64,000 nucleotides of DNA from Martelella sp. NC20 (GTDB lineage: Bacteria > Pseudomonadota > Alphaproteobacteria > Rhizobiales > Rhizobiaceae), in contig NZ_CP054861.1 in assembly GCF_013459645.1 (NCBI RefSeq), forward strand, positions 4,142,001-4,206,000. The letters are read 5' to 3'. Made by a program: the position numbers and the translations under genes. Below, piece after piece: positions 1 to 64,000 of this stretch. Position 1 is the stretch's first letter. Each line of letters opens with the position of its first letter. The notes beneath the pieces are model-generated. The model did no database searches. It had not been told where the DNA came from and saw only the letters and a program-made list of their open reading frames with translations.

Positions 1-905
1 CCCGTCAGCCAGTCCAGATAATTGCGAACAACGGTCGACTCGGCCGACATCGGGCTCATATTGCGCAGCTTCTTCATCTCCGCATCGGCCTTTTCACGGG
101 CTTCCTTGGAGAGCTTGGTCTTCTTGATGCGCTCTTCGAGCTCGGCCATTTCGTCGCGGCCGTCCTCGCCCTCGCCGAGTTCCTTCTGAATGGCCTTCAT
201 CTGCTCGTTCAGGTAATATTCGCGCTGGGTCTTCTCCATCTGCCGCTTGACGCGGGTACGGATGCGCTTTTCGACCTGAAGGACGGAGATTTCGCCTTCC
301 ATGAAGCCGAGCGCCTTTTCGAGACGGCCCTTCACGCTGGTGGTTTCCAGCATCTCCTGCTTTTCGGTCAGCTTGATCGCAAGATGCGAGGCGACCGTAT
401 CGGCAAGCTTCGAATAATCCTCGATCTGGCCGGCGGCGCCGATGACCTCGGGCGAAACCTTCTTGTTCAGCTTCACGTAATTCTCGAACTCGGAGACGAC
501 CGAGCGCGACAGCGCTTCGATTTCGACCGCGTCTTCTTCCGGCTCGGAGAGCTCGCTGGCATTGGCTTCGTAGAAGTCGTTCTCAAGGCGGATATCGTCG
601 ATTGCCGCGCGCGCCTTGCCTTCGACCAGAACCTTTACGGTCCCGTCGGGCAATTTCAGCAATTGCAGCACGTTGGCGATCGTGCCGATGCGGTAAAGCG
701 CGTCCGGCTCCGGATCATCGTCGCCGGCATTGATCTGGGTGACCAGCATGATCTGGCGATCGGCATTCATCACTTCTTCAAGCGCGCGGATGGATTTCTC
801 GCGGCCGACGAACAGCGGAACGATCATGTGGGGGAAAACCACGATGTCACGCAAGGGCAACACGGGGAAAGCGGCGTTTTCCGCTGCTGGCGCGTTCTGC
901 GTCAT
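1..905 (-). CDS. lon: ATP-dependent Lon protease, N-terminal part (cut by window edge)
   Basis: Lon is a cytoplasmic AAA+ serine protease that degrades misfolded and regulatory proteins. Only the first ~301 residues lie in the window; the AAA+ module and the Ser-Lys protease domain would be beyond position 1. Visible parts are the N-terminal LON substrate-binding domain (opening with PVLPLRDIVVFPHMIVPLFV, a typical family start) and the following coiled-coil region (KRIRTRVKRQMEKTQREYYL, EQMKAIQKELGE). The ATG at 903-905 is preceded on the minus strand by a purine-rich GGAAAGGAAAAAG sequence. A heat-shock promoter match lies about 95 bp upstream. It follows clpX in the same direction, the usual rhizobial order clpP-clpX-lon. 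Confidence 0.97.
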   Translation of the reverse strand, partial: MTQNAPAAENAAFPVLPLRDIVVFPHMIVPLFVGREKSIRALEEVMNADRQIMLVTQINAGDDDPEPDALYRIGTIANVLQLLKLPDGTVKVLVEGKARAAIDDIRLENDFYEANASELSEPEEDAVEIEALSRSVVSEFENYVKLNKKVSPEVIGAAGQIEDYSKLADTVASHLAIKLTEKQEMLETTSVKGRLEKALGFMEGEISVLQVEKRIRTRVKRQMEKTQREYYLNEQMKAIQKELGEGEDGRDEMAELEERIKKTKLSKEAREKADAEMKKLRNMSPMSAESTVVRNYLDWLT

Positions 906-998
906 GTCTTTTTCCTTTCCGACCGCCCGGAGGGAGACCGGGCAGCATTGACGGGTCGTTGGGAGCAACCCGTAGCTTCATCTCGATTGTTGCGGAAC

Positions 999-1027
999 AA
1001 GTGGCGCTTTAAAAGCGCGATTTCAAG
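999..1027 (-). promoter_or_regulatory. RpoH (sigma-32) type heat-shock promoter for lon
   Basis: On the minus strand CTTGAA (1022-1027) is separated by exactly 17 bases from CCACTT (999-1004). The alphaproteobacterial RpoH consensus is roughly CTTGAA-N17/18-CYATNT. It lies upstream of lon and downstream of the clpX terminator-like hairpin, so lon can be transcribed independently in heat shock. Assignment by motif only. Confidence 0.6.
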
Positions 1028-1099
1028 CTGTACCGCAAATTCGGCGGAACAAACCGGCAATCTCGGCCGTTACGTGCCGGATATGCCCTAAAACGCCAA

Positions 1100-1126
1100 G
1101 GGCAGGGCGATAAAACCGCCCTGCCC
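1100..1126 (-). terminator. Hairpin downstream of clpX
   Basis: A perfect 10-bp stem (1100-1109 with 1117-1126, GGGCAGGGCG/CGCCCTGCCC) with a 7-base loop lies 28 bp beyond the clpX stop. On the minus strand it is followed by TTGGCGTTTTAG, a weak T tract, so termination is likely but perhaps incomplete. Confidence 0.55.
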
Positions 1127-1153
1127 GCGCATGTATTTCAATATGCGCCTGCC

Positions 1154-2434
1154 TCAGGCCGAGGCATTGGCCTTGTCGCCGGCGCGATTCTCGTAGATGT
1201 AGAGCGGCTGGGCGGTGCCTTCGACGACCTCTTCCGAGATCACGACCTCGCGGACCCCCTTCAGGGCCGGCAACTCGAACATCGTATCGAGCAGGATTTT
1301 CTCCATGATCGAGCGGAGGCCGCGCGCGCCGGTCTTGCGTTCGATCGCGCGGCGCGAAATGGCGATCAGCGCGTCATCCTGGAACGACAGTTCCACGTCC
1401 TCCATTTCGAACAGGCGCTGATACTGCTTGACCAGCGCATTCTTCGGCTCGGTCAGGATCTGCATCAGGGCTGACTCATCGAGGTCTTCCAGCGTCGCGA
1501 TCACCGGCAGACGGCCGATGAATTCGGGGATAAGCCCGAACTTCACCAGGTCTTCCGGCTCCAGTTCCCGCAGCACATCGCCGACGCGACGGTCATCGGC
1601 AGCCTTAACGGATGCGCCGAAGCCGATCGAGGTGCGCTCGCCGCGCGCCGAGATGACCTTGTCGAGGCCCGCGAACGCGCCGCCGCACAGGAACAGGATG
1701 TTGGTGGTGTCGACCTGCAGGAATTCCTGCTGCGGATGCTTGCGCCCGCCCTGCGGGGGCACGGAGGCGACAGTGCCTTCCATGATCTTCAAGAGCGCCT
1801 GCTGAACGCCCTCGCCCGACACGTCGCGGGTGATCGAGGGATTGTCGGACTTGCGCGAAATCTTGTCGACCTCGTCGATATAGACGATGCCGCGCTGGGC
1901 GCGTTCGACATTGTAATCGGCGGACTGCAAGAGCTTCAGAATGATGTTCTCGACGTCCTCTCCGACATATCCCGCTTCCGTCAGCGTCGTCGCGTCGGCC
2001 ATGGTGAACGGCACGTCGATGATGCGGGCGAGCGTCTGGGCAAGATAGGTCTTGCCGCAACCGGTCGGACCGACGAGCAGGATATTGGACTTGGCAAGCT
2101 CGATCTCGCCGCCGCCCTTGGCGGCATGGGCAAGCCGCTTGTAATGGTTATGGACCGCCACCGACAGGATGCGCTTTGCATGGTTCTGTCCGATCACATA
2201 CTCGTCCAGAACCTCCATGATCTCCTGCGGAGTGGGCACGCCGTCGCTCGACTTCACCATTGAGGTCTTGTTTTCCTCGCGGATGATGTCCATGCACAGC
2301 TCAACGCATTCATCACAGATGAACACGGTCGGGCCAGCGATCAGTTTACGGACCTCGTGCTGGCTCTTTCCGCAAAAGGAACAATAGAGCGTGTTCTTCG
2401 AGTCACCGCCATTGTTACCGCCGACTTTGCTCAT
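1154..2434 (-). CDS. clpX: ClpX, ATP-binding specificity subunit of ClpXP protease
   Basis: ClpX is an AAA+ unfoldase that recognises substrates (including ssrA-tagged proteins) and feeds them into ClpP. The 426-residue product has the N-terminal C4 zinc-binding domain ([11 protein letters not shown]...CDECVELC, about residues 15-42), Walker A (GPTGCGKT), Walker B ([10 protein letters not shown]), and the IGF loop (RTSIGFGA) that docks on ClpP, with a complete C-terminal domain. Start chosen at the ATG 2432-2434 (MSKVGG), the family start, preceded by GGAAGGAAGTGATA; a GTG two codons upstream is also open. clpP lies 394 bp upstream in the same direction. Confidence 0.98.
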
Positions 2435-2440
2435 TATCAC

Positions 2441-2827
2441 TTCCTTCCAGTAAGCCGCCCACCTGGAACGGCCACTATCTTATTCGCTTTCTGCCGCCCT
2501 GAAGAACGCTCGCAAAACAAAAGGGCAACAACACGACGGGTCATGCCCGCTTCCGGGCCATGCCGTCAAGCCCGGCCCTGTTACGCACTACCCAGCACTG
2601 TTACGCACTACGATGTCGTAACAGCTTCGGTTTGCCATACTATTAACGGCTTATACGGCGGATAAAACCCCAAAAGCGCCGACCGGCAAGATTTGCATAT
2701 CGCGAATTGCAACTCTGCGACATGTCCCGGGCCGGTCAAACACAACCGTCAATCCGAAAACGCGAACGAATCGGCCGAAAACGCGAACGATCCGGCCGAA
2801 AACGCGAACGATCCGGACTGGCCGGCT
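2441..2827. repeat. clpP-clpX intergenic region with two short tandem repeats
   Basis: No gene is seen in these 387 bp. Immediately past the clpP stop there are three direct copies of a 21-bp unit (CCGAAAACGCGAACGA plus 5 bases; 2754-2774, 2775-2795, 2796-2816), the last two identical and the first differing near its 3' end. Farther on, TTACGCACTAC occurs twice, 20 bp apart (2581 and 2601). The clpX promoter must lie here if clpX is not read through from clpP, but no clear -35/-10 pair stands out. Confidence 0.8.
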
Positions 2828-3454
2828 TCAGCTCACGCCTTCGATTTCGCTGCGCGAGGTCATGACCTTGTCGATAAGACCCCAGTCCTTCGCCTCGCCG
2901 GCATCCATGAAATGGTCACGATCGAGCGTCTTTTCAACTTCCTCGTAAGTCTTGCCGCAATGGCGGACATAGACCTCGTTCAGCTTGCGCTTCATCTTGA
3001 TGATGTCGCGGGCATGGCGCTCGATGTCCGACGCCTGCCCCTGGAAGCCGCCGGAAGGCTGATGGACCATGATGCGCGCGTTCGGCGTGGCAAAGCGCAT
3101 GCCCTTTTCACCGGCCGCAAGCAGCAGCGAACCCATGGAGGCCGCCTGGCCGACGCACAGGGTGGAAACGGCGGGACGGATGAATTGCATGGTGTCGTAG
3201 ATCGCCATGCCGGCCGTTACCACGCCGCCTGGCGAGTTGATGTAAAGCGCGATCTCCTTCTTCGGGTTCTCTGCTTCGAGAAACAGCAGCTGCGCGCAGA
3301 CGAGCGACGCCAGATGGTCCTCGACGGGCCCGGTCAGGAAAATGATCCGCTCCTTCAAAAGGCGCGAATAGATGTCATAGGAACGTTCGCCGCGATTGGT
3401 CTGCTCCACAACCATGGGAACGAGGGCCATCGCGGTGTCTACGGGATTTGTCAT
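2828..3454 (-). CDS. clpP: ClpP, proteolytic subunit of Clp protease
   Basis: ClpP is the tetradecameric serine peptidase that works with ClpX or ClpA in the cytoplasm. The 208-residue product has the catalytic Ser in [16 protein letters not shown], the catalytic His in [13 protein letters not shown], and the Asp near the C-terminal third ([13 protein letters not shown]). Length is normal. The ATG at 3454 follows GAAGGACAGCC, a good ribosome site. A heat-shock promoter with a duplicated -35 element lies 60-90 bp upstream. Confidence 0.98.
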
Positions 3455-3512
3455 GGCTGTCCTTCGGGCGGCTGATTGTCGCCGGTCTTATTCGAATCTT
3501 GTCGTCCCTCCT

Positions 3513-3542
3513 ACATAGAGTGCCACACCTTGTCACTTCAAG
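3513..3542 (-). promoter_or_regulatory. RpoH-type heat-shock promoter for clpP
   Basis: On the minus strand CTTGAA (3537-3542) is followed after 18 bases by CTATGT (3513-3518), matching the alphaproteobacterial RpoH consensus CTTGAA-N17/18-CYATNT at every specified position. The -10 box is about 60 bp before the clpP start codon. The -35 hexamer lies inside a 21-bp tandem duplication, so a second CTTGAA sits exactly 21 bp upstream. Confidence 0.7.
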
Positions 3543-3573
3543 AGATGGTTTGGTCACTTCAAGAGATGGTTTG
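3532..3573. repeat. Perfect 21-bp tandem duplication carrying the clpP -35 box
   Basis: GTCACTTCAAGAGATGGTTTG occurs twice in direct succession (3532-3552 and 3553-3573) without mismatch. Each copy holds TTCAAG, the complement of the CTTGAA -35 element. The rest of the 3455-3755 intergenic region shows no gene. Confidence 0.9.
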
Positions 3574-3755
3574 CATCTCGCGCGAAAGGCTGCGCCATCA
3601 GAAAGGTCCTTTTATTCATGCTTCAACTGTGCAAAACTTCCTCCGCGTACAAACTTAATCGATTAATACCAAAAATGGGCCGGAACCTATCTGGAGGATA
3701 GGTCTCGCGCTCGCTATGTTCAGGCCCCCGCATCAAAGGAATTCGGGATTTCGAT

Positions 3756-4952
3756 TTGCCGTATAACTTGACCGCAGTCATAGCATGGTCGGCAGACAGT
3801 CTGCTTCTGGCCGCCTTTCTGCTCCCCCTGTGGTTGCGGAATCGGGCGCGTATGTATGTGGTTTACTGGGTTCTGGCGCTACTCGCCCAGGCAATCGGAC
3901 TTGCTCTGCTCATGCTCGCCCATCGCGACGACCTTCGTCTGATCGGCATGATAGCGTTCACAGGCCTGATCTGCGCCCGCGCGCTTTCGACCGCGGGACT
4001 GCTCAGCCTTTGCGGCGAAGACCGGCCCGCGGCTTTCACCATGGCGATCGTCGGCGTCTGGTTCACCGCTGTGATTTTCAGCAGGATTGCGGGTTTTGAC
4101 AGCGTTGCCAATGTCGCGAGCTTCTATGTCGCAGCCTTCGCGATCTCCATTTACGGCTTTTATTTCATGGTGAGGAACGTGCACTCTCTCAGAGTGCATT
4201 TTCGCCGGTCGCTCATGGCGGTTTTTGCGTTTGAGGCCCTCACATGCCTTGCCCTTTTAAGCGCCTACAATATGCAGAATTCGCCGCCCTCACTTGGTAG
4301 CGCAACCACCTCGATTGCCCTCATAACGGGATTTGTGCTGTTCTCCCTCAAGGGATTCCTCGCGGTATGGCTGACCGTCGAGAGGCTGGAACGGGATCTG
4401 CGCGACCTTGCCTTCAGCGATCCGCTCACCAACGTCTTGAACAGGCGCGGCGTGATTGATGAAATCGAGAAAATGTCCCACCGCTCCGCCAAGACCGATC
4501 TGTTTGCCTTTTTTTCGCTCGATCTCGACAATTTCAAGAGCATCAATGATGCTCACGGCCACAGCGCGGGCGACAGGGCGCTGGTAAATTTCACCCACGT
4601 GGTGCGCCAGTGCCTGCGCGAAAGGGACATTTTCGGCCGCACCGGCGGCGAAGAATTCGCAATCTTCACACGGGTCACCGACCGCAAGACCGCAGGCCAG
4701 ATAGCGGAGAGGATCAGGTCTTCTCTGGAGGCCACGCCGTTTCGCGAAGACGGCCGTGAACTGAGGATGACTGTCAGCATCGGCGTCACACTGATGCGCG
4801 GCCGGATCGGCGATATCGAATCCATGCTCACCGAGGCCGACCGCGCGCTGTACAAGGCGAAGGGTGACGGGCGCAATCGCATCGTGTTCTACGATGGCCC
4901 GGCGCAACCGCTCGCCGAGGCCGCCGAGCACGAGGTCGCACTCGCCGTGTAA
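3756..4952 (+). CDS. Membrane-bound diguanylate cyclase (GGDEF)
   Basis: Predicted to make c-di-GMP from two GTP. The first ~210 residues form six or seven hydrophobic segments with no recognised sensor family; the GGDEF domain follows (about 215-385). The active-site motif is GGEEF in GRTGGEEFAIF, preceded by RERD exactly five residues upstream, an intact RxxD inhibitory site, so product inhibition is expected. SDPLTNVLNRRG and DLDNFKSINDAHGH are the other conserved GGDEF blocks. No EAL domain is present. The start is TTG at 3756, with AAAGGA about 15 bp upstream, so the exact start is not certain. It diverges from clpP. Confidence 0.93.
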   Translation: MPYNLTAVIAWSADSLLLAAFLLPLWLRNRARMYVVYWVLALLAQAIGLALLMLAHRDDLRLIGMIAFTGLICARALSTAGLLSLCGEDRPAAFTMAIVGVWFTAVIFSRIAGFDSVANVASFYVAAFAISIYGFYFMVRNVHSLRVHFRRSLMAVFAFEALTCLALLSAYNMQNSPPSLGSATTSIALITGFVLFSLKGFLAVWLTVERLERDLRDLAFSDPLTNVLNRRGVIDEIEKMSHRSAKTDLFAFFSLDLDNFKSINDAHGHSAGDRALVNFTHVVRQCLRERDIFGRTGGEEFAIFTRVTDRKTAGQIAERIRSSLEATPFREDGRELRMTVSIGVTLMRGRIGDIESMLTEADRALYKAKGDGRNRIVFYDGPAQPLAEAAEHEVALAV

Positions 4953-4986
4953 CGGCTTGCAGCCTGTGAATTATTCGGACTGCGTG

Positions 4987-5012
4987 ACGGGCGACGGCTA
5001 CGCATCGCCCGT
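4987..5012. terminator. Hairpin between converging genes
   Basis: ACGGGCGA (4987-4994) pairs with TCGCCCGT (5005-5012); flanking GGAC/GTCC bases can extend the stem. It lies between the 3' ends of the cyclase and the sulfhydrylase genes, where a bidirectional terminator is expected, but there is no T run. Confidence 0.4.
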
Positions 5013-5032
5013 CCGAACAGATCAGATCCTGC

Positions 5033-6316
5033 TCAAATCCTGCTCAGGGCCTGCTCGAGATCGGCAATGATATCATTGACATCCTCGATACCGATCGACA
5101 GACGGACCACATCCGGACCGGCGCCGGCCGCGACCTGCTGTTCCGGCGTAAGCTGTGCATGGGTTGTGGATGCAGGGTGGATAACCAGCGACTTTGTATC
5201 GCCGATATTGGCGAGATGCGAGAACAGTTCGAGACCGCCGACAAAGGTCTTTCCGGCCTCGTAACCGCCCTTCAGGCCAAAGGTGAAGACGGCCCCTGCC
5301 CCCTTCGGCGAATAACGCTGCTGAAGACCATGATTGGCATCGTCCTCCAGCCCGCAATAGCCGACCCAGGACACCTTGTCCGACTGCTTCAGCCATTTGG
5401 CGACGGCCAGGGCATTGTCGCAATGGCGCTGCATGCGCAGCGGCAGGGTTTCGATCCCGGTCGCAATCATGAACGCGTTGAACGGCGAGATCGCCGGCCC
5501 CAGGTCACGCAGGCTCAACACCCGGGCGCCGAGCGCGAAGGCGAGACTGCCGAAGGCCTCGTGGACCACCAGGCCGCCATATTCGCTGCGCGGTTCAGAC
5601 AGCATCGGATACTTGCCCGATTTCGACCAGTCGAACGTACCGCCATCGACCAGAATCCCGCCCATGGAGTTGCCGTGGCCGCCGAGGAACTTGGTCAGCG
5701 AATGCACGACGATATCGGCGCCATGCGCGATCGGGCGCACCAGATAGGGCGTGGCCATGGTGTTGTCCACGATCAGCGGCAGGCCGTGATCATGCGCGAC
5801 CCTGGCGATCGCCTCGATATCGACGAATGTGCCGCCCGGGTTGGCGAGGCTTTCGATGAAGACCGCCTTGGTGCGATCATCGATTTCAGCGGCGAAGCTC
5901 TCGGGATCGGCAGGATCGGCCCAGCGCACCTGCCAGCCGAAGTTCTCGAACGAATGGCCGAACTGGTTGATCGAACCGCCGTAGAGACGACGGGCGGCGA
6001 CGAAATTGTCTCCGGGCTGCATCAGCATGTGAAATGTCAGGAACTGGGCGGCATGACCGGACGCAACCGCAAGGGCCGCCGACCCGCCCTCAAGGGCTGC
6101 GACGCGCTCCTCGAGCACGGCCGTGGTCGGGTTCATGATCCGGGTATAGATATTGCCGAATTCCCTGAGCCCGAAAAGGGCTGCCGCGTGATCGGAATCG
6201 TTGAAGACGAACGAGGTCGTCTGATAGATCGGCGTGGCCCGCGCGTTCGTGGCGCTGTCGGGTGCAGCGCCCGCATGGATCGAAAGCGTCGAAAATCCCG
6301 GTTCCCGGTTTTCCAT
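5033..6316 (-). CDS. O-acetylhomoserine sulfhydrylase (aminocarboxypropyltransferase), PLP enzyme
   Basis: Member of the Cys/Met metabolism PLP family that converts O-acetyl- or O-succinylhomoserine plus sulfide to homocysteine in methionine synthesis. The 427-residue product opens with [14 protein letters not shown] and [11 protein letters not shown]. The PLP lysine is in [22 protein letters not shown] and the long C-terminal region ([14 protein letters not shown]) are as in MetY-type enzymes. Start chosen at ATG 6314-6316 because it follows GGAAGGAATTCACG and matches the family start; the open frame extends ~98 codons farther without homology. A CoA-binding protein of the YccU type lies close by, a pairing usual in rhizobia. 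Gene symbol left open because metY and metZ cannot be separated by eye. Confidence 0.93.
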
Positions 6317-6434
6317 CGTGAATTCCTTCCCTTTGTTGTGCCCCGGCCGAAAGCACCCTCCGGCTCTTTGATCGGGATCAATGCTGTCTTTTATACAAGT
6401 GTCAGCATTGCTGTCGACAACGAGGACAACAGCA

Positions 6435-6812
6435 ATGGATATTTTGCCCGAAGACATTGCCCGAGCCGATCGCAATCCGGCCCGCCGGCATCGATCGAAA
6501 GCAAGGGGCCGCTCGAATGCGGTTTTCCCGGCGATCTCGACGGCGCAATTCGCCCTCGCCGAGCCGCGCGACGCCGCGGAGATGACCGAGATGATGAAGA
6601 CGCTCAACATCGATCCGGTCGAGGCGGAATTCCAGTATCGCAGGCTCTATTACGCCATGGAAGCCAATTGCGCCGGCTGCCGCGACAAGGAACGCTGCCG
6701 CGCCGACCTCGCCCGAAATACCGCCGCCGAGAACTTCCGCGACTATTGCGACAACGAGGCGCTGCTGAATGAAATGCGCGCTGAGCCGGACATGCTGCGC
6801 GAGAAAGGCTGA
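6435..6812 (+). CDS. DUF6455-like small cysteine-containing protein
   Basis: A 125-residue soluble protein of unknown function. The C-terminal half carries CAGCRDKERC, a CxxC...C cluster, within a predicted helical region (DPVEAEFQYRRLYYAMEANC), resembling the DUF6455 family common in Rhizobiales and Rhodobacterales. Start chosen at ATG 6435 because GAGGA precedes it by nine bases; 18 further codons are open upstream. It diverges from the sulfhydrylase gene across a ~118-bp promoter region and converges on the CoA-binding protein gene with a 7-bp gap. Confidence 0.75.
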   Translation: MDILPEDIARADRNPARRHRSKARGRSNAVFPAISTAQFALAEPRDAAEMTEMMKTLNIDPVEAEFQYRRLYYAMEANCAGCRDKERCRADLARNTAAENFRDYCDNEALLNEMRAEPDMLREKG

Positions 6813-6819
6813 CGCGCCT

Positions 6820-7251
6820 TCAAGCGCCGATCAAACGGGGATATTCGATGGCCGGGCACCGATCCATGATCACGGTTAGGCCCAGCTTTTCGGCCCGCTC
6901 GGCTGCGGCATCGTCGCGGATATCGAGTTGCATCCAGATGACCCGCGGCAGCGGCGCAAGCGCCAGCGCCTCGTCGACGACGCCGCCGACGAAGGCCGAG
7001 GCGCGGAAGATATCGACCATGTCGATCGCGCCCGGAATATCCGCAAGGCTGCCATAGACGCTCTGGCCGTGGATCGTCTTGCCCGCAAGCCCCGGATTGA
7101 CCGGCACGACCTCATATCCCTTCGACATCAGGAACGCCATCACCCGGTGGCTGGGGCGCTCCGGTTTGGGCGAGGCGCCGACAAGCGCGATCCGACGGAC
7201 CGTCTTCAGGACATCGATAATAATTGAATCGTCGATTTGAAGTTGTACCAT
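6820..7251 (-). CDS. CoA-binding domain protein (YccU-like)
   Basis: A 143-residue protein consisting of one CoA_binding_2 Rossmann domain. RRIALVGASPKPERPSHRVM is the nucleotide-binding start, VVPVNPG and GSLADIP the central strands, and MDRCPAIEYPRL the conserved C-terminal Cys-Pro motif. This family binds CoA; no enzyme activity is established. In rhizobia it commonly neighbours O-acetylhomoserine sulfhydrylase, as here (separated by the small DUF6455-like gene on the other strand). Confidence 0.9.
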   Translation of the reverse strand: MVQLQIDDSIIIDVLKTVRRIALVGASPKPERPSHRVMAFLMSKGYEVVPVNPGLAGKTIHGQSVYGSLADIPGAIDMVDIFRASAFVGGVVDEALALAPLPRVIWMQLDIRDDAAAERAEKLGLTVIMDRCPAIEYPRLIGA

Positions 7252-7317
7252 GGTGAAACAATTCCTTTTGACGCGGGTTATTCAGACAATCAGGGAGGCC
7301 TTCACGGGTTTTACATC

Positions 7318-7677
7318 ATGAAAACTTTCATCGCGGCCGGTTTGCTTCTGGCCTCATTCGGCACGGCGAACGCCCAGGAACCCATCAATCGTTACGACAT
7401 ACAGGACATGACCTGCAATCAGGTTCTTTCGATTTTGCGGCAGCAGGGAGCGGCGATCCTGCGCTACCCCTCCCCCAGCGGCAGCGGCCGCATCCTTTAT
7501 GACCGTTATGTCGACAACGCCGGTATCTGCTTTGGCCAGGGCGGCCATGCGATCCGTCGAGAGATCCCGACAAAGGACACCAATGCCTGCCCAACGCTGT
7601 CCTGCAAGCCCGGACCGCCCGAGTGTGACGATGGCGTTCTCGGCTTCGACATGTTCGGCTGCATCGGCAACGATTGA
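7318..7677 (+). CDS. Secreted cysteine-rich hypothetical protein
   Basis: A 119-residue protein with a clear signal peptide (MKTFIAAGLLLASFGTANA, cleavage expected before QEP). The mature part has eight cysteines, an even number fitting periplasmic disulfides (DMTCNQV, AGICFGQGG, NACPTLSCKPGPPECDD, MFGCIG). Start chosen at ATG 7318 because the signal peptide begins there; the frame is open farther upstream. No family is recognised beyond short rhizobial periplasmic proteins. It is closed by the strong hairpin at 7714-7745. Confidence 0.75.
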   Translation: MKTFIAAGLLLASFGTANAQEPINRYDIQDMTCNQVLSILRQQGAAILRYPSPSGSGRILYDRYVDNAGICFGQGGHAIRREIPTKDTNACPTLSCKPGPPECDDGVLGFDMFGCIGND

Positions 7678-7713
7678 GACGCTGACCAAAAGCTGAGCAC
7701 CAACCTAACTGAA

Positions 7714-7745
7714 AAACCCCCGCGATCGCAAGATCGCGGGGGTTT
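7714..7745. terminator. Bidirectional intrinsic terminator
   Basis: A perfect 14-bp stem (7714-7727 with 7732-7745, AAACCCCCGCGATC) closed by a GCAA tetraloop. It lies between the converging small secreted gene and the autotransporter gene. The outermost A/T pairs give each strand a short A or T tract, so it can work in both directions. Confidence 0.85.
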
Positions 7746-7766
7746 CGTCACAGAAGCCTCAGTTGC

Positions 7767-10700
7767 CTACCACTGCATCTGGAAGCGGACCTTGCCGGTC
7801 AGGCCGTAGCTGTCGCCGAAGTTCTCCAGCCCGGTCGAAGCCGTCAGATCGCCATTGATGCCGAGCTTGCCGTTGAGCCAGGTGTAGGTCCCGCCAATGC
7901 CGATCTCGCCGGTCCAGTCGCCGTCGTCAGTCGACATGTTGACGCCCGACACCCTGACTTCGCTCGGATCGTCCGTGAGGTCGTAATAAACGTTCGCGAT
8001 GCCATTGAACGAAGCGCTGCGGGCTTCTCCCGTCGCAGTGGTCCAATTGGTGCGACGGTCGGTTTCCAGACCCATGCGAACCGCAAGGCTGTCGCCATCC
8101 ACCTGCGATACGTCTTCATTGTAGACGCCGGTGAAATCATCGAAGTTGACCGAGCCCCAGGAGAGCTGCGCCTGCGGCGTCACAGCCCAACCCGGCGCCA
8201 CGTCGAAGCGGAAACCGGTCTCGGCCGAGAGCGAATAGCCGTAGGACTGTTTCATGCTGAGCGACGGCGCGCCGCCGATCGTGATGTCGTTGCTGATGAC
8301 ATTGCCGAAGGCCTGACCGTCGACATAGAAGCCGTTATTGCCGTACCAGGTCATCGTTGCGCCGAAGCCGAACAGCTGGGTGACGAGATCGCCGCCGCCG
8401 ACGCGGGAGCTGACGTCGGCCGTTGCATTGGCATACTGGAAGACCAGGCCTCCGACCGCGAAGCCGCTTTCATTTTCACCGAACTGCCCGTCCACACCCA
8501 TACGAAGCCGGTAGATATCGGCGTCGTAAGAGGCATTCAGGGTGCCTTCGCTGCCGTCATAATGTTCGCGTCCGCCCGAAAAATCGGCCCAGACATAGCC
8601 CGGATCGGAAACGTCACCAAGGTTCCAGTAGCGCTCGCCGACACGGTCCTGCAGCGAGTCAGGGCGGTTCAGCGTGAGCATCAGCTCCGGCAGGACTTCA
8701 TAGACCGGCGTCGCGTTGGAGAAGTCTCCGGTCAGGAAATACTGGTTGCCGACCTCGGTCAGGTCGTAGGCATAGGCGCCGGAGACGTTGTAGCCCGGCA
8801 GTACGAAAGCGCCGGTCTCGCCGCCGTCAAGCGTGATGATCTCGATCGGCGCACCAGAGGCATAACCAGTCGAAAGCTCGTTGAGCGACAGGGTCGTGAC
8901 GCCGCCGAGATAGGCGCCGTTGACCGTGAGCGTGTCGCCCAGCGCATTCGCCAGATCGACATCGATCGCCAGCGTGCCGCCGCCGGTGAGGTTGCCCGTC
9001 ACCGTCATGGCATCGCCCGTCGCGCCGTCGACCGACGAAAGCGTCGAGCCGGAATTCAGGAACATGTTGCCGTTGAAGACGGTGCTCTCGTTGACCTGAA
9101 GCGTCGAGCCGTTGAGGTAAATCCCCTGGGTTGCGACCGAGGTCGAACCCACGGTGATCGCGCCGCCGGTCAGCGTCAGCATGGTGTTGTCGAGGTTGAA
9201 GGTTTCCCAGTTGGTGACAAGCGAACCCGCGGTGGTCGCCGAGACGCCGTCGAAGGTCAGCGTATCGACGCCGTCGCCGCCGTCGAACACCTCGGTGCCA
9301 TCATAGATCGCGCCGCCGCTGAGATAAGCGGTGTCGTTTCCGGCCGCACCGTAGAAGCCGCTGTTGAGCGCGCCGCCGGTCCAGTTGAAAGCGTCATCGC
9401 CGTCCTGGCCGAAGATATCGCCGGTCCAGGAACCGCCGACGAGATTGAAGGTGTCGTCGCCCGCGCCAAGCATCGCAGAACCGACCACCGTGCCGGTGGT
9501 CGTAACGGTAACGGAACCGTCCAGATCGACGAGTGCCTTGCCGTCATGTCCGCCCGAAGACGTGATCGCGGCATCAGCGCCGATCATGATCGTGCCGGTC
9601 TGTCCTGCTTCGGAGTCGGTCATGATACCGATATCGGCAAGCACCGAACCGCCGAGAGCGTTGACAGCGTAGGTGGCGCCCGCGCCGCGGGTGAAGGTTA
9701 TAAGGCCGGAGGCCCTGTCAGCCACGGAAGCGGTCGAGACTATCGAGCCGCCCGTCATCGTCAAAGTGGCGACGCCGCCATTGTTCACCTGAGCGATGGC
9801 GCCGGCAGCATTGATATCGCCAGCCGACGAGGCCAGCGTCGCGTCCACCACGATATCGGCCGCAGTTGTTACTGTGGCATCGCCAAGCTCCGAAAGAGCG
9901 CCAAGGCCGATGGCCAGGGAAAGAGCATCGCCGCTCGCGCTTGCCTTGATCGAGGCGCCGGCCGCGGCTTCGACATAGGCATCACCTTCATCGTAGGACT
10001 CGCTGCTCACGCCAATCGCGCTCGCAAAGCCTGTTGTATCCGTCGCCGTCGCCGTGACTGACGCGGTTGATCTCACCAGCGAGACCGCATCGCCTGCGCC
10101 TTCCGTGTTCGTGGTGAGGCCGATTGCTTCCGCCTCGCCGCCAACGCCGGTCGCAACCGCTGAAATCGTGCCGCCCAGGTCGGACAGGGCGAGGTTGTCG
10201 CCGCCAACCAGGTTCTCGGCGCCGGTCGCCTCCGCGTCACTCGTTCCGGTGGCCGATACAGTGATCCCGGCTCCCGCGTCGATGGTCAGCAGCGCACCGC
10301 CCGTGCGGGTCATGTTCCTGAGCCCGGTCGCATATGCGTCGAGCGCGCTGACGGAGTCGATCGTGATGACGCTGGTGCCGGCCACGCCCATGGTGACGTC
10401 GCCGAACTCGGCACTGTTCCACACGCCACCCGCGTTGACTTCGTCATCGCCATCGGCGCTGACCGAGATCAGGCCGGCCAGCAAAGCGCTGGCAGAGCCG
10501 CCGGCGTCATCGGCGAAGTTGGTCGCAGCCGCAGTCATTGCCAGATCGCTTGCCGATGCCGTTGCAAGAAGTGTGCTCCCGGCATCAAGCTTCAGGCTCG
10601 CCTCGCCGGCGCCATGCACCTCGTTGGCCACCGCGCGCGCCGTGGCGGTTACACCGCTGGCGTCGGCTGAAGCCAGGCTGGTACCAAGCAGTTCGACATA

Positions 10701-13508
10701 GGCGTTGCCGTCAGTGGCGAGGTTGTCCAACGCCTTGGCCTCAGCCGAAGCTGTATTGCTAATCGCACTTGCGCTCACGCTGGCCGAACCATCAAGAGAA
10801 AGCCACGCATTGCCCGAAGCCGATGCGTTGTTGAACCCGGTCGCATTGGCAACGAGATCACCTTGGGCATAAGCGGTCAGCCTGGAGGCTCCCTCGGCAA
10901 CGCCCATTGCATCGCCGGAGGCGGTGGTGTTGTCGACAGCGACGGCCGTGGTGTCTGCTGCGCTCATGGCCTCAGCAACAATTTCTGCCGTGTCCGAAAG
11001 ACCGATCACGGCATCACCGTCCTGCGCGGCATTCATGACGCCATAGACTTCAGCGGCGCCGACAGCGTCTGCCGAACCGAAAATCATGCCCTTGATCGAA
11101 GCGAATACGGAGCCGAGCGGACCCTTGGCGACATTGTTGACGCCGACAACGGACGCCGTTGCCGTTGCCTGATCCAGAGTGCCGACGTCGATCGTGCTGC
11201 CCTCATCAAGGGCGAAACCGGCCACGCCGGCGCCACTCAGCATGTTGGTCACGCCATAGGCATAAACGTCGCTGCCGCTGACGCCGACGGAGACCTCGCT
11301 GCCGCCGAGCACGAGAACAATGGCGTTGCCATCGACCGCATTGTTCGCGATACCGGTGGCCGAGGCACTGCCCGCTTCGCTGTCGGCGCTGGCGTTGACG
11401 CTGCTCTGGTTGTCGAGATCGACACGGCTTTCGCCATTGTCGGAACTGTTGCTGACCGCAACGGCGGAGGAGTCAAGCTGGCTGGCCGTCAGGGCATCGA
11501 TATTCGATCCGTTGTCGACCACGGTGCGCGCCGTTCCAAGCGATGTGAAGTTATTGACGCCCATGGCGCTTGTGTTTTCCACAGTGCTGAAGGCTTGCGC
11601 GGAAACACCCGACATGTCGTCGATGACCGTGGAGGCATCACCCGCGGTCGAAGCGTTGAGCAAGCCGGTCGACTTGGCGGCGAAACCGCCAAGGCCGGCA
11701 CTTGCGGCGCCCATTGCCGTGCTGGTGATCGTGCTGCCGCCACGGACACGAATGCGCGCCTCTTTCTCCGCCCGGTTTTCAACCGCGGATGCAACTGCGT
11801 AGCTGTTGGCGCTGCTAGCCTCGGCATTCACGGTGCTGGCGCCGTCCACGCTCGCAGCGGCGTCGCCCTGCTGCGAGCCGCTGTCGATCGCCACGGCCTG
11901 AGCATCGCTCGCGCCATTGGCGGTGGCGCTGATCTGGCTGCTACCGTCGAATACGGCTGCGGCATCGCCGAGAACGGCGATGTTATCGACGGCGGTGGCC
12001 AATGCCTGACCGAGCGAGCTGGTGGCAGAAGCCGAAAGCGTGCTGGCGCTGCCGCCGACACCGGCAAGTCCATCGGCAGCCATGTTGGAAACGGCCACGG
12101 CTTCGATGAGGCCCGTTCCACTTGCCGTCGCGGCGATCGTGCTTTCATTCAGAAAAACAAGCGCGTCAAGGCCGGCGCTGTTGATGACGCCGGAGACAGT
12201 CGCGGCACCCAAAGTAGTCGCACTTGCCGTCGCGGTGATCGCGCCAGCATCCAGAACAACGCCCCCCCCAAGGCCGGCGTTGTTGATGACGCCGGAGGCA
12301 ATCGCGTTACCAAAAGTAATTGTGGCTTCGGAGGTCACGGTTCCGTTTTCGGCGACATAGACGGTCGCACCCTGGGTATCGGAAACGTTGCGGATCGCTG
12401 TTGAGGAGGCTTGGTCCGTATCGCCAAGCGATACAAAGCTGTTGGCCGTGACCGAAACCGAACCTGCCCCTTTCACGGTAGCTTCGGCCGTTCCGCCGGT
12501 GCTCTGGTTGTCGATCCCGAAAGCTGTCGAGGTCAGGAGCGAAGTCGCGGAAGACGTCAGAGTTGCGTTATCGACGATGGTGTTGACGCCGCCATCGCCG
12601 GCCTTGTTGGAAACGCCGGTTGAAACAGAACTGACGATCGAATTGGTGGCCGAAGCGCTTACATCGGCATCACCGGACAAGGACACGTAGCCCATGCTCG
12701 AAGCGCCGGATGTTTCGACGCTGATGGCGGTTGCCTTGCTCGTATTCAAAGATACGATCTGGTAGGCACTAATATCGCTGGCACCGTCGACGATCACCAT
12801 TCCGGAATTGCCGGCGCCGCTACCCCTGAGGCGCACACCGAAAGAATTACCGCCTTCAATGTCGATTGAGGAACCTCCGGTGATGGTCGCGGTCATGACC
12901 GAACCGTCGGCATTGCCGTTGATGATGACCGCGCTGTTTCCGGACGCCAAGATATTGCCGGCATTTATCGTCGTCCCGTCAAGGATCACGGTACCGGCAT
13001 GAGCGACCGCACCCGCTGACGTAAGCGTTATGGCGACGGCATCAGCCGACAACGAACTGGTCACGGTACCGCCGGAAAAGTTTGCGGCTACCTCGCCATC
13101 GCCTTGAAGCACAACCGGCCAGTAAATCCTGTCGTAGCTGTCGGCATTGAAGGTCAGTGCATTACCACCGGTCGAGGTGAGCCTCACCCCTCTTGTGTTA
13201 AAGAGGCCGTTGCCGATTTTCATGCTGGGGGAATTGAGAGTAACGGTCGCGCCCTGCAGGTTATTGTAGGTGATGCCGTTTGGCTTATTGCCGGTACACT
13301 CGATCACCGCATTGGGGCCGCCCGCCGCTCCGCACTCATTCGCGGCGAAGGCTGAAGAAACGCCGGTGCCGAAATAGGTCGCGCCGGAGGAAAGCGCGAG
13401 CATGCTGAGCGCGAGTACCGACGCCGTTCCGCGCGGTGCATAGCTGGCCGCGGTACCTGCAATCTTGGTCATGCGCCCGCCGCGCAGTTTCACATCAGAC
13501 AATGTCAT
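7767..13508 (-). CDS. Giant autotransporter (type V secretion) with repeat passenger
   Basis: A 1913-residue surface or secreted protein. Residues ~1-55 are an extended signal peptide ending ...SSAFA. The passenger (~56-1630) is rich in Ala, Ser, Gly, Asp and Thr and contains many imperfect units of roughly 35-40 residues in which a G-D-A-x-V-x-L-D-G-x-S core is followed by alternating x-A-x-A and then a V-x-N motif, fitting one coil of a parallel beta-helix per unit. Residues ~1347-1418 hold four RTX-like pieces (GAGDDTFNL, GQDGDDAFNW, GAAGNDTAYL, GGDGVDTLTF). The last ~270 residues (from SLQDRVGERYW) are the 12-strand autotransporter barrel ending in FQMQW, the terminal aromatic BAM signal. 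The start ATG follows GGGGGATTAA. Probably an adhesin or biofilm factor; function not known. Confidence 0.9.
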   Translation of the reverse strand: MTLSDVKLRGGRMTKIAGTAASYAPRGTASVLALSMLALSSGATYFGTGVSSAFAANECGAAGGPNAVIECTGNKPNGITYNNLQGATVTLNSPSMKIGNGLFNTRGVRLTSTGGNALTFNADSYDRIYWPVVLQGDGEVAANFSGGTVTSSLSADAVAITLTSAGAVAHAGTVILDGTTINAGNILASGNSAVIINGNADGSVMTATITGGSSIDIEGGNSFGVRLRGSGAGNSGMVIVDGASDISAYQIVSLNTSKATAISVETSGASSMGYVSLSGDADVSASATNSIVSSVSTGVSNKAGDGGVNTIVDNATLTSSATSLLTSTAFGIDNQSTGGTAEATVKGAGSVSVTANSFVSLGDTDQASSTAIRNVSDTQGATVYVAENGTVTSEATITFGNAIASGVINNAGLGGGVVLDAGAITATASATTLGAATVSGVINSAGLDALVFLNESTIAATASGTGLIEAVAVSNMAADGLAGVGGSASTLSASATSSLGQALATAVDNIAVLGDAAAVFDGSSQISATANGASDAQAVAIDSGSQQGDAAASVDGASTVNAEASSANSYAVASAVENRAEKEARIRVRGGSTITSTAMGAASAGLGGFAAKSTGLLNASTAGDASTVIDDMSGVSAQAFSTVENTSAMGVNNFTSLGTARTVVDNGSNIDALTASQLDSSAVAVSNSSDNGESRVDLDNQSSVNASADSEAGSASATGIANNAVDGNAIVLVLGGSEVSVGVSGSDVYAYGVTNMLSGAGVAGFALDEGSTIDVGTLDQATATASVVGVNNVAKGPLGSVFASIKGMIFGSADAVGAAEVYGVMNAAQDGDAVIGLSDTAEIVAEAMSAADTTAVAVDNTTASGDAMGVAEGASRLTAYAQGDLVANATGFNNASASGNAWLSLDGSASVSASAISNTASAEAKALDNLATDGNAYVELLGTSLASADASGVTATARAVANEVHGAGEASLKLDAGSTLLATASASDLAMTAAATNFADDAGGSASALLAGLISVSADGDDEVNAGGVWNSAEFGDVTMGVAGTSVITIDSVSALDAYATGLRNMTRTGGALLTIDAGAGITVSATGTSDAEATGAENLVGGDNLALSDLGGTISAVATGVGGEAEAIGLTTNTEGAGDAVSLVRSTASVTATATDTTGFASAIGVSSESYDEGDAYVEAAAGASIKASASGDALSLAIGLGALSELGDATVTTAADIVVDATLASSAGDINAAGAIAQVNNGGVATLTMTGGSIVSTASVADRASGLITFTRGAGATYAVNALGGSVLADIGIMTDSEAGQTGTIMIGADAAITSSGGHDGKALVDLDGSVTVTTTGTVVGSAMLGAGDDTFNLVGGSWTGDIFGQDGDDAFNWTGGALNSGFYGAAGNDTAYLSGGAIYDGTEVFDGGDGVDTLTFDGVSATTAGSLVTNWETFNLDNTMLTLTGGAITVGSTSVATQGIYLNGSTLQVNESTVFNGNMFLNSGSTLSSVDGATGDAMTVTGNLTGGGTLAIDVDLANALGDTLTVNGAYLGGVTTLSLNELSTGYASGAPIEIITLDGGETGAFVLPGYNVSGAYAYDLTEVGNQYFLTGDFSNATPVYEVLPELMLTLNRPDSLQDRVGERYWNLGDVSDPGYVWADFSGGREHYDGSEGTLNASYDADIYRLRMGVDGQFGENESGFAVGGLVFQYANATADVSSRVGGGDLVTQLFGFGATMTWYGNNGFYVDGQAFGNVISNDITIGGAPSLSMKQSYGYSLSAETGFRFDVAPGWAVTPQAQLSWGSVNFDDFTGVYNEDVSQVDGDSLAVRMGLETDRRTNWTTATGEARSASFNGIANVYYDLTDDPSEVRVSGVNMSTDDGDWTGEIGIGGTYTWLNGKLGINGDLTASTGLENFGDSYGLTGKVRFQMQW

Positions 13509-13938
13509 TTAATCCCCCAAAAAGCTAAAATTCCGATTCCTGTCTTAGCTGAATGACATCAAGCGAGTGGAAATACAAGCAAGATCGATAGTGGTTGCTA
13601 ACGTTTACGGGCATCGGAGAACGAAAGTTGCAAACCTGCAACGCACAAGATTCCCGCGAACAGAGGCGGGAAATCGTCACGCTGCCTGAAATTGTTCCTA
13701 CCAATCGGCAAGCACGCCAAACAATGTCATCTTATTGAATTAAAACAATAGATTTTGCTCCGCTGGCTCACGCCGCCGCGACTGGGCCACGAATACGAAA
13801 CAACGCTCACGCCAACACAGCGCGCGACAAGATTGGGAAGTCCTCCCTGAAACCTGTCCAATAAATGACCGCCTGACAGGTCTGGCCTCATGCTGCCGCA
13901 GGTTGCAAGAATCCCGCCTCTTGCGAACACAAGCCTAG
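13509..13938. other. Upstream region of the autotransporter gene, no gene seen
   Basis: About 430 bp between the autotransporter start and the IS element. The short leftward open frame at 13727-13930 has no ribosome site or recognisable homology and is not called. The autotransporter promoter should lie here unless it is beyond the IS element. Confidence 0.6.
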
Positions 13939-14363
13939 GCCGTAGACTCGTAACGCTTTAACCATAGTCGCACAGAGAAGAGCTTGATTGCCGCGAGATA
14001 GTTGTCGGCGCGTTTGTCGTAACGCGTTGCAATTCCACGCGCTTCTTTGATGCGGTTGAAGAACCGCTCGACGAGGTTTCGATAGCGATAGAGGAACGAA
14101 CTGAAAGCGAAGGTCTTTTTTCGGTTTCGCTTCGCCGGGATGTTGGCGAATGCCTTCGCCTGAGTTGCCGTGGCGCGGATGGCGTTGGTGTCATAGCCAC
14201 GATCTGCCAAAAGCGTCGTTCCGGCATGAAGTCTGGTGAGCAGATCTTCGGCGTAGCGACAATCAGCATGCTGACCTTCTGAGAGGCGAAGATCAATCGG
14301 CAGCCCATCGGCATCGACGAGAGCGTGGATCTTCGTTGTCAGGCCGCCTCTGGAACGTCCCAT
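13935..14363 (-). CDS. IS427-type transposase, C-terminal frame (orfB)
   Basis: The downstream frame (142 codons from an internal ATG) carries the DDE-type C-terminal half: DADGLPIDLRL, LLADRGYDTNAIR (second Asp) and YRYRNLVERFFNRIKEARGIATRY (the Glu with the Y-2-R-3-E-6-K signature). It is expected to be translated by -1 frameshifting from orfA; read in that frame the junction becomes KGGANRSMGRSRGG, the normal uninterrupted family sequence. The stop TAG overlaps the left CTAG boundary. Confidence 0.88.
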   Translation of the reverse strand: MGRSRGGLTTKIHALVDADGLPIDLRLSEGQHADCRYAEDLLTRLHAGTTLLADRGYDTNAIRATATQAKAFANIPAKRNRKKTFAFSSFLYRYRNLVERFFNRIKEARGIATRYDKRADNYLAAIKLFSVRLWLKRYESTA

Positions 14364-14777
14364 GCTTCGATTGGCGCCCCCTTTTTACCGGTGGCGCCAT
14401 GCTGATGCACGCGAACACAAGACGAGTCGATCATCTGAATATCGCCGTCGAAGGCGGAAGAAATCGCCGTGAGAAGGTGATCCCAGACACCAGCCCGCCG
14501 CCAGCGGACAAAGCGATTATAACAGGTGGTGTGAGGGCCATAGCGTTCCGGAACATCGGCCCATGGGCTGCCGGTACGAAAGCGCCAGAGTATGCCGTTG
14601 ATCACACGGCGGTCATCGACCCGCGGTACGCCGCGGCTGTTATTGGGCAGAAGCGGCTCGATCACCGCCCACTCGAAATCCGTCAGGTCAAAACGTCGGC
14701 GCATCAATGGTCTCCTTTCCAGAAACCATTGAATCAAGTCATCGCACCCATGTGAACCCCATTTATGGGTTTACGGC
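13939..14777 (-). mobile_element. IS5 family (IS427 group) insertion sequence
   Basis: An 839-bp element bounded by imperfect inverted repeats: GCCGTAGACTC at the left end and GCCGTAAACCC (read from the right end inward). Both ends are flanked by CTAG (13935-13938 and 14778-14781), fitting the YTAR target of the IS427 group and suggesting a 4-bp duplication. It contains two overlapping transposase frames. It lies between the autotransporter gene and pstS. Confidence 0.85.
14339..14704 (-). CDS. IS427-type transposase, N-terminal frame (orfA)
   Basis: The upstream 121-residue frame, DUF4096/transposase N-terminal type: LTDFEWAVIEPLLP, NGILWRFRTGSPWADVPERYG, and the first catalytic Asp in QMIDSSCVRVHQHG. 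Start chosen at ATG 14704 because AAGGAGACCATTG precedes it. The 3' part holds the slippery run AAAAAGGGGG (minus strand, about 14375-14384), after which a -1 shift enters orfB. No internal stop was seen in either frame, so the element may be active. Confidence 0.85.
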   Translation of the reverse strand: MRRRFDLTDFEWAVIEPLLPNNSRGVPRVDDRRVINGILWRFRTGSPWADVPERYGPHTTCYNRFVRWRRAGVWDHLLTAISSAFDGDIQMIDSSCVRVHQHGATGKKGAPIEAWDVPEAA

Positions 14778-14843
14778 CTAGCGGTCAAAAACCAGAAGGC
14801 ACCCGCGACGGCGCTGCGGAAAGGCAGGCGCTCCAATTCCACC

Positions 14844-14861
14844 ATGACAGTTTTATGACAA
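14844..14861 (-). promoter_or_regulatory. Pho box (PhoB binding site)
   Basis: On the minus strand TTGTCATAAAACTGTCAT, two TGTCA repeats 11 bp apart, an almost perfect match to the PhoB box CTGTCATA-A/T-A-CTGTCAT. It lies 132 bp upstream of pstS. As written the box reads toward the IS element and autotransporter rather than toward pstS, which is unusual for a pst promoter. Confidence 0.75.
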
Positions 14862-14992
14862 TTATTTGAACATTAAATAACAATAAACCGACAAATCCGG
14901 AGAAATGTGAATTTTTTACAACAATATATGCTTTCAAGACTTTCGTTGTTATAGGACTTCCGTTTTCAACCAAACCTCAAAAGGGCTATCTG

Positions 14993-16030
14993 ATGAAAAT
15001 CGGAAATTTCTCCAAGGGCGCTAAGGTCGCAGTCGTTGCCGCCGCCATGGTCTTCTCCGGCACTGTTGTTAATGCTGCCGACACGTCGCTGACCGGCTCG
15101 GGCGCCTCCTTCCCCTTCCCGCTCTACTCGGCCTGGTTTAAGGATTTTGGCCAGAAGACCGGCATCGAAGTCAACTATCAGTCCAAGGGCTCCGGCGCCG
15201 GCATTGAAGACTTCACCAACCAGGTTGTCGATTTCGCAGCCTCCGACGCCGCCATGAGCGACGAAGAGATCGCCAAGATCGACGGCGGCGTTATCCTGCT
15301 GCCGATGACGGCCGGCGAAATCGTGCTTGCCTACAACCTCGATGGCCTGGAAGACATCAAGCTTCCGCGCGACGTCTACCCGAAGATCTTCCTCGGCGAG
15401 ATCACCAAGTGGAACGACCCGGCCATCGTCGCCGCCAATGAAGGCGTCGACCTTCCCGACGAAGACATCACCGTCGTCGTCCGCGCCGATTCTTCCGGCA
15501 CCAGCTTCAACTTCACCAATCACCTCGCCGCCATCAGCTCCGATTTCGAGAGCGCTGTCGGCGCCGGCAAGACCGTTTCGTGGCCGAAGGCTTCGAACTT
15601 CATCGCTGCTCCGGGCAACCAGGGCATCACCGCCACGGTCAAGCAGACTCCCGGCGCGATCGGCTACATCGAATACGGTTACGCCCAGCAGACCAACACG
15701 CCTTACGCCAACCTGGAAAACCAGGCCGGCAACTACGTGAAGGCTGGCGCTGAAGCCGGTAAGGCCGCTCTTGCCTCGGCAGAATTCGACGAGCACAACC
15801 GCGCGTTCATCACCGACCCGAAGGGCGAGCAGGCCTATCCGATCGCAACCTTCACCTGGCTGCTGTTCTACAAGGAAGGCCAGGACGCCGACACCGTTGC
15901 CGCGCTGAAGGAAATGGTCAACTACGCCCTGACCGACGGTCAGGCCATGGCTGACAAGCTCGGCTACATCCCGCTGCCGGAAAACGTCATCGAACTCGAC
16001 CAGAAGTCGTTCGCTGACATCGGCATGTAA
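14993..16030 (+). CDS. pstS: PstS, periplasmic phosphate-binding protein
   Basis: Substrate-binding protein of the high-affinity phosphate ABC transporter. 345 residues with a signal peptide (cleavage near VVNAADTS). The phosphate-binding motifs are present: TGSGASFPFPLYSAWF, SKGSGAGIEDF, DFAASDAAMS, and RADSSGTSFNFTNHL. Length is normal. The ATG follows AAAAGGGCTATCTG. It leads the pst operon and is separated from pstC by a hairpin that should favour extra pstS transcript. Confidence 0.97.
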   Translation: MKIGNFSKGAKVAVVAAAMVFSGTVVNAADTSLTGSGASFPFPLYSAWFKDFGQKTGIEVNYQSKGSGAGIEDFTNQVVDFAASDAAMSDEEIAKIDGGVILLPMTAGEIVLAYNLDGLEDIKLPRDVYPKIFLGEITKWNDPAIVAANEGVDLPDEDITVVVRADSSGTSFNFTNHLAAISSDFESAVGAGKTVSWPKASNFIAAPGNQGITATVKQTPGAIGYIEYGYAQQTNTPYANLENQAGNYVKAGAEAGKAALASAEFDEHNRAFITDPKGEQAYPIATFTWLLFYKEGQDADTVAALKEMVNYALTDGQAMADKLGYIPLPENVIELDQKSFADIGM

Positions 16031-16051
16031 TATTCGGTCATTAGTGACCGT

Positions 16052-16084
16052 GGCCGGGGCGACGAAAGTACGCCCCGGCCTTTT
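16052..16084 (+). terminator. Attenuating terminator between pstS and pstC
   Basis: GGCCGGGGCG (16052-16061) pairs with CGCCCCGGCC (16071-16080) around a 9-base loop and is followed by TTTT. It lies 22 bp after pstS and 70 bp before pstC, a position where partial termination gives more binding protein than permease. Confidence 0.75.
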
Positions 16085-16155
16085 GACTTGGAAGAGCAGA
16101 GCAACACGCCGTCAGACCGAAGCGCCAGCCCGGTCGCCGCACGCAGGAGCCTTGA

Positions 16156-17127
16156 ATGGCCGACAAAACGAAAACCGCCCTGCCCTCAGACGGCAGCGTT
16201 TCGCGACCGCCGACCCGGTTTGAATATACCTATGACAAATCATTCCGCATCCTGACGCTGACCGCAGGCATTCTGACTGTCCTGCTGCTCGTCTATATCT
16301 TCTGGAAGATCGGCGGCCAGGCGGCTCCCGCAATGCAGAAATACGGTCTTTCGTTTCTGACCTCGGTGGAGTGGAACCCGGGCAAGAACGAATATGGCAT
16401 CCTGGCCGAAATCTGGGGTACGCTCTACTCATCCTTCCTGGCGCTTATATTCGGCGGCGGTCTCGGCATCGCTGTCGCGATCTTTCTGACGCAGGGCTTC
16501 CTGAATGCCCGGCTTGCATGGGTGTTCCGCCTGATCGTCGAAATGCTGGCCGCCATCCCCTCCGTGGTCTTCGGCCTCTGGGGCATTTATGTGCTGATCC
16601 CGGCGATCCGCCCGATGGCCAACTGGCTGCACGACACGCTCCCCTTCGTTCCGTTCTTTTCCACAAAGCTTGCCGGTCCCGGCATGTTTCCGGCGATGAT
16701 CGTGCTGTCGATCATGATCCTGCCGACAGTCGCCGCGATCTCCCAGGATGCCTTCCGCGCGATCCCGATGAAGATCCAGGAAGCCGCCTACGGCATGGGC
16801 ACCACAAAATGGGAAGCGATCCGCAAGGTGATCATCCCGACGGCGTCCGGCGGCATCTTCGCCTCGCTGGTCCTCGGCTTCGGCCGCGCGCTTGGCGAGA
16901 CCATGGCGCTTGCGATGCTGATCGGCAATTCGCAGCAGGTCTCGCTGTCGCTGTTTTCGCCGGCAACCACGCTCGCTTCGCTTCTGGCATCCACCTTCCC
17001 GGAAGCCGGCGCCAATCAGATCGGACCGCTGATGTACGCCGCTGTCGTGCTGCTCGTGATCACCATGGCCGTCAATATCATCGGCACTGTGATCATGAAC
17101 TATACCTCCCGCCAGACCGTCACCTGA
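16156..17127 (+). CDS. pstC: PstC, phosphate ABC transporter permease
   Basis: One of the two inner-membrane permeases of the Pst importer. The 323-residue product has about six membrane segments and the ABC permease EAA loop (EAAYGMGTTKWEAIRKVIIPTASGG). AIPSVVFGLWGIYVLIP is typical of PstC. The gene follows the attenuator and lies 4 bp before the pstA frame, in one operon. Confidence 0.96.
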   Translation: MADKTKTALPSDGSVSRPPTRFEYTYDKSFRILTLTAGILTVLLLVYIFWKIGGQAAPAMQKYGLSFLTSVEWNPGKNEYGILAEIWGTLYSSFLALIFGGGLGIAVAIFLTQGFLNARLAWVFRLIVEMLAAIPSVVFGLWGIYVLIPAIRPMANWLHDTLPFVPFFSTKLAGPGMFPAMIVLSIMILPTVAAISQDAFRAIPMKIQEAAYGMGTTKWEAIRKVIIPTASGGIFASLVLGFGRALGETMALAMLIGNSQQVSLSLFSPATTLASLLASTFPEAGANQIGPLMYAAVVLLVITMAVNIIGTVIMNYTSRQTVT

Positions 17128-17146
17128 GAGAATGGATAACGAACCC

Positions 17147-18052
17147 ATGACAACGACGACGGATCAGACATTCGTGAACCCCGAGGCGGTCGCCCTTGGC
17201 GATACCAATCTCACCTTCTCCTTCGCCGAGCGCCGTACACTCTGGAATTTCATCCAGACGCTGATCCTTTGGCTGCTGGCGGGCATCGCCGCCGTTCCGC
17301 TCATCTCGGTGCTGTGGATGCTCATCAGCCGTGGCGGCCTGCGCCTCAGCCTCGCCATTTTCACCGAACTGCCGCCCGCCCCCTTCGAACAGGGCGGCGG
17401 CATCGGCAATGCCATCGTCGGCACGCTGGTAATGGTGGCGATTGCAACGCTGATCGCGGTTCCGATCGGCGTTCTGGGCGGCCTCTATACCGGCCTCCTG
17501 AACCCCAATGGCAAGCTTTCCTCCATCATCCGCTTCGTCGGCAAGGTGCTGACCGGCTTCCCGTCGATCCTGTCGGGCGTGTTCGTCTACGCCTGGCTGG
17601 TGGTGGTGATGAAGACCTATTCGGCCCTCGCAGGCGGCATTTCGCTGTCGATCCTGATGCTGCCGACCATCCTGCTGACGGCCGAACAGGCCTTCCGCAT
17701 GGTGCCGCAGCGGATGAAGGACGCAGCCTATGGCATCGGCTGCAACTCGACGCAGGTTGCCACCAAAATTGTTTTGCCGACCGCGATGCCGGGTGTTATG
17801 ACCGGTGTCATGCTGGCGGTGGCGGGTGCATCCGGCGAATCGGCCCCTCTGCTGTTTACAGCGCTGTTTTCGAATTACTGGATCGGAAGCTTCACGGAGC
17901 CGACAGCGTCATTGTCGATCTTGATCTACAATTTCTCGGCAATGCCTTATGAAAACCAGATTGAACTTGCATGGACCGCCTCGCTAGTGCTTGTGCTCAT
18001 CGTGCTTGTCTTCAACATCCTCAGCCGTTCTTTCGGCACACGCCGCGTATAG
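17147..18052 (+). CDS. pstA: PstA, phosphate ABC transporter permease
   Basis: Second permease of the Pst importer. About 301 residues with six membrane segments; EAA-loop sequence DAAYGIGCNSTQVATKIVLPTAMPG, and LTGFPSILSGVFVYAW matching PstA. Two in-frame starts exist: ATG 17132, whose GAGAGA touches the codon and is too close to act as a ribosome site, and ATG 17147, preceded at a normal distance by GGATAA; the latter is preferred. It lies between pstC and pstB in the same operon. Confidence 0.95.
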   Translation: MTTTTDQTFVNPEAVALGDTNLTFSFAERRTLWNFIQTLILWLLAGIAAVPLISVLWMLISRGGLRLSLAIFTELPPAPFEQGGGIGNAIVGTLVMVAIATLIAVPIGVLGGLYTGLLNPNGKLSSIIRFVGKVLTGFPSILSGVFVYAWLVVVMKTYSALAGGISLSILMLPTILLTAEQAFRMVPQRMKDAAYGIGCNSTQVATKIVLPTAMPGVMTGVMLAVAGASGESAPLLFTALFSNYWIGSFTEPTASLSILIYNFSAMPYENQIELAWTASLVLVLIVLVFNILSRSFGTRRV

Positions 18053-18070
18053 GAAAAAGGTCGAAAAGAT

Positions 18071-18892
18071 ATGTCTGCCACACTGGAAATGAACAGCGTC
18101 CAAACCGCCAATGAAAGCCCCGAAGTCGCCATCGGCGTGCGGATAGCGAAGATCTTTTACGGCGACTTCCTGGCCGTGCGCAATGCCGATGTCGACATTG
18201 AAAAAGGCAAGATCACCGGCTTCATCGGCCCGTCGGGCTGCGGTAAATCGACCGTGCTGCGTTCGCTGAACCGCATGAACGACCTGATCCCCTCCTTCAG
18301 CCTCGAGGGCCATGTCCATTTCCTCGGACAGGACGTCTATGGCAAGAATGTCGACCCGGTCGTCGTTCGCCGTCATATCGGCATGGTGTTCCAGCAGCCC
18401 AACCCGTTCTCGATGAGCATTTTCGAAAACGTTGCCTTCGGCCTGCGTCTCAACGGCTTCAAGGGCGATATCAACGGTCGCGTCGAAAAGGCGCTCCGCC
18501 GGGCGGCGCTGTGGAACGAGGTCAAGGACAAGCTGAAGCAGAATGGCCTGTCGCTTTCCGGCGGCCAGCAGCAGCGCCTTTGTATCGCCCGCGCGATTGC
18601 CACCGAACCGACCGTGCTGCTGATGGACGAGCCCTGTTCCGCGCTCGACCCGATCGCCACGCGCCAGATCGAGGAGCTGATGCTGGAACTGAAGAATGAC
18701 TACACGGTCGCGATCGTGACCCACAACATGCAGCAGGCGATCCGCGTTGCCGACAAGACCGCCTTCTTCTCCGTCGACATGTCGCAGGGCAGCCGCACCG
18801 GCTTCCTCGTCGAGGTCGGCGAGACCAAGAAGATTTTCGAGAACCCGGAACAGCAGCTGACCAAAGAGTATCTGTCCGGCGAATTCAGCTGA
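18071..18892 (+). CDS. pstB: PstB, phosphate ABC transporter ATPase
   Basis: ATP-hydrolysing subunit of the Pst phosphate importer. 273 residues: Walker [11 protein letters not shown]-loop [16 protein letters not shown], signature [15 protein letters not shown], Walker [13 protein letters not shown] and the H-loop in VTHNMQQA. The gene closes the operon: a hairpin with a T tract follows 29 bp later. The phoU and phoB genes that usually follow pstB in rhizobia are not in this window. Confidence 0.97.
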
Positions 18893-18921
18893 TCGGCGGC
18901 AGCGCCGGAACCAACACTCTG

Positions 18922-18951
18922 GGGCGGCTCTTTCGGGATGCCGCCCTTTTG
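18922..18951 (+). terminator. Intrinsic terminator after pstB
   Basis: GGGCGGC (18922-18928) pairs with GCCGCCC (18940-18946), 11-base loop, then TTTT. It separates the pst operon from the Fic-like gene. Confidence 0.75.
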
Positions 18952-19040
18952 GTATCCTACTCGAAGCGCGTTGATTTCAACGATCGCGAATGGCTACCCT
19001 GCGGAACTCAGGCCGAACAGACGGCCGAGCGGAAACCACG

Positions 19041-19718
19041 ATGTTCAAACACGCACTCGACCTTGAGAAGATCGAAGAGAAGCTGCGCGATACCCAGCGC
19101 CAGTTCGACCGGATCAATGCGCTTTTGACCATGCCCCGTGACGGCATGCCCGACAGCATCATCGAGCACATGATGGAGGGCTATGCCTATGTCGACCGGC
19201 TGCTGCGCGACAATACCGACATCCTCAGGCTCGGCCAGTTTCACCACCTGCTGGAACTCAACCATCTCGTTCTCTGCGGCTCTTCCAAAGAGCGACGCGC
19301 GGAATTCCGCAACCATATCGAACGCACCGAAGCCCATTTCTACGACCGCGACCTTGGCGACATCGGCGGTCTCATCGAATGGTGCCAGCGCAATGCCGGA
19401 AAGCCGGTGCGCAAGCGCGCCGCCGGCGTCTATGTCCGGGTGCTCAGCCGTCCGCAGCTCTATATCGAGGGCAATCACCGCACCGGCGCGCTGATCATGA
19501 GCTACATTCTCGGCCGGGAGGGCAAGCCCCCTTTCGTGCTGACGCCTGAAAACGCGGAAGCCTATTTCAACCCGTCCACGCTGGTTCGCGACGCCCATAA
19601 ATACTCGCTCGACGAGCTCATCAAGATCCCGAAGCTGAAGCGCTACTTTGCTGAATTCCTGAAGGAAAACGAGGACGAGAGCCTGATCGCCAAGCCCGAA
19701 GCGCTGGAGACGAATTGA
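19041..19718 (+). CDS. Fic-fold-like protein with degenerate catalytic motif
   Basis: A 225-residue cytoplasmic protein. Residues 139-147 read QLYIEGNHR followed by TGALIMSYIL. This aligns with the Fic/Doc motif HxFx[DE]GNxR: the anion-binding EGN-R core is kept, but the catalytic first His is Gln and the Phe is Tyr. Upstream are helical segments (FHHLLELNHLVLCG, ERRAEFRNHIERTEAHFYD) fitting an all-helical Fic core. Fic enzymes usually transfer AMP or phosphate to hydroxyl groups; without the His this is unlikely, so it may be a binding protein or use other chemistry. Start chosen at ATG 19041 (GGAAACCACG upstream); 17 further codons are open. It stands alone after the pst terminator. Confidence 0.6.
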   Translation: MFKHALDLEKIEEKLRDTQRQFDRINALLTMPRDGMPDSIIEHMMEGYAYVDRLLRDNTDILRLGQFHHLLELNHLVLCGSSKERRAEFRNHIERTEAHFYDRDLGDIGGLIEWCQRNAGKPVRKRAAGVYVRVLSRPQLYIEGNHRTGALIMSYILGREGKPPFVLTPENAEAYFNPSTLVRDAHKYSLDELIKIPKLKRYFAEFLKENEDESLIAKPEALETN

Positions 19719-19739
19719 AGGCTGAATGCCGGGCGACCG

Positions 19740-20189
19740 TCACGCCTTCTTCTGCCAGCGTCCTCCCTCGCCCTGCTGCCAGTAGGTGAGGCTGTGCTCG
19801 CCCTGCTTCAGCCGCTTCCATTCAGCGCGCGCCGCGGTCAGTTCATCGACATCGTGGCCATCAAACATCACCACGACGCGCTGATAGTCCTCGACGCCCG
19901 AAACCGGGGCGCCCTCGACAAAGAAGCGGATGTCGGCCTTGCCGGGATTTGCGTCCACGGTCGTCAGAAGCACGGGCTGGCGCTCCGCCTCCGGCTCGTC
20001 GGTCCGCCCGTGGGGAATGAAGCTGTCGGCGCGGAAGGTCCAGAGGACATCGTCCAGCCGATCGCGCTCTCCCTCGCTTGACGTCTGGATCGCGACCCGC
20101 CAGCCGCGCTCCAGGCTTTTCTCGACAAGCGGCGGCAGGGCGGCGTCGCGCAGCGATTCCGTCAGATGATAGAACAGGATTTCCGTCAT
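19740..20189 (-). CDS. holC: DNA polymerase III chi subunit
   Basis: Accessory clamp-loader subunit that links the replisome to single-strand binding protein. 149 residues: the start EILFYHLTESLRDAALPPLVEKSLERGW, the middle LDDVLWTFRADSFIPHG, and RVVVMFDGHDVDELTAARAEWKRLK are characteristic of alphaproteobacterial HolC. It follows pepA by 18 bp in the same direction, the normal alphaproteobacterial pair. Confidence 0.93.
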   Translation of the reverse strand: MTEILFYHLTESLRDAALPPLVEKSLERGWRVAIQTSSEGERDRLDDVLWTFRADSFIPHGRTDEPEAERQPVLLTTVDANPGKADIRFFVEGAPVSGVEDYQRVVVMFDGHDVDELTAARAEWKRLKQGEHSLTYWQQGEGGRWQKKA

Positions 20190-20207
20190 CGCACGCCCCT
20201 GCCCCCT

Positions 20208-21689
20208 TCAGTCCCGGGCCTCATAATGAGCGCGCACCAGTTCGTCCAGAAGCCGCACCCCGAAACCCGATGCCCAGCCGCGATTGATCTCGTTCTTGGG
20301 CGAGCCCATGGCGGTGCCCGCGATATCGAGATGCGCCCAGGGCGTATCGCCCACGAAACGCCTCAGAAACTGCGCGGCGGTGATCGAGCCGGCATAACGC
20401 GAGCCGCCGGTGTTGCGCATATCGGCAAAGCGGCTGTCGACCATCTTGTCGTATTCATCGCCCAGCGGCAGGCGCCAGAGGTTCTCCTGGGTGCGCTCGC
20501 CTGCATCCGCCAGTTCCTTCGAAAGACCGTCATCATTGGAAAACAGGCCGGCCCGGTGCGAGCCGAGGGCCACCATGACCGCGCCCGTGAGCGTTGCCAG
20601 ATCGATCATGAAACGCGGCTTGAACCGTTCCTTGCAGTACCAGAGCGCATCGGCAAGCACCAGCCGACCCTCGGCATCGGTGTTGATCACCTCGATCGTC
20701 TGGCCGGACATCGAGGTGACGATATCGCCCGGCCGCTGGGCATTGCCGTCCGGCATGTTCTCGACGAGGCCGAGAATGCCGACGACATTGACCTTTGCCT
20801 TGCGGGCGGCAAGGGTGTGCATCAGGCCGATGACGGCGGCAGCGCCGCCCATATCGCCCTTCATGTCTTCCATCGAGGCTGCCGGCTTGATCGAGATGCC
20901 GCCGGTATCGAACACCACGCCCTTGCCGACAAACGCGATCGGGCGCTCGTCATTGCCGCCGCCATTCCAGTGGATGACGGCAAGATAGGGCGGCCGCACC
21001 GAGCCCTGGGCAACGCCGAGAAGCGCGCCCATGCCGAGTTCCGCCATCTGCGCGCGATCGAGAATCTCGACCTTCGCGCCAAACGCGGCGAGCGCCTCGG
21101 CCTTGTCGGCGAATTCGCGCGGGCCGAGAATATTGGCGGGCAGGTTTACCAGTTCGCGCGCCAGCACCACGCCCTCGCCGACCGCCTGCCTTTCGGCAAA
21201 GGCAGCATTGGCGGCAGCGACGTCGCCGGCCACGATCTCGACCGCGATCTCGCCCTCCGTTTCGTCCTCGTCCCTGGATGTGGTCTTGAACCGGTCGAAG
21301 GAATAGCCGCCGAGAATCATGCCGAGTGCGAACTCCGCAAGCTCCGAAGGCGCGGCGGAACCGTCAGGATAGACCACCAGCTTCTTCGCCTTGCCGGCAA
21401 GCGAGGAAGCCTTGCCGCCCGCCCGGAGCCAGGCGTTGGAATTCAGCGCATCGCGCTCGCCGAGCCCGATCAGCACGATCCGGGCAGCATCGCTTTCGGC
21501 CGGCGCGAGCAGATCGAGCGTCGAACACAGTTTCGCCTTGAAGCCAGCGGTGGCCGAGGCCTTGCCATAGAGCGCCTCCCCCATGCCGATGGCCTGAAGG
21601 CCCGCCGGAACATGGCCGACGCTTGCCAGGACAATCGCCGTGTTTCCGTTGCTTTCAGCCTTTTCGACAAAAGATATCGAGAACTTCAT
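20208..21689 (-). CDS. pepA: Leucyl aminopeptidase (M17)
   Basis: Cytoplasmic dimetal aminopeptidase that removes N-terminal residues from peptides. 493 residues; metal and active-site motifs are present: [29 protein letters not shown] (Lys and Asp ligands), and [16 protein letters not shown], the M17 signature. Length is normal. The start codon is at 21689. It diverges from the PAP2 gene and is followed by holC. Confidence 0.96.
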
Positions 21690-21827
21690 TTCATGCTCCG
21701 GGTTCTGGTGTCATGGAATTGACAGGATAGGATGGGAGAGAGAAATCCACCCCTTGTTAACGCAACCGGCCATCAATGGTTGACCCCGCCCTCATAACAC
21801 TTAAAACGACGAAAATGGAAACGGTGT

Positions 21828-22649
21828 GTGCGCCGCGCCGTCAACGAAACCGGAACCGCCGCAGTGCAGCAACACCATCAATGGCTTGAGAACCTGCCAG
21901 GGCGCCTCGGCGCCATGCAGCCGCTCAAGGCTGCGTTCATTCTGCTGCTCGCCCTGTGGCTGTTGTTGCTCGTGTTCTTCTACCTTTTTCCCGGCATCGA
22001 TATCGCGGCCTCCAGGGCGTTCTTCCATCAGACGGGCTGCAGCACCAGCGCGCCCGCCGGCAGGATATGCGGCAGCTTTCCGATCGCAGCCGATGCCCTG
22101 CTTGGGTTTCTGCGCGAGGTCATCTTCTACCTGCCGATCATTCTCGGCCTCACCATCATCTATCGCCTGATCATTGCATGGTCCCATCATGGCGCCACCT
22201 ATGACAAGGCGCTTGCCAACAAGCTGATGGCCGGCCTCGTCGCCCTGATCCTCGGCCCCGGCCTTCTGGTCAATACCGTCCTGAAGGAAATCTCCCACCG
22301 GCCGCGGCCGCGCAATACAGATATCTTCGGCGGCGACCTGGGCTTCGTGCCGGCCGGCGATTTTTCCGGCGCCTGCCAGTCGAACTGCTCTTTCGTTTCC
22401 GGCGAGGCCGCGGGCGCCGGCTGGCTGTTCTGCTATGCGATCTTTCTCGTTCCGGAACGCTTCCGGCTGCTGCTGACGCCGCCGCTGCTCGCGCTTTCGC
22501 TTGTTTCACCGGCCATGAGACTGGCCTATGGCGGCCATTATCTTTCGGATATCATTCTCGGATGGCTTGCATCGGTGGTGGTTTTTATCGGAACCCTATA
22601 CATCTTCACCAGAAAGGAGCACGTCGGCCCGCTTCGCAAGACGACCTGA
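21828..22649 (+). CDS. PAP2-family membrane phosphatase with altered second motif
   Basis: Predicted integral-membrane phosphatase acting on a lipid or isoprenoid phosphate in the periplasm, possibly lipid A. 273 residues with about six membrane segments. Motif 1 is KEISHRPRP (K-x6-RP) and motif 3 is MRLAYGGHYLSD (R-x5-H-x3-D), both intact. Motif 2, normally PSGH, reads VSGE in CSFVSGEAAG, so the usual acid His is replaced by Glu. Two cysteines flank it (GACQSNCSF), possibly a periplasmic disulfide. The GTG start at 21828 follows GGAAACGGTGT; an ATG at residue 30 is an alternative. The gene is just upstream of lptF, which fits an envelope role. Confidence 0.75.
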   Translation: MRRAVNETGTAAVQQHHQWLENLPGRLGAMQPLKAAFILLLALWLLLLVFFYLFPGIDIAASRAFFHQTGCSTSAPAGRICGSFPIAADALLGFLREVIFYLPIILGLTIIYRLIIAWSHHGATYDKALANKLMAGLVALILGPGLLVNTVLKEISHRPRPRNTDIFGGDLGFVPAGDFSGACQSNCSFVSGEAAGAGWLFCYAIFLVPERFRLLLTPPLLALSLVSPAMRLAYGGHYLSDIILGWLASVVVFIGTLYIFTRKEHVGPLRKTT

Positions 22650-22686
22650 CAACGGTCTTTTGCGCGACACCCGACACCCGATCGGC

Positions 22687-23847
22687 ATGAAGATACTGGA
22701 ACGCTACATATTGGCACGGGTTGTGCGCATGTTCCTGGCAACGTTGTTGCCGGTGCTGGCCGTGCTGTGGCTGACGCAGGTGCTCGGGCGCATCAACCTC
22801 GTGACCGACAGCGGCCAGTCAATCGTGTCGTTCCTGACGCTGGCGACGCTGCTACTTCCGACCGTGATCCCGACCGTGCTGCCCTTCGGCATCGTGCTCG
22901 GCACGGCGCAGACGCTGACCACGATGAACAATGATTCGGAGCTCGCCGTGATCGACGGCGCCGGCGCCGGCCGCTGGATCATCTACCGGCCGATATTGCT
23001 GTTTGCCGCCTTGCTCTGCGCCTTTTCCTTCATGCTCGACAATTATATCGAGCCGCGCTCGCGCGCCGAGGCGCGCAGCGTGATCGCCTCGGTATATGCC
23101 GACCTGCTCTCCTCCGTGATCGAGGAAAAGACCTTTCGCGAAGTCGAGGACGGGCTTTATATCCAGATTTCGGAACGCATGTCCGGCCGGGTGCTGAAAG
23201 GCCTTTTCGTGGCCGATTACCGCGAGCCGGAAAACTCCTACATCTATTACGCCAAGGAAGGCGCCGTCGATGAAAGCGGCAGCCAGCTCATCATGCGCGA
23301 CGGACAGGTGCAGCGCGAAAACCAGGATGGCGACGTTTCCATCGTTCAGTTCGATTCCTACAGTTTCGATCTTTCCGAACTGACCAGCGACAAGAGCCAG
23401 ACCCACCGGCGCGCGACCGACCGCGGCCTGCCCTACCTGCTCAATCCGCCCAAGGACGATCCCGATTATCTCGGTAATCCGGGGTCTTACCGCGCCGAAC
23501 TTACCCGGCGGCTCACCGACTGGACGTTGCCCTTCATCTATGCCGTGTTCACGATTGTCATCGTGGGTGACGCCCGTTCCCACCGCGAGCGCCGCGTGCC
23601 GCCGATGGCAACCGCATTCGGCCTGACGCTGTTGCTGCGGCTGCTCTCCCATTTCAGCTCCAATCAGGCCGAAAACAACCCGATCTTCGTCTATGTCTGC
23701 TATGCGATCATCTTCGTCTCGCTGGCCATCGGGCTCTATCTGCTCCTGAGGCCGCGACGGGCGCGGCGCAAGACAGGGCCGCTCGGCCGGCTCATGGGCA
23801 GGCTATTCCGCCTGCCACACAGGGCCAATGGCGGAGGCGCGGCATGA
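22687..23847 (+). CDS. lptF: LptF, LPS export permease
   Basis: One of two inner-membrane permeases of the LptB2FG transporter that extracts LPS and passes it to the Lpt bridge. 386 residues: N-terminal membrane segments (RYILARVVRMFLATLLPVLAV), a periplasmic beta-jellyroll domain (LSSVIEEKTFREVEDGLYIQ, a typical YjgP/YjgQ stretch) and C-terminal membrane segments. Start chosen at ATG 22687, the family start; the frame is open upstream through the PAP2 gene. Its stop overlaps the lptG start by 4 bases. Confidence 0.95.
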   Translation: MKILERYILARVVRMFLATLLPVLAVLWLTQVLGRINLVTDSGQSIVSFLTLATLLLPTVIPTVLPFGIVLGTAQTLTTMNNDSELAVIDGAGAGRWIIYRPILLFAALLCAFSFMLDNYIEPRSRAEARSVIASVYADLLSSVIEEKTFREVEDGLYIQISERMSGRVLKGLFVADYREPENSYIYYAKEGAVDESGSQLIMRDGQVQRENQDGDVSIVQFDSYSFDLSELTSDKSQTHRRATDRGLPYLLNPPKDDPDYLGNPGSYRAELTRRLTDWTLPFIYAVFTIVIVGDARSHRERRVPPMATAFGLTLLLRLLSHFSSNQAENNPIFVYVCYAIIFVSLAIGLYLLLRPRRARRKTGPLGRLMGRLFRLPHRANGGGAA

Positions 23848-24914
23848 TCATCTCCGTTCTCGGTCGCTATTTCTTCGTCCGCTACGTTATTACCGTCGCC
23901 TGGTTCCTGTTCGGCGTTATATCGATCATCTACCTGATCGATTTCAGCGAGGTGGTCGGCAATATTTCGGAGGAAGCCGGGCAGAACCTGTTCGATGCCG
24001 TGCTGATCACCGCGTTGCGCCTGCCCTATATCCTGCAGCAGACAATCCCCTTCATCGCCCTGTTTTCGGCGATGGTGGCGCTGATCGCGCTCAATCGCCG
24101 CCACGAACTGGTCGTCGCCCGCGCCGCCGGAATTTCGGTCTGGCAGTTCATCATGCCGTTTGTGATCGGCGCCGCCCTGCTGGGCGCGGCAAGCGTTCTC
24201 GCGCTCAATCCGCTTGCCTCCTGGAGCCAGAAAAGATCCCTCGGGCTTGAAGCCGTCGGCGGCAAGCAGGATCAGGTGGTGCCGTGGCTCAGGCAGATAA
24301 CCGACGGGCAGGACACAATCATCGGCGGCCGTGGCATTGCCGAAAACGGGACCGAACTGCGCGATGCAGTCGTGATCTATTTCGATGATCAGGGGGGAAT
24401 CACCAAACGTCAGGATGCGGAGCGGGCCGTGCTGAGCGACGGGTGGTGGACCCTTCACGACGTGACCCAGACCGAGGCGGGCGAATTATCCACACATATG
24501 GACGAGGTTCAGGTAAAGACCAATCTGGAGCAGGATTTCGTCCAGCAGCACCTTGTCCAGCCCGATCTCGTGAGCTTCTTCGCCTTGCCAAGGCAGATTA
24601 TGCTGGCTCGCCAGTTCGGAACCTCGACCAGCGCATTGGAAACCCAATACAACTATTTGCTTTCATTGCCCTTCCTTCTGGTCGCCATGACATTGATCGC
24701 TGCTACGGTCTGCCTCAAGTTTTCGCGCTTTGCGCAGTCGCCAACCGTTATTTTGGGTGGCATCCTGTCCGGGTTTCTGCTTTATGTGACGAGTGTTCTT
24801 GTAAAGGCGTTCGGCAGCAGCGGAATCCTGTCCCCGCTTCTGGCAGCCTGGATTCCGGTTGTCGTAGCGATGGCATTGGGTTTGACGATATTGCTGCATC
24901 AGGAGGATGGTTAG
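23844..24914 (+). CDS. lptG: LptG, LPS export permease
   Basis: Partner of LptF. 356 residues; starts with LGRYFFVRYVITVAWFLFGVISIIYLIDF and has YILQQTIPFIALFSAMVALIALNRRHELVVARAAGIS, both typical of LptG. The ATG overlaps the end of lptF (ATGA) and its own stop overlaps the GTG start of lptD by one base, so the three are translationally coupled. Confidence 0.96.
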   Translation: MIISVLGRYFFVRYVITVAWFLFGVISIIYLIDFSEVVGNISEEAGQNLFDAVLITALRLPYILQQTIPFIALFSAMVALIALNRRHELVVARAAGISVWQFIMPFVIGAALLGAASVLALNPLASWSQKRSLGLEAVGGKQDQVVPWLRQITDGQDTIIGGRGIAENGTELRDAVVIYFDDQGGITKRQDAERAVLSDGWWTLHDVTQTEAGELSTHMDEVQVKTNLEQDFVQQHLVQPDLVSFFALPRQIMLARQFGTSTSALETQYNYLLSLPFLLVAMTLIAATVCLKFSRFAQSPTVILGGILSGFLLYVTSVLVKAFGSSGILSPLLAAWIPVVVAMALGLTILLHQEDG

Positions 24915-27262
24915 TGGTCCGGCGTAAATTGAGCGGATATCGCCTTGCCGGGCTGCTGGTCCTTGCCACCGCATTGACTCTGCCCGGCGCGGGTGTTCAT
25001 GACATGGCCGCGGCGCAGGAAAGCATGCTGCCGGAGCCTCCGGCCGATGATCAGGGGCCCATGCTCCTGAGCGCCAACGAACTGGTCTACAACCACGATA
25101 GCCAGCAGGTCTTCGCGCTTGGCGGCGTCCAGATATTCTATGCCGGTTACCGCATGGTCGCCAACAAGGTCGAATACGACCAGAAGGCGGGCAAGCTGAT
25201 GGCTTTCGGCGGCATCGAGGTCATCGATCCCGATGGAAACCGCCTGCGCGCCGAAAAGCTCGACGTCACCGACGACTTCGCAAACGGCTTTCTCGACGCC
25301 ATCAGCGTGCGCACGCCCGACGACATCGCGATGGCAGGCGAGCGCGCCCAGCGAATCGACAATGATGTCATGGTGCTGGAAAACGGCGTCTACACCGCCT
25401 GCATACCGTGCGCGGAAAACCCGGAGAAGCCGCCGTTCTGGCAGATCCGGGCGCAGCGCGTGATCCAGAACGGCGTCACCAAGACGGTGCGGCTGGAGCA
25501 TCCCCGATTCCAGCTCCTCGGCCACACGATCGCGATCCTGCCGACCGTCACGGTTCCCGACGGCAGCGTGAAGCGCAAGCGCGGCTTCCTGTTCCCGTCG
25601 ATGAGCGTGGAGGAAAATCTCGGTTTCGGCATTTCCGTGCCCTACTATATTCCGCTGAGCCCGAGCGCGGATGTCACCTTCACCGGAACCGGTTACACCC
25701 AGCAGGGCTTCCTCCTCGAAGCCGAGTATCGCAAACTCTACCGCAACGGCCATCATACGCTGCGCATGGCTGGCATCGACCAGATGGGCAGCGACCGCTT
25801 CCCGGTCGGCACCAGCGACGCCGACAATGACGCGCGCGGCATGATCGCCTCCACCGGCCAGTTCCAGATCAACCCGCGCTGGGTGTTCGGCTGGGACGTC
25901 ATGGCGCAGAGCGACACCAATTTCGCGCGGACATATTCGATCGACGGCCACGACGACCGGATCTTCAACAATCAGGTTTACCTTGAAGGCCTCGGCAAGC
26001 GCAGCGCGCTCTCGATCAAGGGCAATTATTTCGACGTCCAGGACGCCAACAGCCAGAATGCCAGCGAGGACGAGCAGGCGATCGTGCTGCCGGTCATCGA
26101 TTATGACTATATCGCCCCGCGCCCGTTCGCCGGCGGCGAGCTTTCGATCACCAACAACCTCACCAATATCGTCCGGCAGAAGAACAACGTTGTCGAGACC
26201 TCGGTCAACGACCGGTTCCTCGGGCTTGAAGGCAACAGCACAAGGCTGACCAGCGAAGTCGAGTGGAAGAAGACCTTCACCACGCCGCAGGGCCTGCAAC
26301 TGACACCGATCCTGGCCGCGCGCGCCGATGGTTATCTTCTCAATGTCGATGACCCCAATACGATCAACAACGGAGCCTACAGCTATTCCGGCGATTTCGT
26401 CGATCGGGATGCTGCGGCCCGGGGCATGCTGACCGCCGGTCTGGAGGTCAAATACCCGATGCTGATCACCAACGGCTTCAGCTCGCATATCCTGGAGCCG
26501 ATCGGCCAGATTTTCGTCCGCCCGGACGAGCAGTATGCCGGCGGCCTGCCGAATGAAGACAGCCAGAGCTTCGTGTTCGACGCCACGACGCTGTTCGATC
26601 GCGACAAGTTTGCCGGATACGACCGGGTCGAGGGCGGCACTCGCGCCAATCTCGGGCTGCGCTATCGCGGCGTCTACGACAACGGCATCATGATCGACGG
26701 CCTGTTCGGCCAATCCTTCCAGCTCGCCGGCGCGAACTCGTTCGCCTCGCCGGACCTCGTCGGCGTCGGCCTGGAATCCGGGCTTGAAACCACCCGCTCC
26801 GACTATGTCGGCGCCGCCCAGATCACATTCCCCTTCGGCATCGGCCTCAACGGCTCCGCCCGTTTCGACGAGACCGATTTTTCGCTGCAGCGCACCGATG
26901 CGGGCATTACCTACACATCGGCGCGCTTCGACACCGCGCTCGACTACACCAATGTCGCGGCCCAGCCCGGCTACGCCTATGACGAGCGCAACAGCGAGCT
27001 GAAGTCGACCAGCACGTTCCGGTTCAATGACAATTGGGGCATCTCGGGGTCCTTGACCTATGACCTCAGCAACAATGTCCTGACGCGCCGCTGGGTGGGA
27101 TTGAGCTATGAGGACATCTGCACCTCGTTCTCGATCACCTATCAGGAGAGCTGGGATACCGATAATTCCCAAGGGGTCGACTGGACCATCGGCGCGCGTC
27201 TGACCCTGCGCACTCTGGGCGATATCGCGATCGGTTCGGACAGTTTCGGCGGCAGTTTCTAG
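24914..27262 (+). CDS. lptD: LptD, LPS-assembly outer-membrane protein
   Basis: Beta-barrel translocon that inserts LPS into the outer leaflet together with LptE. 782 residues: signal peptide (YRLAGLLVLATALTLPGAGV), an OstA/LptA-like beta-jellyroll (about 55-160: LLSANELVYNHDSQQVFALGG, LMAFGGIEVIDPDGNRLRAEK) and a large C-terminal barrel. The CIPC pair in YTACIPCAENPEKPP and the late CTSF cysteine can form the disulfides that LptD needs. The start is GTG 24914 with AGGAGGATGGTTA upstream. Confidence 0.94.
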   Translation: MVRRKLSGYRLAGLLVLATALTLPGAGVHDMAAAQESMLPEPPADDQGPMLLSANELVYNHDSQQVFALGGVQIFYAGYRMVANKVEYDQKAGKLMAFGGIEVIDPDGNRLRAEKLDVTDDFANGFLDAISVRTPDDIAMAGERAQRIDNDVMVLENGVYTACIPCAENPEKPPFWQIRAQRVIQNGVTKTVRLEHPRFQLLGHTIAILPTVTVPDGSVKRKRGFLFPSMSVEENLGFGISVPYYIPLSPSADVTFTGTGYTQQGFLLEAEYRKLYRNGHHTLRMAGIDQMGSDRFPVGTSDADNDARGMIASTGQFQINPRWVFGWDVMAQSDTNFARTYSIDGHDDRIFNNQVYLEGLGKRSALSIKGNYFDVQDANSQNASEDEQAIVLPVIDYDYIAPRPFAGGELSITNNLTNIVRQKNNVVETSVNDRFLGLEGNSTRLTSEVEWKKTFTTPQGLQLTPILAARADGYLLNVDDPNTINNGAYSYSGDFVDRDAAARGMLTAGLEVKYPMLITNGFSSHILEPIGQIFVRPDEQYAGGLPNEDSQSFVFDATTLFDRDKFAGYDRVEGGTRANLGLRYRGVYDNGIMIDGLFGQSFQLAGANSFASPDLVGVGLESGLETTRSDYVGAAQITFPFGIGLNGSARFDETDFSLQRTDAGITYTSARFDTALDYTNVAAQPGYAYDERNSELKSTSTFRFNDNWGISGSLTYDLSNNVLTRRWVGLSYEDICTSFSITYQESWDTDNSQGVDWTIGARLTLRTLGDIAIGSDSFGGSF

Positions 27263-27510
27263 CGGCTCATCAAGCAGGGAATCGCGGCCATGCCTTGCTT
27301 TTGCCGCTGAAATGGACAAAACATTTCCCCCATAGGTTCAGGATCGACATGCGGCCGGATACACGGTCTCACATGTCTCCTGAAAGAACGCGGGACTTGA
27401 GGCGATCGGATGCGTTCGATCTGTTTCAGGCGAGACCGATACGCCCCGCGGACAAGAAATACGGATGCGGCCGCGATGGCGTTTCGCCCCGGCCGGGGAA
27501 AGGACAAGAC

Positions 27511-28464
27511 ATGATTGCCGCCAGATTTACCGTGAATGCCCTTGCCGCCGCAGTGATCGCCACGGCGTCGATCATCGGCATGCCCGCCCAGACGGCTTTC
27601 GCCAAGACCGTCGACATCGAGGTGATCGTCAACAACGTACCGATCACCAACGACGATATCACCAAGCGCAAGAACCTGCTGCGCCTGATGGGCACCAAGG
27701 GCGCAACCGACGCCAAGGCCCGCGAGGCGATGGTCGACCAGGCCCTGAAGCAGTCGGAGATCGCGTTCCGCGGCGCCTCCGTCACCCAGGTCGAGGTCGA
27801 TGAAGCCTTTCAGAATTTCGCCAGCGGCAACAAGATGTCGGTCGCCCAGATGACCAGCGTCCTCAATCAGGCCGGTGTCGGCGCCGAACATTTCAAATTC
27901 TTCATCGCCGTGAGCATGAGCTGGGGCCAGCTTCTGCGCGCCCGCTATGGCACGAACACGCTGCTTCCCGACGACGAGTTCATCACGCAGCTCGAACAGG
28001 CGGAGAAGGAAGGCAAGAAGCCCGAAACCACCGAGTATCTGCTGAAGCGGATCATCTTCGTGGTACCGGAAAAAGAGCGGGGCTCGCTGCTTGGCAAGCG
28101 CAAGAATGAAGCCGAGGCCGCGCGCAAGAAGTTTCCGGGCTGCGATCAGGCCATTTCCTTTGCCGCGACCATGAATGACGTCACCGTTGTCGATCTCGGC
28201 CGTTTCCTTGAACCGCAGCTGCCTGCCCAGTGGAAGGATCCGGTCATCAAGTCGACCGGCGACACGACGTCTGTGATCACAACGCCAGCCGGCGCCGAAT
28301 TCCTGGCGGTGTGCGAGCGCAAGACCGCCAATGACGACTATGCCGCCCGCCTGGTGCTGAGCAGCAAGGAGGATTCCGCTGAAGTGGATACCGACGCCGA
28401 AAGCCAGAAATATCTCGACGAACTGCGGGAAAAGGCCCAGATCGTCACCCCGGGCAAGTCGTAA
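27511..28464 (+). CDS. SurA-type periplasmic chaperone
   Basis: Predicted outer-membrane-protein chaperone. 317 residues: signal peptide ending PAQTAFA, a SurA N-terminal domain (DIEVIVNNVPITNDDITKRKNLLRLMG, then helical to ~residue 150), and a C-terminal region where a parvulin domain would be but without a clear PPIase motif. Start chosen at ATG 27511 after AAAGGACAAGAC, matching the signal peptide. It lies between lptD and pdxA, the same place surA has in the E. coli lptD-surA-pdxA-rsmA operon. Confidence 0.88.
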   Translation: MIAARFTVNALAAAVIATASIIGMPAQTAFAKTVDIEVIVNNVPITNDDITKRKNLLRLMGTKGATDAKAREAMVDQALKQSEIAFRGASVTQVEVDEAFQNFASGNKMSVAQMTSVLNQAGVGAEHFKFFIAVSMSWGQLLRARYGTNTLLPDDEFITQLEQAEKEGKKPETTEYLLKRIIFVVPEKERGSLLGKRKNEAEAARKKFPGCDQAISFAATMNDVTVVDLGRFLEPQLPAQWKDPVIKSTGDTTSVITTPAGAEFLAVCERKTANDDYAARLVLSSKEDSAEVDTDAESQKYLDELREKAQIVTPGKS

Positions 28465-28467
28465 TCC

Positions 28468-29484
28468 TTGGCAATGAACACCGCGCCACCGCTGGCCCTG
28501 ACACAGGGCGATCCGGCCGGGATCGGCCCCGAGATCACCCTGAAGGCATGGCACAGGCGCCGCGAGACCGGCCTGCCGGCCTTCATCTATCTCGGCGATC
28601 CGCGCATTCTTGCAGCGCGCGCCGAAATGCTCGGGCTCGACATCCCGATTGAGATCACCGCACCGGAGGCAGCGCACGAGCGCTTCGACGCGACGCTGCC
28701 GGTGTTCGCGATCGATACCGCGCTGACGATCGCGCCCGGCAAGCCTGACCCCGCGACCGGAGAGGGCACCATCGCGGCAATAGAAACCGCCGTGAAGCTC
28801 ACCCTGCGCGGCAAGGCGAGCGCGGTGGTCACCAATCCGATAGCCAAATCGGTGCTCTACAGCGCCGGCTTCAAACATCCGGGCCATACCGAATTCCTGG
28901 CAGCTCTTGCCGGGCGCGAGACCGGAAGACATGTACGCCCGGTGATGATGCTTGCCTGCCCGCAATTGCGGGTCGTGCCGGTCACGATCCATATTCCGCT
29001 GAAGGACGTGCCGGCCGCGCTCGACGAGGCGCTGATCATCGATACCATCCGCATCACCGCGGACGAGCTCAAATCCCGCTTCGGGATTGCCGCGCCCCGC
29101 CTTGCCGTGGCGGGCCTCAACCCCCATGCCGGCGAGCAGGGAACGATCGGCCGCGAGGACGAGGAAATCGTGCGGCCGGCAATCGCGCGCCTTCGCGCCG
29201 ATGGCATCGACGTCGTCGGCCCCCTGCCCGCAGACACCATGTTCCACGCCGCCGCCCGCAGCCGCTACGATGCCGCGATCTGCATGTATCACGATCAGGC
29301 GCTGATTCCGGTCAAGACGCTGGGCTTCGAGGACGGCGTCAATGTCACGCTCGGCCTGCCCTTCGTGCGCACCTCGCCGGACCACGGCACGGCCTTCGAC
29401 ATTGCCGACAAGGGCGTTGCCGATCCGGGGAGCCTCGAGGAGGCGCTGAAGCTTGCGGCCCGGCTTTCGGAAAGCGCGGCATGA
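28468..29484 (+). CDS. pdxA: 4-hydroxythreonine-4-phosphate dehydrogenase
   Basis: Oxidises 4-phosphohydroxy-L-threonine in the DXP-dependent vitamin B6 pathway. 338 residues with family motifs [28 protein letters not shown] (metal His), [12 protein letters not shown] and [14 protein letters not shown] (metal His). The start is either the TTG at 28468 or the ATG two codons later, both close to the surA stop. Its end overlaps rsmA by 4 bases. Confidence 0.95.
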
Positions 29485-30308
29485 GCCAGATCGACGACCT
29501 GCCGCCGCTGCGCGAGGTTCTGGCCGCCCATGAGCTCAACGCGAAGAAGGCGCTCGGCCAGAATTTTCTGCTCGATCTCAATCTGACCCAGAAGATTGCC
29601 CGCACCGCAGGCGATCTTGCCGGCGCCCATGTGATCGAGGTCGGCCCCGGCCCCGGCGGACTGACGCGCGCGATCCTCTCGCTCGGCGTCGAAAAGCTGA
29701 CTGTGATCGAACGCGACGAGCGCTGTCTTCCGGCGCTCAGGGAAATCGCCGCCCATTATCCGGACCGGCTCGAGATCATCAGTGGCGATGCGCTGAAGAC
29801 GGATTTTGCCGCTCTTGCGGGCAACAATCCGGTCAGGATCATCTCCAACCTGCCCTACAATGTCGGAACCCAGCTTCTGGTGAACTGGCTGCTGCCGGGC
29901 GCATGGCCGCCCTATTGGCAATCCCTGACGCTGATGTTCCAGAAGGAAGTCGCCCAGCGCATCGTCGCGGAGGCAGGCGACAATCACTATGGCAGGCTCG
30001 GCGTGCTGGCCGGTTGGCGGACTGAGGCGCACATCGCCTTCGACGTCCCGCCGCAGGCCTTCACGCCGCCGCCGAAGGTGACCTCAAGCGTGGTGCACCT
30101 CACACCCCGCGCCGAACCGCTTCCGGTTTCTGCCCCCGCACTTGAAAAAGTGACGCAGGCAGCGTTCGGCCAGCGCCGCAAGATGCTGCGCCAGAGCCTC
30201 AAGAGCCTGGGCGGGGAAGCGCTGCTCGCGAAAGCCGGCATCGATCCGACCCGCCGCGCCGAGACCCTCGACATCGCCGAATTCTGCACGCTCGCCGAAA
30301 ATCTGTAG
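29481..30308 (+). CDS. rsmA: 16S rRNA A1518/A1519 dimethyltransferase
   Basis: SAM-dependent enzyme (KsgA) that dimethylates two adjacent adenines near the 3' end of 16S rRNA in late small-subunit assembly. 275 residues: [19 protein letters not shown], the SAM motif [16 protein letters not shown], and catalytic [11 protein letters not shown] (motif IV NLPY). ATGA overlap with pdxA makes it the last gene of the lptF-to-rsmA run. It converges on recO. Confidence 0.97.
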
Positions 30309-30337
30309 ATCGTTTTCGTCTCGGATCGCAGGCCGCA

Positions 30338-31078
30338 TCAGACAGATGCGGCATCGAGCGCCTTCAGTGTGGCCTGGATGAAGCTATCGCGCGCCGTGTC
30401 AGGCTTCAGCCCGCGTGGCTCGTAGACATGGCGGTTCAGAAAAAAACCGGTGAGCCGGAAGCCGGCTTCCAGATCGGCCCGATCTGCGGCTTCGTTCATG
30501 TCGGGCCGCAGAAACACCGGCAGCGCCAGCATCCGCTCCGCATAGGGCGTTCCCGCCACGCGCGACACCGCCCGGCCGGTCTTGGGCGATACATAGGCAA
30601 GACCTTCCGTCACGCCGCTCGCCGCGCACTGGGCGAGGTCTAGCCCGAAGCCCAGTTCGTTGAGCAGCGCCAGTTCGAAGCGAACGAACAATTCGCCGGC
30701 AGCGTTTGCATCGTCCAGATGGGCGATGATCACCTCCATCGCCGCGCAGAGATTGCGGTGGGGATCGCGTTCCGGCAGCAGCCGCAACAGCGAAGCCATC
30801 GCCTGGACGCCGTGAAGCGCGGGCGCGGAGAGCATCAGAAAGGCTGCGCGCTGCTCGATCGGTTCGACCCGGAATTCACCGAGATGTTCGGAAAGCCGCG
30901 CCCGCCAGTGCAGCGAAACCCGGTTTCCGGGCTGCAGCACCGGCCGCATGGTTCGCGATCTGCCGCCGCGCACCATGCCGAGATGACGGCCGTGATCCAC
31001 CGTCATCATCTCGGCGATCACGCTGGTCTCGCCATGGCGGCGGCTTCCCAGAACAATGCCTTCATCCTGCCATTCCAA
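30338..31078 (-). CDS. recO: DNA repair protein RecO
   Basis: Loads RecA onto SSB-coated single-stranded DNA in the RecFOR pathway. 246 residues: N-terminal OB fold ([35 protein letters not shown]) and a helical C-terminal domain with conserved [20 protein letters not shown]; the zinc-site cysteines seen in some homologues are mostly absent here. It is the last gene of the leftward rnc-era-recO set, 21 bp after era. Confidence 0.93.
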
Positions 31079-31099
31079 AGCGTGGCATCCCCTGACGGA

Positions 31100-32023
31100 T
31101 CAGTTCGAATAGTCGAGCCCGATTTCGCGATAGCGCGCCGGATCGTCACCCCAGTTTTCCCGCACCTTGACGAACAGGAAGAGATGCACCGGCTGACCGA
31201 GAATTTCCGATAGCTCCTTGCGCGCGCTCATCGAAATCGCCTTGATCGCATCGCCGTTCTTGCCGAGCGCGATCTTCTTCTGGCTGTCGCGCTCGACATA
31301 GATCACCTGCTCGATGCGCACCGATCCGTCCTTGCGCTCCTCCCACTTCTCGGTTTCGACGTGAGAGGAATAGGGCAGTTCCTGGTGCAGCCGCAGAAAC
31401 AGTTTCTCGCGGGTGATTTCGGCTGCGAGCTGGCGCATAGGCAGATCGGAAATCTGGTCCTCGGGATAATACCACGGCCCCTCGGGCAACCGCTTCGCCA
31501 GAAAATCCATCAGATCGTCGCAGCCTGACCCGGTCGTGGCGGAGATCATGAAGGTCTCCTCGAACTCGATGGCTTCATTGGCGGCCGAGGCGAGCTTCAG
31601 CAGATCCTCGGGGCGAACGCGGTCGATCTTGTTCAGGACCAGGATTTTCGGCTGTCGCACCTCCTTCAGGCCTTCGAGAATGGCCTCCGCGTCGCCTTTC
31701 AGGCCGCGCTCGCTGTCAACCAGCAGCAAGATCACATCGGCATCACGCGCGCCGCTCCAGGCGGCCATCACCATGGCGCGGTCCAGTCTGCGGCGCGGTT
31801 TGAAGATGCCGGGCGTATCCATGAACACGATCTGCGCCTTGTCGTGGATGGCGATGCCGCGCAGCGTGGCGCGGGTGGTCTGCACCTTGTGGCTGACAAT
31901 GGTGACCTTGGCGCCGACGAGCCGGTTCACCAGCGTGGATTTGCCGGCATTGGTCGGGCCGATCAGGGCGACGAAGCCGGACCGGGTGTTGACACCCTCC
32001 GGCATGGTTTCAGTCTCGGTCAT
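31100..32023 (-). CDS. era: GTPase Era
   Basis: Ras-like GTPase required for 30S assembly, binding 16S rRNA through its KH domain. 307 residues: G1 GPTNAGKST, G3 DTPGIF, G4 NKID, switch-region effector TTRATLRGIA, and a C-terminal KH domain with IALGKNGDAIKAI. Start chosen at ATG 32023 (GGGAGCTGCC upstream); the frame is open 31 codons farther. Downstream of rnc in the usual order. Confidence 0.96.
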   Translation of the reverse strand: MTETETMPEGVNTRSGFVALIGPTNAGKSTLVNRLVGAKVTIVSHKVQTTRATLRGIAIHDKAQIVFMDTPGIFKPRRRLDRAMVMAAWSGARDADVILLLVDSERGLKGDAEAILEGLKEVRQPKILVLNKIDRVRPEDLLKLASAANEAIEFEETFMISATTGSGCDDLMDFLAKRLPEGPWYYPEDQISDLPMRQLAAEITREKLFLRLHQELPYSSHVETEKWEERKDGSVRIEQVIYVERDSQKKIALGKNGDAIKAISMSARKELSEILGQPVHLFLFVKVRENWGDDPARYREIGLDYSN

Positions 32024-32087
32024 GGCAGCTCCCGCGGTTTTCCGCATCGTGGCGGACCGCATTATAACAGGTTCAATAATGGCAGGC

Positions 32088-32789
32088 TCAGCTCTCGGCT
32101 GCCCAAACGCCCTCACGCTCCAGAAGCCGGGTCGCCGCGACCTGCTCGGCGGCGCGCTTGGAACGATCGACGCCGATTTCCGACGCCACGCCGCCGACGG
32201 TGACCTTCACGGTGAAGCGCGGCTCATGATCGGGGCCGGAACGGTCCTCGACCTTGTAGACCGGCGTCAGGCCGAACCGGGCATGCGCCCATTCCTGCAA
32301 CTCGGTCTTGGCATCGCGGCGAAGCTCCACGCCATCGTCAAACAGCGGCTTCCAGTACGTCTCGATAAAGTCACGTGCCGGCGGCATGCCGCCTTCCAGA
32401 TAGATCGCGGCGATCACGCTTTCGACGACATCGGCGCGAATCGACAGTATGCGCTTTCCGGTGAGCTTCTTGACGTCCTGCCCGGTCTTGATGAACCGGT
32501 GAAGGCCGAGATCATCGGCAACCCGCGCGCAGGCCTCGGCGCTGACAAGTTGGTTCAGCCGCACCGAAAGCTCGCCTTCGCTCGCGCCGGGAAACAGCCG
32601 GAACAGATTTTCGGCGATCACGAGCCCCAGCACCCGATCGCCGAGAAATTCCAGCCGCTCGTAATTGTCGTCCTTGCCGTTGCGCGCGCTTGAATGGGTC
32701 AGCGCCAGCGTCAGGCGCGAGCGATCGGCAAAGTCGAAGCCGATCAACTCGGCAAACGCGTTGACACTGGCGCCGTGCTTGTCCGTCAT
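32088..32789 (-). CDS. rnc: Ribonuclease III
   Basis: Double-stranded RNA endonuclease for rRNA processing and mRNA control. 233 residues: the catalytic signature NYERLEFLGDRVLGL with the acidic residues, second acidic cluster ADVVESVIAAIYLEGG, and a C-terminal dsRBD (DAKTELQEWAHARFG ... SKRAAEQVAATRLLE). It starts directly after the lepB stop. Confidence 0.97.
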   Translation of the reverse strand: MTDKHGASVNAFAELIGFDFADRSRLTLALTHSSARNGKDDNYERLEFLGDRVLGLVIAENLFRLFPGASEGELSVRLNQLVSAEACARVADDLGLHRFIKTGQDVKKLTGKRILSIRADVVESVIAAIYLEGGMPPARDFIETYWKPLFDDGVELRRDAKTELQEWAHARFGLTPVYKVEDRSGPDHEPRFTVKVTVGGVASEIGVDRSKRAAEQVAATRLLEREGVWAAES

Positions 32790-33569
32790 TCAGCCTCCGA
32801 TAACCTTGAACATGCGATCCCAGCGCATGTTGAACGGCCACTTCCATATCTGGGCGAAGGAGGTATCATTGCCGAGCGAGAAGAAGATCAGGCTGGCGCG
32901 GCCGATCAGGTTCTCCGCCGGAACGAATCCGACGTCGAAACGGCTGTCGAGCGAATTGTCGCGATTGTCGCCCATCATGAAATAATGCCCCTCGGGCACG
33001 ATGAATTCGCGGGTATTGTCGCCGGGCGAGCCGCGAATTTCATCCAGCGTATCGTAGCTGACGCCATCGGGAAGCGTCTCGCGGAAGACCGGGATGTTGC
33101 GGCCGGGATCGCGGCGATAATCGGAGGTGAAGGCGCCGTCGGCGGTGCGTGGCACCGGCGCGTCGTTCAGATAGAGAATGCCGTTTCTCACCTGCACCCG
33201 GTCGCCGGGAAGCCCGATCACGCGCTTGATGTAATCGATATCGGGATTCGGCGGATAGCGGAACACCACGACATCGCCGCGATCGGGATCGCTGCCGAAA
33301 ATGCGGCCCGAAAACAGGTTCGGCGAAAAAGGCAGGGAATATTTCGAATAACCGTAGGAAAACTTGTTCACGAACAGATAGTCGCCGACCAGAAGCGTCG
33401 GCATCATCGATCCGGAGGGAATCGTGAAAGGCTGAAACAGGAAGGTCTTGATGACCACTGCCAGAAGCAACGCCTGGACAATGACCTTGACATTGCTCCA
33501 GAGCGAGCTTTCCTGCTTTACTTCTTTTTCAGACACACAGTGCTTCCTTATGCTCACCGGTTTTGCCAT
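32790..33569 (-). CDS. lepB: Signal peptidase I
   Basis: Inner-membrane serine peptidase that removes signal peptides from exported proteins. Up to 259 residues: one N-terminal membrane segment (VIVQALLLAVVIKTFLF), catalytic Ser in PSGSMMPTL, catalytic Lys in YIKRVIGLPGD, and GHYFMMGDNRDNSLDSR (box E). The ATG at 33569 gives the length listed; a GTG at 33536 (VSEKEVKQ) has a better ribosome site (AAGGA, nine bases) and may be the true start. The gene lies between acpS and rnc as in other rhizobia. Confidence 0.95.
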   Translation of the reverse strand: MAKPVSIRKHCVSEKEVKQESSLWSNVKVIVQALLLAVVIKTFLFQPFTIPSGSMMPTLLVGDYLFVNKFSYGYSKYSLPFSPNLFSGRIFGSDPDRGDVVVFRYPPNPDIDYIKRVIGLPGDRVQVRNGILYLNDAPVPRTADGAFTSDYRRDPGRNIPVFRETLPDGVSYDTLDEIRGSPGDNTREFIVPEGHYFMMGDNRDNSLDSRFDVGFVPAENLIGRASLIFFSLGNDTSFAQIWKWPFNMRWDRMFKVIGG

Positions 33570-33605
33570 GAGCTTTAGCCCCTTCCAGAAAACCGGGCAA
33601 TGTTT

Positions 33606-34019
33606 TTAAACGGATTTCGGGCTCTCCTCCACCGCCTCGATAATGACGAACGCCTGCGCGAGCGGGTAATCATCGGTGATCGTGACGTGGATGCGGGCCT
33701 CGTGGCCGGCGGGAATCATGCGTTGAAGACAGGTCTCGGCGCCGCCGGTCAGCTTCATCGTCGGCTTGCCGCCCGGCAGGTTGATCACGCCCATATCCTT
33801 CCAGAACACGCCCTGCGCGATCCCGGTGCCAAGCGCCTTGGAGCAGGCCTCCTTGGCGGCGAAGCGTTTGGCATAGGAGGCGGCGCGGTTGCGCCGGCGG
33901 TCGGATTTCGCCCGTTCGATATCGGTGAAACAGCGCGCCGTGAACCGCTCGCCGAAGCGTTCGATGGTCTTTTCCACGCGCCTGATGTCGATCAGGTCGC
34001 TGCCGAGTCCGACGATCAT
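33606..34019 (-). CDS. acpS: Holo-ACP synthase
   Basis: Transfers 4'-phosphopantetheine from CoA to acyl carrier protein. 137 residues with both family motifs: [13 protein letters not shown] (Mg-binding Asp) at the start and [17 protein letters not shown] in the middle. Length is normal. Upstream of lepB in the leftward operon. Confidence 0.96.
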
Positions 34020-34042
34020 GACATTCCTCCCGGTCGTTGCAA

Positions 34043-34621
34043 TTATTTAGAGCCGTTGACGGCGCCGTTCCGGAGTTCGGCCTGGCGTGCGGCGATCATC
34101 GCCTGGCGGCGGCTCTGGAACGACTGGACCGCGAGGTAGGTGGCGACATAAAACAGGCCGCCGCATACCAGCGCGGGAATGATCGAGCCCACGATCATCG
34201 GTTCCAGCAGCGGCTTCCAGAGATCGGACAGCTCGAACTTTTTGACCAGTTCGACAAGGTCGATATGGTGGCGCCCCTCCATGCTCCGCCCCAGCAGAAA
34301 GCTCCCGAACTTCCAGGTCGACAGCCAGATGAAGGGAAAGGTCAGCGGATTGCCGAAGGCCGTTCCAAGGGCCGCGGCGAAGAGGTTTCCGCCCAGGACG
34401 AAGGCAACCGCAAACGCGGAAACGAAATGCAAACCGATGAACGGCGTCCACGACACAAAAACGCCAGCCGCGATGCCCATGGCGATCGCATGCGGCGTTC
34501 CCCGCAGCCGCACGGTGCGATGGTAAATATAGACCGGGACGCGCCAGAAACCCTTTCTGGGCCAGAGAGCGCCTCGCAATCGCTGCCAAAAACCTGCCGG
34601 AGAACGTCTTTTGAAAAGCAT
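34043..34621 (-). CDS. DUF2062 membrane protein
   Basis: A 192-residue membrane protein of unknown function. DUF2062 features are clear: basic N-terminus, then [55 protein letters not shown], and a final membrane segment ([17 protein letters not shown]). Family members often lie beside acpS and rsh in rhizobia, as here; a role in envelope or glycan transfer has been suggested for the family but is not shown. Confidence 0.88.
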
Positions 34622-34672
34622 GGCCTAGTTTTGACAGCTGGGAGAATGAATGCAAGCGCGTTTTGGCGAAAC

Positions 34673-34858
34673 TCAGTCGGGCTTCACGCGGCGTCGCACC
34701 TCGTCATCATCGCTCTCCCGCAAATCTTCGGGTTTCGGGCGTCCGGGATCGAAATTATGATCGATATTATCCATCACGTGCTTCACACCCTCCGCTTCGC
34801 TCTCGCTGACCTTGGGGTGCGTGAAACGTTTGAAAAAGTCGCGCAAACCATCCCACAT
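34673..34858 (-). CDS. Small acidic conserved hypothetical protein
   Basis: A 61-residue protein starting MWDGLRDFFKRF, highly charged after residue 15 (KVSESEAEGVKHVMDNIDHN, EDLRESDDDEVRRRV). The ATG 34856-34858 is preceded by AGGAACGCC. No domain is recognised. It lies between rsh and DUF2062 in the same direction, which with the ribosome site supports a real gene. Confidence 0.65.
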   Translation of the reverse strand: MWDGLRDFFKRFTHPKVSESEAEGVKHVMDNIDHNFDPGRPKPEDLRESDDDEVRRRVKPD

Positions 34859-34979
34859 GGCGTTCCTGCCTTTCGTCGGTTGATGACTGTTAGACGCAAA
34901 CTCAACGCATAATGTTCCATTTCGGCCCGGGTCGCTTCGCACTGCGCGCGACCAACGGTCGCACCGCCCGTATGACGCC

Positions 34980-37166
34980 TCAGCCGAATTCCCGCTTCAC
35001 GGTTGCCACGCAATCAAGCGCCTTGAGCTGATTGATCGTCTGCGTGAGCTGCCGGAGATCCCAGACCTCCATGTCCATCCCGACTTCGGCAAAGTCCTCG
35101 GCGATGACATCCATGCGGATCGAACGGATATTGACATCAAGCGTGGCGATAGTCGAGGTGATGCGGGCAAGCGTGCCGGGTTCGTTCAGGACATTGATGC
35201 CGATCCGCGCGCGAAACCGCTTGTCATTGGTGGAATCGATATCCCAGCGGATGTCGACCCAGCGGTCCGGCTGGTCCTCGTATTGCTGAAGGCCGGGGGA
35301 CTGGATCGGATAGACCATGATGCTGCCGTCATCCTCGGTGATACCGACGATGCGGTCTCCCGGCACCGCGCCTGTTGGCGTAAAACGCACGATTGCCGCG
35401 CCGTTCAGGCCGCGCAGCGGCACGCCCGCCTCGCCTTCCGCCTCAGGCAGGCGAAACGCCATGCCCTCGCCCTTCGGCAGGCTGACCCAGCCCTCCTCGA
35501 CGCTCGGCTTGATGGTGACGCGCTCGTCCTTGTGGTCCGGGAACACGGCCTTCAGCACATCGACGGAGGAGAGCTCGTTGCGGCCGACGGCGGCGATCAC
35601 ATCCTCGACATCGCTCTGGCCGAGCCGATGCAGAACCGAGGCCAGCACCTCGCGCGAGAAGGTCTTGCCCGAGCGGGCGAAGGTGCGCTCGAGAATCCGG
35701 TAGCCGAGGCCGCTATACTGCTTGCGGATCGCAGCCCGCGTGGCCCTTCGGATCGCCGCGCGGGCCTTGCCGGTGACCACGATGCCTTCCCAGGCAGGCG
35801 GCGGCACCTGCACGCCCGAGCGGATGATCTCGACCTCGTCGCCATTGTTGAGCCGGGTTACAAGCGGCATCATCCGCCCGTTGACCTTGGCCCCGACACA
35901 GGTATCGCCGATATTGGTATGAACCGCATAGGCGAAATCGATCGGCGTCGCATCCTTCGGCAGCGCGATCAGCTGGCCCTTCGGCGTGAAGCAGAACACC
36001 TGATCCTGAAACAGTTCCAGCTTGGTATGCTCGAGAAATTCTTCAGGGCTGTCGCCTTCGGCCAGCGCCTCGATGGTCCTGCGGAACCAGGAGAACACAT
36101 TGGTCTCGTCATTGGCCGCACCCGCCGCACGCCCCTCCTTGTAGAGGGAATGCGCGGCAATGCCGTATTCGGCGATATCGTGCATCGAGCGGGTGCGGAT
36201 CTGCAGCTCGATGCGTTGCCTCAGCGGCCCGACAATGGTGGTGTGCAGCGACTGGTAGCCGTTCTGCTTCGGGTTGGAGATGTAGTCCTTGAAGCGTTCC
36301 GGCACCATGCGCCAGCGGGTATGCACAAGGCCGAGCGCGCGGTAGCAGCTCTCAAGCTCATCAACGATGATCCTGAAACCATAAAGATCGGACATCTGCT
36401 CGAAGGACAGTGATTTCGACTGCATCTTGTTGAAGATCGAAAATGGCCTCTTCAGCCGCCCCTTCACCTTGACGTCGGCCAGGCCGTGCTCCGTCAGAAG
36501 CGCCTTGAGCTCATCCTCGATGCTCTTGACCAGAGCCTGGTTCTGGCCGGAGAGATCCTGCAGCTTGTCGCGGATCGTCTCGTAGGCTTCCGGGTTGATG
36601 TACTGGAAGGACAGGTCCTCCAGCTCCTCGCGCATGTCCTGCATGCCCATGCGGCCGGCAAGCGGGGCATAGATTTCCATAGTCTCTTCGGAAATCCGGC
36701 GACGCTTGTCGGCGCGCATGTAGTAGAGCGTGCGCATGTTGTGGAGCCGGTCGGCGAGCTTGACCAGAAGCACCCGGACATCATCGGCAACGGCCAGAAA
36801 AAGCTTGCGCAGGTTTTCGGCCTGCTGCGCCTTGCGGGACACGAGATCGAGCCGCTTGATCTTGGTAAGCCCCTCGACCAGCGCGCCGATCTCGTCGCCG
36901 AAAAACGCGTCGATCTCGGAACGGGTGGCGGAGGTGTCCTCGATCGTGTCGTGCAGCAGCGCAACCGCTATCGTCGACTCGTCCATATGCAGGTCGGTCA
37001 GGATCGCAGCAACTTCAAGCGGATGGGAGATATAGGGGTCGCCGCTGGCGCGCTTCTGCCGTCCATGCTTCTGCATGGCGTAGACATAGGCCTTGTTGAG
37101 CAGCGCGACATCGGCGTCAGGCTTATATTTCTGTACCCGCTCAACGAGTTCGTATTGCCGCATCAT
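34980..37166 (-). CDS. Bifunctional (p)ppGpp synthetase/hydrolase (Rsh)
   Basis: Single RelA/SpoT homologue making and degrading the stringent-response alarmone. 728 residues: HD hydrolase domain (SHPLEVAAILTDLH, ALLHDTIEDT, with the HD pair), synthetase domain (RPFSIFNKMQSKSLSFEQMSDLYGFRIIVD, with the K-Q/E-x-SDLYGFR motif), TGS domain (VFCFTPKGQLIALPKDATPIDFAYAVHT) and C-terminal ACT domain (FRARIGINVLNEPGTLARI). All catalytic regions are intact, so both activities are likely. It follows rpoZ by 101 bp. Confidence 0.96.
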   Translation of the reverse strand: MMRQYELVERVQKYKPDADVALLNKAYVYAMQKHGRQKRASGDPYISHPLEVAAILTDLHMDESTIAVALLHDTIEDTSATRSEIDAFFGDEIGALVEGLTKIKRLDLVSRKAQQAENLRKLFLAVADDVRVLLVKLADRLHNMRTLYYMRADKRRRISEETMEIYAPLAGRMGMQDMREELEDLSFQYINPEAYETIRDKLQDLSGQNQALVKSIEDELKALLTEHGLADVKVKGRLKRPFSIFNKMQSKSLSFEQMSDLYGFRIIVDELESCYRALGLVHTRWRMVPERFKDYISNPKQNGYQSLHTTIVGPLRQRIELQIRTRSMHDIAEYGIAAHSLYKEGRAAGAANDETNVFSWFRRTIEALAEGDSPEEFLEHTKLELFQDQVFCFTPKGQLIALPKDATPIDFAYAVHTNIGDTCVGAKVNGRMMPLVTRLNNGDEVEIIRSGVQVPPPAWEGIVVTGKARAAIRRATRAAIRKQYSGLGYRILERTFARSGKTFSREVLASVLHRLGQSDVEDVIAAVGRNELSSVDVLKAVFPDHKDERVTIKPSVEEGWVSLPKGEGMAFRLPEAEGEAGVPLRGLNGAAIVRFTPTGAVPGDRIVGITEDDGSIMVYPIQSPGLQQYEDQPDRWVDIRWDIDSTNDKRFRARIGINVLNEPGTLARITSTIATLDVNIRSIRMDVIAEDFAEVGMDMEVWDLRQLTQTINQLKALDCVATVKREFG

Positions 37167-37267
37167 GGCTCAGTGACCAAGCCCGTCATGGGCGCAATGC
37201 GGACATGTGGAAAGTCCGCCTGAAATGGAGGGGCAGGCTGCGGGAAACTGTCCCGCAGCCGGCAATA

Positions 37268-37669
37268 TCAGTAATCGTCGCCTTTTTCCGGCGGCACAAG
37301 ACCCTCGATGCCGGAACGAAGCTCTTCTTCCGACATCTGGTCGAAAGGAATGGCATCCGGCATATCCGGGCGCTCCCCGCCCTCGGAGGCATCCTCGTCG
37401 GCAGAAGCATTCGCCGACGCGTCGGCCTCGGGTTCGTCGACCTCGACATGGCGCTGAAGCGAATGGATCAGGTCTTCCTTCAGATCGTCGGGCGACAAGG
37501 TTTCGTCGGCGATCTCGCGAAGGGCCACGACCGGGTTCTTATCATTGTCGCGGTCGATGGTGATCTGGGCGCCCTGGGAGATGAGGCGGGCGCGGTGTCC
37601 TGCGAGCAGAACGAGATCGAACCGGTTGTCGACTTTGTCGATACAGTCTTCAACTGTGACACGAGCCAT
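37268..37669 (-). CDS. rpoZ: RNA polymerase omega subunit
   Basis: Small RNA polymerase subunit that aids assembly and takes part in ppGpp binding. 133 residues with the conserved start [28 protein letters not shown] and [13 protein letters not shown]; the C-terminal tail is longer and acidic, normal for alphaproteobacteria. Start at ATG 37669. Upstream of rsh, linking the alarmone target and its synthase in one operon. Confidence 0.96.
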
Positions 37670-37960
37670 TGACTGTCCTTTTAAGGAGATTTCTGTGGAA
37701 TTGCACCTCATAAAGGAGCCGCGCCCGGAATTCAAGGGCGCAATTCAACACCGCAGGAACGCCTCCGACCTGACGCCCTGTTACGTGTTCTGTCAGTCTA
37801 TCTGAAACTTTGTGTTGAATTCCTTTGAACGCATGTTTAAATCCCATGCGGATTGTACATTTTGTGGCACAAATTTGAACTCTCGTCGTTTACCCGTATA
37901 TCGCCGATGCACTCATTTAAGAGCCGGCTGCAAAACCAAATTTCATTGAGGACATGTTTT

Positions 37961-38539
37961 ATGTTTGACCCGCGCGAGAAAATTGCGCTCTTCATTGATG
38001 GCGCGAACCTATATGCCGCCTCCAAGGGCCTTGGTTTCGATATAGACTATCGCAGGCTGTTGAAGGTATTTCAGGGCAAGGCCTATCTGCTGCGCGCCTA
38101 TTATTATACGGCGCTGATCGAAGACCAGGAATATTCCTCGATCCGTCCGCTGATCGACTGGCTGGATTATAACGGCTACAAGGTGGTGACGAAGCCGGCC
38201 AAGGAATTCACCGATTCCATGGGACGGCGAAAGATCAAGGGAAACATGGACATCGAGCTCGCAATCGATGCCATGGAGCAGGCGGCCACGGTCGATCACC
38301 TTGTGATCTTTTCCGGCGACGGCGACTTCACCACCCTGGTGGAAGCGCTGCAGCGCAAGGGCCGCAAGGTCTCGGTGGTCTCGACCATGGCAACCCAGCC
38401 GCCGATGATTGCCGATGATCTGCGCCGGCAGGCCGATCACTTCATCGACCTGATTTCGCTGAAACAGGAAGTCGGGCGCGAGACGTCGGAACGACCGCAC
38501 CGCGCGCCGGAGGTTGTGACCTCCGACTTCGACGATTGA
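37961..38539 (+). CDS. NYN domain (LabA/DUF88) putative ribonuclease
   Basis: A 192-residue PIN-like nuclease fold protein. Conserved acidic residues are seen in IALFIDGANLY (first Asp), KGNMDIELAIDAME (second) and LVIFSGDGDFTTLVE (third). LabA-like NYN proteins are thought to process RNA; substrate here unknown. Start chosen at ATG 37961, with GAGGA upstream; the frame is open 36 codons farther. It diverges from rpoZ across a ~290-bp region and its 3' end is followed by the repeat element at 38557. Confidence 0.88.
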   Translation: MFDPREKIALFIDGANLYAASKGLGFDIDYRRLLKVFQGKAYLLRAYYYTALIEDQEYSSIRPLIDWLDYNGYKVVTKPAKEFTDSMGRRKIKGNMDIELAIDAMEQAATVDHLVIFSGDGDFTTLVEALQRKGRKVSVVSTMATQPPMIADDLRRQADHFIDLISLKQEVGRETSERPHRAPEVVTSDFDD

Positions 38540-38556
38540 AGCTGACGAGCGCCAGC

Positions 38557-38643
38557 TAGAGCATCGCCCGATGCTCTGGATTCTTTATTTTGACGCGTCG
38601 GGTTATCGAAAAACCGGATACCACTTTTTCGCCCGACGCTCTA
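38557..38643. repeat. Miniature palindromic repeat element, copy 1
   Basis: An 83-bp element (38559-38641) flanked by TA on both sides. The left part is a hairpin AGAGCATCG/CGATGCTCT; a T-rich spacer, AAAAACCGGATACCACTTTTTC and an outer end GACGCTC follow. The outer ends GAGCATC and GAGCGTC form an inverted repeat. Copy 2 at 60909-61011 has the same plan and shared AAAACCGGAT-CCA-TTTTT core. It sits exactly at the smpB stop codon: the TA of TAG is the duplicated target, so the SmpB protein is not changed. It can also act as a terminator for the NYN gene. Confidence 0.8.
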
Positions 38644-39120
38644 ACCGAGGTTTTTCAGGAGCCGGCTCTTTTCCCGGTTCCAGTCGCGCTTCTTCTCTGT
38701 TTCGCGCTTGTCGTGGAGCTTTTTGCCCTTGCCCAGCGCGAGCTCAAGCTTGGCCCGACCGCGATCGTTGAAGTAAAGCTTCAGCGGTATCAACGTCATG
38801 CCTTCCCGATTGACGGCGGAGCGCAGGCGATGAATTTCGCGCTTGCCGAGCAGCAGCTTGCGGCGGCGGCGGGGTTCGTGGTTGAAACGATTGCCCTGAA
38901 GATATTCCGGAAGATAGGAATTGATCAGCCACATCTCGCCATCTTCGTCGGAGGCGTAGGATTCGGCGATATTGGCCTTGCCCTCGCGCAGCGACTTGAC
39001 CTCGGTTCCGGTCAGCACCAGGCCCGCCTCAAACGTGTCGAGAATCTCGTAGTTGAACCGCGCCTTGCGGTTTTCGGCGACGATGTTGAGCCGGCCGCCC
39101 TTGCTACCTTTCGGAGCCAT
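38641..39120 (-). CDS. smpB: SsrA-binding protein SmpB
   Basis: Binds tmRNA and delivers it to stalled ribosomes for trans-translation. 159 residues: [55 protein letters not shown], and the basic C-terminal tail ending in [17 protein letters not shown] that mimics the codon-anticodon helix. The stop codon TAG coincides with the TA target of the repeat element at 38557-38643. Downstream of dapA, a usual rhizobial pair. Confidence 0.97.
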
Positions 39121-39154
39121 GAAAGTCTTCCAGTCTGCAATGCGCCGGACGAAA

Positions 39155-40036
39155 TCAGTCCAGCAATCCAGCGTGTTTCAACGCAGCGTCGATCTCCGCG
39201 GCGGTCTTGTCGTCGATCGCTGTCAGCGGCAGCCGGACGGTATCGTTCATCCGGCCGATCCTCTTGAGTGCGTATTTAGTGCCGCAGACGCCCGGTTCAA
39301 GAAACAGCGCCCGGTGGAGCGGCATCAGCCTGTCCTGATAGTTCAGCGCCGTGGCGAAATTACCGCCGAGCAAAGCGTTCTGGAATTCGGCGCAAAGCCT
39401 GGGCGCGACATTGGCGGTCACGGAAATCGCGCCGACGCCGCCCTGCGCCGCGAAACCGAGGGCCGTCGCATCCTCGCCGGAAAGCTGGATGAAATCCTTC
39501 CCGCAGGCGATCCGCTGTTCGGAGACACGCTCGATCTTCGCGGTCGAATCCTTGACGCCGACGATGTTGGAATGCGCCTTCACCAGCGCGCCCATGGTCT
39601 CGGGCAGAAGATCGATCACCGAGCGCGGCGGAATATTATAGATGATGATCGGCAGCTTCACGGCCTCGGCAATCGCCGAGAAATGCGCAAACAGCCCCTT
39701 CTGGGTCGGCTTGTTGTAATAGGGCGTGACCACCAGCAGCGCATCGGCGCCGGCCTTTTCGGCGTGGAGCGCCAGTTCGATGGCCTCGCGCGTGTTGTTG
39801 GAGCCGGCGCCGGCGATCACCGGCACTCGGCCCGCGACCACTTCCACGCAAAGGTCGACTACCCGTTTGTGCTCGTCATGGCTCAGCGTCGGGCTTTCGC
39901 CGGTGGTGCCGACGGGCGACACGCCATGGCTGCCCTCGCCGATCTGCCAGTCGACATGCGCGGCGAATGCCTGCTCGTCGACCGCGCCATCGGCGGTGAA
40001 GGGCGTAACAAGGGCGGGTATGGACCCCTTGATCAT
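39155..40036 (-). CDS. dapA: 4-hydroxy-tetrahydrodipicolinate synthase
   Basis: First committed enzyme of lysine and diaminopimelate synthesis, condensing pyruvate with aspartate semialdehyde. 293 residues: [14 protein letters not shown], the catalytic Tyr in [13 protein letters not shown], the Schiff-base Lys in [13 protein letters not shown]. Start at ATG 40036 following AGGAGTATCTGC. smpB follows 34 bp downstream. Confidence 0.96.
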
Positions 40037-40235
40037 GCAGATACTCCTGACGGCCCTCATTTTAAAGCCGCATTCCTGTTGCCAAATCGGGCGCACCATA
40101 ATGCCGGACATCAGGTACTGCAAGCATTAGCATTCGGTGGCGCAAACCACTCGAAACTGTGATACCTTAATGCGTTCTTAACCGCGATAAACGACACTAT
40201 CGGAGCCCGACTGAATTCGACCCCTGGATGATCGA

Positions 40236-42299
40236 ATGAAGAAAACACTATGCATGCTCTCGCTCGCCGCCTCGATGACGGCCGCGGATCTGACATCGCT
40301 CGCCGCGCAGGATTTCCCCTCGGCGGCTCCGATACCCTATGCCCGCCCGGACCGATCGGCCCTTCCGCCTTCTCTTGAGGTCACAGGCGCCATCAGCCAG
40401 CCGGTCGCCAATCCGGCTTCGAGCACGGTGCTGAAACAGGGCCTCGACGCCCTGAAGGACAGCAATGTCTCCGGCGCGCTTCAGGCCCGCAACCGCCTGC
40501 CCGACAACAGTCTGGATCACCAGATACTGAGCTGGGCGATCGCCGTTTCCGGCGAGCCCGACGTCCCGTCCTCCGAAATCGCCGAGGCCCAGCAGGAGCT
40601 TCGCGGCTGGCCGGGCCTTTCGTCGCTGCGCGCCAACTCCGAACGTGCCTTCGCCCGCGAAAACCCCTCGCCCAACACTGTGCTCGCCGCCTTCGGCAAT
40701 ACCTTGCCGGAAACCTCGCAGGGCACGGTCCTGCTCGCGCGCGCCCTGATGGCGGCGGGGCAGAAGCAGAAGGCGCACGACATCATCAACCGGGCGTGGA
40801 CCGGATGGGCGCTCGATACCAGCACGGAAAACCAGATCCTGAAAGAATTCGGTCCGATCCTCAGCCAGACGGACCACAAGAACCGGATGATCTACCTGAT
40901 GTATCGCGACCGCGCGACCCAGGCCAAACGGTTCTCGGATCTCGGCAAGGCGCAGTCCTTCTATGACGCCTGGGCCGCTGTTATCCGCCGCCAGTCCAAT
41001 TCCGGAAGCCTGATCAATGCCGTGCATTCCTCCTGGCGCTCCGATCCGGCATTTCTCTATATCCAGATCCGGAATGCCCGGCAGAACAACCAGTATGATA
41101 CCGCAGCAGCACTTCTGAAAAAGATGCCGCGCAATCAGGCCGCTCTCGTCAATCCGGACCAGTGGTGGGACGAAAGCCGCATTATCGGCCGTCAGTTTTA
41201 CGAGGACGGTCATCCCCGCGAGGCCTATCAGGTGGTCGCCGCCGCCATGCCCGAGGATCGCCTCGACCGGCTGGACGCTGCTTTCCACGCCGGCTGGTTC
41301 GCGCTGCGCGGCCTGAACGACGGCAGGACCGCAGCAAAACACTTCGCGAACATCGGCGCGATTTCGACCACCCCGATCTCCGCATCGCGGTCCTACTACT
41401 GGCAGGGCCGCGCCGCCGAGGCCGGCGGCCCCGGCAATGCGCGCGACTTCTACCGCAAGGCCGGCGCCTACGAGACCACGTTCTACGGCCAGCTCGCGCT
41501 GCAAAAGCTCGGACAGACACAGCTCAACGTGCCTTATCCGAGCCCGACCGCCACCGACCGCGCCAATTACCAGCGCAATCCGGCGGTGCAGGCGATCGAC
41601 CGGCTCGAAGCCGTCGGCCATGGCTGGCGCGCTGATTCGCTCTATCGCGCGCTTGCCGAACAGCTCACCAACCCCGGCGAACTTTCCCTGCTTGCCTACC
41701 AGGCGGAAAAGGACCGCAGCCACAGCCTGTCCCTCCAGGTCGGCAAGATCGCCTATGGCCGCGGGCTCGATGTCGCGGCGCTTGCGTTTCCGATCGGCGT
41801 GATACCGACCGACGCCAACATCTCCGGCTCCGGCATGGCGCTCGCCTATTCGATCGCGCGGCAGGAAAGCGCCTTCAATCCGGGCGCGGTCTCGCCGGCC
41901 GATGCGCGCGGGCTGCTGCAATTGCTGCCGACCACCGCCCAGCGGGTCGCAAGTCGCCACGGGCTTTCCTATTCGGCAAGCAGGCTCACCGGCGATCCGG
42001 CCTATAACGCCACCCTCGGGGCGCATTATCTCGGCGAGCAGATCGACCGGTTCGGCGGTTCCTACATCCTCACCTTCGTCGCCTATAATGCCGGGCCGGC
42101 GCGGGTGCCGCAGTGGATCGAACGCTTTGGCGATCCGCGCGGCAAGGACCTCGATTTCGTGATCGACTGGATCGAATCGATCCCGTATCCGGAAACCCGC
42201 AACTACGTTCAGCGGATCATGGAAAACTACGAGATCTACAAGGCCCGCCTCGGCCAGCCGACCGATATCGCCCGCGACCTGATCTACGGGCGGACCTGA
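40236..42299 (+). CDS. Soluble lytic murein transglycosylase (Slt-type)
   Basis: Periplasmic enzyme cleaving the MurNAc-GlcNAc bond of peptidoglycan with formation of 1,6-anhydro ends. 687 residues: signal peptide (MKKTLCMLSLAASMTAADLTSLAA), a long helical superhelical domain (~60-480) and a C-terminal SLT domain with the catalytic Glu in YSIARQESAFNPGAVSPADARGLLQLLP, then ILTFVAYNAGPARV. Length matches the Slt70 class. Divergent from dapA. Confidence 0.95.
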   Translation: MKKTLCMLSLAASMTAADLTSLAAQDFPSAAPIPYARPDRSALPPSLEVTGAISQPVANPASSTVLKQGLDALKDSNVSGALQARNRLPDNSLDHQILSWAIAVSGEPDVPSSEIAEAQQELRGWPGLSSLRANSERAFARENPSPNTVLAAFGNTLPETSQGTVLLARALMAAGQKQKAHDIINRAWTGWALDTSTENQILKEFGPILSQTDHKNRMIYLMYRDRATQAKRFSDLGKAQSFYDAWAAVIRRQSNSGSLINAVHSSWRSDPAFLYIQIRNARQNNQYDTAAALLKKMPRNQAALVNPDQWWDESRIIGRQFYEDGHPREAYQVVAAAMPEDRLDRLDAAFHAGWFALRGLNDGRTAAKHFANIGAISTTPISASRSYYWQGRAAEAGGPGNARDFYRKAGAYETTFYGQLALQKLGQTQLNVPYPSPTATDRANYQRNPAVQAIDRLEAVGHGWRADSLYRALAEQLTNPGELSLLAYQAEKDRSHSLSLQVGKIAYGRGLDVAALAFPIGVIPTDANISGSGMALAYSIARQESAFNPGAVSPADARGLLQLLPTTAQRVASRHGLSYSASRLTGDPAYNATLGAHYLGEQIDRFGGSYILTFVAYNAGPARVPQWIERFGDPRGKDLDFVIDWIESIPYPETRNYVQRIMENYEIYKARLGQPTDIARDLIYGRT

Positions 42300-42423
42300 G
42301 GCGCAGCCATGACCTTGCCGGAAGCGTCACCGCCCTTGCGCCGTGCCGGCGCTTTCCGCTATCTGACCGGCCATCAGCGCGCGTCCGACCTGACCGGACG
42401 TCAAGCAAGTGGAACGCCCCCCG

Positions 42424-43410
42424 ATGGACATGATTTCCGATTTCGACCTGACCGGCAGCAACACGATGGGGCTGAAATCCTTCGCGCGTCGGGCCGTGAT
42501 CGTCGATGATCCCACGATCCTGCCCGCCCTTGCCCGCGAAAGCGCCGCCTCCGGCCTGCCGCTCTACTTCCTCGGCGGCGGCAGCAATGTGGTGCTGCGC
42601 GAGCGGCTGGAGGCGATCGTCGCGCTGATGCGGATCGGCGGGCGTAAGGTGGCCCGCCAGACCGACACCCACAGCATCGTCACGGCCGGGGCCGGCGAAA
42701 ACTGGCACGATTTCGTGGCCTGGACGATTGCCGAAGACATGCCGGGCCTGGAAAACCTCGCCGGCATTCCCGGCACGGTCGGCGCCGCCCCGATCCAGAA
42801 CATCGGCGCCTATGGCGCCCAGCTTTCCGATTTCTTCCTGTCGCTTGAAGCCTACGATCTTCAGGGCGGCGTTGTCCGCACATTCGATGCGCAGGACTGC
42901 CGCTTCGGCTATCGCCAGAGCCATTTCAAGACCGAGCCGGGACGCCATGTCATCCTGTCGGTGACGCTCGCTTTGCCCCGCGCATGGCGGCCGAAACGCG
43001 ATTACGCCGGGCTCGACCAGCTGCCCGAACAAATCTCGGCGCGGGAAGTACTGGACCACGTCGTGGCCCTCAGAGCCTCGAAGCTTCCCGACTGGCGGGT
43101 GCTCGGCAATGCCGGATCGTTCTTCCACAATCCGGTGGTCAGCGCCGAAAAGGCCGCCGAAATCGCGGGCGCTCCGCGCTATCCCCAGCCGGACGGCACA
43201 ATGAAACTCTCGGCCGGCTGGCTGATCGAGCAATGCGGCCTCAAGGGCTTCCGCCTCGGCCCGGCCGGCACCTACGACCGCCACGCCCTCGTCCTCGTCA
43301 ACCACGGCGGCGCCACCCGGACCGACATAGCAGCCCTCGCCGCCCATATCCGCGAAAAGGTGCGCGACCGCTTCGACGTCGAACTGGTGCAGGAACCGAT
43401 CGAGCTTTGA
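42424..43410 (+). CDS. murB: UDP-N-acetylenolpyruvoylglucosamine reductase, type I (MurB)
   Basis: FAD enzyme that reduces UDP-GlcNAc-enolpyruvate to UDP-MurNAc in peptidoglycan synthesis. About 328 residues: FAD-binding YFLGGGSNVVL, NLAGIPGTVGAAPIQNIGAYG, CRFGYRQSHFK, catalytic Ser in GNAGSFFHNPVV, and the last strand VELVQEPIEL. The GIPGTVGAAPIQNIGAYG block and the YRQS loop mark the E. coli-like type I enzyme, whereas rhizobia usually carry a type II murB in their cell-division cluster. Start chosen at ATG 42424; an upstream GTG at 42409 is possible. It is the last gene before the tRNA fragment. Confidence 0.92.
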   Translation: MDMISDFDLTGSNTMGLKSFARRAVIVDDPTILPALARESAASGLPLYFLGGGSNVVLRERLEAIVALMRIGGRKVARQTDTHSIVTAGAGENWHDFVAWTIAEDMPGLENLAGIPGTVGAAPIQNIGAYGAQLSDFFLSLEAYDLQGGVVRTFDAQDCRFGYRQSHFKTEPGRHVILSVTLALPRAWRPKRDYAGLDQLPEQISAREVLDHVVALRASKLPDWRVLGNAGSFFHNPVVSAEKAAEIAGAPRYPQPDGTMKLSAGWLIEQCGLKGFRLGPAGTYDRHALVLVNHGGATRTDIAALAAHIREKVRDRFDVELVQEPIEL

Positions 43411-43422
43411 ATTTTGGGAAAA

Positions 43423-43472
43423 TGGTCGGAGTGGAGAGATTCGAACTCCCGACCCTCTGGTCCCAAACCGGA
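43423..43472 (-). other. tRNA-Pro(TGG) 3' fragment, putative attachment site
   Basis: On the minus strand the sequence ends CACTCCGACCA (acceptor 3' strand plus CCA), preceded by an intact T arm (GGGAG-TTCGAAT-CTCTC) and an anticodon loop TTTGGGA (anticodon TGG) with the CCAGA 3' stem. The 5' side of the anticodon stem already has a mismatch (TCCGG) and no D arm or 5' acceptor strand follows. So this is only the 3' half of a tRNA, as left at the distal end of elements that integrate into tRNA genes. The element would lie at higher coordinates. Confidence 0.75.
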
Positions 43473-43953
43473 GAAAAGTAGGCTCATTTCCGAGAAATCA
43501 GGACCTTCTTGCATAAACGTTACGAGAACAACTGGAGAACTTTCATGTTGCGCACCCACACTGCTCTCACAGATTTCCTTCTATGGGCATTAGTGCAGCG
43601 CTCATGAGAGGTCACCCAGTCGCACCTGCGCCACTCGGAGTAAAATGCGCGTGGAGCGCACACATACGGTCATTATAAAATTGATTTAATTATATCTTTT
43701 ATGATTTTCGGGACTTAGCGACACATTTTGTTACACGTTCCGTTACTCATGGACCGGCAATCTCAGGCGAGTAGATAGCTGCACATTCCGGACACGATAA
43801 CCATCAGTTCGCCATGTCGTCGGCATTGTTGACCCGAAGATCCCTCGCGCCGTGCTTCATTCGGCGCCAATAGGCCAACCGAAAGTGTTCGGTCCATCCA
43901 CGCTAAACCCGTACCGCAAAATCACGCCTTAGGAACAAACCCAAGGTTCAGTA
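43473..43953. other. Gene-free AT-richer stretch next to the tRNA fragment
   Basis: About 480 bp with no convincing open frame and visibly lower GC (for example 43670-43740, ATTGATTTAATTATATC). The base composition differs from murB on the left. No integrase gene is recognised. Confidence 0.6.
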
Positions 43954-45039
43954 TCAAAAGTAGAACCGCGAGGGCCTTGCTCCCTCAAGTTCCTCTGCTC
44001 GTGAGCCATACAGAATTTCCTGCGCGGCGAGATCGGCCCAGACCGGCCCCCAGCCGATACCGCCGTGGGAGACGGCAAAGTAGAAACCGTCCAGCCAGGG
44101 CAGGAAGCCAATTACCGGCCCACCCGGTGGTATCGCGCGAATTCCGACTCGCATCGCCGATGGCTCCAGACCTTCGAGGGCCGGGATCGCTTTCGCGACA
44201 TCCGCCAGCATTTTTCCTCCGAAGGCACCGTTCTTGCCATGGCTTACGGTCAGCCCCTCACCGCGCCAGTGTATCGCCGCGCCATGGTCGCGGTCCGGCC
44301 GTAACAGCCAATTTGCGCCGTTGATCACATGGCGAGGGAACGGCAACCGCCCCGCCCCCGCATAGAGCATCACACCAGGCACAAGCTCCAGTGGAATGGC
44401 AAGCCCGGCCATTGCGGCGATATGCGTCGCGTGGCTGCCGGCGGCATTGACCACGGCATCAGCGCAAACCCGCGATCCGTCCTCAAGAAACAGGACATTG
44501 GCCCCGGCCCGGTCACGCTCGAACGCCGCGACGGCGCTGCCGATCAGCAATTCGCCGCCGCTGAGGGTGAAAACTCGAATCAGTTGCTCGATCATGGCCG
44601 GCGCGTCGACCCAACCCGACCGCAGTTCGAAAGCGACGCGCTCGCCCTCCGGCAGGCGAAGCTGCGGCTCCAGGTCACGCGATTCCTCGGGTGAAAGAAC
44701 CTCGATCTGAGCTCCCGCCTCCCTGCTGAGGGCAACCGTCTTCTCGAAATCCGGCACAGCGCTTTCGACGGTCAGCGTACCAGACCAGTCGAGCCAGTCG
44801 CCGCCCAGTTCCTCCGCCAGACGGTCAAAGCGGGCATTGACGGAGAGGCGCAACTGGCGGCGGCCAGGCGATTCCGGCCAGCTGAGCTGAGGGAACGAGG
44901 AAAGCCAGGAGAAGGATGCACCGCTGGTGCCCGCCCCCGGACTGCTCTTGTCGATCAGGACAACGTCCGCACCGCAATCTCTGAGACGGTAGGCGATGTT
45001 GGCGCCGATCGCGCCGGCTCCAATGATCGCTACCTTCAT
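43954..45039 (-). CDS. FAD-dependent amine/amino-acid oxidoreductase (DAO family)
   Basis: A 361-residue flavoprotein. The dinucleotide-binding GAGAIGANIAYRLRDCGADVVLID is at the start; VNAAGSHATHIAAMAG and the C-terminal YFAVSHGGIGWGPVWADLAAQEI are typical of D-amino acid dehydrogenase and sarcosine oxidase relatives. Likely oxidises a C-N bond of a secondary amine or D-amino acid to an imine; substrate unknown. It is the last gene of the nine-gene operon and overlaps the preceding gene by 4 bases. Confidence 0.88.
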   Translation of the reverse strand: MKVAIIGAGAIGANIAYRLRDCGADVVLIDKSSPGAGTSGASFSWLSSFPQLSWPESPGRRQLRLSVNARFDRLAEELGGDWLDWSGTLTVESAVPDFEKTVALSREAGAQIEVLSPEESRDLEPQLRLPEGERVAFELRSGWVDAPAMIEQLIRVFTLSGGELLIGSAVAAFERDRAGANVLFLEDGSRVCADAVVNAAGSHATHIAAMAGLAIPLELVPGVMLYAGAGRLPFPRHVINGANWLLRPDRDHGAAIHWRGEGLTVSHGKNGAFGGKMLADVAKAIPALEGLEPSAMRVGIRAIPPGGPVIGFLPWLDGFYFAVSHGGIGWGPVWADLAAQEILYGSRAEELEGARPSRFYF

Positions 45040-46148
45040 GGCCGTGACCGGAAGATCTTTGGGGAAAGTTCGTTCACCGATGAGCAGCCGAGGTGGCCGA
45101 GCGTGGTCCAGAACTCGTCCTTCAGGAGGTCGAGCACGCGCTTGACGCCAGCCTCACCATCGGCGGCGAGGCCAAGCGCGCAACTTCGGCCGAGCGCCAC
45201 CGCGTTGGCGCCCAGCGCAAGTGCGGTGGCAATGTCGCTGCCGCGCCGGATGCCGCTGTCGAAGATGATCGGCACGTCGGGGCCGGCCTCCGCGCGGACC
45301 GCTGCGAGCGTGTCGATCGATGCCGGCTCGCGGTCGACCGTCCGACCGCCATAGTTGGACACGTAAAGCCCTTCGGCGCCGGCCGAAAGCGCCGCCCGCG
45401 CATCGGCCTTGCTGGAAATGCCCTTGACGATGCAGGGCAGCGGCGCTTCGGCGATGACGCGGGCGGCCGTTGCCCAGTCCCAACGTGGCTTCGTGAAGTC
45501 CAGAAGTTCGCGCAGCATCGCCTGGTCTGATTTCCCCGGCCCGAAATTCGATGGATTGCCCGCTCCCGGCATCGAGAACCGGTCTTCCATCATCCGCTCG
45601 CGCCACTGGCGGATCGGCGAATAGGTCACGCAGATGCGTTCATAGCCTGCATCCTTGGCGCGGTGCATCATGTCGATGACATCGCTTTCCTCGCCACAGA
45701 ATGTCATCTGGAAGATAACGGCGGCGGGTGATGCCGCGCGCACCTCTTCCAGCGAGTGCCCAGCAGCGACCGGCACCATCTGGCGAATGCCGGCGGCACG
45801 GGCCGCCCGGCCGATGGCGAGCATGCCGTCAGTGTGAAACAACGTCTCTCCACCACCGAAGGGCGCGGTGAAGGCCGGAAAGGAAAGGTCGTAACCCATC
45901 ACACTGGTGCGCGTGTCCGGATTGGAAATGCCGGCAAACAGCGGTGCGTCGAAAAGATAGGCATCGAAGGCCGAAACATTGGCCCGCGCCGTCACCTCAC
46001 CACCGGTCCCGCAATGCAGGTAGTTCCAGACCATGTCCGAAAGATTGCGCCGCGCCGCCGCGTGGATGCCCCTGAGGGAGGCATATTTTTCCCGCGTCGC
46101 ATAGCGGTCGTCGCGGCGGACCTCTTCGTCCTTATTGGTCAAGTTCAT
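45036..46148 (-). CDS. FMN-dependent alpha-hydroxy-acid oxidase homologue with Tyr for catalytic His
   Basis: A 370-residue TIM-barrel flavoprotein of the lactate/glycolate oxidase family. FMN-phosphate motifs PIIFDSGIRRGSDIATALALGANAVALGRS and VKGISSKADARAAL are intact. The signature that holds the base, normally SNHGGRxLD, here reads SNYGGRTVD (Tyr266), so the general-base His is missing while the following Arg is kept. The usual hydride-abstraction mechanism is therefore doubtful, and the reaction may differ. ATG 46148 directly abuts AGGAG, so the TTG two codons later (LTNKDEE) may be the true start. It overlaps both neighbours, so translation is coupled. Confidence 0.82.
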   Translation of the reverse strand: MNLTNKDEEVRRDDRYATREKYASLRGIHAAARRNLSDMVWNYLHCGTGGEVTARANVSAFDAYLFDAPLFAGISNPDTRTSVMGYDLSFPAFTAPFGGGETLFHTDGMLAIGRAARAAGIRQMVPVAAGHSLEEVRAASPAAVIFQMTFCGEESDVIDMMHRAKDAGYERICVTYSPIRQWRERMMEDRFSMPGAGNPSNFGPGKSDQAMLRELLDFTKPRWDWATAARVIAEAPLPCIVKGISSKADARAALSAGAEGLYVSNYGGRTVDREPASIDTLAAVRAEAGPDVPIIFDSGIRRGSDIATALALGANAVALGRSCALGLAADGEAGVKRVLDLLKDEFWTTLGHLGCSSVNELSPKIFRSRP

Positions 46149-47016
46149 CTCCTGTCGGTTGAGAAGCCCGGGCCCGCCGTTCGGCGCGACGGGCAAGGCG
46201 CGCGCGGATGGCGTCGGGATCGGTGGAAGGCGTCGAGGCCAGCAGTTGCTGCGTGTAGGGGTGGGTCGGATTGGCGAAGATCGCATCGCTCGTGCCGCGC
46301 TCGACCACTTCTCCGGAATTCATTACCATCACCTCGTCGGAAATGCGCCGGACCACGCTGAGATCGTGACTGATGAAGACATAGGAGAGGCCGAATTCAC
46401 GCTGGAGGTCGGCAAGCAGATTGAGAACTTTCGCCTGCACCGAGAGGTCAAGCGCACTGACCGGCTCATCGAGGATCAGGATCTTGGGATTGACCATCAG
46501 CGCCCGCGCGATCGCGATACGCTGGCGCTGGCCGCCGGAAAACATGTGCGGATACCGCCCGGCATGCTGGCGCTCGAGGCCGACCCTCTCAAGCATGTCG
46601 CCAACGCGAACGCGTCGTGTCGCGGCATCGAGCGACGTGTTCAGCAGGAGTTCCTGTCCGAGTGCATCGCCGACCTTTTTGCGCGGATTCAGTGATCCGT
46701 AGGGGTTCTGGAAGACAATCCGGACCTTGCGCCTGAGTTCCGACGAAAGATGATGGTGACGGATGTCCACCTGCTCGCCGTCGACAATCAGCTCACCTTC
46801 GGTCAGCGGGTCGATCAGCGTCAGGATACGCCCGAGAGTCGACTTGCCGCAGCCCGTCTCGCCAACCACCGAAAGAGTTGTCCCCTTTCTCAGCTTCAGG
46901 TCAACACCCTTGAGGGCCCTGACGGGCGGCCCGTTGCGAAACACCCTCGAACGTCCCGGATATTCGCGCACCAGGCCGAGCCCTTCGAGAATGACATCTG
47001 ATTTATCGCCGGCCAT
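46132..47016 (-). CDS. Peptide ABC transporter ATPase (DppF/OppF type)
   Basis: Second ATPase of a peptide/nickel-class importer. 294 residues: Walker A GETGCGKSTLGR, signature SGGQRQRIAIARAL, Walker B ILILDEPVSALD, and the C-terminal oligopeptide-transporter extension (THPYTQQLLASTPSTDP). Its ATG overlaps the stop of the first ATPase gene and its 3' end overlaps the FMN oxidase start. Confidence 0.93.
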   Translation of the reverse strand: MAGDKSDVILEGLGLVREYPGRSRVFRNGPPVRALKGVDLKLRKGTTLSVVGETGCGKSTLGRILTLIDPLTEGELIVDGEQVDIRHHHLSSELRRKVRIVFQNPYGSLNPRKKVGDALGQELLLNTSLDAATRRVRVGDMLERVGLERQHAGRYPHMFSGGQRQRIAIARALMVNPKILILDEPVSALDLSVQAKVLNLLADLQREFGLSYVFISHDLSVVRRISDEVMVMNSGEVVERGTSDAIFANPTHPYTQQLLASTPSTDPDAIRARLARRAERRARASQPTGDELDQ

Positions 47017-47834
47017 CAGAAATCCACCCCTGTGAGAGGGCCGCCGGTGCTGCGTTCCGGCAGTGCGGAAAGAAGTGCCCTTGTGTAAGTATCCTGCGGC
47101 GAGACGAACAGCGAAAGCACGTCTGTCTCTTCCCGCTTCCTGCCCTGGTACTGCACGATGACGCGGTCGGCGGTCTCTGCAACCACGCCCATGTCGTGGG
47201 TGATGATGATCAGGCCCATGCCGCTTTGCTCCTGAAGCTCGATCAGAAGATCGAGGATCTGCTTCTGGATGGTGACATCAAGCGCCGTCGTTGGCTCGTC
47301 AGCGATCAGCAGCTTCGGCTGGCAGGCGATCGCCATGGCGATCATCACCCGCTGGCATTGGCCGCCGGACATCTGGTGGGGAAATGCCCGGATCTTTTCC
47401 TCGGGTTCCGGCATGCCGACGGCGCGCAGCAATTGCAGCGTCTTCTCCCGTCGATCATCCCGACCGAGCCCCTGGTGTTTCTTCAATACCTCGCCGATCT
47501 GCAAGCCGACGGTATAGGCAGGGTTCAGCGAGGCTACCGGCTCCTGAAAGATCATCGCGATATCGCGCCCGATGATCTTCCGACGCTCACGCGGCGACAG
47601 GTTGGCGATATCGATGCCGGCGAAGCGGATCACGTCGGCCGCGACAGTCGCCGTATCGGGCAGAAGACCCATGACGGCGAGCATTGCGACCGACTTTCCC
47701 GAGCCGCTTTCACCAACGACTGCCAGAACTTCACCGGCGTCGACGTGGAGATCGATACCCTTGACCGCCATCATCGGTCCGTCGTCGGTTTCGAAACTGA
47801 CCGTGAGGTTGCGGATCTCAAGGAGGTGTCCCAT
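47016..47834 (-). CDS. Peptide ABC transporter ATPase (DppD/OppD type)
   Basis: First ATPase of the importer. 272 residues: [11 protein letters not shown] (Walker A), [14 protein letters not shown] (signature), [12 protein letters not shown] (Walker B), [10 protein letters not shown] (H-loop) and a C-terminal extension [16 protein letters not shown] typical of the peptide class. Start chosen at ATG 47834 (GAGGAGCTGAGC upstream). Confidence 0.93.
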
Positions 47835-47836
47835 GC

Positions 47837-48751
47837 TCAGCTCCTCTTCAGGCGCGGATCGAGCGCGTCGCGCAAGCCATCGCCACACAGATTGATCGAA
47901 ACGACGGTGACCAGGATCGCAATGCCGGGAAAGGTGACCACCCACCATGCCCGCAGGATGAACTCGCGGGCCTCGGCCAGCATGGTGCCCCATTCAGGCG
48001 TCGGCGGCTGCGCACCGAGGCCAAGAAAGCCAAGGGCGGCGGCATCGAGGATGGCGGTGGAGAAGGATAAAGTCGCCTGGACGATCAGCGGCGCCAGGCA
48101 ATTGGGCAGGATGGTTGCGAACATCAGCCGGAGGGCGGATGCCCCCGCAATCCGGTCAGCGACCACATATTCCCGCGTCTTTTCGTTGATTACGCTCGCG
48201 CGGGCAAGCCGGGCGAAATGCGGCTGCAGGACCAGCGCGATGGCGATCATCGCATTGGTGAGCCCCGGCCCCAGGATAGCGACCAGAACAAGCGCGAGCA
48301 GCAGAGACGGAAAGGCGAGGATGATATCCATCATCCGCATGATGGTATTGTCGATCCAGCCGCCGAAATAGCCGGACACGAGCCCGATTGCGATGCCGCC
48401 AACAAGCGCGATGGTCACCACCATGGCGCCGATCAGCAGCGAATAGCGGGCGCCGAAGATCAGCCGCGAAAGCATGTCGCGACCGACGGCATCCGTGCCG
48501 AGCGGGAATGCAAGCTGCCCGCCGGTCTCCCAGAACGGCGGCAGGAGCCGGCTGTCGCGAAACTGATGGGTCGGATCATAGGGCGCAAGCACCGGCGCCA
48601 GGAGCGCAAGCACAATCAGGACAACGATGACGACGAGGCCGATCAAAGCGCCGCGATTGCGACGAAAATCACGCCAGAAGGCCCTGAATGCGGCCCGGCC
48701 GGTGCCTGCTTCGGACGTATCCGACCTGATCGGTGCGAGCGGTTCAGCCAT
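47837..48751 (-). CDS. Peptide ABC transporter permease (DppC type)
   Basis: 304-residue inner-membrane permease. N-terminal conserved FWRDFRRNRGALIGLVVIVVLIVLALLAPVLAPYDP, LGTDAVGRDMLSRLIFGARYSLLIG and EAA-like loop are those of DppC/OppC. Start chosen at ATG 48751 with AAGGATCCGTC upstream; it overlaps dppB-like by 8 bases. Confidence 0.93.
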   Translation of the reverse strand: MAEPLAPIRSDTSEAGTGRAAFRAFWRDFRRNRGALIGLVVIVVLIVLALLAPVLAPYDPTHQFRDSRLLPPFWETGGQLAFPLGTDAVGRDMLSRLIFGARYSLLIGAMVVTIALVGGIAIGLVSGYFGGWIDNTIMRMMDIILAFPSLLLALVLVAILGPGLTNAMIAIALVLQPHFARLARASVINEKTREYVVADRIAGASALRLMFATILPNCLAPLIVQATLSFSTAILDAAALGFLGLGAQPPTPEWGTMLAEAREFILRAWWVVTFPGIAILVTVVSINLCGDGLRDALDPRLKRS

Positions 48752-49751
48752 GACGGATCCTTGGGTTGATGACGGCATAGAGAAGATCGACAATCAGGTT
48801 CACGACCATGACCACGACTGCGATGACCAGCAGTCCGCCCTGGACCACCGGGTAGTCCCGCTTGGAGATGGAATCGACGATCCACTTGCCGATACCGGGC
48901 CATGAGAAGATGGTTTCGGTCAGGATTGCGCCCGCCATCAGTGACCCGACCTGAAGACCGATGACGGTGACCACAGGGATCAGCGCGTTGCGCAGGGCAT
49001 GACGGCCGACAATCAGCGCCGGTCCCAAGCCCTTGGCGCGGGCGGTGCGCACATAGTCTTCGCTCAGAACCTCAAGCATCGCCGAACGTGACTGACGGGC
49101 AATCACCGCCATCGGGATCGTGGCGAGCACAATCGTTGGCAGTATCAGATGCGAAACCGCCGAACGAAAGGCTCCGGGCTGGCCAGAAAGCAGGCTGTCG
49201 ATCAGCATGAACCCGGTCCGCTGCGGAAAGTAGTATTCAAGTCCGATCCGGCCGGAAACCGGCGTCCAGCCAAGCGTGCCGGAGAAGAAGATGATCATCA
49301 GAAGTCCCCACCAGAAGATCGGCATCGAATAACCAATCAGGGCGGTGGTCATGGAAATCTGCTCAAACCAGCTTCCGCGCTTAACGGCGGCAAAAACACC
49401 GAGCGGCAGGCCGATGACGATCGCAAGAAACATGGCAGAGAGACCAAGTTCCACTGTAGCGGGAAAGAAGACCAGGAAATCTCCGGCTACGGGCCGGTGC
49501 GTCACGAGCGAAGTGCCGAGGTTTCCGTGAAAAAGATCGTTCAGATACGAGAGATATTGCTGCCATATGGGTCGATCAAAACCGAATTGCCTCATCAGCT
49601 CGGCGTGACGTTCCGGCGTCATCCCGCGCTCGCCCGCCATCAGCATGATCGGATCGCCGGGCAGCACCCGGACAAAGCCGAAGGCGACGATGGTGATTCC
49701 GAAAAAGGTCGGTATCAGCACCAGAAGCTTTCCAACGAGATAGCGCAGCAA
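48744..49751 (-). CDS. Peptide ABC transporter permease (DppB type)
   Basis: 335-residue permease with the DppB start YLVGKLLVLIPTFFGITIVAFGFVRVLPGDPI and a late EDYVRTARAKGLGPALIVGRHALRNALIPVVTVIGLQVG (the EAA region). Six membrane segments are visible. Part of the same operon after RidA. Confidence 0.93.
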   Translation of the reverse strand: MLRYLVGKLLVLIPTFFGITIVAFGFVRVLPGDPIMLMAGERGMTPERHAELMRQFGFDRPIWQQYLSYLNDLFHGNLGTSLVTHRPVAGDFLVFFPATVELGLSAMFLAIVIGLPLGVFAAVKRGSWFEQISMTTALIGYSMPIFWWGLLMIIFFSGTLGWTPVSGRIGLEYYFPQRTGFMLIDSLLSGQPGAFRSAVSHLILPTIVLATIPMAVIARQSRSAMLEVLSEDYVRTARAKGLGPALIVGRHALRNALIPVVTVIGLQVGSLMAGAILTETIFSWPGIGKWIVDSISKRDYPVVQGGLLVIAVVVMVVNLIVDLLYAVINPRIRHG

Positions 49752-49813
49752 GAGACGATCCTTTCAAAGAGCCGGATGGCGGATACCCCGCCACCCGGCC
49801 AGATGCCATGCGG

Positions 49814-50164
49814 TCAGTCGGCTGCCGCCGTGATCACGATCTCGACAAGACGACGCGGGTCGCCCAGATCAGCGCCGCCGATTGCCGCGCGCGACGGCAG
49901 GTCGGCTTCGTTCAGCCACTCCGTCCAGGCTTCGGTCATCGCGGCCTTGCCCGACATGTCGGAGAGATAGACGCGGGCGTGCAGCAGCCGGGACTTGTCG
50001 CTGCCCACTTGCGCCAGCAGCGCGTCGAGCTTTGCGCAGATCTCTGCGGTCTGCCCCTTCATGTCGAGGCTCAGATCGGTGGCCGCGTGGCCGGACGCGT
50101 AGAGCACACCATTATGGACGACCCCGCCATGCAGGTGGGGACGGGAATTCAAGCGTTTGATCAT
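49814..50164 (-). CDS. RidA-family protein (Rid/YjgF)
   Basis: 116-residue small trimeric-type protein. RidA members hydrolyse reactive enamine/imine intermediates to 2-keto acids and ammonia. HNGVLYASGHAATDLSLDMKGQTAEICAKLDALLAQVG and the closing PRRLVEIVITAA are family features; the usual catalytic Arg-containing LVEI-E/V-A end is present. Its placement between two parts of an oxidase/transporter operon suggests it clears the imine made by the FAD oxidases. Confidence 0.88.
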   Translation of the reverse strand: MIKRLNSRPHLHGGVVHNGVLYASGHAATDLSLDMKGQTAEICAKLDALLAQVGSDKSRLLHARVYLSDMSGKAAMTEAWTEWLNEADLPSRAAIGGADLGDPRRLVEIVITAAAD

Positions 50165-50193
50165 TGTCTTTCCTTGGAAGTTGCCGCCGCCCC

Positions 50194-51297
50194 TCAGGCG
50201 GCGGGATGGTAGGGCTCAAGCGGCACCTCCGCCGCCTCCCCCGTAGCGATGCGGGCCAGTTGGCGGCCGGCATAGGGACCGATCGTCAGACCGGCAGCCC
50301 CGAGGCCATTGCCGAGGACGAGTCCCTCGATACCGGGAACCGGGCCAAGGATCGGACGGAATTCCGGCGGCGCCGGGCGGAAGCCGATCCGTGTTTCGAT
50401 GAGGGTCGCATCGGCGAGGCCCGGAGCATAACGCAGCGCAGCGGTCAGAACCTCGTGCTGACCCTCGCAGGTGGTGCGATAGTCGAAGCCCTTGCCATCC
50501 TCGCGCGTGGCGCCGACCACAACCCGGCTGTCATCGAAGGCGAGCAGGTAGTGGCTCGCCATCGGCAGCAGCACCGACCAGCGCGACGTGTCCGCGCCCT
50601 TCATGCCAAAATGCAGGATCTGGCCCCGCTGCGGCTTCACCGGATGGATGAGCCCGAGCGGGGCGAGGATCTGCGATGCCCAGGCACCCGCCGTGACGAT
50701 GATCTGATCCGAAGGAATGGACTGGCCACGCCCGTCAAGCACCAGCGCCCGGCTTTCCTCAAGTTTCAGCGTCGCCAGATCGCTGACATAGGTGGCGCCG
50801 AGCTTGATGGCCGCCCGCACCATTGCCGGGGCCAGTTGCCGGGCATTCACACGCGCACCGCCCGGAACATAGAAAGCCTTGAACGCCTTGTTGATCGGCG
50901 GAAAATGCGTCTGCGCCTGAGCCGGCGTGATCTCTTCAAAGCCGCCGGATTCCGGTGCATCGGCCGTGCGCCGCGCAAGCCGCTCGCCGGCGGCGTCATA
51001 TTCGGCGGGATCTTCAGCCGTCACCAGCGCGCCGACCCTGCGATAGCCGACATCGGTCTCGCCTCTCTCCGCAAGCCCGGAAACAAGTTCTTCGTAGTAG
51101 CGGGCTCCCGCGGCGTACATCTTGTACCACTCGGGTTCATCCGCCTTGGTGGCCCAGGGGCAGACGATGCCCGCGCCTGCAAGCGTCGCCTTGCCCTGGT
51201 GTTCCTGATCGACGATGGTGACGTCATGGCCGGCAAGAGCCAGATGGTAGGCGGTGCTGGCGCCGAGAATACCGGCGCCAATGACTGTTACCTTCAT
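50194..51297 (-). CDS. D-amino acid dehydrogenase-like FAD oxidoreductase
   Basis: 367-residue DAO-family flavoprotein. GAGILGASTAYHLALAGHDVTIVD binds the FAD; VTAGAWASQI, GQILHFGMKG, and the end RPILGPVPGIEGLVLGNGLGAAGLTIGPYAGRQLA match D-amino acid dehydrogenases (DadA-like). Predicted to oxidise a D-amino acid or related amine. It overlaps the substrate-binding-protein gene by 4 bases. Confidence 0.9.
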   Translation of the reverse strand: MKVTVIGAGILGASTAYHLALAGHDVTIVDQEHQGKATLAGAGIVCPWATKADEPEWYKMYAAGARYYEELVSGLAERGETDVGYRRVGALVTAEDPAEYDAAGERLARRTADAPESGGFEEITPAQAQTHFPPINKAFKAFYVPGGARVNARQLAPAMVRAAIKLGATYVSDLATLKLEESRALVLDGRGQSIPSDQIIVTAGAWASQILAPLGLIHPVKPQRGQILHFGMKGADTSRWSVLLPMASHYLLAFDDSRVVVGATREDGKGFDYRTTCEGQHEVLTAALRYAPGLADATLIETRIGFRPAPPEFRPILGPVPGIEGLVLGNGLGAAGLTIGPYAGRQLARIATGEAAEVPLEPYHPAA

Positions 51298-52901
51298 TCC
51301 ACGGTTACTCCGGAAAGACGGGAAGAGCCGAAGATCGCCGGAACGTAGCCATGCACTTTCTTGTTCACCGCCGTGATCGTGTCAGCACCGCCGAGAACGA
51401 CGACCGGCACCTCATCATGCACAATCTGCTGCATCTGATGATAAAGCTTGATGCGCTCATCCTGGTCGGAGATCGAGCCGGCTTCCTGCATGACGGCGTT
51501 GAAGTCATCATCGCACCAGGCGCCGATATTCGACGGCGCAGGCGTTCCCTCGGCGTTGCAGGTCAGATAGTTGTTGGGGATCTGGCTCGGATCGGGGAAG
51601 TCATAGATGCCCCCGAACATGCCCACCTGCGCTTCACCATTGCGCGCGCGCTGGATGTATTCAGCCCATTCATAGGTGACGATGTTCGCCTTGACCCCGA
51701 TGTCGGCCCAGTCGGCCTGGATCATTTCCGCGGCGCGACGGCCATTCGGCATGTAGGGACGCGACACCGGCACAGCCCAGAGATCGACCTCGAAACCATC
51801 CGGATATCCGGCATCAGCAAGCAGCTTCTTCGCATCTTCCGGATCATAGGGCCACGGTGCGATGTCCTCGGCGGATCCCCACATCGCCGGCGGCACGACA
51901 GCCCCGGTCGCATGACCCATGCCGCTGTAGACCACGTCGACAAGATTATCCATGTCGATGGCCTCGGCAAGTGCCTGACGAACCTTCTGCTTGTTCAGCC
52001 GGTCATCGCGGAAGTTGAAATGCAGCATCCCCGTCGAGGCCACCGGCGTCTGCACGGCATCGAGATTCTCCGCGTCCTCGATTTCCGTGCGATCCGCAAG
52101 GTTGGGGTAAAGACTGATCAGGCATTCATTCGCTTCCGCCCGCTGCAGGCGCACAGTGGCATCGGCCGAGATCGCCATGACAACGGCATCGACCATAGGC
52201 GTGCGCTCATCGTCACCGATCACGGCACCCCAGGTGTCGGCGAACGGCAACAGGCGCACCACCGCATCCGTCTGGTAGGCCTGAAGTTCAAAGGGGCCAG
52301 TTCCGATCGGATCGAGATCATACTGCTCCGGCGTTCCCGCCTCCATCATGGCATCGGCATATTCCGCCGAAGTAATCACGATCGAACCATGCGCCATGGT
52401 GCCGAGAAAGGCGGCCAATGGCTGCTTCAGCTTGAAAGCGACGGTGTAGTCGTCAATCTTCTCGATCGTATCGATATTGTCGGCGAGCTTCGCATTGAAG
52501 GTCACGTAAGTGCCGCCGGAAACGCCATGATACGGATTGTCTTCGTTCATCATGCGATCGAAGGTAAACACCACATCATCGGCATTCATCGGGCGCGTCG
52601 GCGTGAAGCTGTCGTTCGACTGCCAGGTGACATCATGGCGCAGATGAAATGTGTAGGTCTTGCCATCCTCCGAAATGTCCCAGTTCTCGGCCAGCGCCGG
52701 CTCGATTTCCGACCCGCCTCGCTCGACTGAGACAAGGCCGTCATAGATCTGGCCCAGCACATAGGCCGTCGTTCCGTTGCTCGTCAGTTCCGGGTTGAAG
52801 GTTTCCGGAGCGCCTTCGATGCACACGGTCAGAACGCCGGCATGGGCGGCCGGCGCCATCATCAGCATCGCGGCTCCGCAAAGATATTTCAGCTTACTCA
52901 T
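51294..52901 (-). CDS. Periplasmic peptide-class substrate-binding protein (DppA type)
   Basis: 535-residue solute-binding protein with a signal peptide (YLCGAAMLMMAPAAHA). SBP_bac_5 family features: LTVCIEGAPETFNPELTSNGTTAY, DPIGTGPFELQAY, YNDPEDAKKLL-like YPYDPEDAKKLLADAGYPDGFEVDLWAVPVSRPYMPN, as in DppA. It is the first gene of the operon, next to the divergent LysR regulator; binding substrate is not predictable, but dipeptides, D-dipeptides or opines are possible. Confidence 0.92.
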   Translation of the reverse strand: MSKLKYLCGAAMLMMAPAAHAGVLTVCIEGAPETFNPELTSNGTTAYVLGQIYDGLVSVERGGSEIEPALAENWDISEDGKTYTFHLRHDVTWQSNDSFTPTRPMNADDVVFTFDRMMNEDNPYHGVSGGTYVTFNAKLADNIDTIEKIDDYTVAFKLKQPLAAFLGTMAHGSIVITSAEYADAMMEAGTPEQYDLDPIGTGPFELQAYQTDAVVRLLPFADTWGAVIGDDERTPMVDAVVMAISADATVRLQRAEANECLISLYPNLADRTEIEDAENLDAVQTPVASTGMLHFNFRDDRLNKQKVRQALAEAIDMDNLVDVVYSGMGHATGAVVPPAMWGSAEDIAPWPYDPEDAKKLLADAGYPDGFEVDLWAVPVSRPYMPNGRRAAEMIQADWADIGVKANIVTYEWAEYIQRARNGEAQVGMFGGIYDFPDPSQIPNNYLTCNAEGTPAPSNIGAWCDDDFNAVMQEAGSISDQDERIKLYHQMQQIVHDEVPVVVLGGADTITAVNKKVHGYVPAIFGSSRLSGVTVE

Positions 52902-53056
52902 TTCGTTCCCTTCTCGCTTGGCTTGAAAACCGACATGCCGTTTTCCCGGCTGCTCTTTTTTTGATTATTGTAAGAGAGAGCAAAGCCAGTATGATTGTCA
53001 AATCAGTAATTATCCGACCAATATAACCAAAACTCATGTTTATCGGGGAAGGCTTC
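52902..53056. promoter_or_regulatory. Divergent promoter region between the operon and its LysR gene
   Basis: 155 bp separating the dppA-like start (leftward) and the LysR start (rightward). It is AT-rich (ATTATTGTAAGAGAGAGC; CAAATCAGTAATTATCC), where a LysR T-N11-A site would be expected, but no site is certain. Confidence 0.45.
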
Positions 53057-53980
53057 ATGAACATCCGTCAGCTCGAGGCATTCCATGCCGTGATGGAAAC
53101 AGGATCCGTCACGCTCGCGGGCGAGCGACTGGGGATTTCGCAGCCTGCCGTCAGCAAGCTGCTGAAGGCCTTTGGCGAAAGCTGCGGGTTCCGGCTGTTC
53201 ACGCGCAGCGGCGGACGCATGCTTCCGACCTCGGATGCACAATTGCTGGCCTCGGAGGTTTCGCGGCTTTTCTCGGGTACCGACCGGATCCAGAAGCTCG
53301 CCCATGCGGTGCGCGACAGGGAGTGGGGCGAAGTAACGATTGCCGCGCCACCGGCGCTGTCCGCGCGCTTTCTCGCTCTGGCGCTGGGTCCGATGATGGC
53401 AGGCCAGAACAAGATGCATATTGCAATTTCGAGCCAGCCCAGTCCGCGGGTCGCCGAACTCGTTGAAGGCCAGCAGATCGATATCGGTCTCTCGGTCCAG
53501 CCGTTCGAACATACGAATGTCCGCTCCGAGTTGGTGATGCGCTTCGCCATGGTCTGCGTTCTGCCGGCAAACCACAGGCTTGCGGCTCAGCGTCTGATTC
53601 GCGTCGAGGACCTCAAGAACGAGCCCTTCATCGGCCTGATGCGGGACGATTGCTCGATCATGACGATCGACAGGGCGTTTCAGCTTCGCGGCGTCCAGAA
53701 ACGCGCCATTGTCGAGGTGCCAATGTCGGAAACCGTCTGCGATTTCGTCGCCGGCGGCGCCGGCGTTTCGATCGTCCCGCCCTTCGTCGGCCTTGGATAC
53801 TCGGAAGACAAGCTGATCCGTCGCCCCATCGTGCCGCTGACGACGATGAGCGTCTGGATCATGTTGCCGGCTTTGCGCCCGCCGTCACTCGCAACGGAGC
53901 GGATCGTCGAGGTCCTCCGCCGGGAACTGCAGCGCTACGACGTGGACCACTCCGATGTAAAATCCGTGACAGAGGTTTGA
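53057..53980 (+). CDS. LysR-family transcriptional regulator
   Basis: 307-residue regulator. N-terminal winged HTH (MNIRQLEAFHAVMETGSVTLAGERLGISQPAVSKLLKAF) and an effector domain (LPANHRLA, FIGLMRD, VSIVPPF). Start chosen at ATG 53057, preceded by GGGGAAGGCTTC; the frame is open 7 codons farther. Divergent from the nine-gene operon, the usual arrangement for a regulator of its neighbour, so it probably senses the operon's substrate or product. Confidence 0.92.
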   Translation: MNIRQLEAFHAVMETGSVTLAGERLGISQPAVSKLLKAFGESCGFRLFTRSGGRMLPTSDAQLLASEVSRLFSGTDRIQKLAHAVRDREWGEVTIAAPPALSARFLALALGPMMAGQNKMHIAISSQPSPRVAELVEGQQIDIGLSVQPFEHTNVRSELVMRFAMVCVLPANHRLAAQRLIRVEDLKNEPFIGLMRDDCSIMTIDRAFQLRGVQKRAIVEVPMSETVCDFVAGGAGVSIVPPFVGLGYSEDKLIRRPIVPLTTMSVWIMLPALRPPSLATERIVEVLRRELQRYDVDHSDVKSVTEV

Positions 53981-54127
53981 TCGTCTTCGTCGTGCATATC
54001 GAAATGGTGCTGAATCAAACCAAATACAGACCGAAGAAGTGCGACCGGCAATATTAGCTGCGGTTTCAGTTTGGGCTTTCAACACGCAGTTGGCTCGATA
54101 TACGCAAAACGGCAGCAGCTGGCCCAC

Positions 54128-54955
54128 TCATATCAAACGCATTTGAGCGTCCCCTACCCACTCTGAGCTTTCGCCCAAAGAGGAGAGTGTCACCCCAAGC
54201 AACCGAATTCCTTTCTGCACCGGAAACAGCTCGGTCAGCATAGCACCGGCTACCTCGCCAATCTCATCTGCGCTGCGCATATTGCGACCAACCGTCCGGC
54301 TCCGCGTGATCTGCTGGAAGTCTGAATATTTCACCGTCAGCGTAACGGTTCGCCCGCTGATCCGCTTGTTCTCCGCATGGCGCCAGACCTTCCCTGCAAG
54401 CGGGATCAACTCAGCCTTCGCCGCCCCAAGGTCGAAAATATCGGCAGCAAAGGTATCTTCCGCCCCGATCGATTTACGGGGCCGATCGGGTTGAACTGGC
54501 CGCTCATCGATCCCGCGTGAGATTCGGTAGTACCAACCTCCCGACTTGCCAAAATTGTCACGCAGGAACGTGAGCGACTTCTCGCGCAGATCAGCGCCAG
54601 TCACGATCCCGAGCCGCCGCATCTTTTCGGCGGTTGCCGGCCCGACACCATGGAACTTCTTGACGGTGAGATCTGCCACAAACGCCGGCCCCATCTTCGG
54701 CGTGATCACGGCCTGGCCGTTCGGCTTGTTGAGGTCGCTCGCCATCTTTGCGAGGAATTTGCAGTATGAGATCCCGGCCGAGGCGTTCAGGCCGGTCACC
54801 TCTTTGATACGGGCCCGAATGATGGTCGCGATCTCGGTTGCGATCGCGATACCTTGCTTGTTTTCCGTGATGTCAAGATATTCGTCTTCTGGGTTTTCAG
54901 GAGGATCTACCAGGACCAGCATGTCGCCAGGCAGCGGCCGCTGAAGATCTTTCAC
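54128..54955 (-). pseudogene. dinB: DNA polymerase IV C-terminal remnant
   Basis: 275 codons. From about EDEYLDITENKQGIAI onward the sequence is DinB palm/fingers-thumb and little-finger (TGLNASAGISYCKFLAKMASDLNKP, KKFHGVGPATAEKMRRLGI, SGRTVTLTVKYSDFQQITR), but the first ~100 residues, including the catalytic Asp of MDAF, are gone and replaced by unrelated codons (LPGDMLVLVDPPENP). It cannot make an active polymerase. Confidence 0.8.
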
Positions 54956-55179
54956 ATCGGCCCACGTCCCGGTGAGCTAGAGATCGACTTCCTACGGTGT
55001 CGTCAAAATTGCCGGCTATATCGATGTTTCGAGTCTGTCGTTCCACCGCGCCAAGGGACTTGAAGCCGACTACATGATCCTGCTCGATGTCAGCGAAGGC
55101 GACTACGGAGTGCCAAGCCGGATCGAGGACGACGAACTGCTCAATCTCGTCATGCCGCGACTGGACCCTTTCCTCTGAT
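54950..55179 (+). pseudogene. UvrD-type helicase C-terminal fragment
   Basis: On the plus strand ELEIDFL is followed after an insertion and frame change by FHRAKGLEADYMILLDVSEGDYGVPSRIEDDELLNLVMPR, a conserved block of UvrD/HelD-like helicases (motif V region), then DPFL and a stop. No upstream helicase domain is present. It abuts the dinB remnant, so both are debris of rearrangement. Confidence 0.65.
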
Positions 55180-55248
55180 GCCAATCCAGAAGCCGTCGTA
55201 GGTTGGAAGATACCGCTGCTCTCAGCCAGCAGAAATTACGTTCCACAC

Positions 55249-55872
55249 TCATTCGTGCTCAATACTTTCAGCCTTAAGCCCCTCGCTGAAACTTATCTTT
55301 GACACTGTGCCATTTATGGTGATCCGACAAAGTCCGGTGCAGTTCTCCAAAAGGTATTCCCGGTCGGCGCGGGCGAGCTGGGCGATGTCGATATTGATCG
55401 AGTTGGTATTCATCTTCTCGCTGTAAAGGGTCGCAGTGCTGCTACTTACCAAGAGATCTCCGGATAGCGACACCTTCGTTCCGACGATGGCGCTCTTGGC
55501 AAGATTGAAATCACGTGGTGACAGAGACCGATACTCGGTGGCGTCAGGAAGCAACCCCGAGACTGTGAGCGCAGCGTCTTCGACGGTCTCGTCCGGATGA
55601 CCGGAACACCGGTCTGCAACGGCGCGTCTGAACTGACCCCGCGTCTGGTCCTGCGGACCTGCCAGTGGCGTTCTCTGGCTGGCTGCAAATATGCCATCAA
55701 CGATGCCCTGCGATACCGCAAATTGATAACCAGGGCTCGTCTCACCGCCATCCTGCCCGCTCGTTTGCTCGTGGACGTCATTCGCGAAGTTGGCGCATCT
55801 GTAGTCCTCGGCGAAGCTCGCACCCGCAAACAAAACGCCCGCGGAAACGATCGCTGTGGAAACCCTGCTCAT
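55249..55872 (-). CDS. Exported hypothetical protein
   Basis: 207 residues with signal peptide (STAIVSAGVLFAGASFA). Four cysteines (YRCANF, ADRCSGH, ENCTGLCRI) suggest a periplasmic disulfide-bonded protein. No family recognised. The ATG at 55872 has a strong GAAAGGAG ribosome site nine bases upstream. Confidence 0.7.
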   Translation of the reverse strand: MSRVSTAIVSAGVLFAGASFAEDYRCANFANDVHEQTSGQDGGETSPGYQFAVSQGIVDGIFAASQRTPLAGPQDQTRGQFRRAVADRCSGHPDETVEDAALTVSGLLPDATEYRSLSPRDFNLAKSAIVGTKVSLSGDLLVSSSTATLYSEKMNTNSINIDIAQLARADREYLLENCTGLCRITINGTVSKISFSEGLKAESIEHE

Positions 55873-56124
55873 CTATTATTCTCCTTTCGAACGATGGAAT
55901 GCATGTGTTGGCGGTCAGAGACCTCTCCCTTGATCGGGAGGCGGGGCCGAGCCGGATCCGAACCTTCAGCTCGTAGTCGGATGAAAGCCGATGCGCATAT
56001 GGATCAGGACCGACATCCCACAAGCCAGGTAAGGCTGACCACAATCGCGATCCACGCTTGTGTCAAAAATTGCCGGTCTGGAGCGGAAATCATTCCACCG
56101 GGAGCCACGTGAGACATGTGAAGA

Positions 56125-56289
56125 TCAGAACGGGCTGCCCCTTGCTTCAGGGTCCACCTTGACGGGCGCACTGCTGTCAAAGCCCGTGTAAGAGTAGGAA
56201 GCATTTGTCGGATTCGCTTGATTGCCGTTGCAGGCGGTCAATCCCAGAAAAGCAAAACCGAAAATTGAACACATAGCAGTTCTATACAT
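56125..56289 (-). CDS. Small lipoprotein
   Basis: 54-residue predicted lipoprotein: MYRTAMCSIFGFAFLGLTAC with lipobox LTAC and Asn at +2 (CNGNQ). Start chosen at ATG 56289 (CAAGGGCGCA upstream); the frame is open farther. Function unknown. Confidence 0.6.
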   Translation of the reverse strand: MYRTAMCSIFGFAFLGLTACNGNQANPTNASYSYTGFDSSAPVKVDPEARGSPF

Positions 56290-56476
56290 TGCGCCCTTGC
56301 CCTGTTTGGCCCGCATCTCGGCAGTTCGGGAATATGGTAGCCATTGATCTGTGAGTTCCGTTCGCTCCGGATCGCCGTTTCCCGGCGATAGCACCTGAAC
56401 CGACCCGCTGAAGTTGATAGGTTACAGGACGAAACCGGGGGAGACCGGTTCCGTCTCGGCTATTGTCAAGACTATT

Positions 56477-56689
56477 TCAGAACTGGCCTGAACCGGAGCC
56501 CTGTTCCGTTCCGCCACCCGGGCTCGGCGGCGTTGCACCCCCGCCGGGATCAGCCGGAGCCATGCCCGGTTCTGCCGGAGCCGGCATATCAGGGTTACTG
56601 TTTGCGTTGTCGCCTGCATTGTCGTCGCCGCATGCGGCAAGTCCCATGAGCATCAGCCCGGAAAAGGCCAGCGTGAGCAATTTTCGCAT
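56477..56689 (-). CDS. Pro/Gly-rich small lipoprotein
   Basis: 70 residues: MRKLLTLAFSGLMLMGLAACGDD with lipobox LAAC and Asp at +3, then a low-complexity tail (PAPAEPGMAPADPGGGATPP). The ATG follows AGGAGGAACTGAACA. Lies 93 bp downstream of the DUF4168 gene in the same direction and may be cotranscribed. Confidence 0.7.
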   Translation of the reverse strand: MRKLLTLAFSGLMLMGLAACGDDNAGDNANSNPDMPAPAEPGMAPADPGGGATPPSPGGGTEQGSGSGQF

Positions 56690-56782
56690 TGTTCAGTTCC
56701 TCCTTCTGCTTTGTTCCGGCCGCGGAGTGTTTCCCATGTCACGGCCGGATAGGGTTCCTCATATTCTGAAAAGGGGCAGTTG

Positions 56783-57184
56783 CTATTGCAGCAACCGTTG
56801 CTGCCGCTGCTGAATTCTCTGGGCGAGCGCAGGATCATTGTTGGCCGCCTGAAAGATCCTGTTATAAGCGCTGACATCAAGGTCATTGGCCTGCAGAGCC
56901 GCCACGAGCTCTTCCTCCTGGTTTTCCCTGATTTCCTGGACCTGGGCCTCGCTTTGCGCGCTGCTGATCCGAGGCTCCCATTTGGCCAGGATTTGCTGGA
57001 TTTCAATCGATGCCGCGGCGAAGCTGTCAATCGCACCCTGATCGATTGCGGGCGAGCCCTGCGAGCCGGAAGGCGCCGGGGCTGGCGCCTGGGTTTGCTG
57101 TGCAAAGACGGCCGTGGAAGACATCGAGAATGCGGCAACGGCGATCATGGATGCGGCGAGTTTTCTCTGGAATGGGTAGGTCAT
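56783..57184 (-). CDS. DUF4168 secreted protein
   Basis: 133 residues: signal peptide ending in TAVFA, then a helical DUF4168-like domain (AIDSFAAASIEIQQILAKWEPRI, LVAALQANDLDVSAYNRIFQAANNDPALAQRI). Function unknown; family members are short periplasmic proteins. Its start follows AAGGACGAC and is preceded by an ECF-type promoter match facing away from the sigma factor gene. Confidence 0.8.
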   Translation of the reverse strand: MTYPFQRKLAASMIAVAAFSMSSTAVFAQQTQAPAPAPSGSQGSPAIDQGAIDSFAAASIEIQQILAKWEPRISSAQSEAQVQEIRENQEEELVAALQANDLDVSAYNRIFQAANNDPALAQRIQQRQQRLLQ

Positions 57185-57268
57185 GTCGTCCTTCTTTCAA
57201 TTTGCAACAATGATACCAGGCAGCATGTCGTCGCGGGTTGACTGATTTGCCATCATGGCAACACAACA

Positions 57269-57294
57269 GACGAAGGCAGGCGATGATTGGTTCC
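57269..57294 (-). promoter_or_regulatory. ECF-type promoter for the DUF4168 gene
   Basis: On the minus strand GGAAC (57290-57294) is followed after exactly 17 bases by CGTC (57269-57272). This matches the one upstream of the ECF sigma gene in motif and spacing. Confidence 0.55.
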
Positions 57295-57316
57295 ATTCTC
57301 TTTTTGGCTTTTTTTG

Positions 57317-57342
57317 GGAACTTTTTTCTGTCCGGACCCGTC
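57317..57342 (+). promoter_or_regulatory. ECF-type autoregulatory promoter of the sigma factor gene
   Basis: GGAAC (57317-57321), 17 bases, then CGTC (57339-57342), 36 bp upstream of the sigma factor start. GGAAC/CGTC is the usual form of ECF-recognised -35/-10 elements. Together with the facing copy at 57269-57294 it suggests that the sigma factor controls itself and the DUF4168 gene. Confidence 0.55.
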
Positions 57343-57377
57343 AGTAGCTGTAGTGACTGAATGTCGGGATGAGAAAT

Positions 57378-57893
57378 ATGAGCGATGACCTGCGGTGGAT
57401 GATCGAGAGACAGATACCGCATCTGCGGCGATATGCTTTCGCATTGACCCGGGATCAGGACGAAGCCGACGATCTCGTTCAGGATACCCTGGAACGCGCT
57501 CTGAGGAAGTGGCGCCTGTGGGGGCGCAAGGGACGTTTGCGATCCTGGCTGTTTCGGATTCTCTACCGGACCTATATTGATCGCGTCCGAACGCAGAAAC
57601 CCGGCTCTTCGTCTTATGATCAGGAAGCGATCGACAGGGTCGCGGTGCAGTTGCCTGATCAGGAGGATCGGGTTGAATGCATCAGCATAGCAGCGGCGCT
57701 CGACCGCCTCCCTGCCGACCAGCGTGTAATCATACTCCTCGTCGCTCTTGATGGAATGGCCTATGACGAGGTTGCCGAGTTGTTGGATGTGCCTGTTGGC
57801 ACAGTACGATCAAGGCTTTCCAGAGGGCGGGCCGCCTTGCGCGAAAACCGTTCCCGATCCCCGAAAACGACCTTGCTGAGGCGCGTGAAATGA
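57378..57893 (+). CDS. ECF sigma factor
   Basis: 171-residue RpoE-like sigma factor: region 2 (HLRRYAFALTRDQDEADDLVQDTLERALRKW) and region 4 (LPADQRVIILLVALDGMAYDEVAELLDVPVGTVRSRLSRGRAAL) with a short linker. Start at ATG 57378 (an in-frame ATG three codons upstream is possible). It overlaps the anti-sigma gene by 4 bases. Confidence 0.93.
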   Translation: MSDDLRWMIERQIPHLRRYAFALTRDQDEADDLVQDTLERALRKWRLWGRKGRLRSWLFRILYRTYIDRVRTQKPGSSSYDQEAIDRVAVQLPDQEDRVECISIAAALDRLPADQRVIILLVALDGMAYDEVAELLDVPVGTVRSRLSRGRAALRENRSRSPKTTLLRRVK

Positions 57894-58741
57894 ATTCCAG
57901 ATCAGACAGGATACAGGAACTCGATCTCCTGGCATTCGCTGACGGGTTGCTTGATGACGACCCTGAACGGAAGGCCGCCGTGGAGTCCTTCCTGAATTCC
58001 AATCCATCGGCACGGGAATTCGTCGAGGAGGTGCGCCGGCAGAACGATCTTCTCCGCCAGGTTTGCCTCAACCATAAGGTGGAGCCGGTACCCGCCCGGC
58101 TGCGTGCAGCAGTCTGGAACAGGCAAGTCCGCACCGGCGCAAATCTTGCTAGGGCGGCCTCACTGGCTGTCGCAGTGGCTGGCGCAGGTCTGCTCGGCTA
58201 CTTCTATGATGAATTCCGGCCTCATCGAGCGTCGCTACCTTCCTCGTTCATGAATGCTGTCACGTTATCGGAAAATTCCATCTCCCCGCATCCGGTATCG
58301 ACGGGAACGGCTCAGGCGGGCCCGCTAGAAAATCGGCTCTGGCTCGCATTTCCCACGCCCGATCTCTCATCTGAAGGGTACCGCCTCGTATCACGAGAAG
58401 AACCAACACCTTCGCAGGAGGGCGTCGTTCGTCTGACCTATCGCAGTGCGAACGGGAAAACCCTGAAGATCTTCATGCAGCCTTCGCAGGACATGGTCAG
58501 AAGCCGGACAGAGGTCAACAAAAGTGGCGACACCACAGCGCACTTCATGAGCGTCGGCCCCATGACGATCGCCTTGACGACCGATGCTGAGGATCTTGAT
58601 GCGGATCGCATCGTAAATACGGTGGAGGCCTCAATCAAAGGGCTGCACTTTACAAAGCCGGAATCAACCATCGCCGCCTCGGTTGACACCCCCCTGAGCC
58701 CCGCATCTTCTGATTTCGTGGCACCCACGTTGGAAAACTAG
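57890..58741 (+). CDS. Membrane anti-sigma factor
   Basis: 283 residues. An N-terminal cytoplasmic part (LLAFADGLLDDDPERKAAVESFL, typical anti-sigma helix) is followed by one membrane segment (ASLAVAVAGAGLLGYFY, about 92-108) and a periplasmic domain. No zinc-binding HxxxCxxC motif is seen. ATGA overlap with the sigma gene and this layout make it the cognate anti-sigma factor. The signal it senses is unknown. Confidence 0.85.
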   Translation: MNSRSDRIQELDLLAFADGLLDDDPERKAAVESFLNSNPSAREFVEEVRRQNDLLRQVCLNHKVEPVPARLRAAVWNRQVRTGANLARAASLAVAVAGAGLLGYFYDEFRPHRASLPSSFMNAVTLSENSISPHPVSTGTAQAGPLENRLWLAFPTPDLSSEGYRLVSREEPTPSQEGVVRLTYRSANGKTLKIFMQPSQDMVRSRTEVNKSGDTTAHFMSVGPMTIALTTDAEDLDADRIVNTVEASIKGLHFTKPESTIAASVDTPLSPASSDFVAPTLEN

Positions 58742-59059
58742 ACGGGCTATCCGGATAGGCGCCGCAACGACGTCGTAATGTCTGGATGGCACCCGCCAGA
58801 ATGTTGCTGTCTAGGTCTTGAAGGGATGTGAACTGTCAACCCCGTCGTTATGATATTCATCTACCTGAAATTTCTAGCAACCAAACACAAGCTTCTCCCG
58901 CATGGTTGATAACAAAGGGGTCGAAAACGGATTGTCAGGTCGCTCCGGCATTCGCGCAAGAGCGGTCATTGTCGACCGTGAAGCGACTATTGAAGCCAGG
59001 AATCCTTGGGAAAATCTGTCGCAAGGTCCCCTGCATGATTAGAGGTGGCTCAGGAAATC
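58742..59059. other. Gene-free stretch before the IS3 element
   Basis: 318 bp with only short frames lacking ribosome sites; nothing is recognised. Confidence 0.5.
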
Positions 59060-59103
59060 TGGACAGCGGGGATAAGTGGAATTTCTGCCTGACTTCGGCT
59101 TAG

Positions 59104-59436
59104 ATGCCGGGAACAGGAGATACCATGACGAGACGACCGCGCCGAAACCATAGCCCGGCTTTCAAGGCAAAGGTGGCGCTCGCCGCCATCCGAGGCGAAC
59201 AGACGCTGGTGGAGTTGTCCCAGCAGTTTGATGTGCACGCCAACCAGATCAAGCAGTGGAAAGACCAGCTCCTTGAGGGAGCGACGGGTGTTTTCGGTGA
59301 TGAAGCGAAGGCGGAACCGGCGGGTCCGACCATCGACGTCAAAACGCTGCACGCTAAAATCGGGGAGCTGACACTGGAGAACGATTTTTTATCCGGTGCG
59401 CTCGGCAAGGCGGGATTGCTGGGGGACAAGAAATGA
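59104..59436 (+). CDS. IS3 transposase orfA
   Basis: 110 residues (or 103 from the ATG at 59125, MTRRPRRNHSPAFKAKV). Helix-turn-helix transposase_8 domain (SPAFKAKVALAAIRGEQTLVELSQQFDVHANQIKQWKDQLL) and leucine-zipper-like region LHAKIGELTLENDFL. Overlaps orfB by 4 bases, typical of -1 frameshift IS3 elements. Confidence 0.9.
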   Translation: MPGTGDTMTRRPRRNHSPAFKAKVALAAIRGEQTLVELSQQFDVHANQIKQWKDQLLEGATGVFGDEAKAEPAGPTIDVKTLHAKIGELTLENDFLSGALGKAGLLGDKK

Positions 59437-60263
59437 TCGATCGCGAGCACAAGCTATCCGTGGTGCGCCAGGCGAAGCTTCTCGGCTTCAGCCGTGGCAG
59501 CGTCTACTATTCTCCACGTCCGGTGCCTGATGGCGACCTTGCCCTGATGCGGCGGATCGATGAACTGCATCTCGACTACCCGTTCGCGGGAAGTCGGATG
59601 TTGCAAGGGCTCTTGAAAGGAGAAGGGCTGGAAGCTGGGCGGCTGCACGTCGCCACGCTGATGAAGAAGATGGACATCGAGGCGATCTATCGCCGCCCGA
59701 ACACCTCGAAACCAGCGCCTGGGCACAAAATCTACCCCTATCTTCTGCGCAAGCTGGCGGTCACCAGACCCAACCAGGTCTGGGCGATGGACCTGACCTA
59801 CATCCCCATGGCACGGGGATTCGTCTATCTCTGCGCCGTCGTCGACTGGTTCAGCCGGAGGGTTCTGTCGTGGCGGCTGTCGATCACGATGGAAGCGGCC
59901 TTCTGCATCGAAGCGGTCGAGGAAGCGCTCGCCCGCTATGGCAAGCCCGACATCTTCAACACGGATCAGGGCTCGCAGTTTACCTCGGTGGACTTCACGG
60001 CGGTGCTGAAGAAAGCTGAGATCGCCATCTCGATGGACGGCAAGGGCGCATGGCGCGACAACGTCTTCGTCGAGCGGCTCTGGCGGTCGATCAAATATGA
60101 GGAGGTCTACCTCCACGCCTACAAAACCGTGTCTGAGGCCCGCATCGGCATTGGCCGATATCTGAACTTTTACAACACCAGACGCCCACATTCATCCCTT
60201 GACCGGCAGACGCCGGATCAGGCTTACTTCAACGCGCTGGCACCAATGATGGTGGCGGCATAA
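59433..60263 (+). CDS. IS3 transposase orfB
   Basis: 276-residue integrase-core DDE protein: HTH_21 helices, first Asp in WAMDLTYIPMARGFVYLCAVVDWFSR, second in FNTDQGSQFTS, and the Glu in FVERLWRSIKYEEVYLHAY. No internal stop; could be active. Confidence 0.92.
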   Translation: MIDREHKLSVVRQAKLLGFSRGSVYYSPRPVPDGDLALMRRIDELHLDYPFAGSRMLQGLLKGEGLEAGRLHVATLMKKMDIEAIYRRPNTSKPAPGHKIYPYLLRKLAVTRPNQVWAMDLTYIPMARGFVYLCAVVDWFSRRVLSWRLSITMEAAFCIEAVEEALARYGKPDIFNTDQGSQFTSVDFTAVLKKAEIAISMDGKGAWRDNVFVERLWRSIKYEEVYLHAYKTVSEARIGIGRYLNFYNTRRPHSSLDRQTPDQAYFNALAPMMVAA

Positions 60264-60305
60264 TCGAGGCGGAAATCCACTTAACGAAACGCTCGAAACT
60301 GTTCA

Positions 60306-60839
60306 GACAAACCGAGCCAGCTCTGACGCCGACAGGGATTCTCATGCCGGAGATCTGGAGACATCGCTCATGCTCCATCTATTTCCCGACACGGTGCGAG
60401 CCATACCCCCGCGTGAAGAAACTGGCCAGGCGATGTTTCCCTGGGCGACGGGCGACCTGCTGACGGCGGAGCGGGCAACGCTGTATGCATCGATGTGCGA
60501 CCGGACCGGCGGGAGCGGCGTTGATGGCGACCCGGCACTCGCGTCCGTCGAGCGGGGTGCAGCGATCACCTCCCTCGTCGTCGACGCGCTCGCAGATCTA
60601 GCCCTCAGCCTCAAGCGAGCCGGATGAATCCGGCCATACCGGAATCTACGGCCCAACCGAAAAAGGCCAGACAAATCATTCCCTGACTGCGACCAGGGTC
60701 TATTGGAATCGCTTGATGGCAGGCGATCGCCCGTCGGCAGTCAATACATCAATACAAATGACCTGGCGCCCCGAGCAAATGCCGGATGTGCCAGGCCGAA
60801 ATCGCGCAACCGAGGCGAACTGGCTGACTTACCGTTCGG
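60306..60839. other. Stretch between the IS3 element and YkgB
   Basis: 534 bp. One open frame at 60370-60627 (85 codons, starts MLHLFPDTVRAIPP) has no recognised domain or clear ribosome site, so it is listed separately with low confidence; the rest (60628-60839) shows nothing. Confidence 0.5.
60370..60627 (+). CDS. Doubtful small hypothetical protein
   Basis: 85 codons, MLHLFPDTVRAIPPREETGQ to LSLKRAG. No domain, signal or homologue is recognised. The start lacks a good ribosome site. It may be a remnant cut by the IS3 insertion. Confidence 0.25.
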   Translation: MLHLFPDTVRAIPPREETGQAMFPWATGDLLTAERATLYASMCDRTGGSGVDGDPALASVERGAAITSLVVDALADLALSLKRAG

Positions 60840-61531
60840 TTACAAACTGCTGGCGGAGGAGTCCCGCATGGACGCAAGCAAGAGAACGAGCGATGCGGCG
60901 AGCAGCACTAGAGTCTGCCAGGTTCAAATCGAACCAGACAGACTCTAGATTTATTTGTTTTCGTTTGTCTTTTCGGGAAAACCGGATTCCATTTTTCCCT
61001 GACAAACTCTAGATCCTTGAGCAGGAACTGTCCGACAGGAGCGGAGATTGCCGGGAAGCCGCCCGCTGCCGGCTCGGCGACGCCGGGTGTGCTGAGGAGA
61101 AACAAAAGGGTAATGACGTATGTCACGCATGACATCGCAGCGCCGATCACCGAGGCGAATGGACTGAACGCGCCCACGATCAACGCCGCAGCGGTTGACA
61201 GTTCCAGGACGCCGATGACGTAGCTCGCGCCCTGTACGCCCAGGAGTGCGTTGAGCCAACTTAGGATCGGGCTGTGCTGGATAAACGGCGCGATGCCGTT
61301 TGCCTCGTAACCCGTGAACTTCATGCCGCCAAACCACAGGAAGACGACGACGAGTGCCCAACGCAGCAGCGCCAGCGGCTCGTAGGATCCGGTTGATCGC
61401 TCGGCGACACGCAGGTTCGAGAACCTGCGTGTCCACGCGGCCGAGGGGGTGCCGCCTGCCGGATCGGCTGTTCCGGCAAGGCTGCGGCTCCGCGGTTCGG
61501 CCGCCTCTCTCATCCATTCATCTGCAGGCAT
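60840..61531 (-). pseudogene. YkgB/DUF417 membrane protein interrupted by a miniature repeat
   Basis: DUF417 membrane protein (ALVVVFLWFGGMKFTGYEANGIAPFIQHSP, LGVQGASYVIGVLELSTAAALIVG). The reading frame runs into the repeat element at 60909-61011 and ends in the foreign tail EFVREKWNPVFPKRQ..., stop at 60908. Removing the 99-bp element plus one TA copy joins LLKDL to VLLAASLVLLLASMRDSSASSL and a TAA stop at 60840-60842, the expected last helix, in frame. The current product lacks that helix. The start is taken as ATG 61531 (MPADEW). Last gene of the leftward SDR/hydrolase operon. Confidence 0.85.
60909..61011. repeat. Miniature palindromic repeat element, copy 2
   Basis: 99 bp between two TA dinucleotides. 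It has an internal hairpin (GAGTCTG..AGGTTC/GAACC..CAGACTC), a T-rich spacer, AAAACCGGATTCCATTTTT, and an outer end GACAAACTC. Ends GAGTCTG and GAGTTTG form the inverted repeat. Same plan as copy 1 at 38557-38643. Inserted into the YkgB gene with TA duplication. Confidence 0.85.
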
Positions 61532-61595
61532 TTCCAATGCTCCAGTTCCAGACTGTGGAGGCGCAGTTTGCGCCCCCGTGCTTTGGGGTGACGGT

Positions 61596-62351
61596 TCACT
61601 CAAGAGCCATTGCGGACGCGATGATCGCATCGGCGACGACCTCTGGATGGCTCAACATCACGACGTGGCTGGACGGAACCCTGACGACGTCGGCATGGGC
61701 CACGCTGGCCATCTGTTCCTGCAGCGCGGGCGGGATCATGCGATCGTCCTCGGTGATCACCGTGCGGACCGGTTTGTCATGCCATGCCGCGTGCGTCACC
61801 TTCGCGTCTATGCAGTTGGCATTCCACGGACCTTGCGTGATCGCTACCAGTTCGGCCTCCGCCGCCGGGAGGTCCTGGGCGAAGTTCTTGCGCACCCCCT
61901 CCTCCGACAGGGTCAGATAGCCGCCCTCGTCCTTGCGCAGAAACGGTGCGTAGGGGGCGGGCGGCAGATCGGCAGTCATGCTGGTGATCGACTGGCCGGA
62001 GTCCGGCGCAAAGGCCGCCACGTAGACGAGCGATTTGACCTTGAGGTCGTTACCAGCCTCAGTAATCACCACGCCTGCCCAGCTGTGACCGACCAGGACG
62101 ACTGGCCCGTCAATCTGGTCGATGGCCCGGCGTGTAGCGTCGACATCAGCCTCAAGCGAGGAAAGCGGGTTCTGCACCGCGACCACGCCAAGGCCCCTCT
62201 TGCGCAGAAGCGGGATCACCTTCGACCAGCTCGACCCGTCGGCGAACGCGCCGTGGACGAGGACAACGGTTGGCTCGGGAGTCTGCGCCGATGCGACGGA
62301 CGTGGTAGAGATCAGCGTGGCAAGCGCGAGACCTGCGATGAACTTGTTCAT
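61596..62351 (-). CDS. Exported alpha/beta hydrolase
   Basis: 251 residues with signal peptide (FIAGLALATLISTTSVASA). Hydrolase fold: VLVHGAFADGSSW (oxyanion), nucleophile Ser in VLVGHSWAGVV, acid in ITEDDRMIP, and His in VPSSHVVMLSHPE. Probable periplasmic esterase/hydrolase; substrate unknown. Same direction as the SDR and YkgB genes. Confidence 0.88.
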   Translation of the reverse strand: MNKFIAGLALATLISTTSVASAQTPEPTVVLVHGAFADGSSWSKVIPLLRKRGLGVVAVQNPLSSLEADVDATRRAIDQIDGPVVLVGHSWAGVVITEAGNDLKVKSLVYVAAFAPDSGQSITSMTADLPPAPYAPFLRKDEGGYLTLSEEGVRKNFAQDLPAAEAELVAITQGPWNANCIDAKVTHAAWHDKPVRTVITEDDRMIPPALQEQMASVAHADVVRVPSSHVVMLSHPEVVADAIIASAMALE

Positions 62352-62400
62352 TTCGAGATTCCTTTCATATAGATGCCTACGGCCTCACTGGCCGCGGCCG

Positions 62401-63294
62401 TTAGCGTGAGGGTAAGGTGTCGTCGGAGGGATTTACCTGCCCGCGGAAGGCGCCGACCTCGCCTGTCTGCGGGAAGTTCGTGGAATTGCTCAGTTCGCGC
62501 CATCGGAGGACCTCGTCCAGCCTCGCGCGATCCGCCGTCTCGAGGGCTTCCGAGACGTCCCGGCCCAAAGGCAGGCGGAACGGCGGCACGTCCATTGCGG
62601 GGACCTGAAGGATGACCTGCGCGGCCCGCAGCGGGTCTCCAGGCTGGTGCCCGTCGAAGGCTCGCTGCATCCGGGCCGCCGCACCCACGACGGCGTCGTA
62701 TTCCGGGCGCCCCTCGTCAAGCGTGGTCGAGTCGTCGGCAAAGTTGGTTCGGAAACCACCGGGCTCGATCACCGTGACCTTGACACCGATCAGCGCCATC
62801 TCGGCCGCGAGCACTTCGGAAAATCCTTCGACGCCCCATTTCGCGGCCGAGTAAGGCGCGCGGCCAGGCGCGCCGATGCGACCACCGACCGACGAGAACT
62901 GGATGATGTGGCCGCTGCGCTGTGCCCGCATGACCGGGATCGCCGCCTTGCACAGGATGATCGTACCGAACAGGTTCGTTTCGATCTGCCGGCGGAACTC
63001 GTCGAGCGATGTGTCCTCGATCGAATTGACGTTGCCATAGCCGGCATTGTTGACGAGGACGTCGAGCCCGCCGACGCTGTCCCGGGCGGCGGCCACCGCG
63101 GCCTGCGCGGCGTCCGGATCGGTGACGTCCAGCGCGGCGACCCGAACGGCGTCACCGTAACGCGCCGGAAAATCTGCCAGCAGGTCGGGATCCCGCGCCG
63201 TCGCGACCAGCGCGTGACCTGCGGCCAGTACGGTCTCGGACAGAGCGCGCCCGATGCCGCTGGAGCATCCCGTGATGAGCCAACTTTTTCGCAT
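62401..63294 (-). CDS. Short-chain dehydrogenase/reductase
   Basis: 297 residues: TGCSSGIGRALSETVLAAGH (NAD(P)-binding TGxxxGIG), VNNAGYG, catalytic Ser in QFSSVGGRIG and YSAAK (Tyr-x3-Lys). A complete classical SDR. Start chosen at ATG 63294 (GGAAGGGACATCGGAG upstream); the frame is open 77 codons farther into the P460 gene. Confidence 0.9.
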   Translation of the reverse strand: MRKSWLITGCSSGIGRALSETVLAAGHALVATARDPDLLADFPARYGDAVRVAALDVTDPDAAQAAVAAARDSVGGLDVLVNNAGYGNVNSIEDTSLDEFRRQIETNLFGTIILCKAAIPVMRAQRSGHIIQFSSVGGRIGAPGRAPYSAAKWGVEGFSEVLAAEMALIGVKVTVIEPGGFRTNFADDSTTLDEGRPEYDAVVGAAARMQRAFDGHQPGDPLRAAQVILQVPAMDVPPFRLPLGRDVSEALETADRARLDEVLRWRELSNSTNFPQTGEVGAFRGQVNPSDDTLPSR

Positions 63295-63317
63295 CTCCGA
63301 TGTCCCTTCCGATGTTG

Positions 63318-63823
63318 CTAGGGGGCGAACCGGGTGAAGACGTAGTCGTGATCGCTCACGTTGGGTTCGTGACAGGCGAAGCAGGTCTCGTGCTGCGCCC
63401 TCTGTCGACCGGCTTTCCATCGACGAAGCGCCCGAAGCCCCAGCCGCCGGAGTCGGGGTAGCGCCGGGTATCCTTGACCATGACCTGCACGGTGGTCGCC
63501 GGTCCGGGAACGGAGGCCGGAGCAAACTCGGGCGACGGGACGCGTTTCCAGGCGAGCTTCACGAGGACAGTTCCGTCCGGGAAAGGCAGCGTCCCGGCGC
63601 GATACGCCTCGACGGCCACGGCGTTCCCGACAACAGCGCGAAGCTCGTCGAGCGGCGCGGCCTCCTCGGCGGGAGCGATCAGCTCCCACCTCCGGTAGTC
63701 GCCGGGGAGCGTGACGCCGTAGATCGGCGAGGCGAGATCATCCTCGTCCGCAGCCGCGATGGCGAGGCCGAGCATCGACGGTCCGACGATCGCCGCGAAG
63801 AATGCGAGATGAGACGGGCGCAC
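63318..63823 (-). pseudogene. Cytochrome P460-family protein, frameshifted before the haem motif
   Basis: The main frame (GTG at 63823, after GAGGAGAAGATCG) encodes a signal peptide (LAFFAAIVGPSMLGLAIAAA) and P460-like GVTLPGDYRRWELIAP, PFPDGTVLVKLAWKR, TRRYPDSGGWGFGRFVDGKPVD. The haem-binding end QHETCFACHEPNVSDHDYVFTRF lies in the -1 frame, so one base was lost (or two gained) near 63400-63410. In the shifted frame it ends at the TAG 63318-63320. As written the product lacks CxxCH. Confidence 0.75.
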
Positions 63824-63836
63824 CGATCTTCTCCTC

Positions 63837-64000
63837 TCAGAGCCTGTCGGCGTCGAGCACAGCCCGCGCGAAGGCCGCGGGGGCCTCCTGCGGCAGGTTG
63901 TGTCCGATCCCACCCGTGATCGTGCGGTGCTCGTACTTTCCCGAGAATAATTTGGCGTAGGCATTCGGCTCGGGATGCGGTGCGCCATTGGCGTCACCTT
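63837..64000 (-). CDS. Alpha/beta hydrolase, C-terminal end (cut by window edge)
   Basis: The last ~53 codons of a leftward gene: ...PNAYAKLFSGKYEHRTITGGIGHNLPQEAPAAFARAVLDADRL, stop at 63837-63839. GGIGHNLPQEAPAAFARAV is the catalytic-His region of alpha/beta hydrolases of the haloalkane dehalogenase/epoxide hydrolase type. The stop is 14 bp before the P460 start, so it is in the same operon. Confidence 0.65.
   Translation of the reverse strand, partial: GDANGAPHPEPNAYAKLFSGKYEHRTITGGIGHNLPQEAPAAFARAVLDADRL

Follow-up and report, generated by a model that had tools for sequence, protein, structure and literature searches.

A 3′ fragment of tRNA-Pro(TGG) in the window, the 64,000-nucleotide stretch of Martelella sp. 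NC20 (G000) analysed here, is, judged from its sequence, the attR-type distal end of an integrated, phage-derived island whose integrase end is inverted and 872 kb distant. The tRNA-Pro site is unbroken in relatives, integrases and far ends that belong together in other species have been swapped in NC20, and inverted copies of one module lie nearly symmetrically about the terminus. The site was probably split when two islands, P in tRNA-Pro and S in tRNA-Ser, recombined and thereby flipped ~0.98 Mb around the terminus. NC20 was compared with its 12 congeners (13 Martelella genomes in all; congeners numbered G001–G012), a set in which no unflipped strain of its own species is represented.

On the minus strand, 43423–43472 reads as CCA end, T arm, variable loop and TGG anticodon loop, as the first-pass annotation had described it; both the D arm and the 5′ acceptor strand are absent, and neither ARAGORN nor Rfam at its gathering score reported a tRNA in the window. 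A 45-mer from the anticodon loop to the CCA end has two exact sites in the 6.1-Mb genome (≤3 mismatches searched), this fragment and an intact tRNA-Pro, and a reversed-pattern control gave no match. Two more bases agree when the copies are compared with each other, so that the exact match measures 47 nt (to 43469) and not the full 50 nt initially delimited. The adjoining element-side arm (Table 1) resembles the corresponding arms in G008 (81/128 identical positions), G010 (82/128) and G012 (73/106), with none of 500 shuffles as good in each case; blastn gave 74% over 164–166 bp in G008 and G010, the tRNA part counted in. The chromosome-side flanks have no comparable match in G008 or G010, where 107/500 and 106/500 shuffles were as good.

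Table 1 Features of the window around the tRNA-Pro fragment (positions within the window)
Feature	Position	Strand	Basis or remark
murB, chromosomal neighbour of tRNA-Pro at the unbroken site	42409..43410	+	Pfam MurB_C, FAD_binding_4
Predicted attR: tRNA-Pro(TGG) 3′ 47 nt	43423..43469	-	Distal end of tRNA-Pro island
Element-side att arm	43473..43585		Common to far ends of other Martelella tRNA-Pro islands
tRNA-Pro island cargo	43473..64000		Runs on to genome 4298554, then phage-type module and int3
Accessory operon: FAD oxidoreductases, FMN-dependent dehydrogenase, oligopeptide-type ABC transporter	43954..52901	-	Pfam
dinB (Y-family polymerase) piece	54128..54955	-	Pfam IMS, IMS_C
Transposase pair	59104..60263	+	Pfam HTH_Tnp_1, rve

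The expectation that an integrated element of more than 20 kb begins at 43473 was borne out: its arm matches the far ends in G008 and G010, and the P cargo extends over 113 kb, of which 20.5 kb fall within the window. Genes to the right of the fragment are accessory by Pfam, again as first read. An AT-richer start was likewise found in 43473–43950 (GC 0.490 versus 0.611 for 1–43422; 6 of 1271 windows of the same size have a GC as low or lower); the island is not AT-rich overall, because GC is 0.606 for 43473–64000. A 10-kb copy of the accessory operon occurs at other loci in 2 of the 12 congeners (G001, 85%; G012, 84%). With 43473–63472 as query against the 13 Martelella genomes, these two held the only foreign matches of ~10 kb among the matches listed, and the remaining ones listed (at least 21 of at least 1 kb, two in NC20 itself) span 1.1–3.6 kb. 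Related copies of the dinB piece lie in the same islands of NC20 (4273118–4273871, 85%; 3441771–3442523, 84%). The transposase pair we take to belong to the IS3 family. A 2.2-kb match of G008 to 4288376–4290580 was not accepted as common P cargo, as it holds an IS91-type transposase beside a Xer-like recombinase (Pfam).

The intact tRNA-Pro and its integrase had been placed beyond 64000. A whole-genome pattern search located this tRNA instead 872 kb to the left, with the 45-mer at C1:3313763–3313807(+), inverted relative to the fragment. The tyrosine integrase int1 (3313825–3315084) stands 17 bp off this tRNA; it matches the PHROG integrase family phrog_1 (6e-20) and reaches only 21.9 bits with Pfam PF00589, below the cut-off of 27.1. 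At the right-hand end stands int3, the integrase of the tRNA-Ser island and not of the tRNA-Pro island. The first-pass annotation would have given up the island reading if no intact copy lay to the right, which is literally the case on C1; the reading nevertheless stands, since an inversion of the chromosome seems to have followed the insertion. As in other tRNA-integrated islands, there is an integrase by the intact tRNA, a tRNA fragment at the far end and an empty site in a relative; whereas the repeats of such islands are direct and tens of kb apart, those of NC20 are inverted, and direct orientation was not found at the far end. Relatives of int1 in G008 and G010 (90–91% aa) have the window-type arm at the opposite end on the same contig, between direct tRNA-Pro repeats 43 kb and 44 kb apart, respectively.

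The anticipated empty site was found in G004, where murB lies ≤24 bp from an intact tRNA-Pro (C1:356428–356472, murB match starting at 356497); the distance is ≤945 bp in G006 and 18.6 kb in G001. Both NC20 ends overlap on the tRNA-Pro of G004 (355853–356478 and 361214–356423), and G006 has the window side at 3275001–3314030 (+) and the tRNA-Pro upstream side at 3315001–3334865 (-). Since both sides adjoin around the tRNA in these two genomes, the site in NC20 was split. The conservation claimed for the left of the fragment was confirmed, with genome positions 4145753–4185411 colinear with G006 in pieces 73–89% identical. Against this, nine of the 12 congeners gave no murB within 20 kb of tRNA-Pro on the same contig, the two sitting on separate contigs in several of them; only the three congeners with the highest murB identity show the adjacency.

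At the other end of the P cargo, int3 (genome 4.3034–4.3045 Mb) directly abuts a 5′ fragment of tRNA-Ser(GCT). The intact tRNA-Ser, the sole such copy found in NC20 (5′ half, ≤3 mismatches), lies 951 kb from this fragment, inverted, and ends the int1-side segment. A relative of int3 on contig C6 of G004 (85% aa) has at the opposite end the arm of NC20 3352815–3352985 (118/166 identical, 0/500 shuffles as good). P and S have thus exchanged far ends, because other species pair int1 with the window arm and int3 with the int1-side arm. The 5′ flank of the Ser fragment is similar to the sequence 5′ of tRNA-Ser in G001 (142/169), G006 (143/167) and G002 (98/142), with 0/500 shuffles as good for each, and the 5′ flank of the intact tRNA-Ser has no such match to the tRNA-Ser 5′ side of these three genomes. 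The comparison shows the 5′ half of tRNA-Ser(GCT) and its upstream region in NC20 to be element-borne. Counting against the exchange, the 3′ neighbour of tRNA-Ser (3353076–3354176) recurs beside that gene in one of six congeners compared around tRNA-Ser (G002), and G005 and G007 have different genes 5′ of tRNA-Ser past the first 66 bp. G004 C1, on which matches to NC20 4315954 onward (right of the Ser fragment) and 3372397 onward (right of tRNA-Ser) stand 12.4 kb apart, was not used as an unbroken tRNA-Ser site, since the tRNA-Ser copies of G004 lie elsewhere.

The two halves share a phage-type module, at 3317819–3320633 and, inverted, at 4303371–4299034 (2.8 kb, 93–97% identical). Only four blastn matches link the halves: two together make up the module, one is the tRNA-Ser pair and the fourth is 49 bp long. 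Left and right copies are 97.5% identical over 2320 bp (26 mismatches and 3 gap openings in 2320 aligned columns), and one of the two lacks 1.5 kb. A third copy, in island L at tRNA-Leu (3409351), is less alike over this stretch (92–93% to either); a 0.5-kb piece of the right module is 99.4% identical to it and only ~93% to the left module, and the modules are therefore mosaic. Island L was rejected as the split partner, as the comparison of the halves gave tRNA-Ser and not tRNA-Leu. The early genes present are those of phages: integrase, CII-like regulator, replication initiation and antiterminator (phrog_1, phrog_101, phrog_270, phrog_6386). The antiterminator has five relatives in phage records (28–38% identity), int3 nine (26–39%) and int1 two, both partial; no close phage source for the module or the integrases was found in the phage-record collection searched. 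Judged by cumulative skew and by the polarity of GGGNAGGG, which points in the expected direction at 55 of 60 sites within 3683601–3963600, the terminus is at ~3.783 Mb, near-symmetrically between the two modules at distances of 464 and 518 kb.

In the history we propose, int1 would have inserted P into the 3′ part of tRNA-Pro(TGG), and S would have been a separate element in tRNA-Ser(GCT) with int3 as its own integrase. Both would have held the same phage-derived early-gene module just inward of the integrase, inverted to each other and on opposite replichores, so that homologous recombination between them would flip the ~0.98 Mb around the terminus. Each island would keep its integrase end and gain the far end of the other, giving tRNA-Pro, int1, module, S cargo and tRNA-Ser on the left, and the tRNA-Pro fragment of the window, P cargo, module, int3 and the tRNA-Ser 5′ fragment on the right. 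Homologous recombination within the module, in a single step, is the most likely event. That S carried the module originally we infer; an S island with both int3 and module is not observed intact, because the phage-like int3 element of G004 has no module protein that we could see. Relatives of int3 at E ≤ 1e-60 number five among 297 family genomes, that of NC20 included. Around the three outside the genus, in stretches of 7.7–20 kb, two of them ended by contig ends, the sole module match is 31%, to a 185-aa gene, and these relatives therefore do not decide between the rival explanations.

It is highly improbable that other events, such as IS-mediated or multiple inversions, parted the ends and that the likeness of the modules reflects later gene conversion or coincidence. 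Further rearrangements beyond the proposed flip do distinguish NC20 from G004 and G006, IS elements are present in the island, and the modules are mosaic; however, blastn found no IS copy common to both halves, and a single flip between the modules would restore P and S together. A misjoin at the module repeats, with no real inversion behind it, is improbable as well. The junctions fall within 2.3-kb repeats of a kind at which misjoins typically occur, and a terminus-spanning flip keeps skew and GGGNAGGG polarity, so that neither tests misassembly. However, C1 is a single 5.59-Mb contig in a genome of three contigs, and the mismatches, gap openings and 1.5-kb absence that separate the copies would be resolved by long reads.

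The recombination between islands favoured here resembles prophage–prophage inversions, in which two related integrated elements likewise recombine and flip the DNA between them; inverted homologous copies, as such an inversion requires, are present at both breakpoints. Prophages of Streptococcus pyogenes SSI-1 reportedly swapped parts in this way. In contrast to those inversions, the elements concerned here are islands of cargo genes plus a phage-type early module, and their att copies reveal the swap directly. No phage structural genes (capsid, tail, terminase) were recognised in the island gene listings of NC20, G008 and G010, read by eye.

The topology is also that of polypartite elements. 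Passages of PMC9174649, PMC9239051 and PMC5882170 describe, for Bradyrhizobium tRNA-Val/ybgC and Mesorhizobium ICE3, segments at separate sites with an integrase at one border each, and bipartite or tripartite symbiosis ICEs whose att recombination inverts the chromosome. Like a bipartite ICE, NC20 has two segments with one integrase apiece, and the partner att site of each lies inverted on the other segment (pairs 872 and 951 kb apart). A true bipartite element, a single circle with two integrases and two attP that entered at one tRNA and then underwent site-specific inversion, would agree exactly with how integrases and att sites are ordered and oriented in NC20, and Bradyrhizobium bipartite symICEs invert across replichores according to parts of PMC9174649 and PMC9239051. 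We nonetheless consider such an origin very unlikely. Unlike in symbiosis ICEs, the two types of integrase are found apart in other species, each in an element of its own (int1-type: G008 and G010; int3-type: G004), and the halves carry a duplicated module, positioned where homologous recombination requires it. Pfam scans of 44 proteins or frames from both halves, part of their genes, gave no conjugation gene (relaxase, type IV secretion), and no symbiosis genes were seen among the proteins scanned. The pair occurs in no second genome among the 13 Martelella genomes, and no evidence was found for transfer of both halves as a unit.

At this locus, the usual rule that a tRNA fragment points to an intact tRNA at the other end of the element puts that end nearly a megabase off. 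The likely cause, an exchange of ends between two islands, is legible in the sequence. Two separate att systems have become interlocked, probably by homologous recombination, into the topology of a polypartite ICE; the drivers of variation between monopartite and polypartite symICEs are described as unknown in PMC9239051. Neither island is expected to excise alone, because recombination of the int1 pair would invert 872 kb and that of the int3 pair 951 kb. That the swapped islands now act as one bipartite element seems doubtful, although the topology would allow the segments to form one circle and transfer. If they did act so, int1 would turn round the 872 kb between its inverted att pair, leaving tRNA-Pro vacant and the halves joined in one segment of ~158 kb flanked by tRNA-Ser repeats; int3 could then cut this segment out as one circle. 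In that case, plain homologous recombination of two ordinary islands would be a route to polypartite integrative elements.

At 43423-43469 on its minus strand, the window reproduces exactly 47 nt from the 3' portion of tRNA-Pro(TGG), running from the anticodon loop to CCA and lacking the D arm and 5' strand, in agreement with the first-pass annotation; neither ARAGORN nor Rfam called a tRNA in the window. The AT-richer stretch said to follow it directly is present over the adjoining 478 bp (GC 0.490; as low or lower in 6 of 1271 windows), yet does not extend to the right side as a whole (0.606 vs. 0.611 to the left). Also on this side lie a ~105-bp repeat (60908-61013) with at least 15 further copies in its own genome (94-98%) and a 3.5-kb stretch encoding an ECF-type sigma factor (55258-58750), with an 87% copy on replicon C3 (241354-244826) and copies at 83-84% in two congeners, G008 and G003.

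A 45-mer of tRNA-Pro (≤3 mismatches) occurs at least once in all 13 Martelella genomes and twice in four. The two copies are direct and 43 and 44 kb apart in G008 and G010, and inverted and far apart in our source genome (G000) and G012. The arm of the window fragment, i.e. the element-side sequence just inside the island end, resembles the distal termini of the islands in G008 and G010 (81/128 and 82/128 identical; 0/500 shuffles as good), whereas no match is seen between the outside flanks (107/500 and 106/500 shuffles as good). The proposed island boundary is thereby borne out, and sequence comparison identifies the fragment as the distal end of an island of this type, termed P. The G012 fragment shares this arm (73/106, 0/500 shuffles), and its outside flank matches that of the window weakly (6/500). 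It lies inverted, 1.1 Mb from an intact tRNA-Pro (G012:C1:2648255 and 3749560) that adjoins an int1 remnant in two frames, with the skew and motif switch (~3.56-3.62 Mb) between them; this pair is either a second split or a relic.

The intact tRNA-Pro and integrase had been predicted beyond position 64000. Across the 6.1-Mb genome, in which the window occupies C1:4142001-4206000, the 45-mer search (≤3 mismatches) returned only the window copy and an intact gene 872 kb to its left, in opposite orientation, with the integrase int1 beside it (see table). Int1 is a tyrosine integrase by PHROG (phrog_1, 6e-20), with a Pfam Phage_integrase score under the cut-off. Next to tRNA-Pro, both Martelella radicis DSM 28101 and M. 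mediterranea USBA-857 encode a protein with 90-91% identity to it; relatives at 56-71% identity adjoin tRNA-Pro(TGG) in four of six further loci, and ARAGORN found no tRNA-Pro within the stretch examined at the other two.

Coordinates of the intact tRNA-Pro, tRNA-Ser fragment and integrases at the two integrase-bearing ends (contig C1)
Feature	Position	Strand	Remark
Intact tRNA-Pro(TGG)	3313731-3313807	+	
int1	3313825-3315084	-	end 17 bp from intact tRNA-Pro
int3	4303408-4304505	+	ends one base short of tRNA-Ser 5' fragment
tRNA-Ser(GCT) 5' half copy	4304507-4304548	-	42 nt, one mismatch

Alignment to relatives indicates that the tRNA-Pro site is split in G000. In G006, the left side of the window (3275001-3314030, +) and the upstream side of the intact tRNA (3315001-3334865, -) adjoin around tRNA-Pro; in G004, both G000 ends overlap on this tRNA and the murB match starts 24 bp away, supplying the empty site sought between murB and tRNA-Pro. 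G001 has the two on one contig, separated by 18.6 kb (G001:C15:70236-88860); the different sequence beside its tRNA is similar to what flanks the G012 fragment on the outside and perhaps represents another family of elements that target this tRNA-Pro. MurB of this type was not found within 20 kb of tRNA-Pro on one contig in the other nine of 12 congeners, where murB identity is lower or a clear murB of this type is lacking; in several of them the genes lie on different contigs.

To the right, P cargo extends to genome position 4298554, followed by a phage-type early-gene module and then int3, the integrase of a tRNA-Ser(GCT) island (S). This cargo includes a two-gene unit (4279892-4285568; L097:14092-19768; 1253 and 641 aa), whose larger gene has HTH_upst_double_PIN and PIN-TPR-GreABC domains and which we would guess to be a defence system. 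The only exact genome match to the tRNA-Ser 5' half is the intact gene at 3352986 (+), which is inverted, 951 kb away, and marks the right end of the segment carrying int1. Over the 170 bp that precede the Ser fragment, G000 agrees with the tRNA-Ser 5' side of G001 (142/169), G006 (143/167) and G002 (98/142; 0/500 shuffles each). These three show no match to the 5' side of the intact gene, which matches instead the far arm of a G004 element (118/166, 0/500 shuffles), whose contig, G004:C6, has an int3 relative (85% aa) at one end and the arm matching G000 3352815-3352985 at the other. From these arm and flank matches and the int3-arm pairing on G004:C6, the window arm is the partner of int1 and the arm at 3352815-3352985 that of int3, and the two are exchanged in G000. 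In the intact tRNA-Ser, both the 5' half and the sequence upstream of it (3352815-3353075; L091:9215-9475) derive from an element, the native 5' end being left 951 kb away. On the 3' side, 1.1 kb is common to G002 only (one of six congeners compared), so that the old-site anchor is weak here; G005 and G007 have other genes 5' of tRNA-Ser beyond the first 66 bp. The 50-kb G004 element (L198-L200), lying between tRNA-Ser 5' repeats, looks like a complete prophage by eye from its gene listing; no module protein was found in it. The exchanged S cargo contains a Type I-F CRISPR-Cas system (3328602-3340068; L034:4902-16368; Cas2-Cas3 fusion by Pfam) with a repeat array. Eight stretches of the array, lying at multiples of 60 bp from one another, have matches at 3.628-3.672 Mb in this genome (32-43 bp, 86-100%); that region is bordered by an integrase (3627273-3627698) and a tRNA (3627068) and is perhaps a resident prophage targeted by the spacers.

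Blastn of the two halves (3313808-3376000 vs. 4185423-4325800) gave four matches only: two inverted module pieces (3317819-3318326 vs. 4303371-4302863, 93% over 512 bp; 3318323-3320633 vs. 4301329-4299034, 97.5% over 2320 bp), the tRNA-Ser pair and 49 bp. Module genes encode a CII-like regulator (left copy), GcrA-like and replication-initiation-like proteins and a NusG/RfaH-type antiterminator. The antiterminator is complete on the window half (196 aa), and its match on the int1 half ends after residue 104; we infer that the complete one is P's and the cut one S's. A third copy resides in an island of the same family at tRNA-Leu(TAG) (G000:C1:3409351-3442523; L094, L095), which has its own integrase (3409568-3410926); further right this island carries uvrD-like, dinB-like and imuA-imuB-dnaE2-like cargo (the last three named by eye). 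The third copy is 92-93% identical to both others over the long stretch, but identity rises to 99.4% with the right-hand copy (495 bp) and to 99.3% with the left-hand copy (147 bp), showing the modules to be mosaic.

We think that an inversion arose from recombination of P and S at the module. Two islands sharing a module would have occupied tRNA-Pro on one replichore and tRNA-Ser on the other; recombination at the module, presumably homologous, would have exchanged their far ends and inverted ~0.98 Mb. We rate an origin of both halves from one bipartite molecule as less probable, since other species have the two integrase types in separate elements; misassembly at the 2.3-kb module repeats seems unlikely. 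Both GC skew and polarity of the FtsK-guiding motif GGGNAGGG switch at ~3.783 Mb, and 55 of 60 GGGNAGGG sites in 3683601-3963600 point to this switch; position 3781359 has a weak dif-like site (9/28 mismatches vs. E. coli dif). Each module sits on a different replichore, 464 and 518 kb away from this terminus, and a flip between them leaves skew and motif polarity unchanged. One such flip would restore P at tRNA-Pro and reunite int3, its cognate arm and both tRNA-Ser parts. Further rearrangements separate G000 from G004 and G006. A ~180-bp interspersed repeat (L100:6303-6482), matched dozens of times in G001 and G006 and ~20 times in G004, is also found at a G000/G006 synteny break (3583 kb vs. 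2747 kb).

The int1 and int3 reading frames are both open. If both integrases are functional, int1 would invert 872 kb instead of excising its island, after which a fused ~158-kb segment would sit between the tRNA-Ser repeats. Bipartite symICEs follow the same logic (PMC9174649, PMC9239051). A Pfam scan of 48 distinct proteins or frames, some probably not genes and four from other places, detected no conjugation genes among the 44 from the two halves. Inversions through prophage-prophage recombination are already known (PMC6379469), as are bipartite-ICE inversions; G000 is a new case of the prophage-type recombination inversion, having bipartite-ICE topology.
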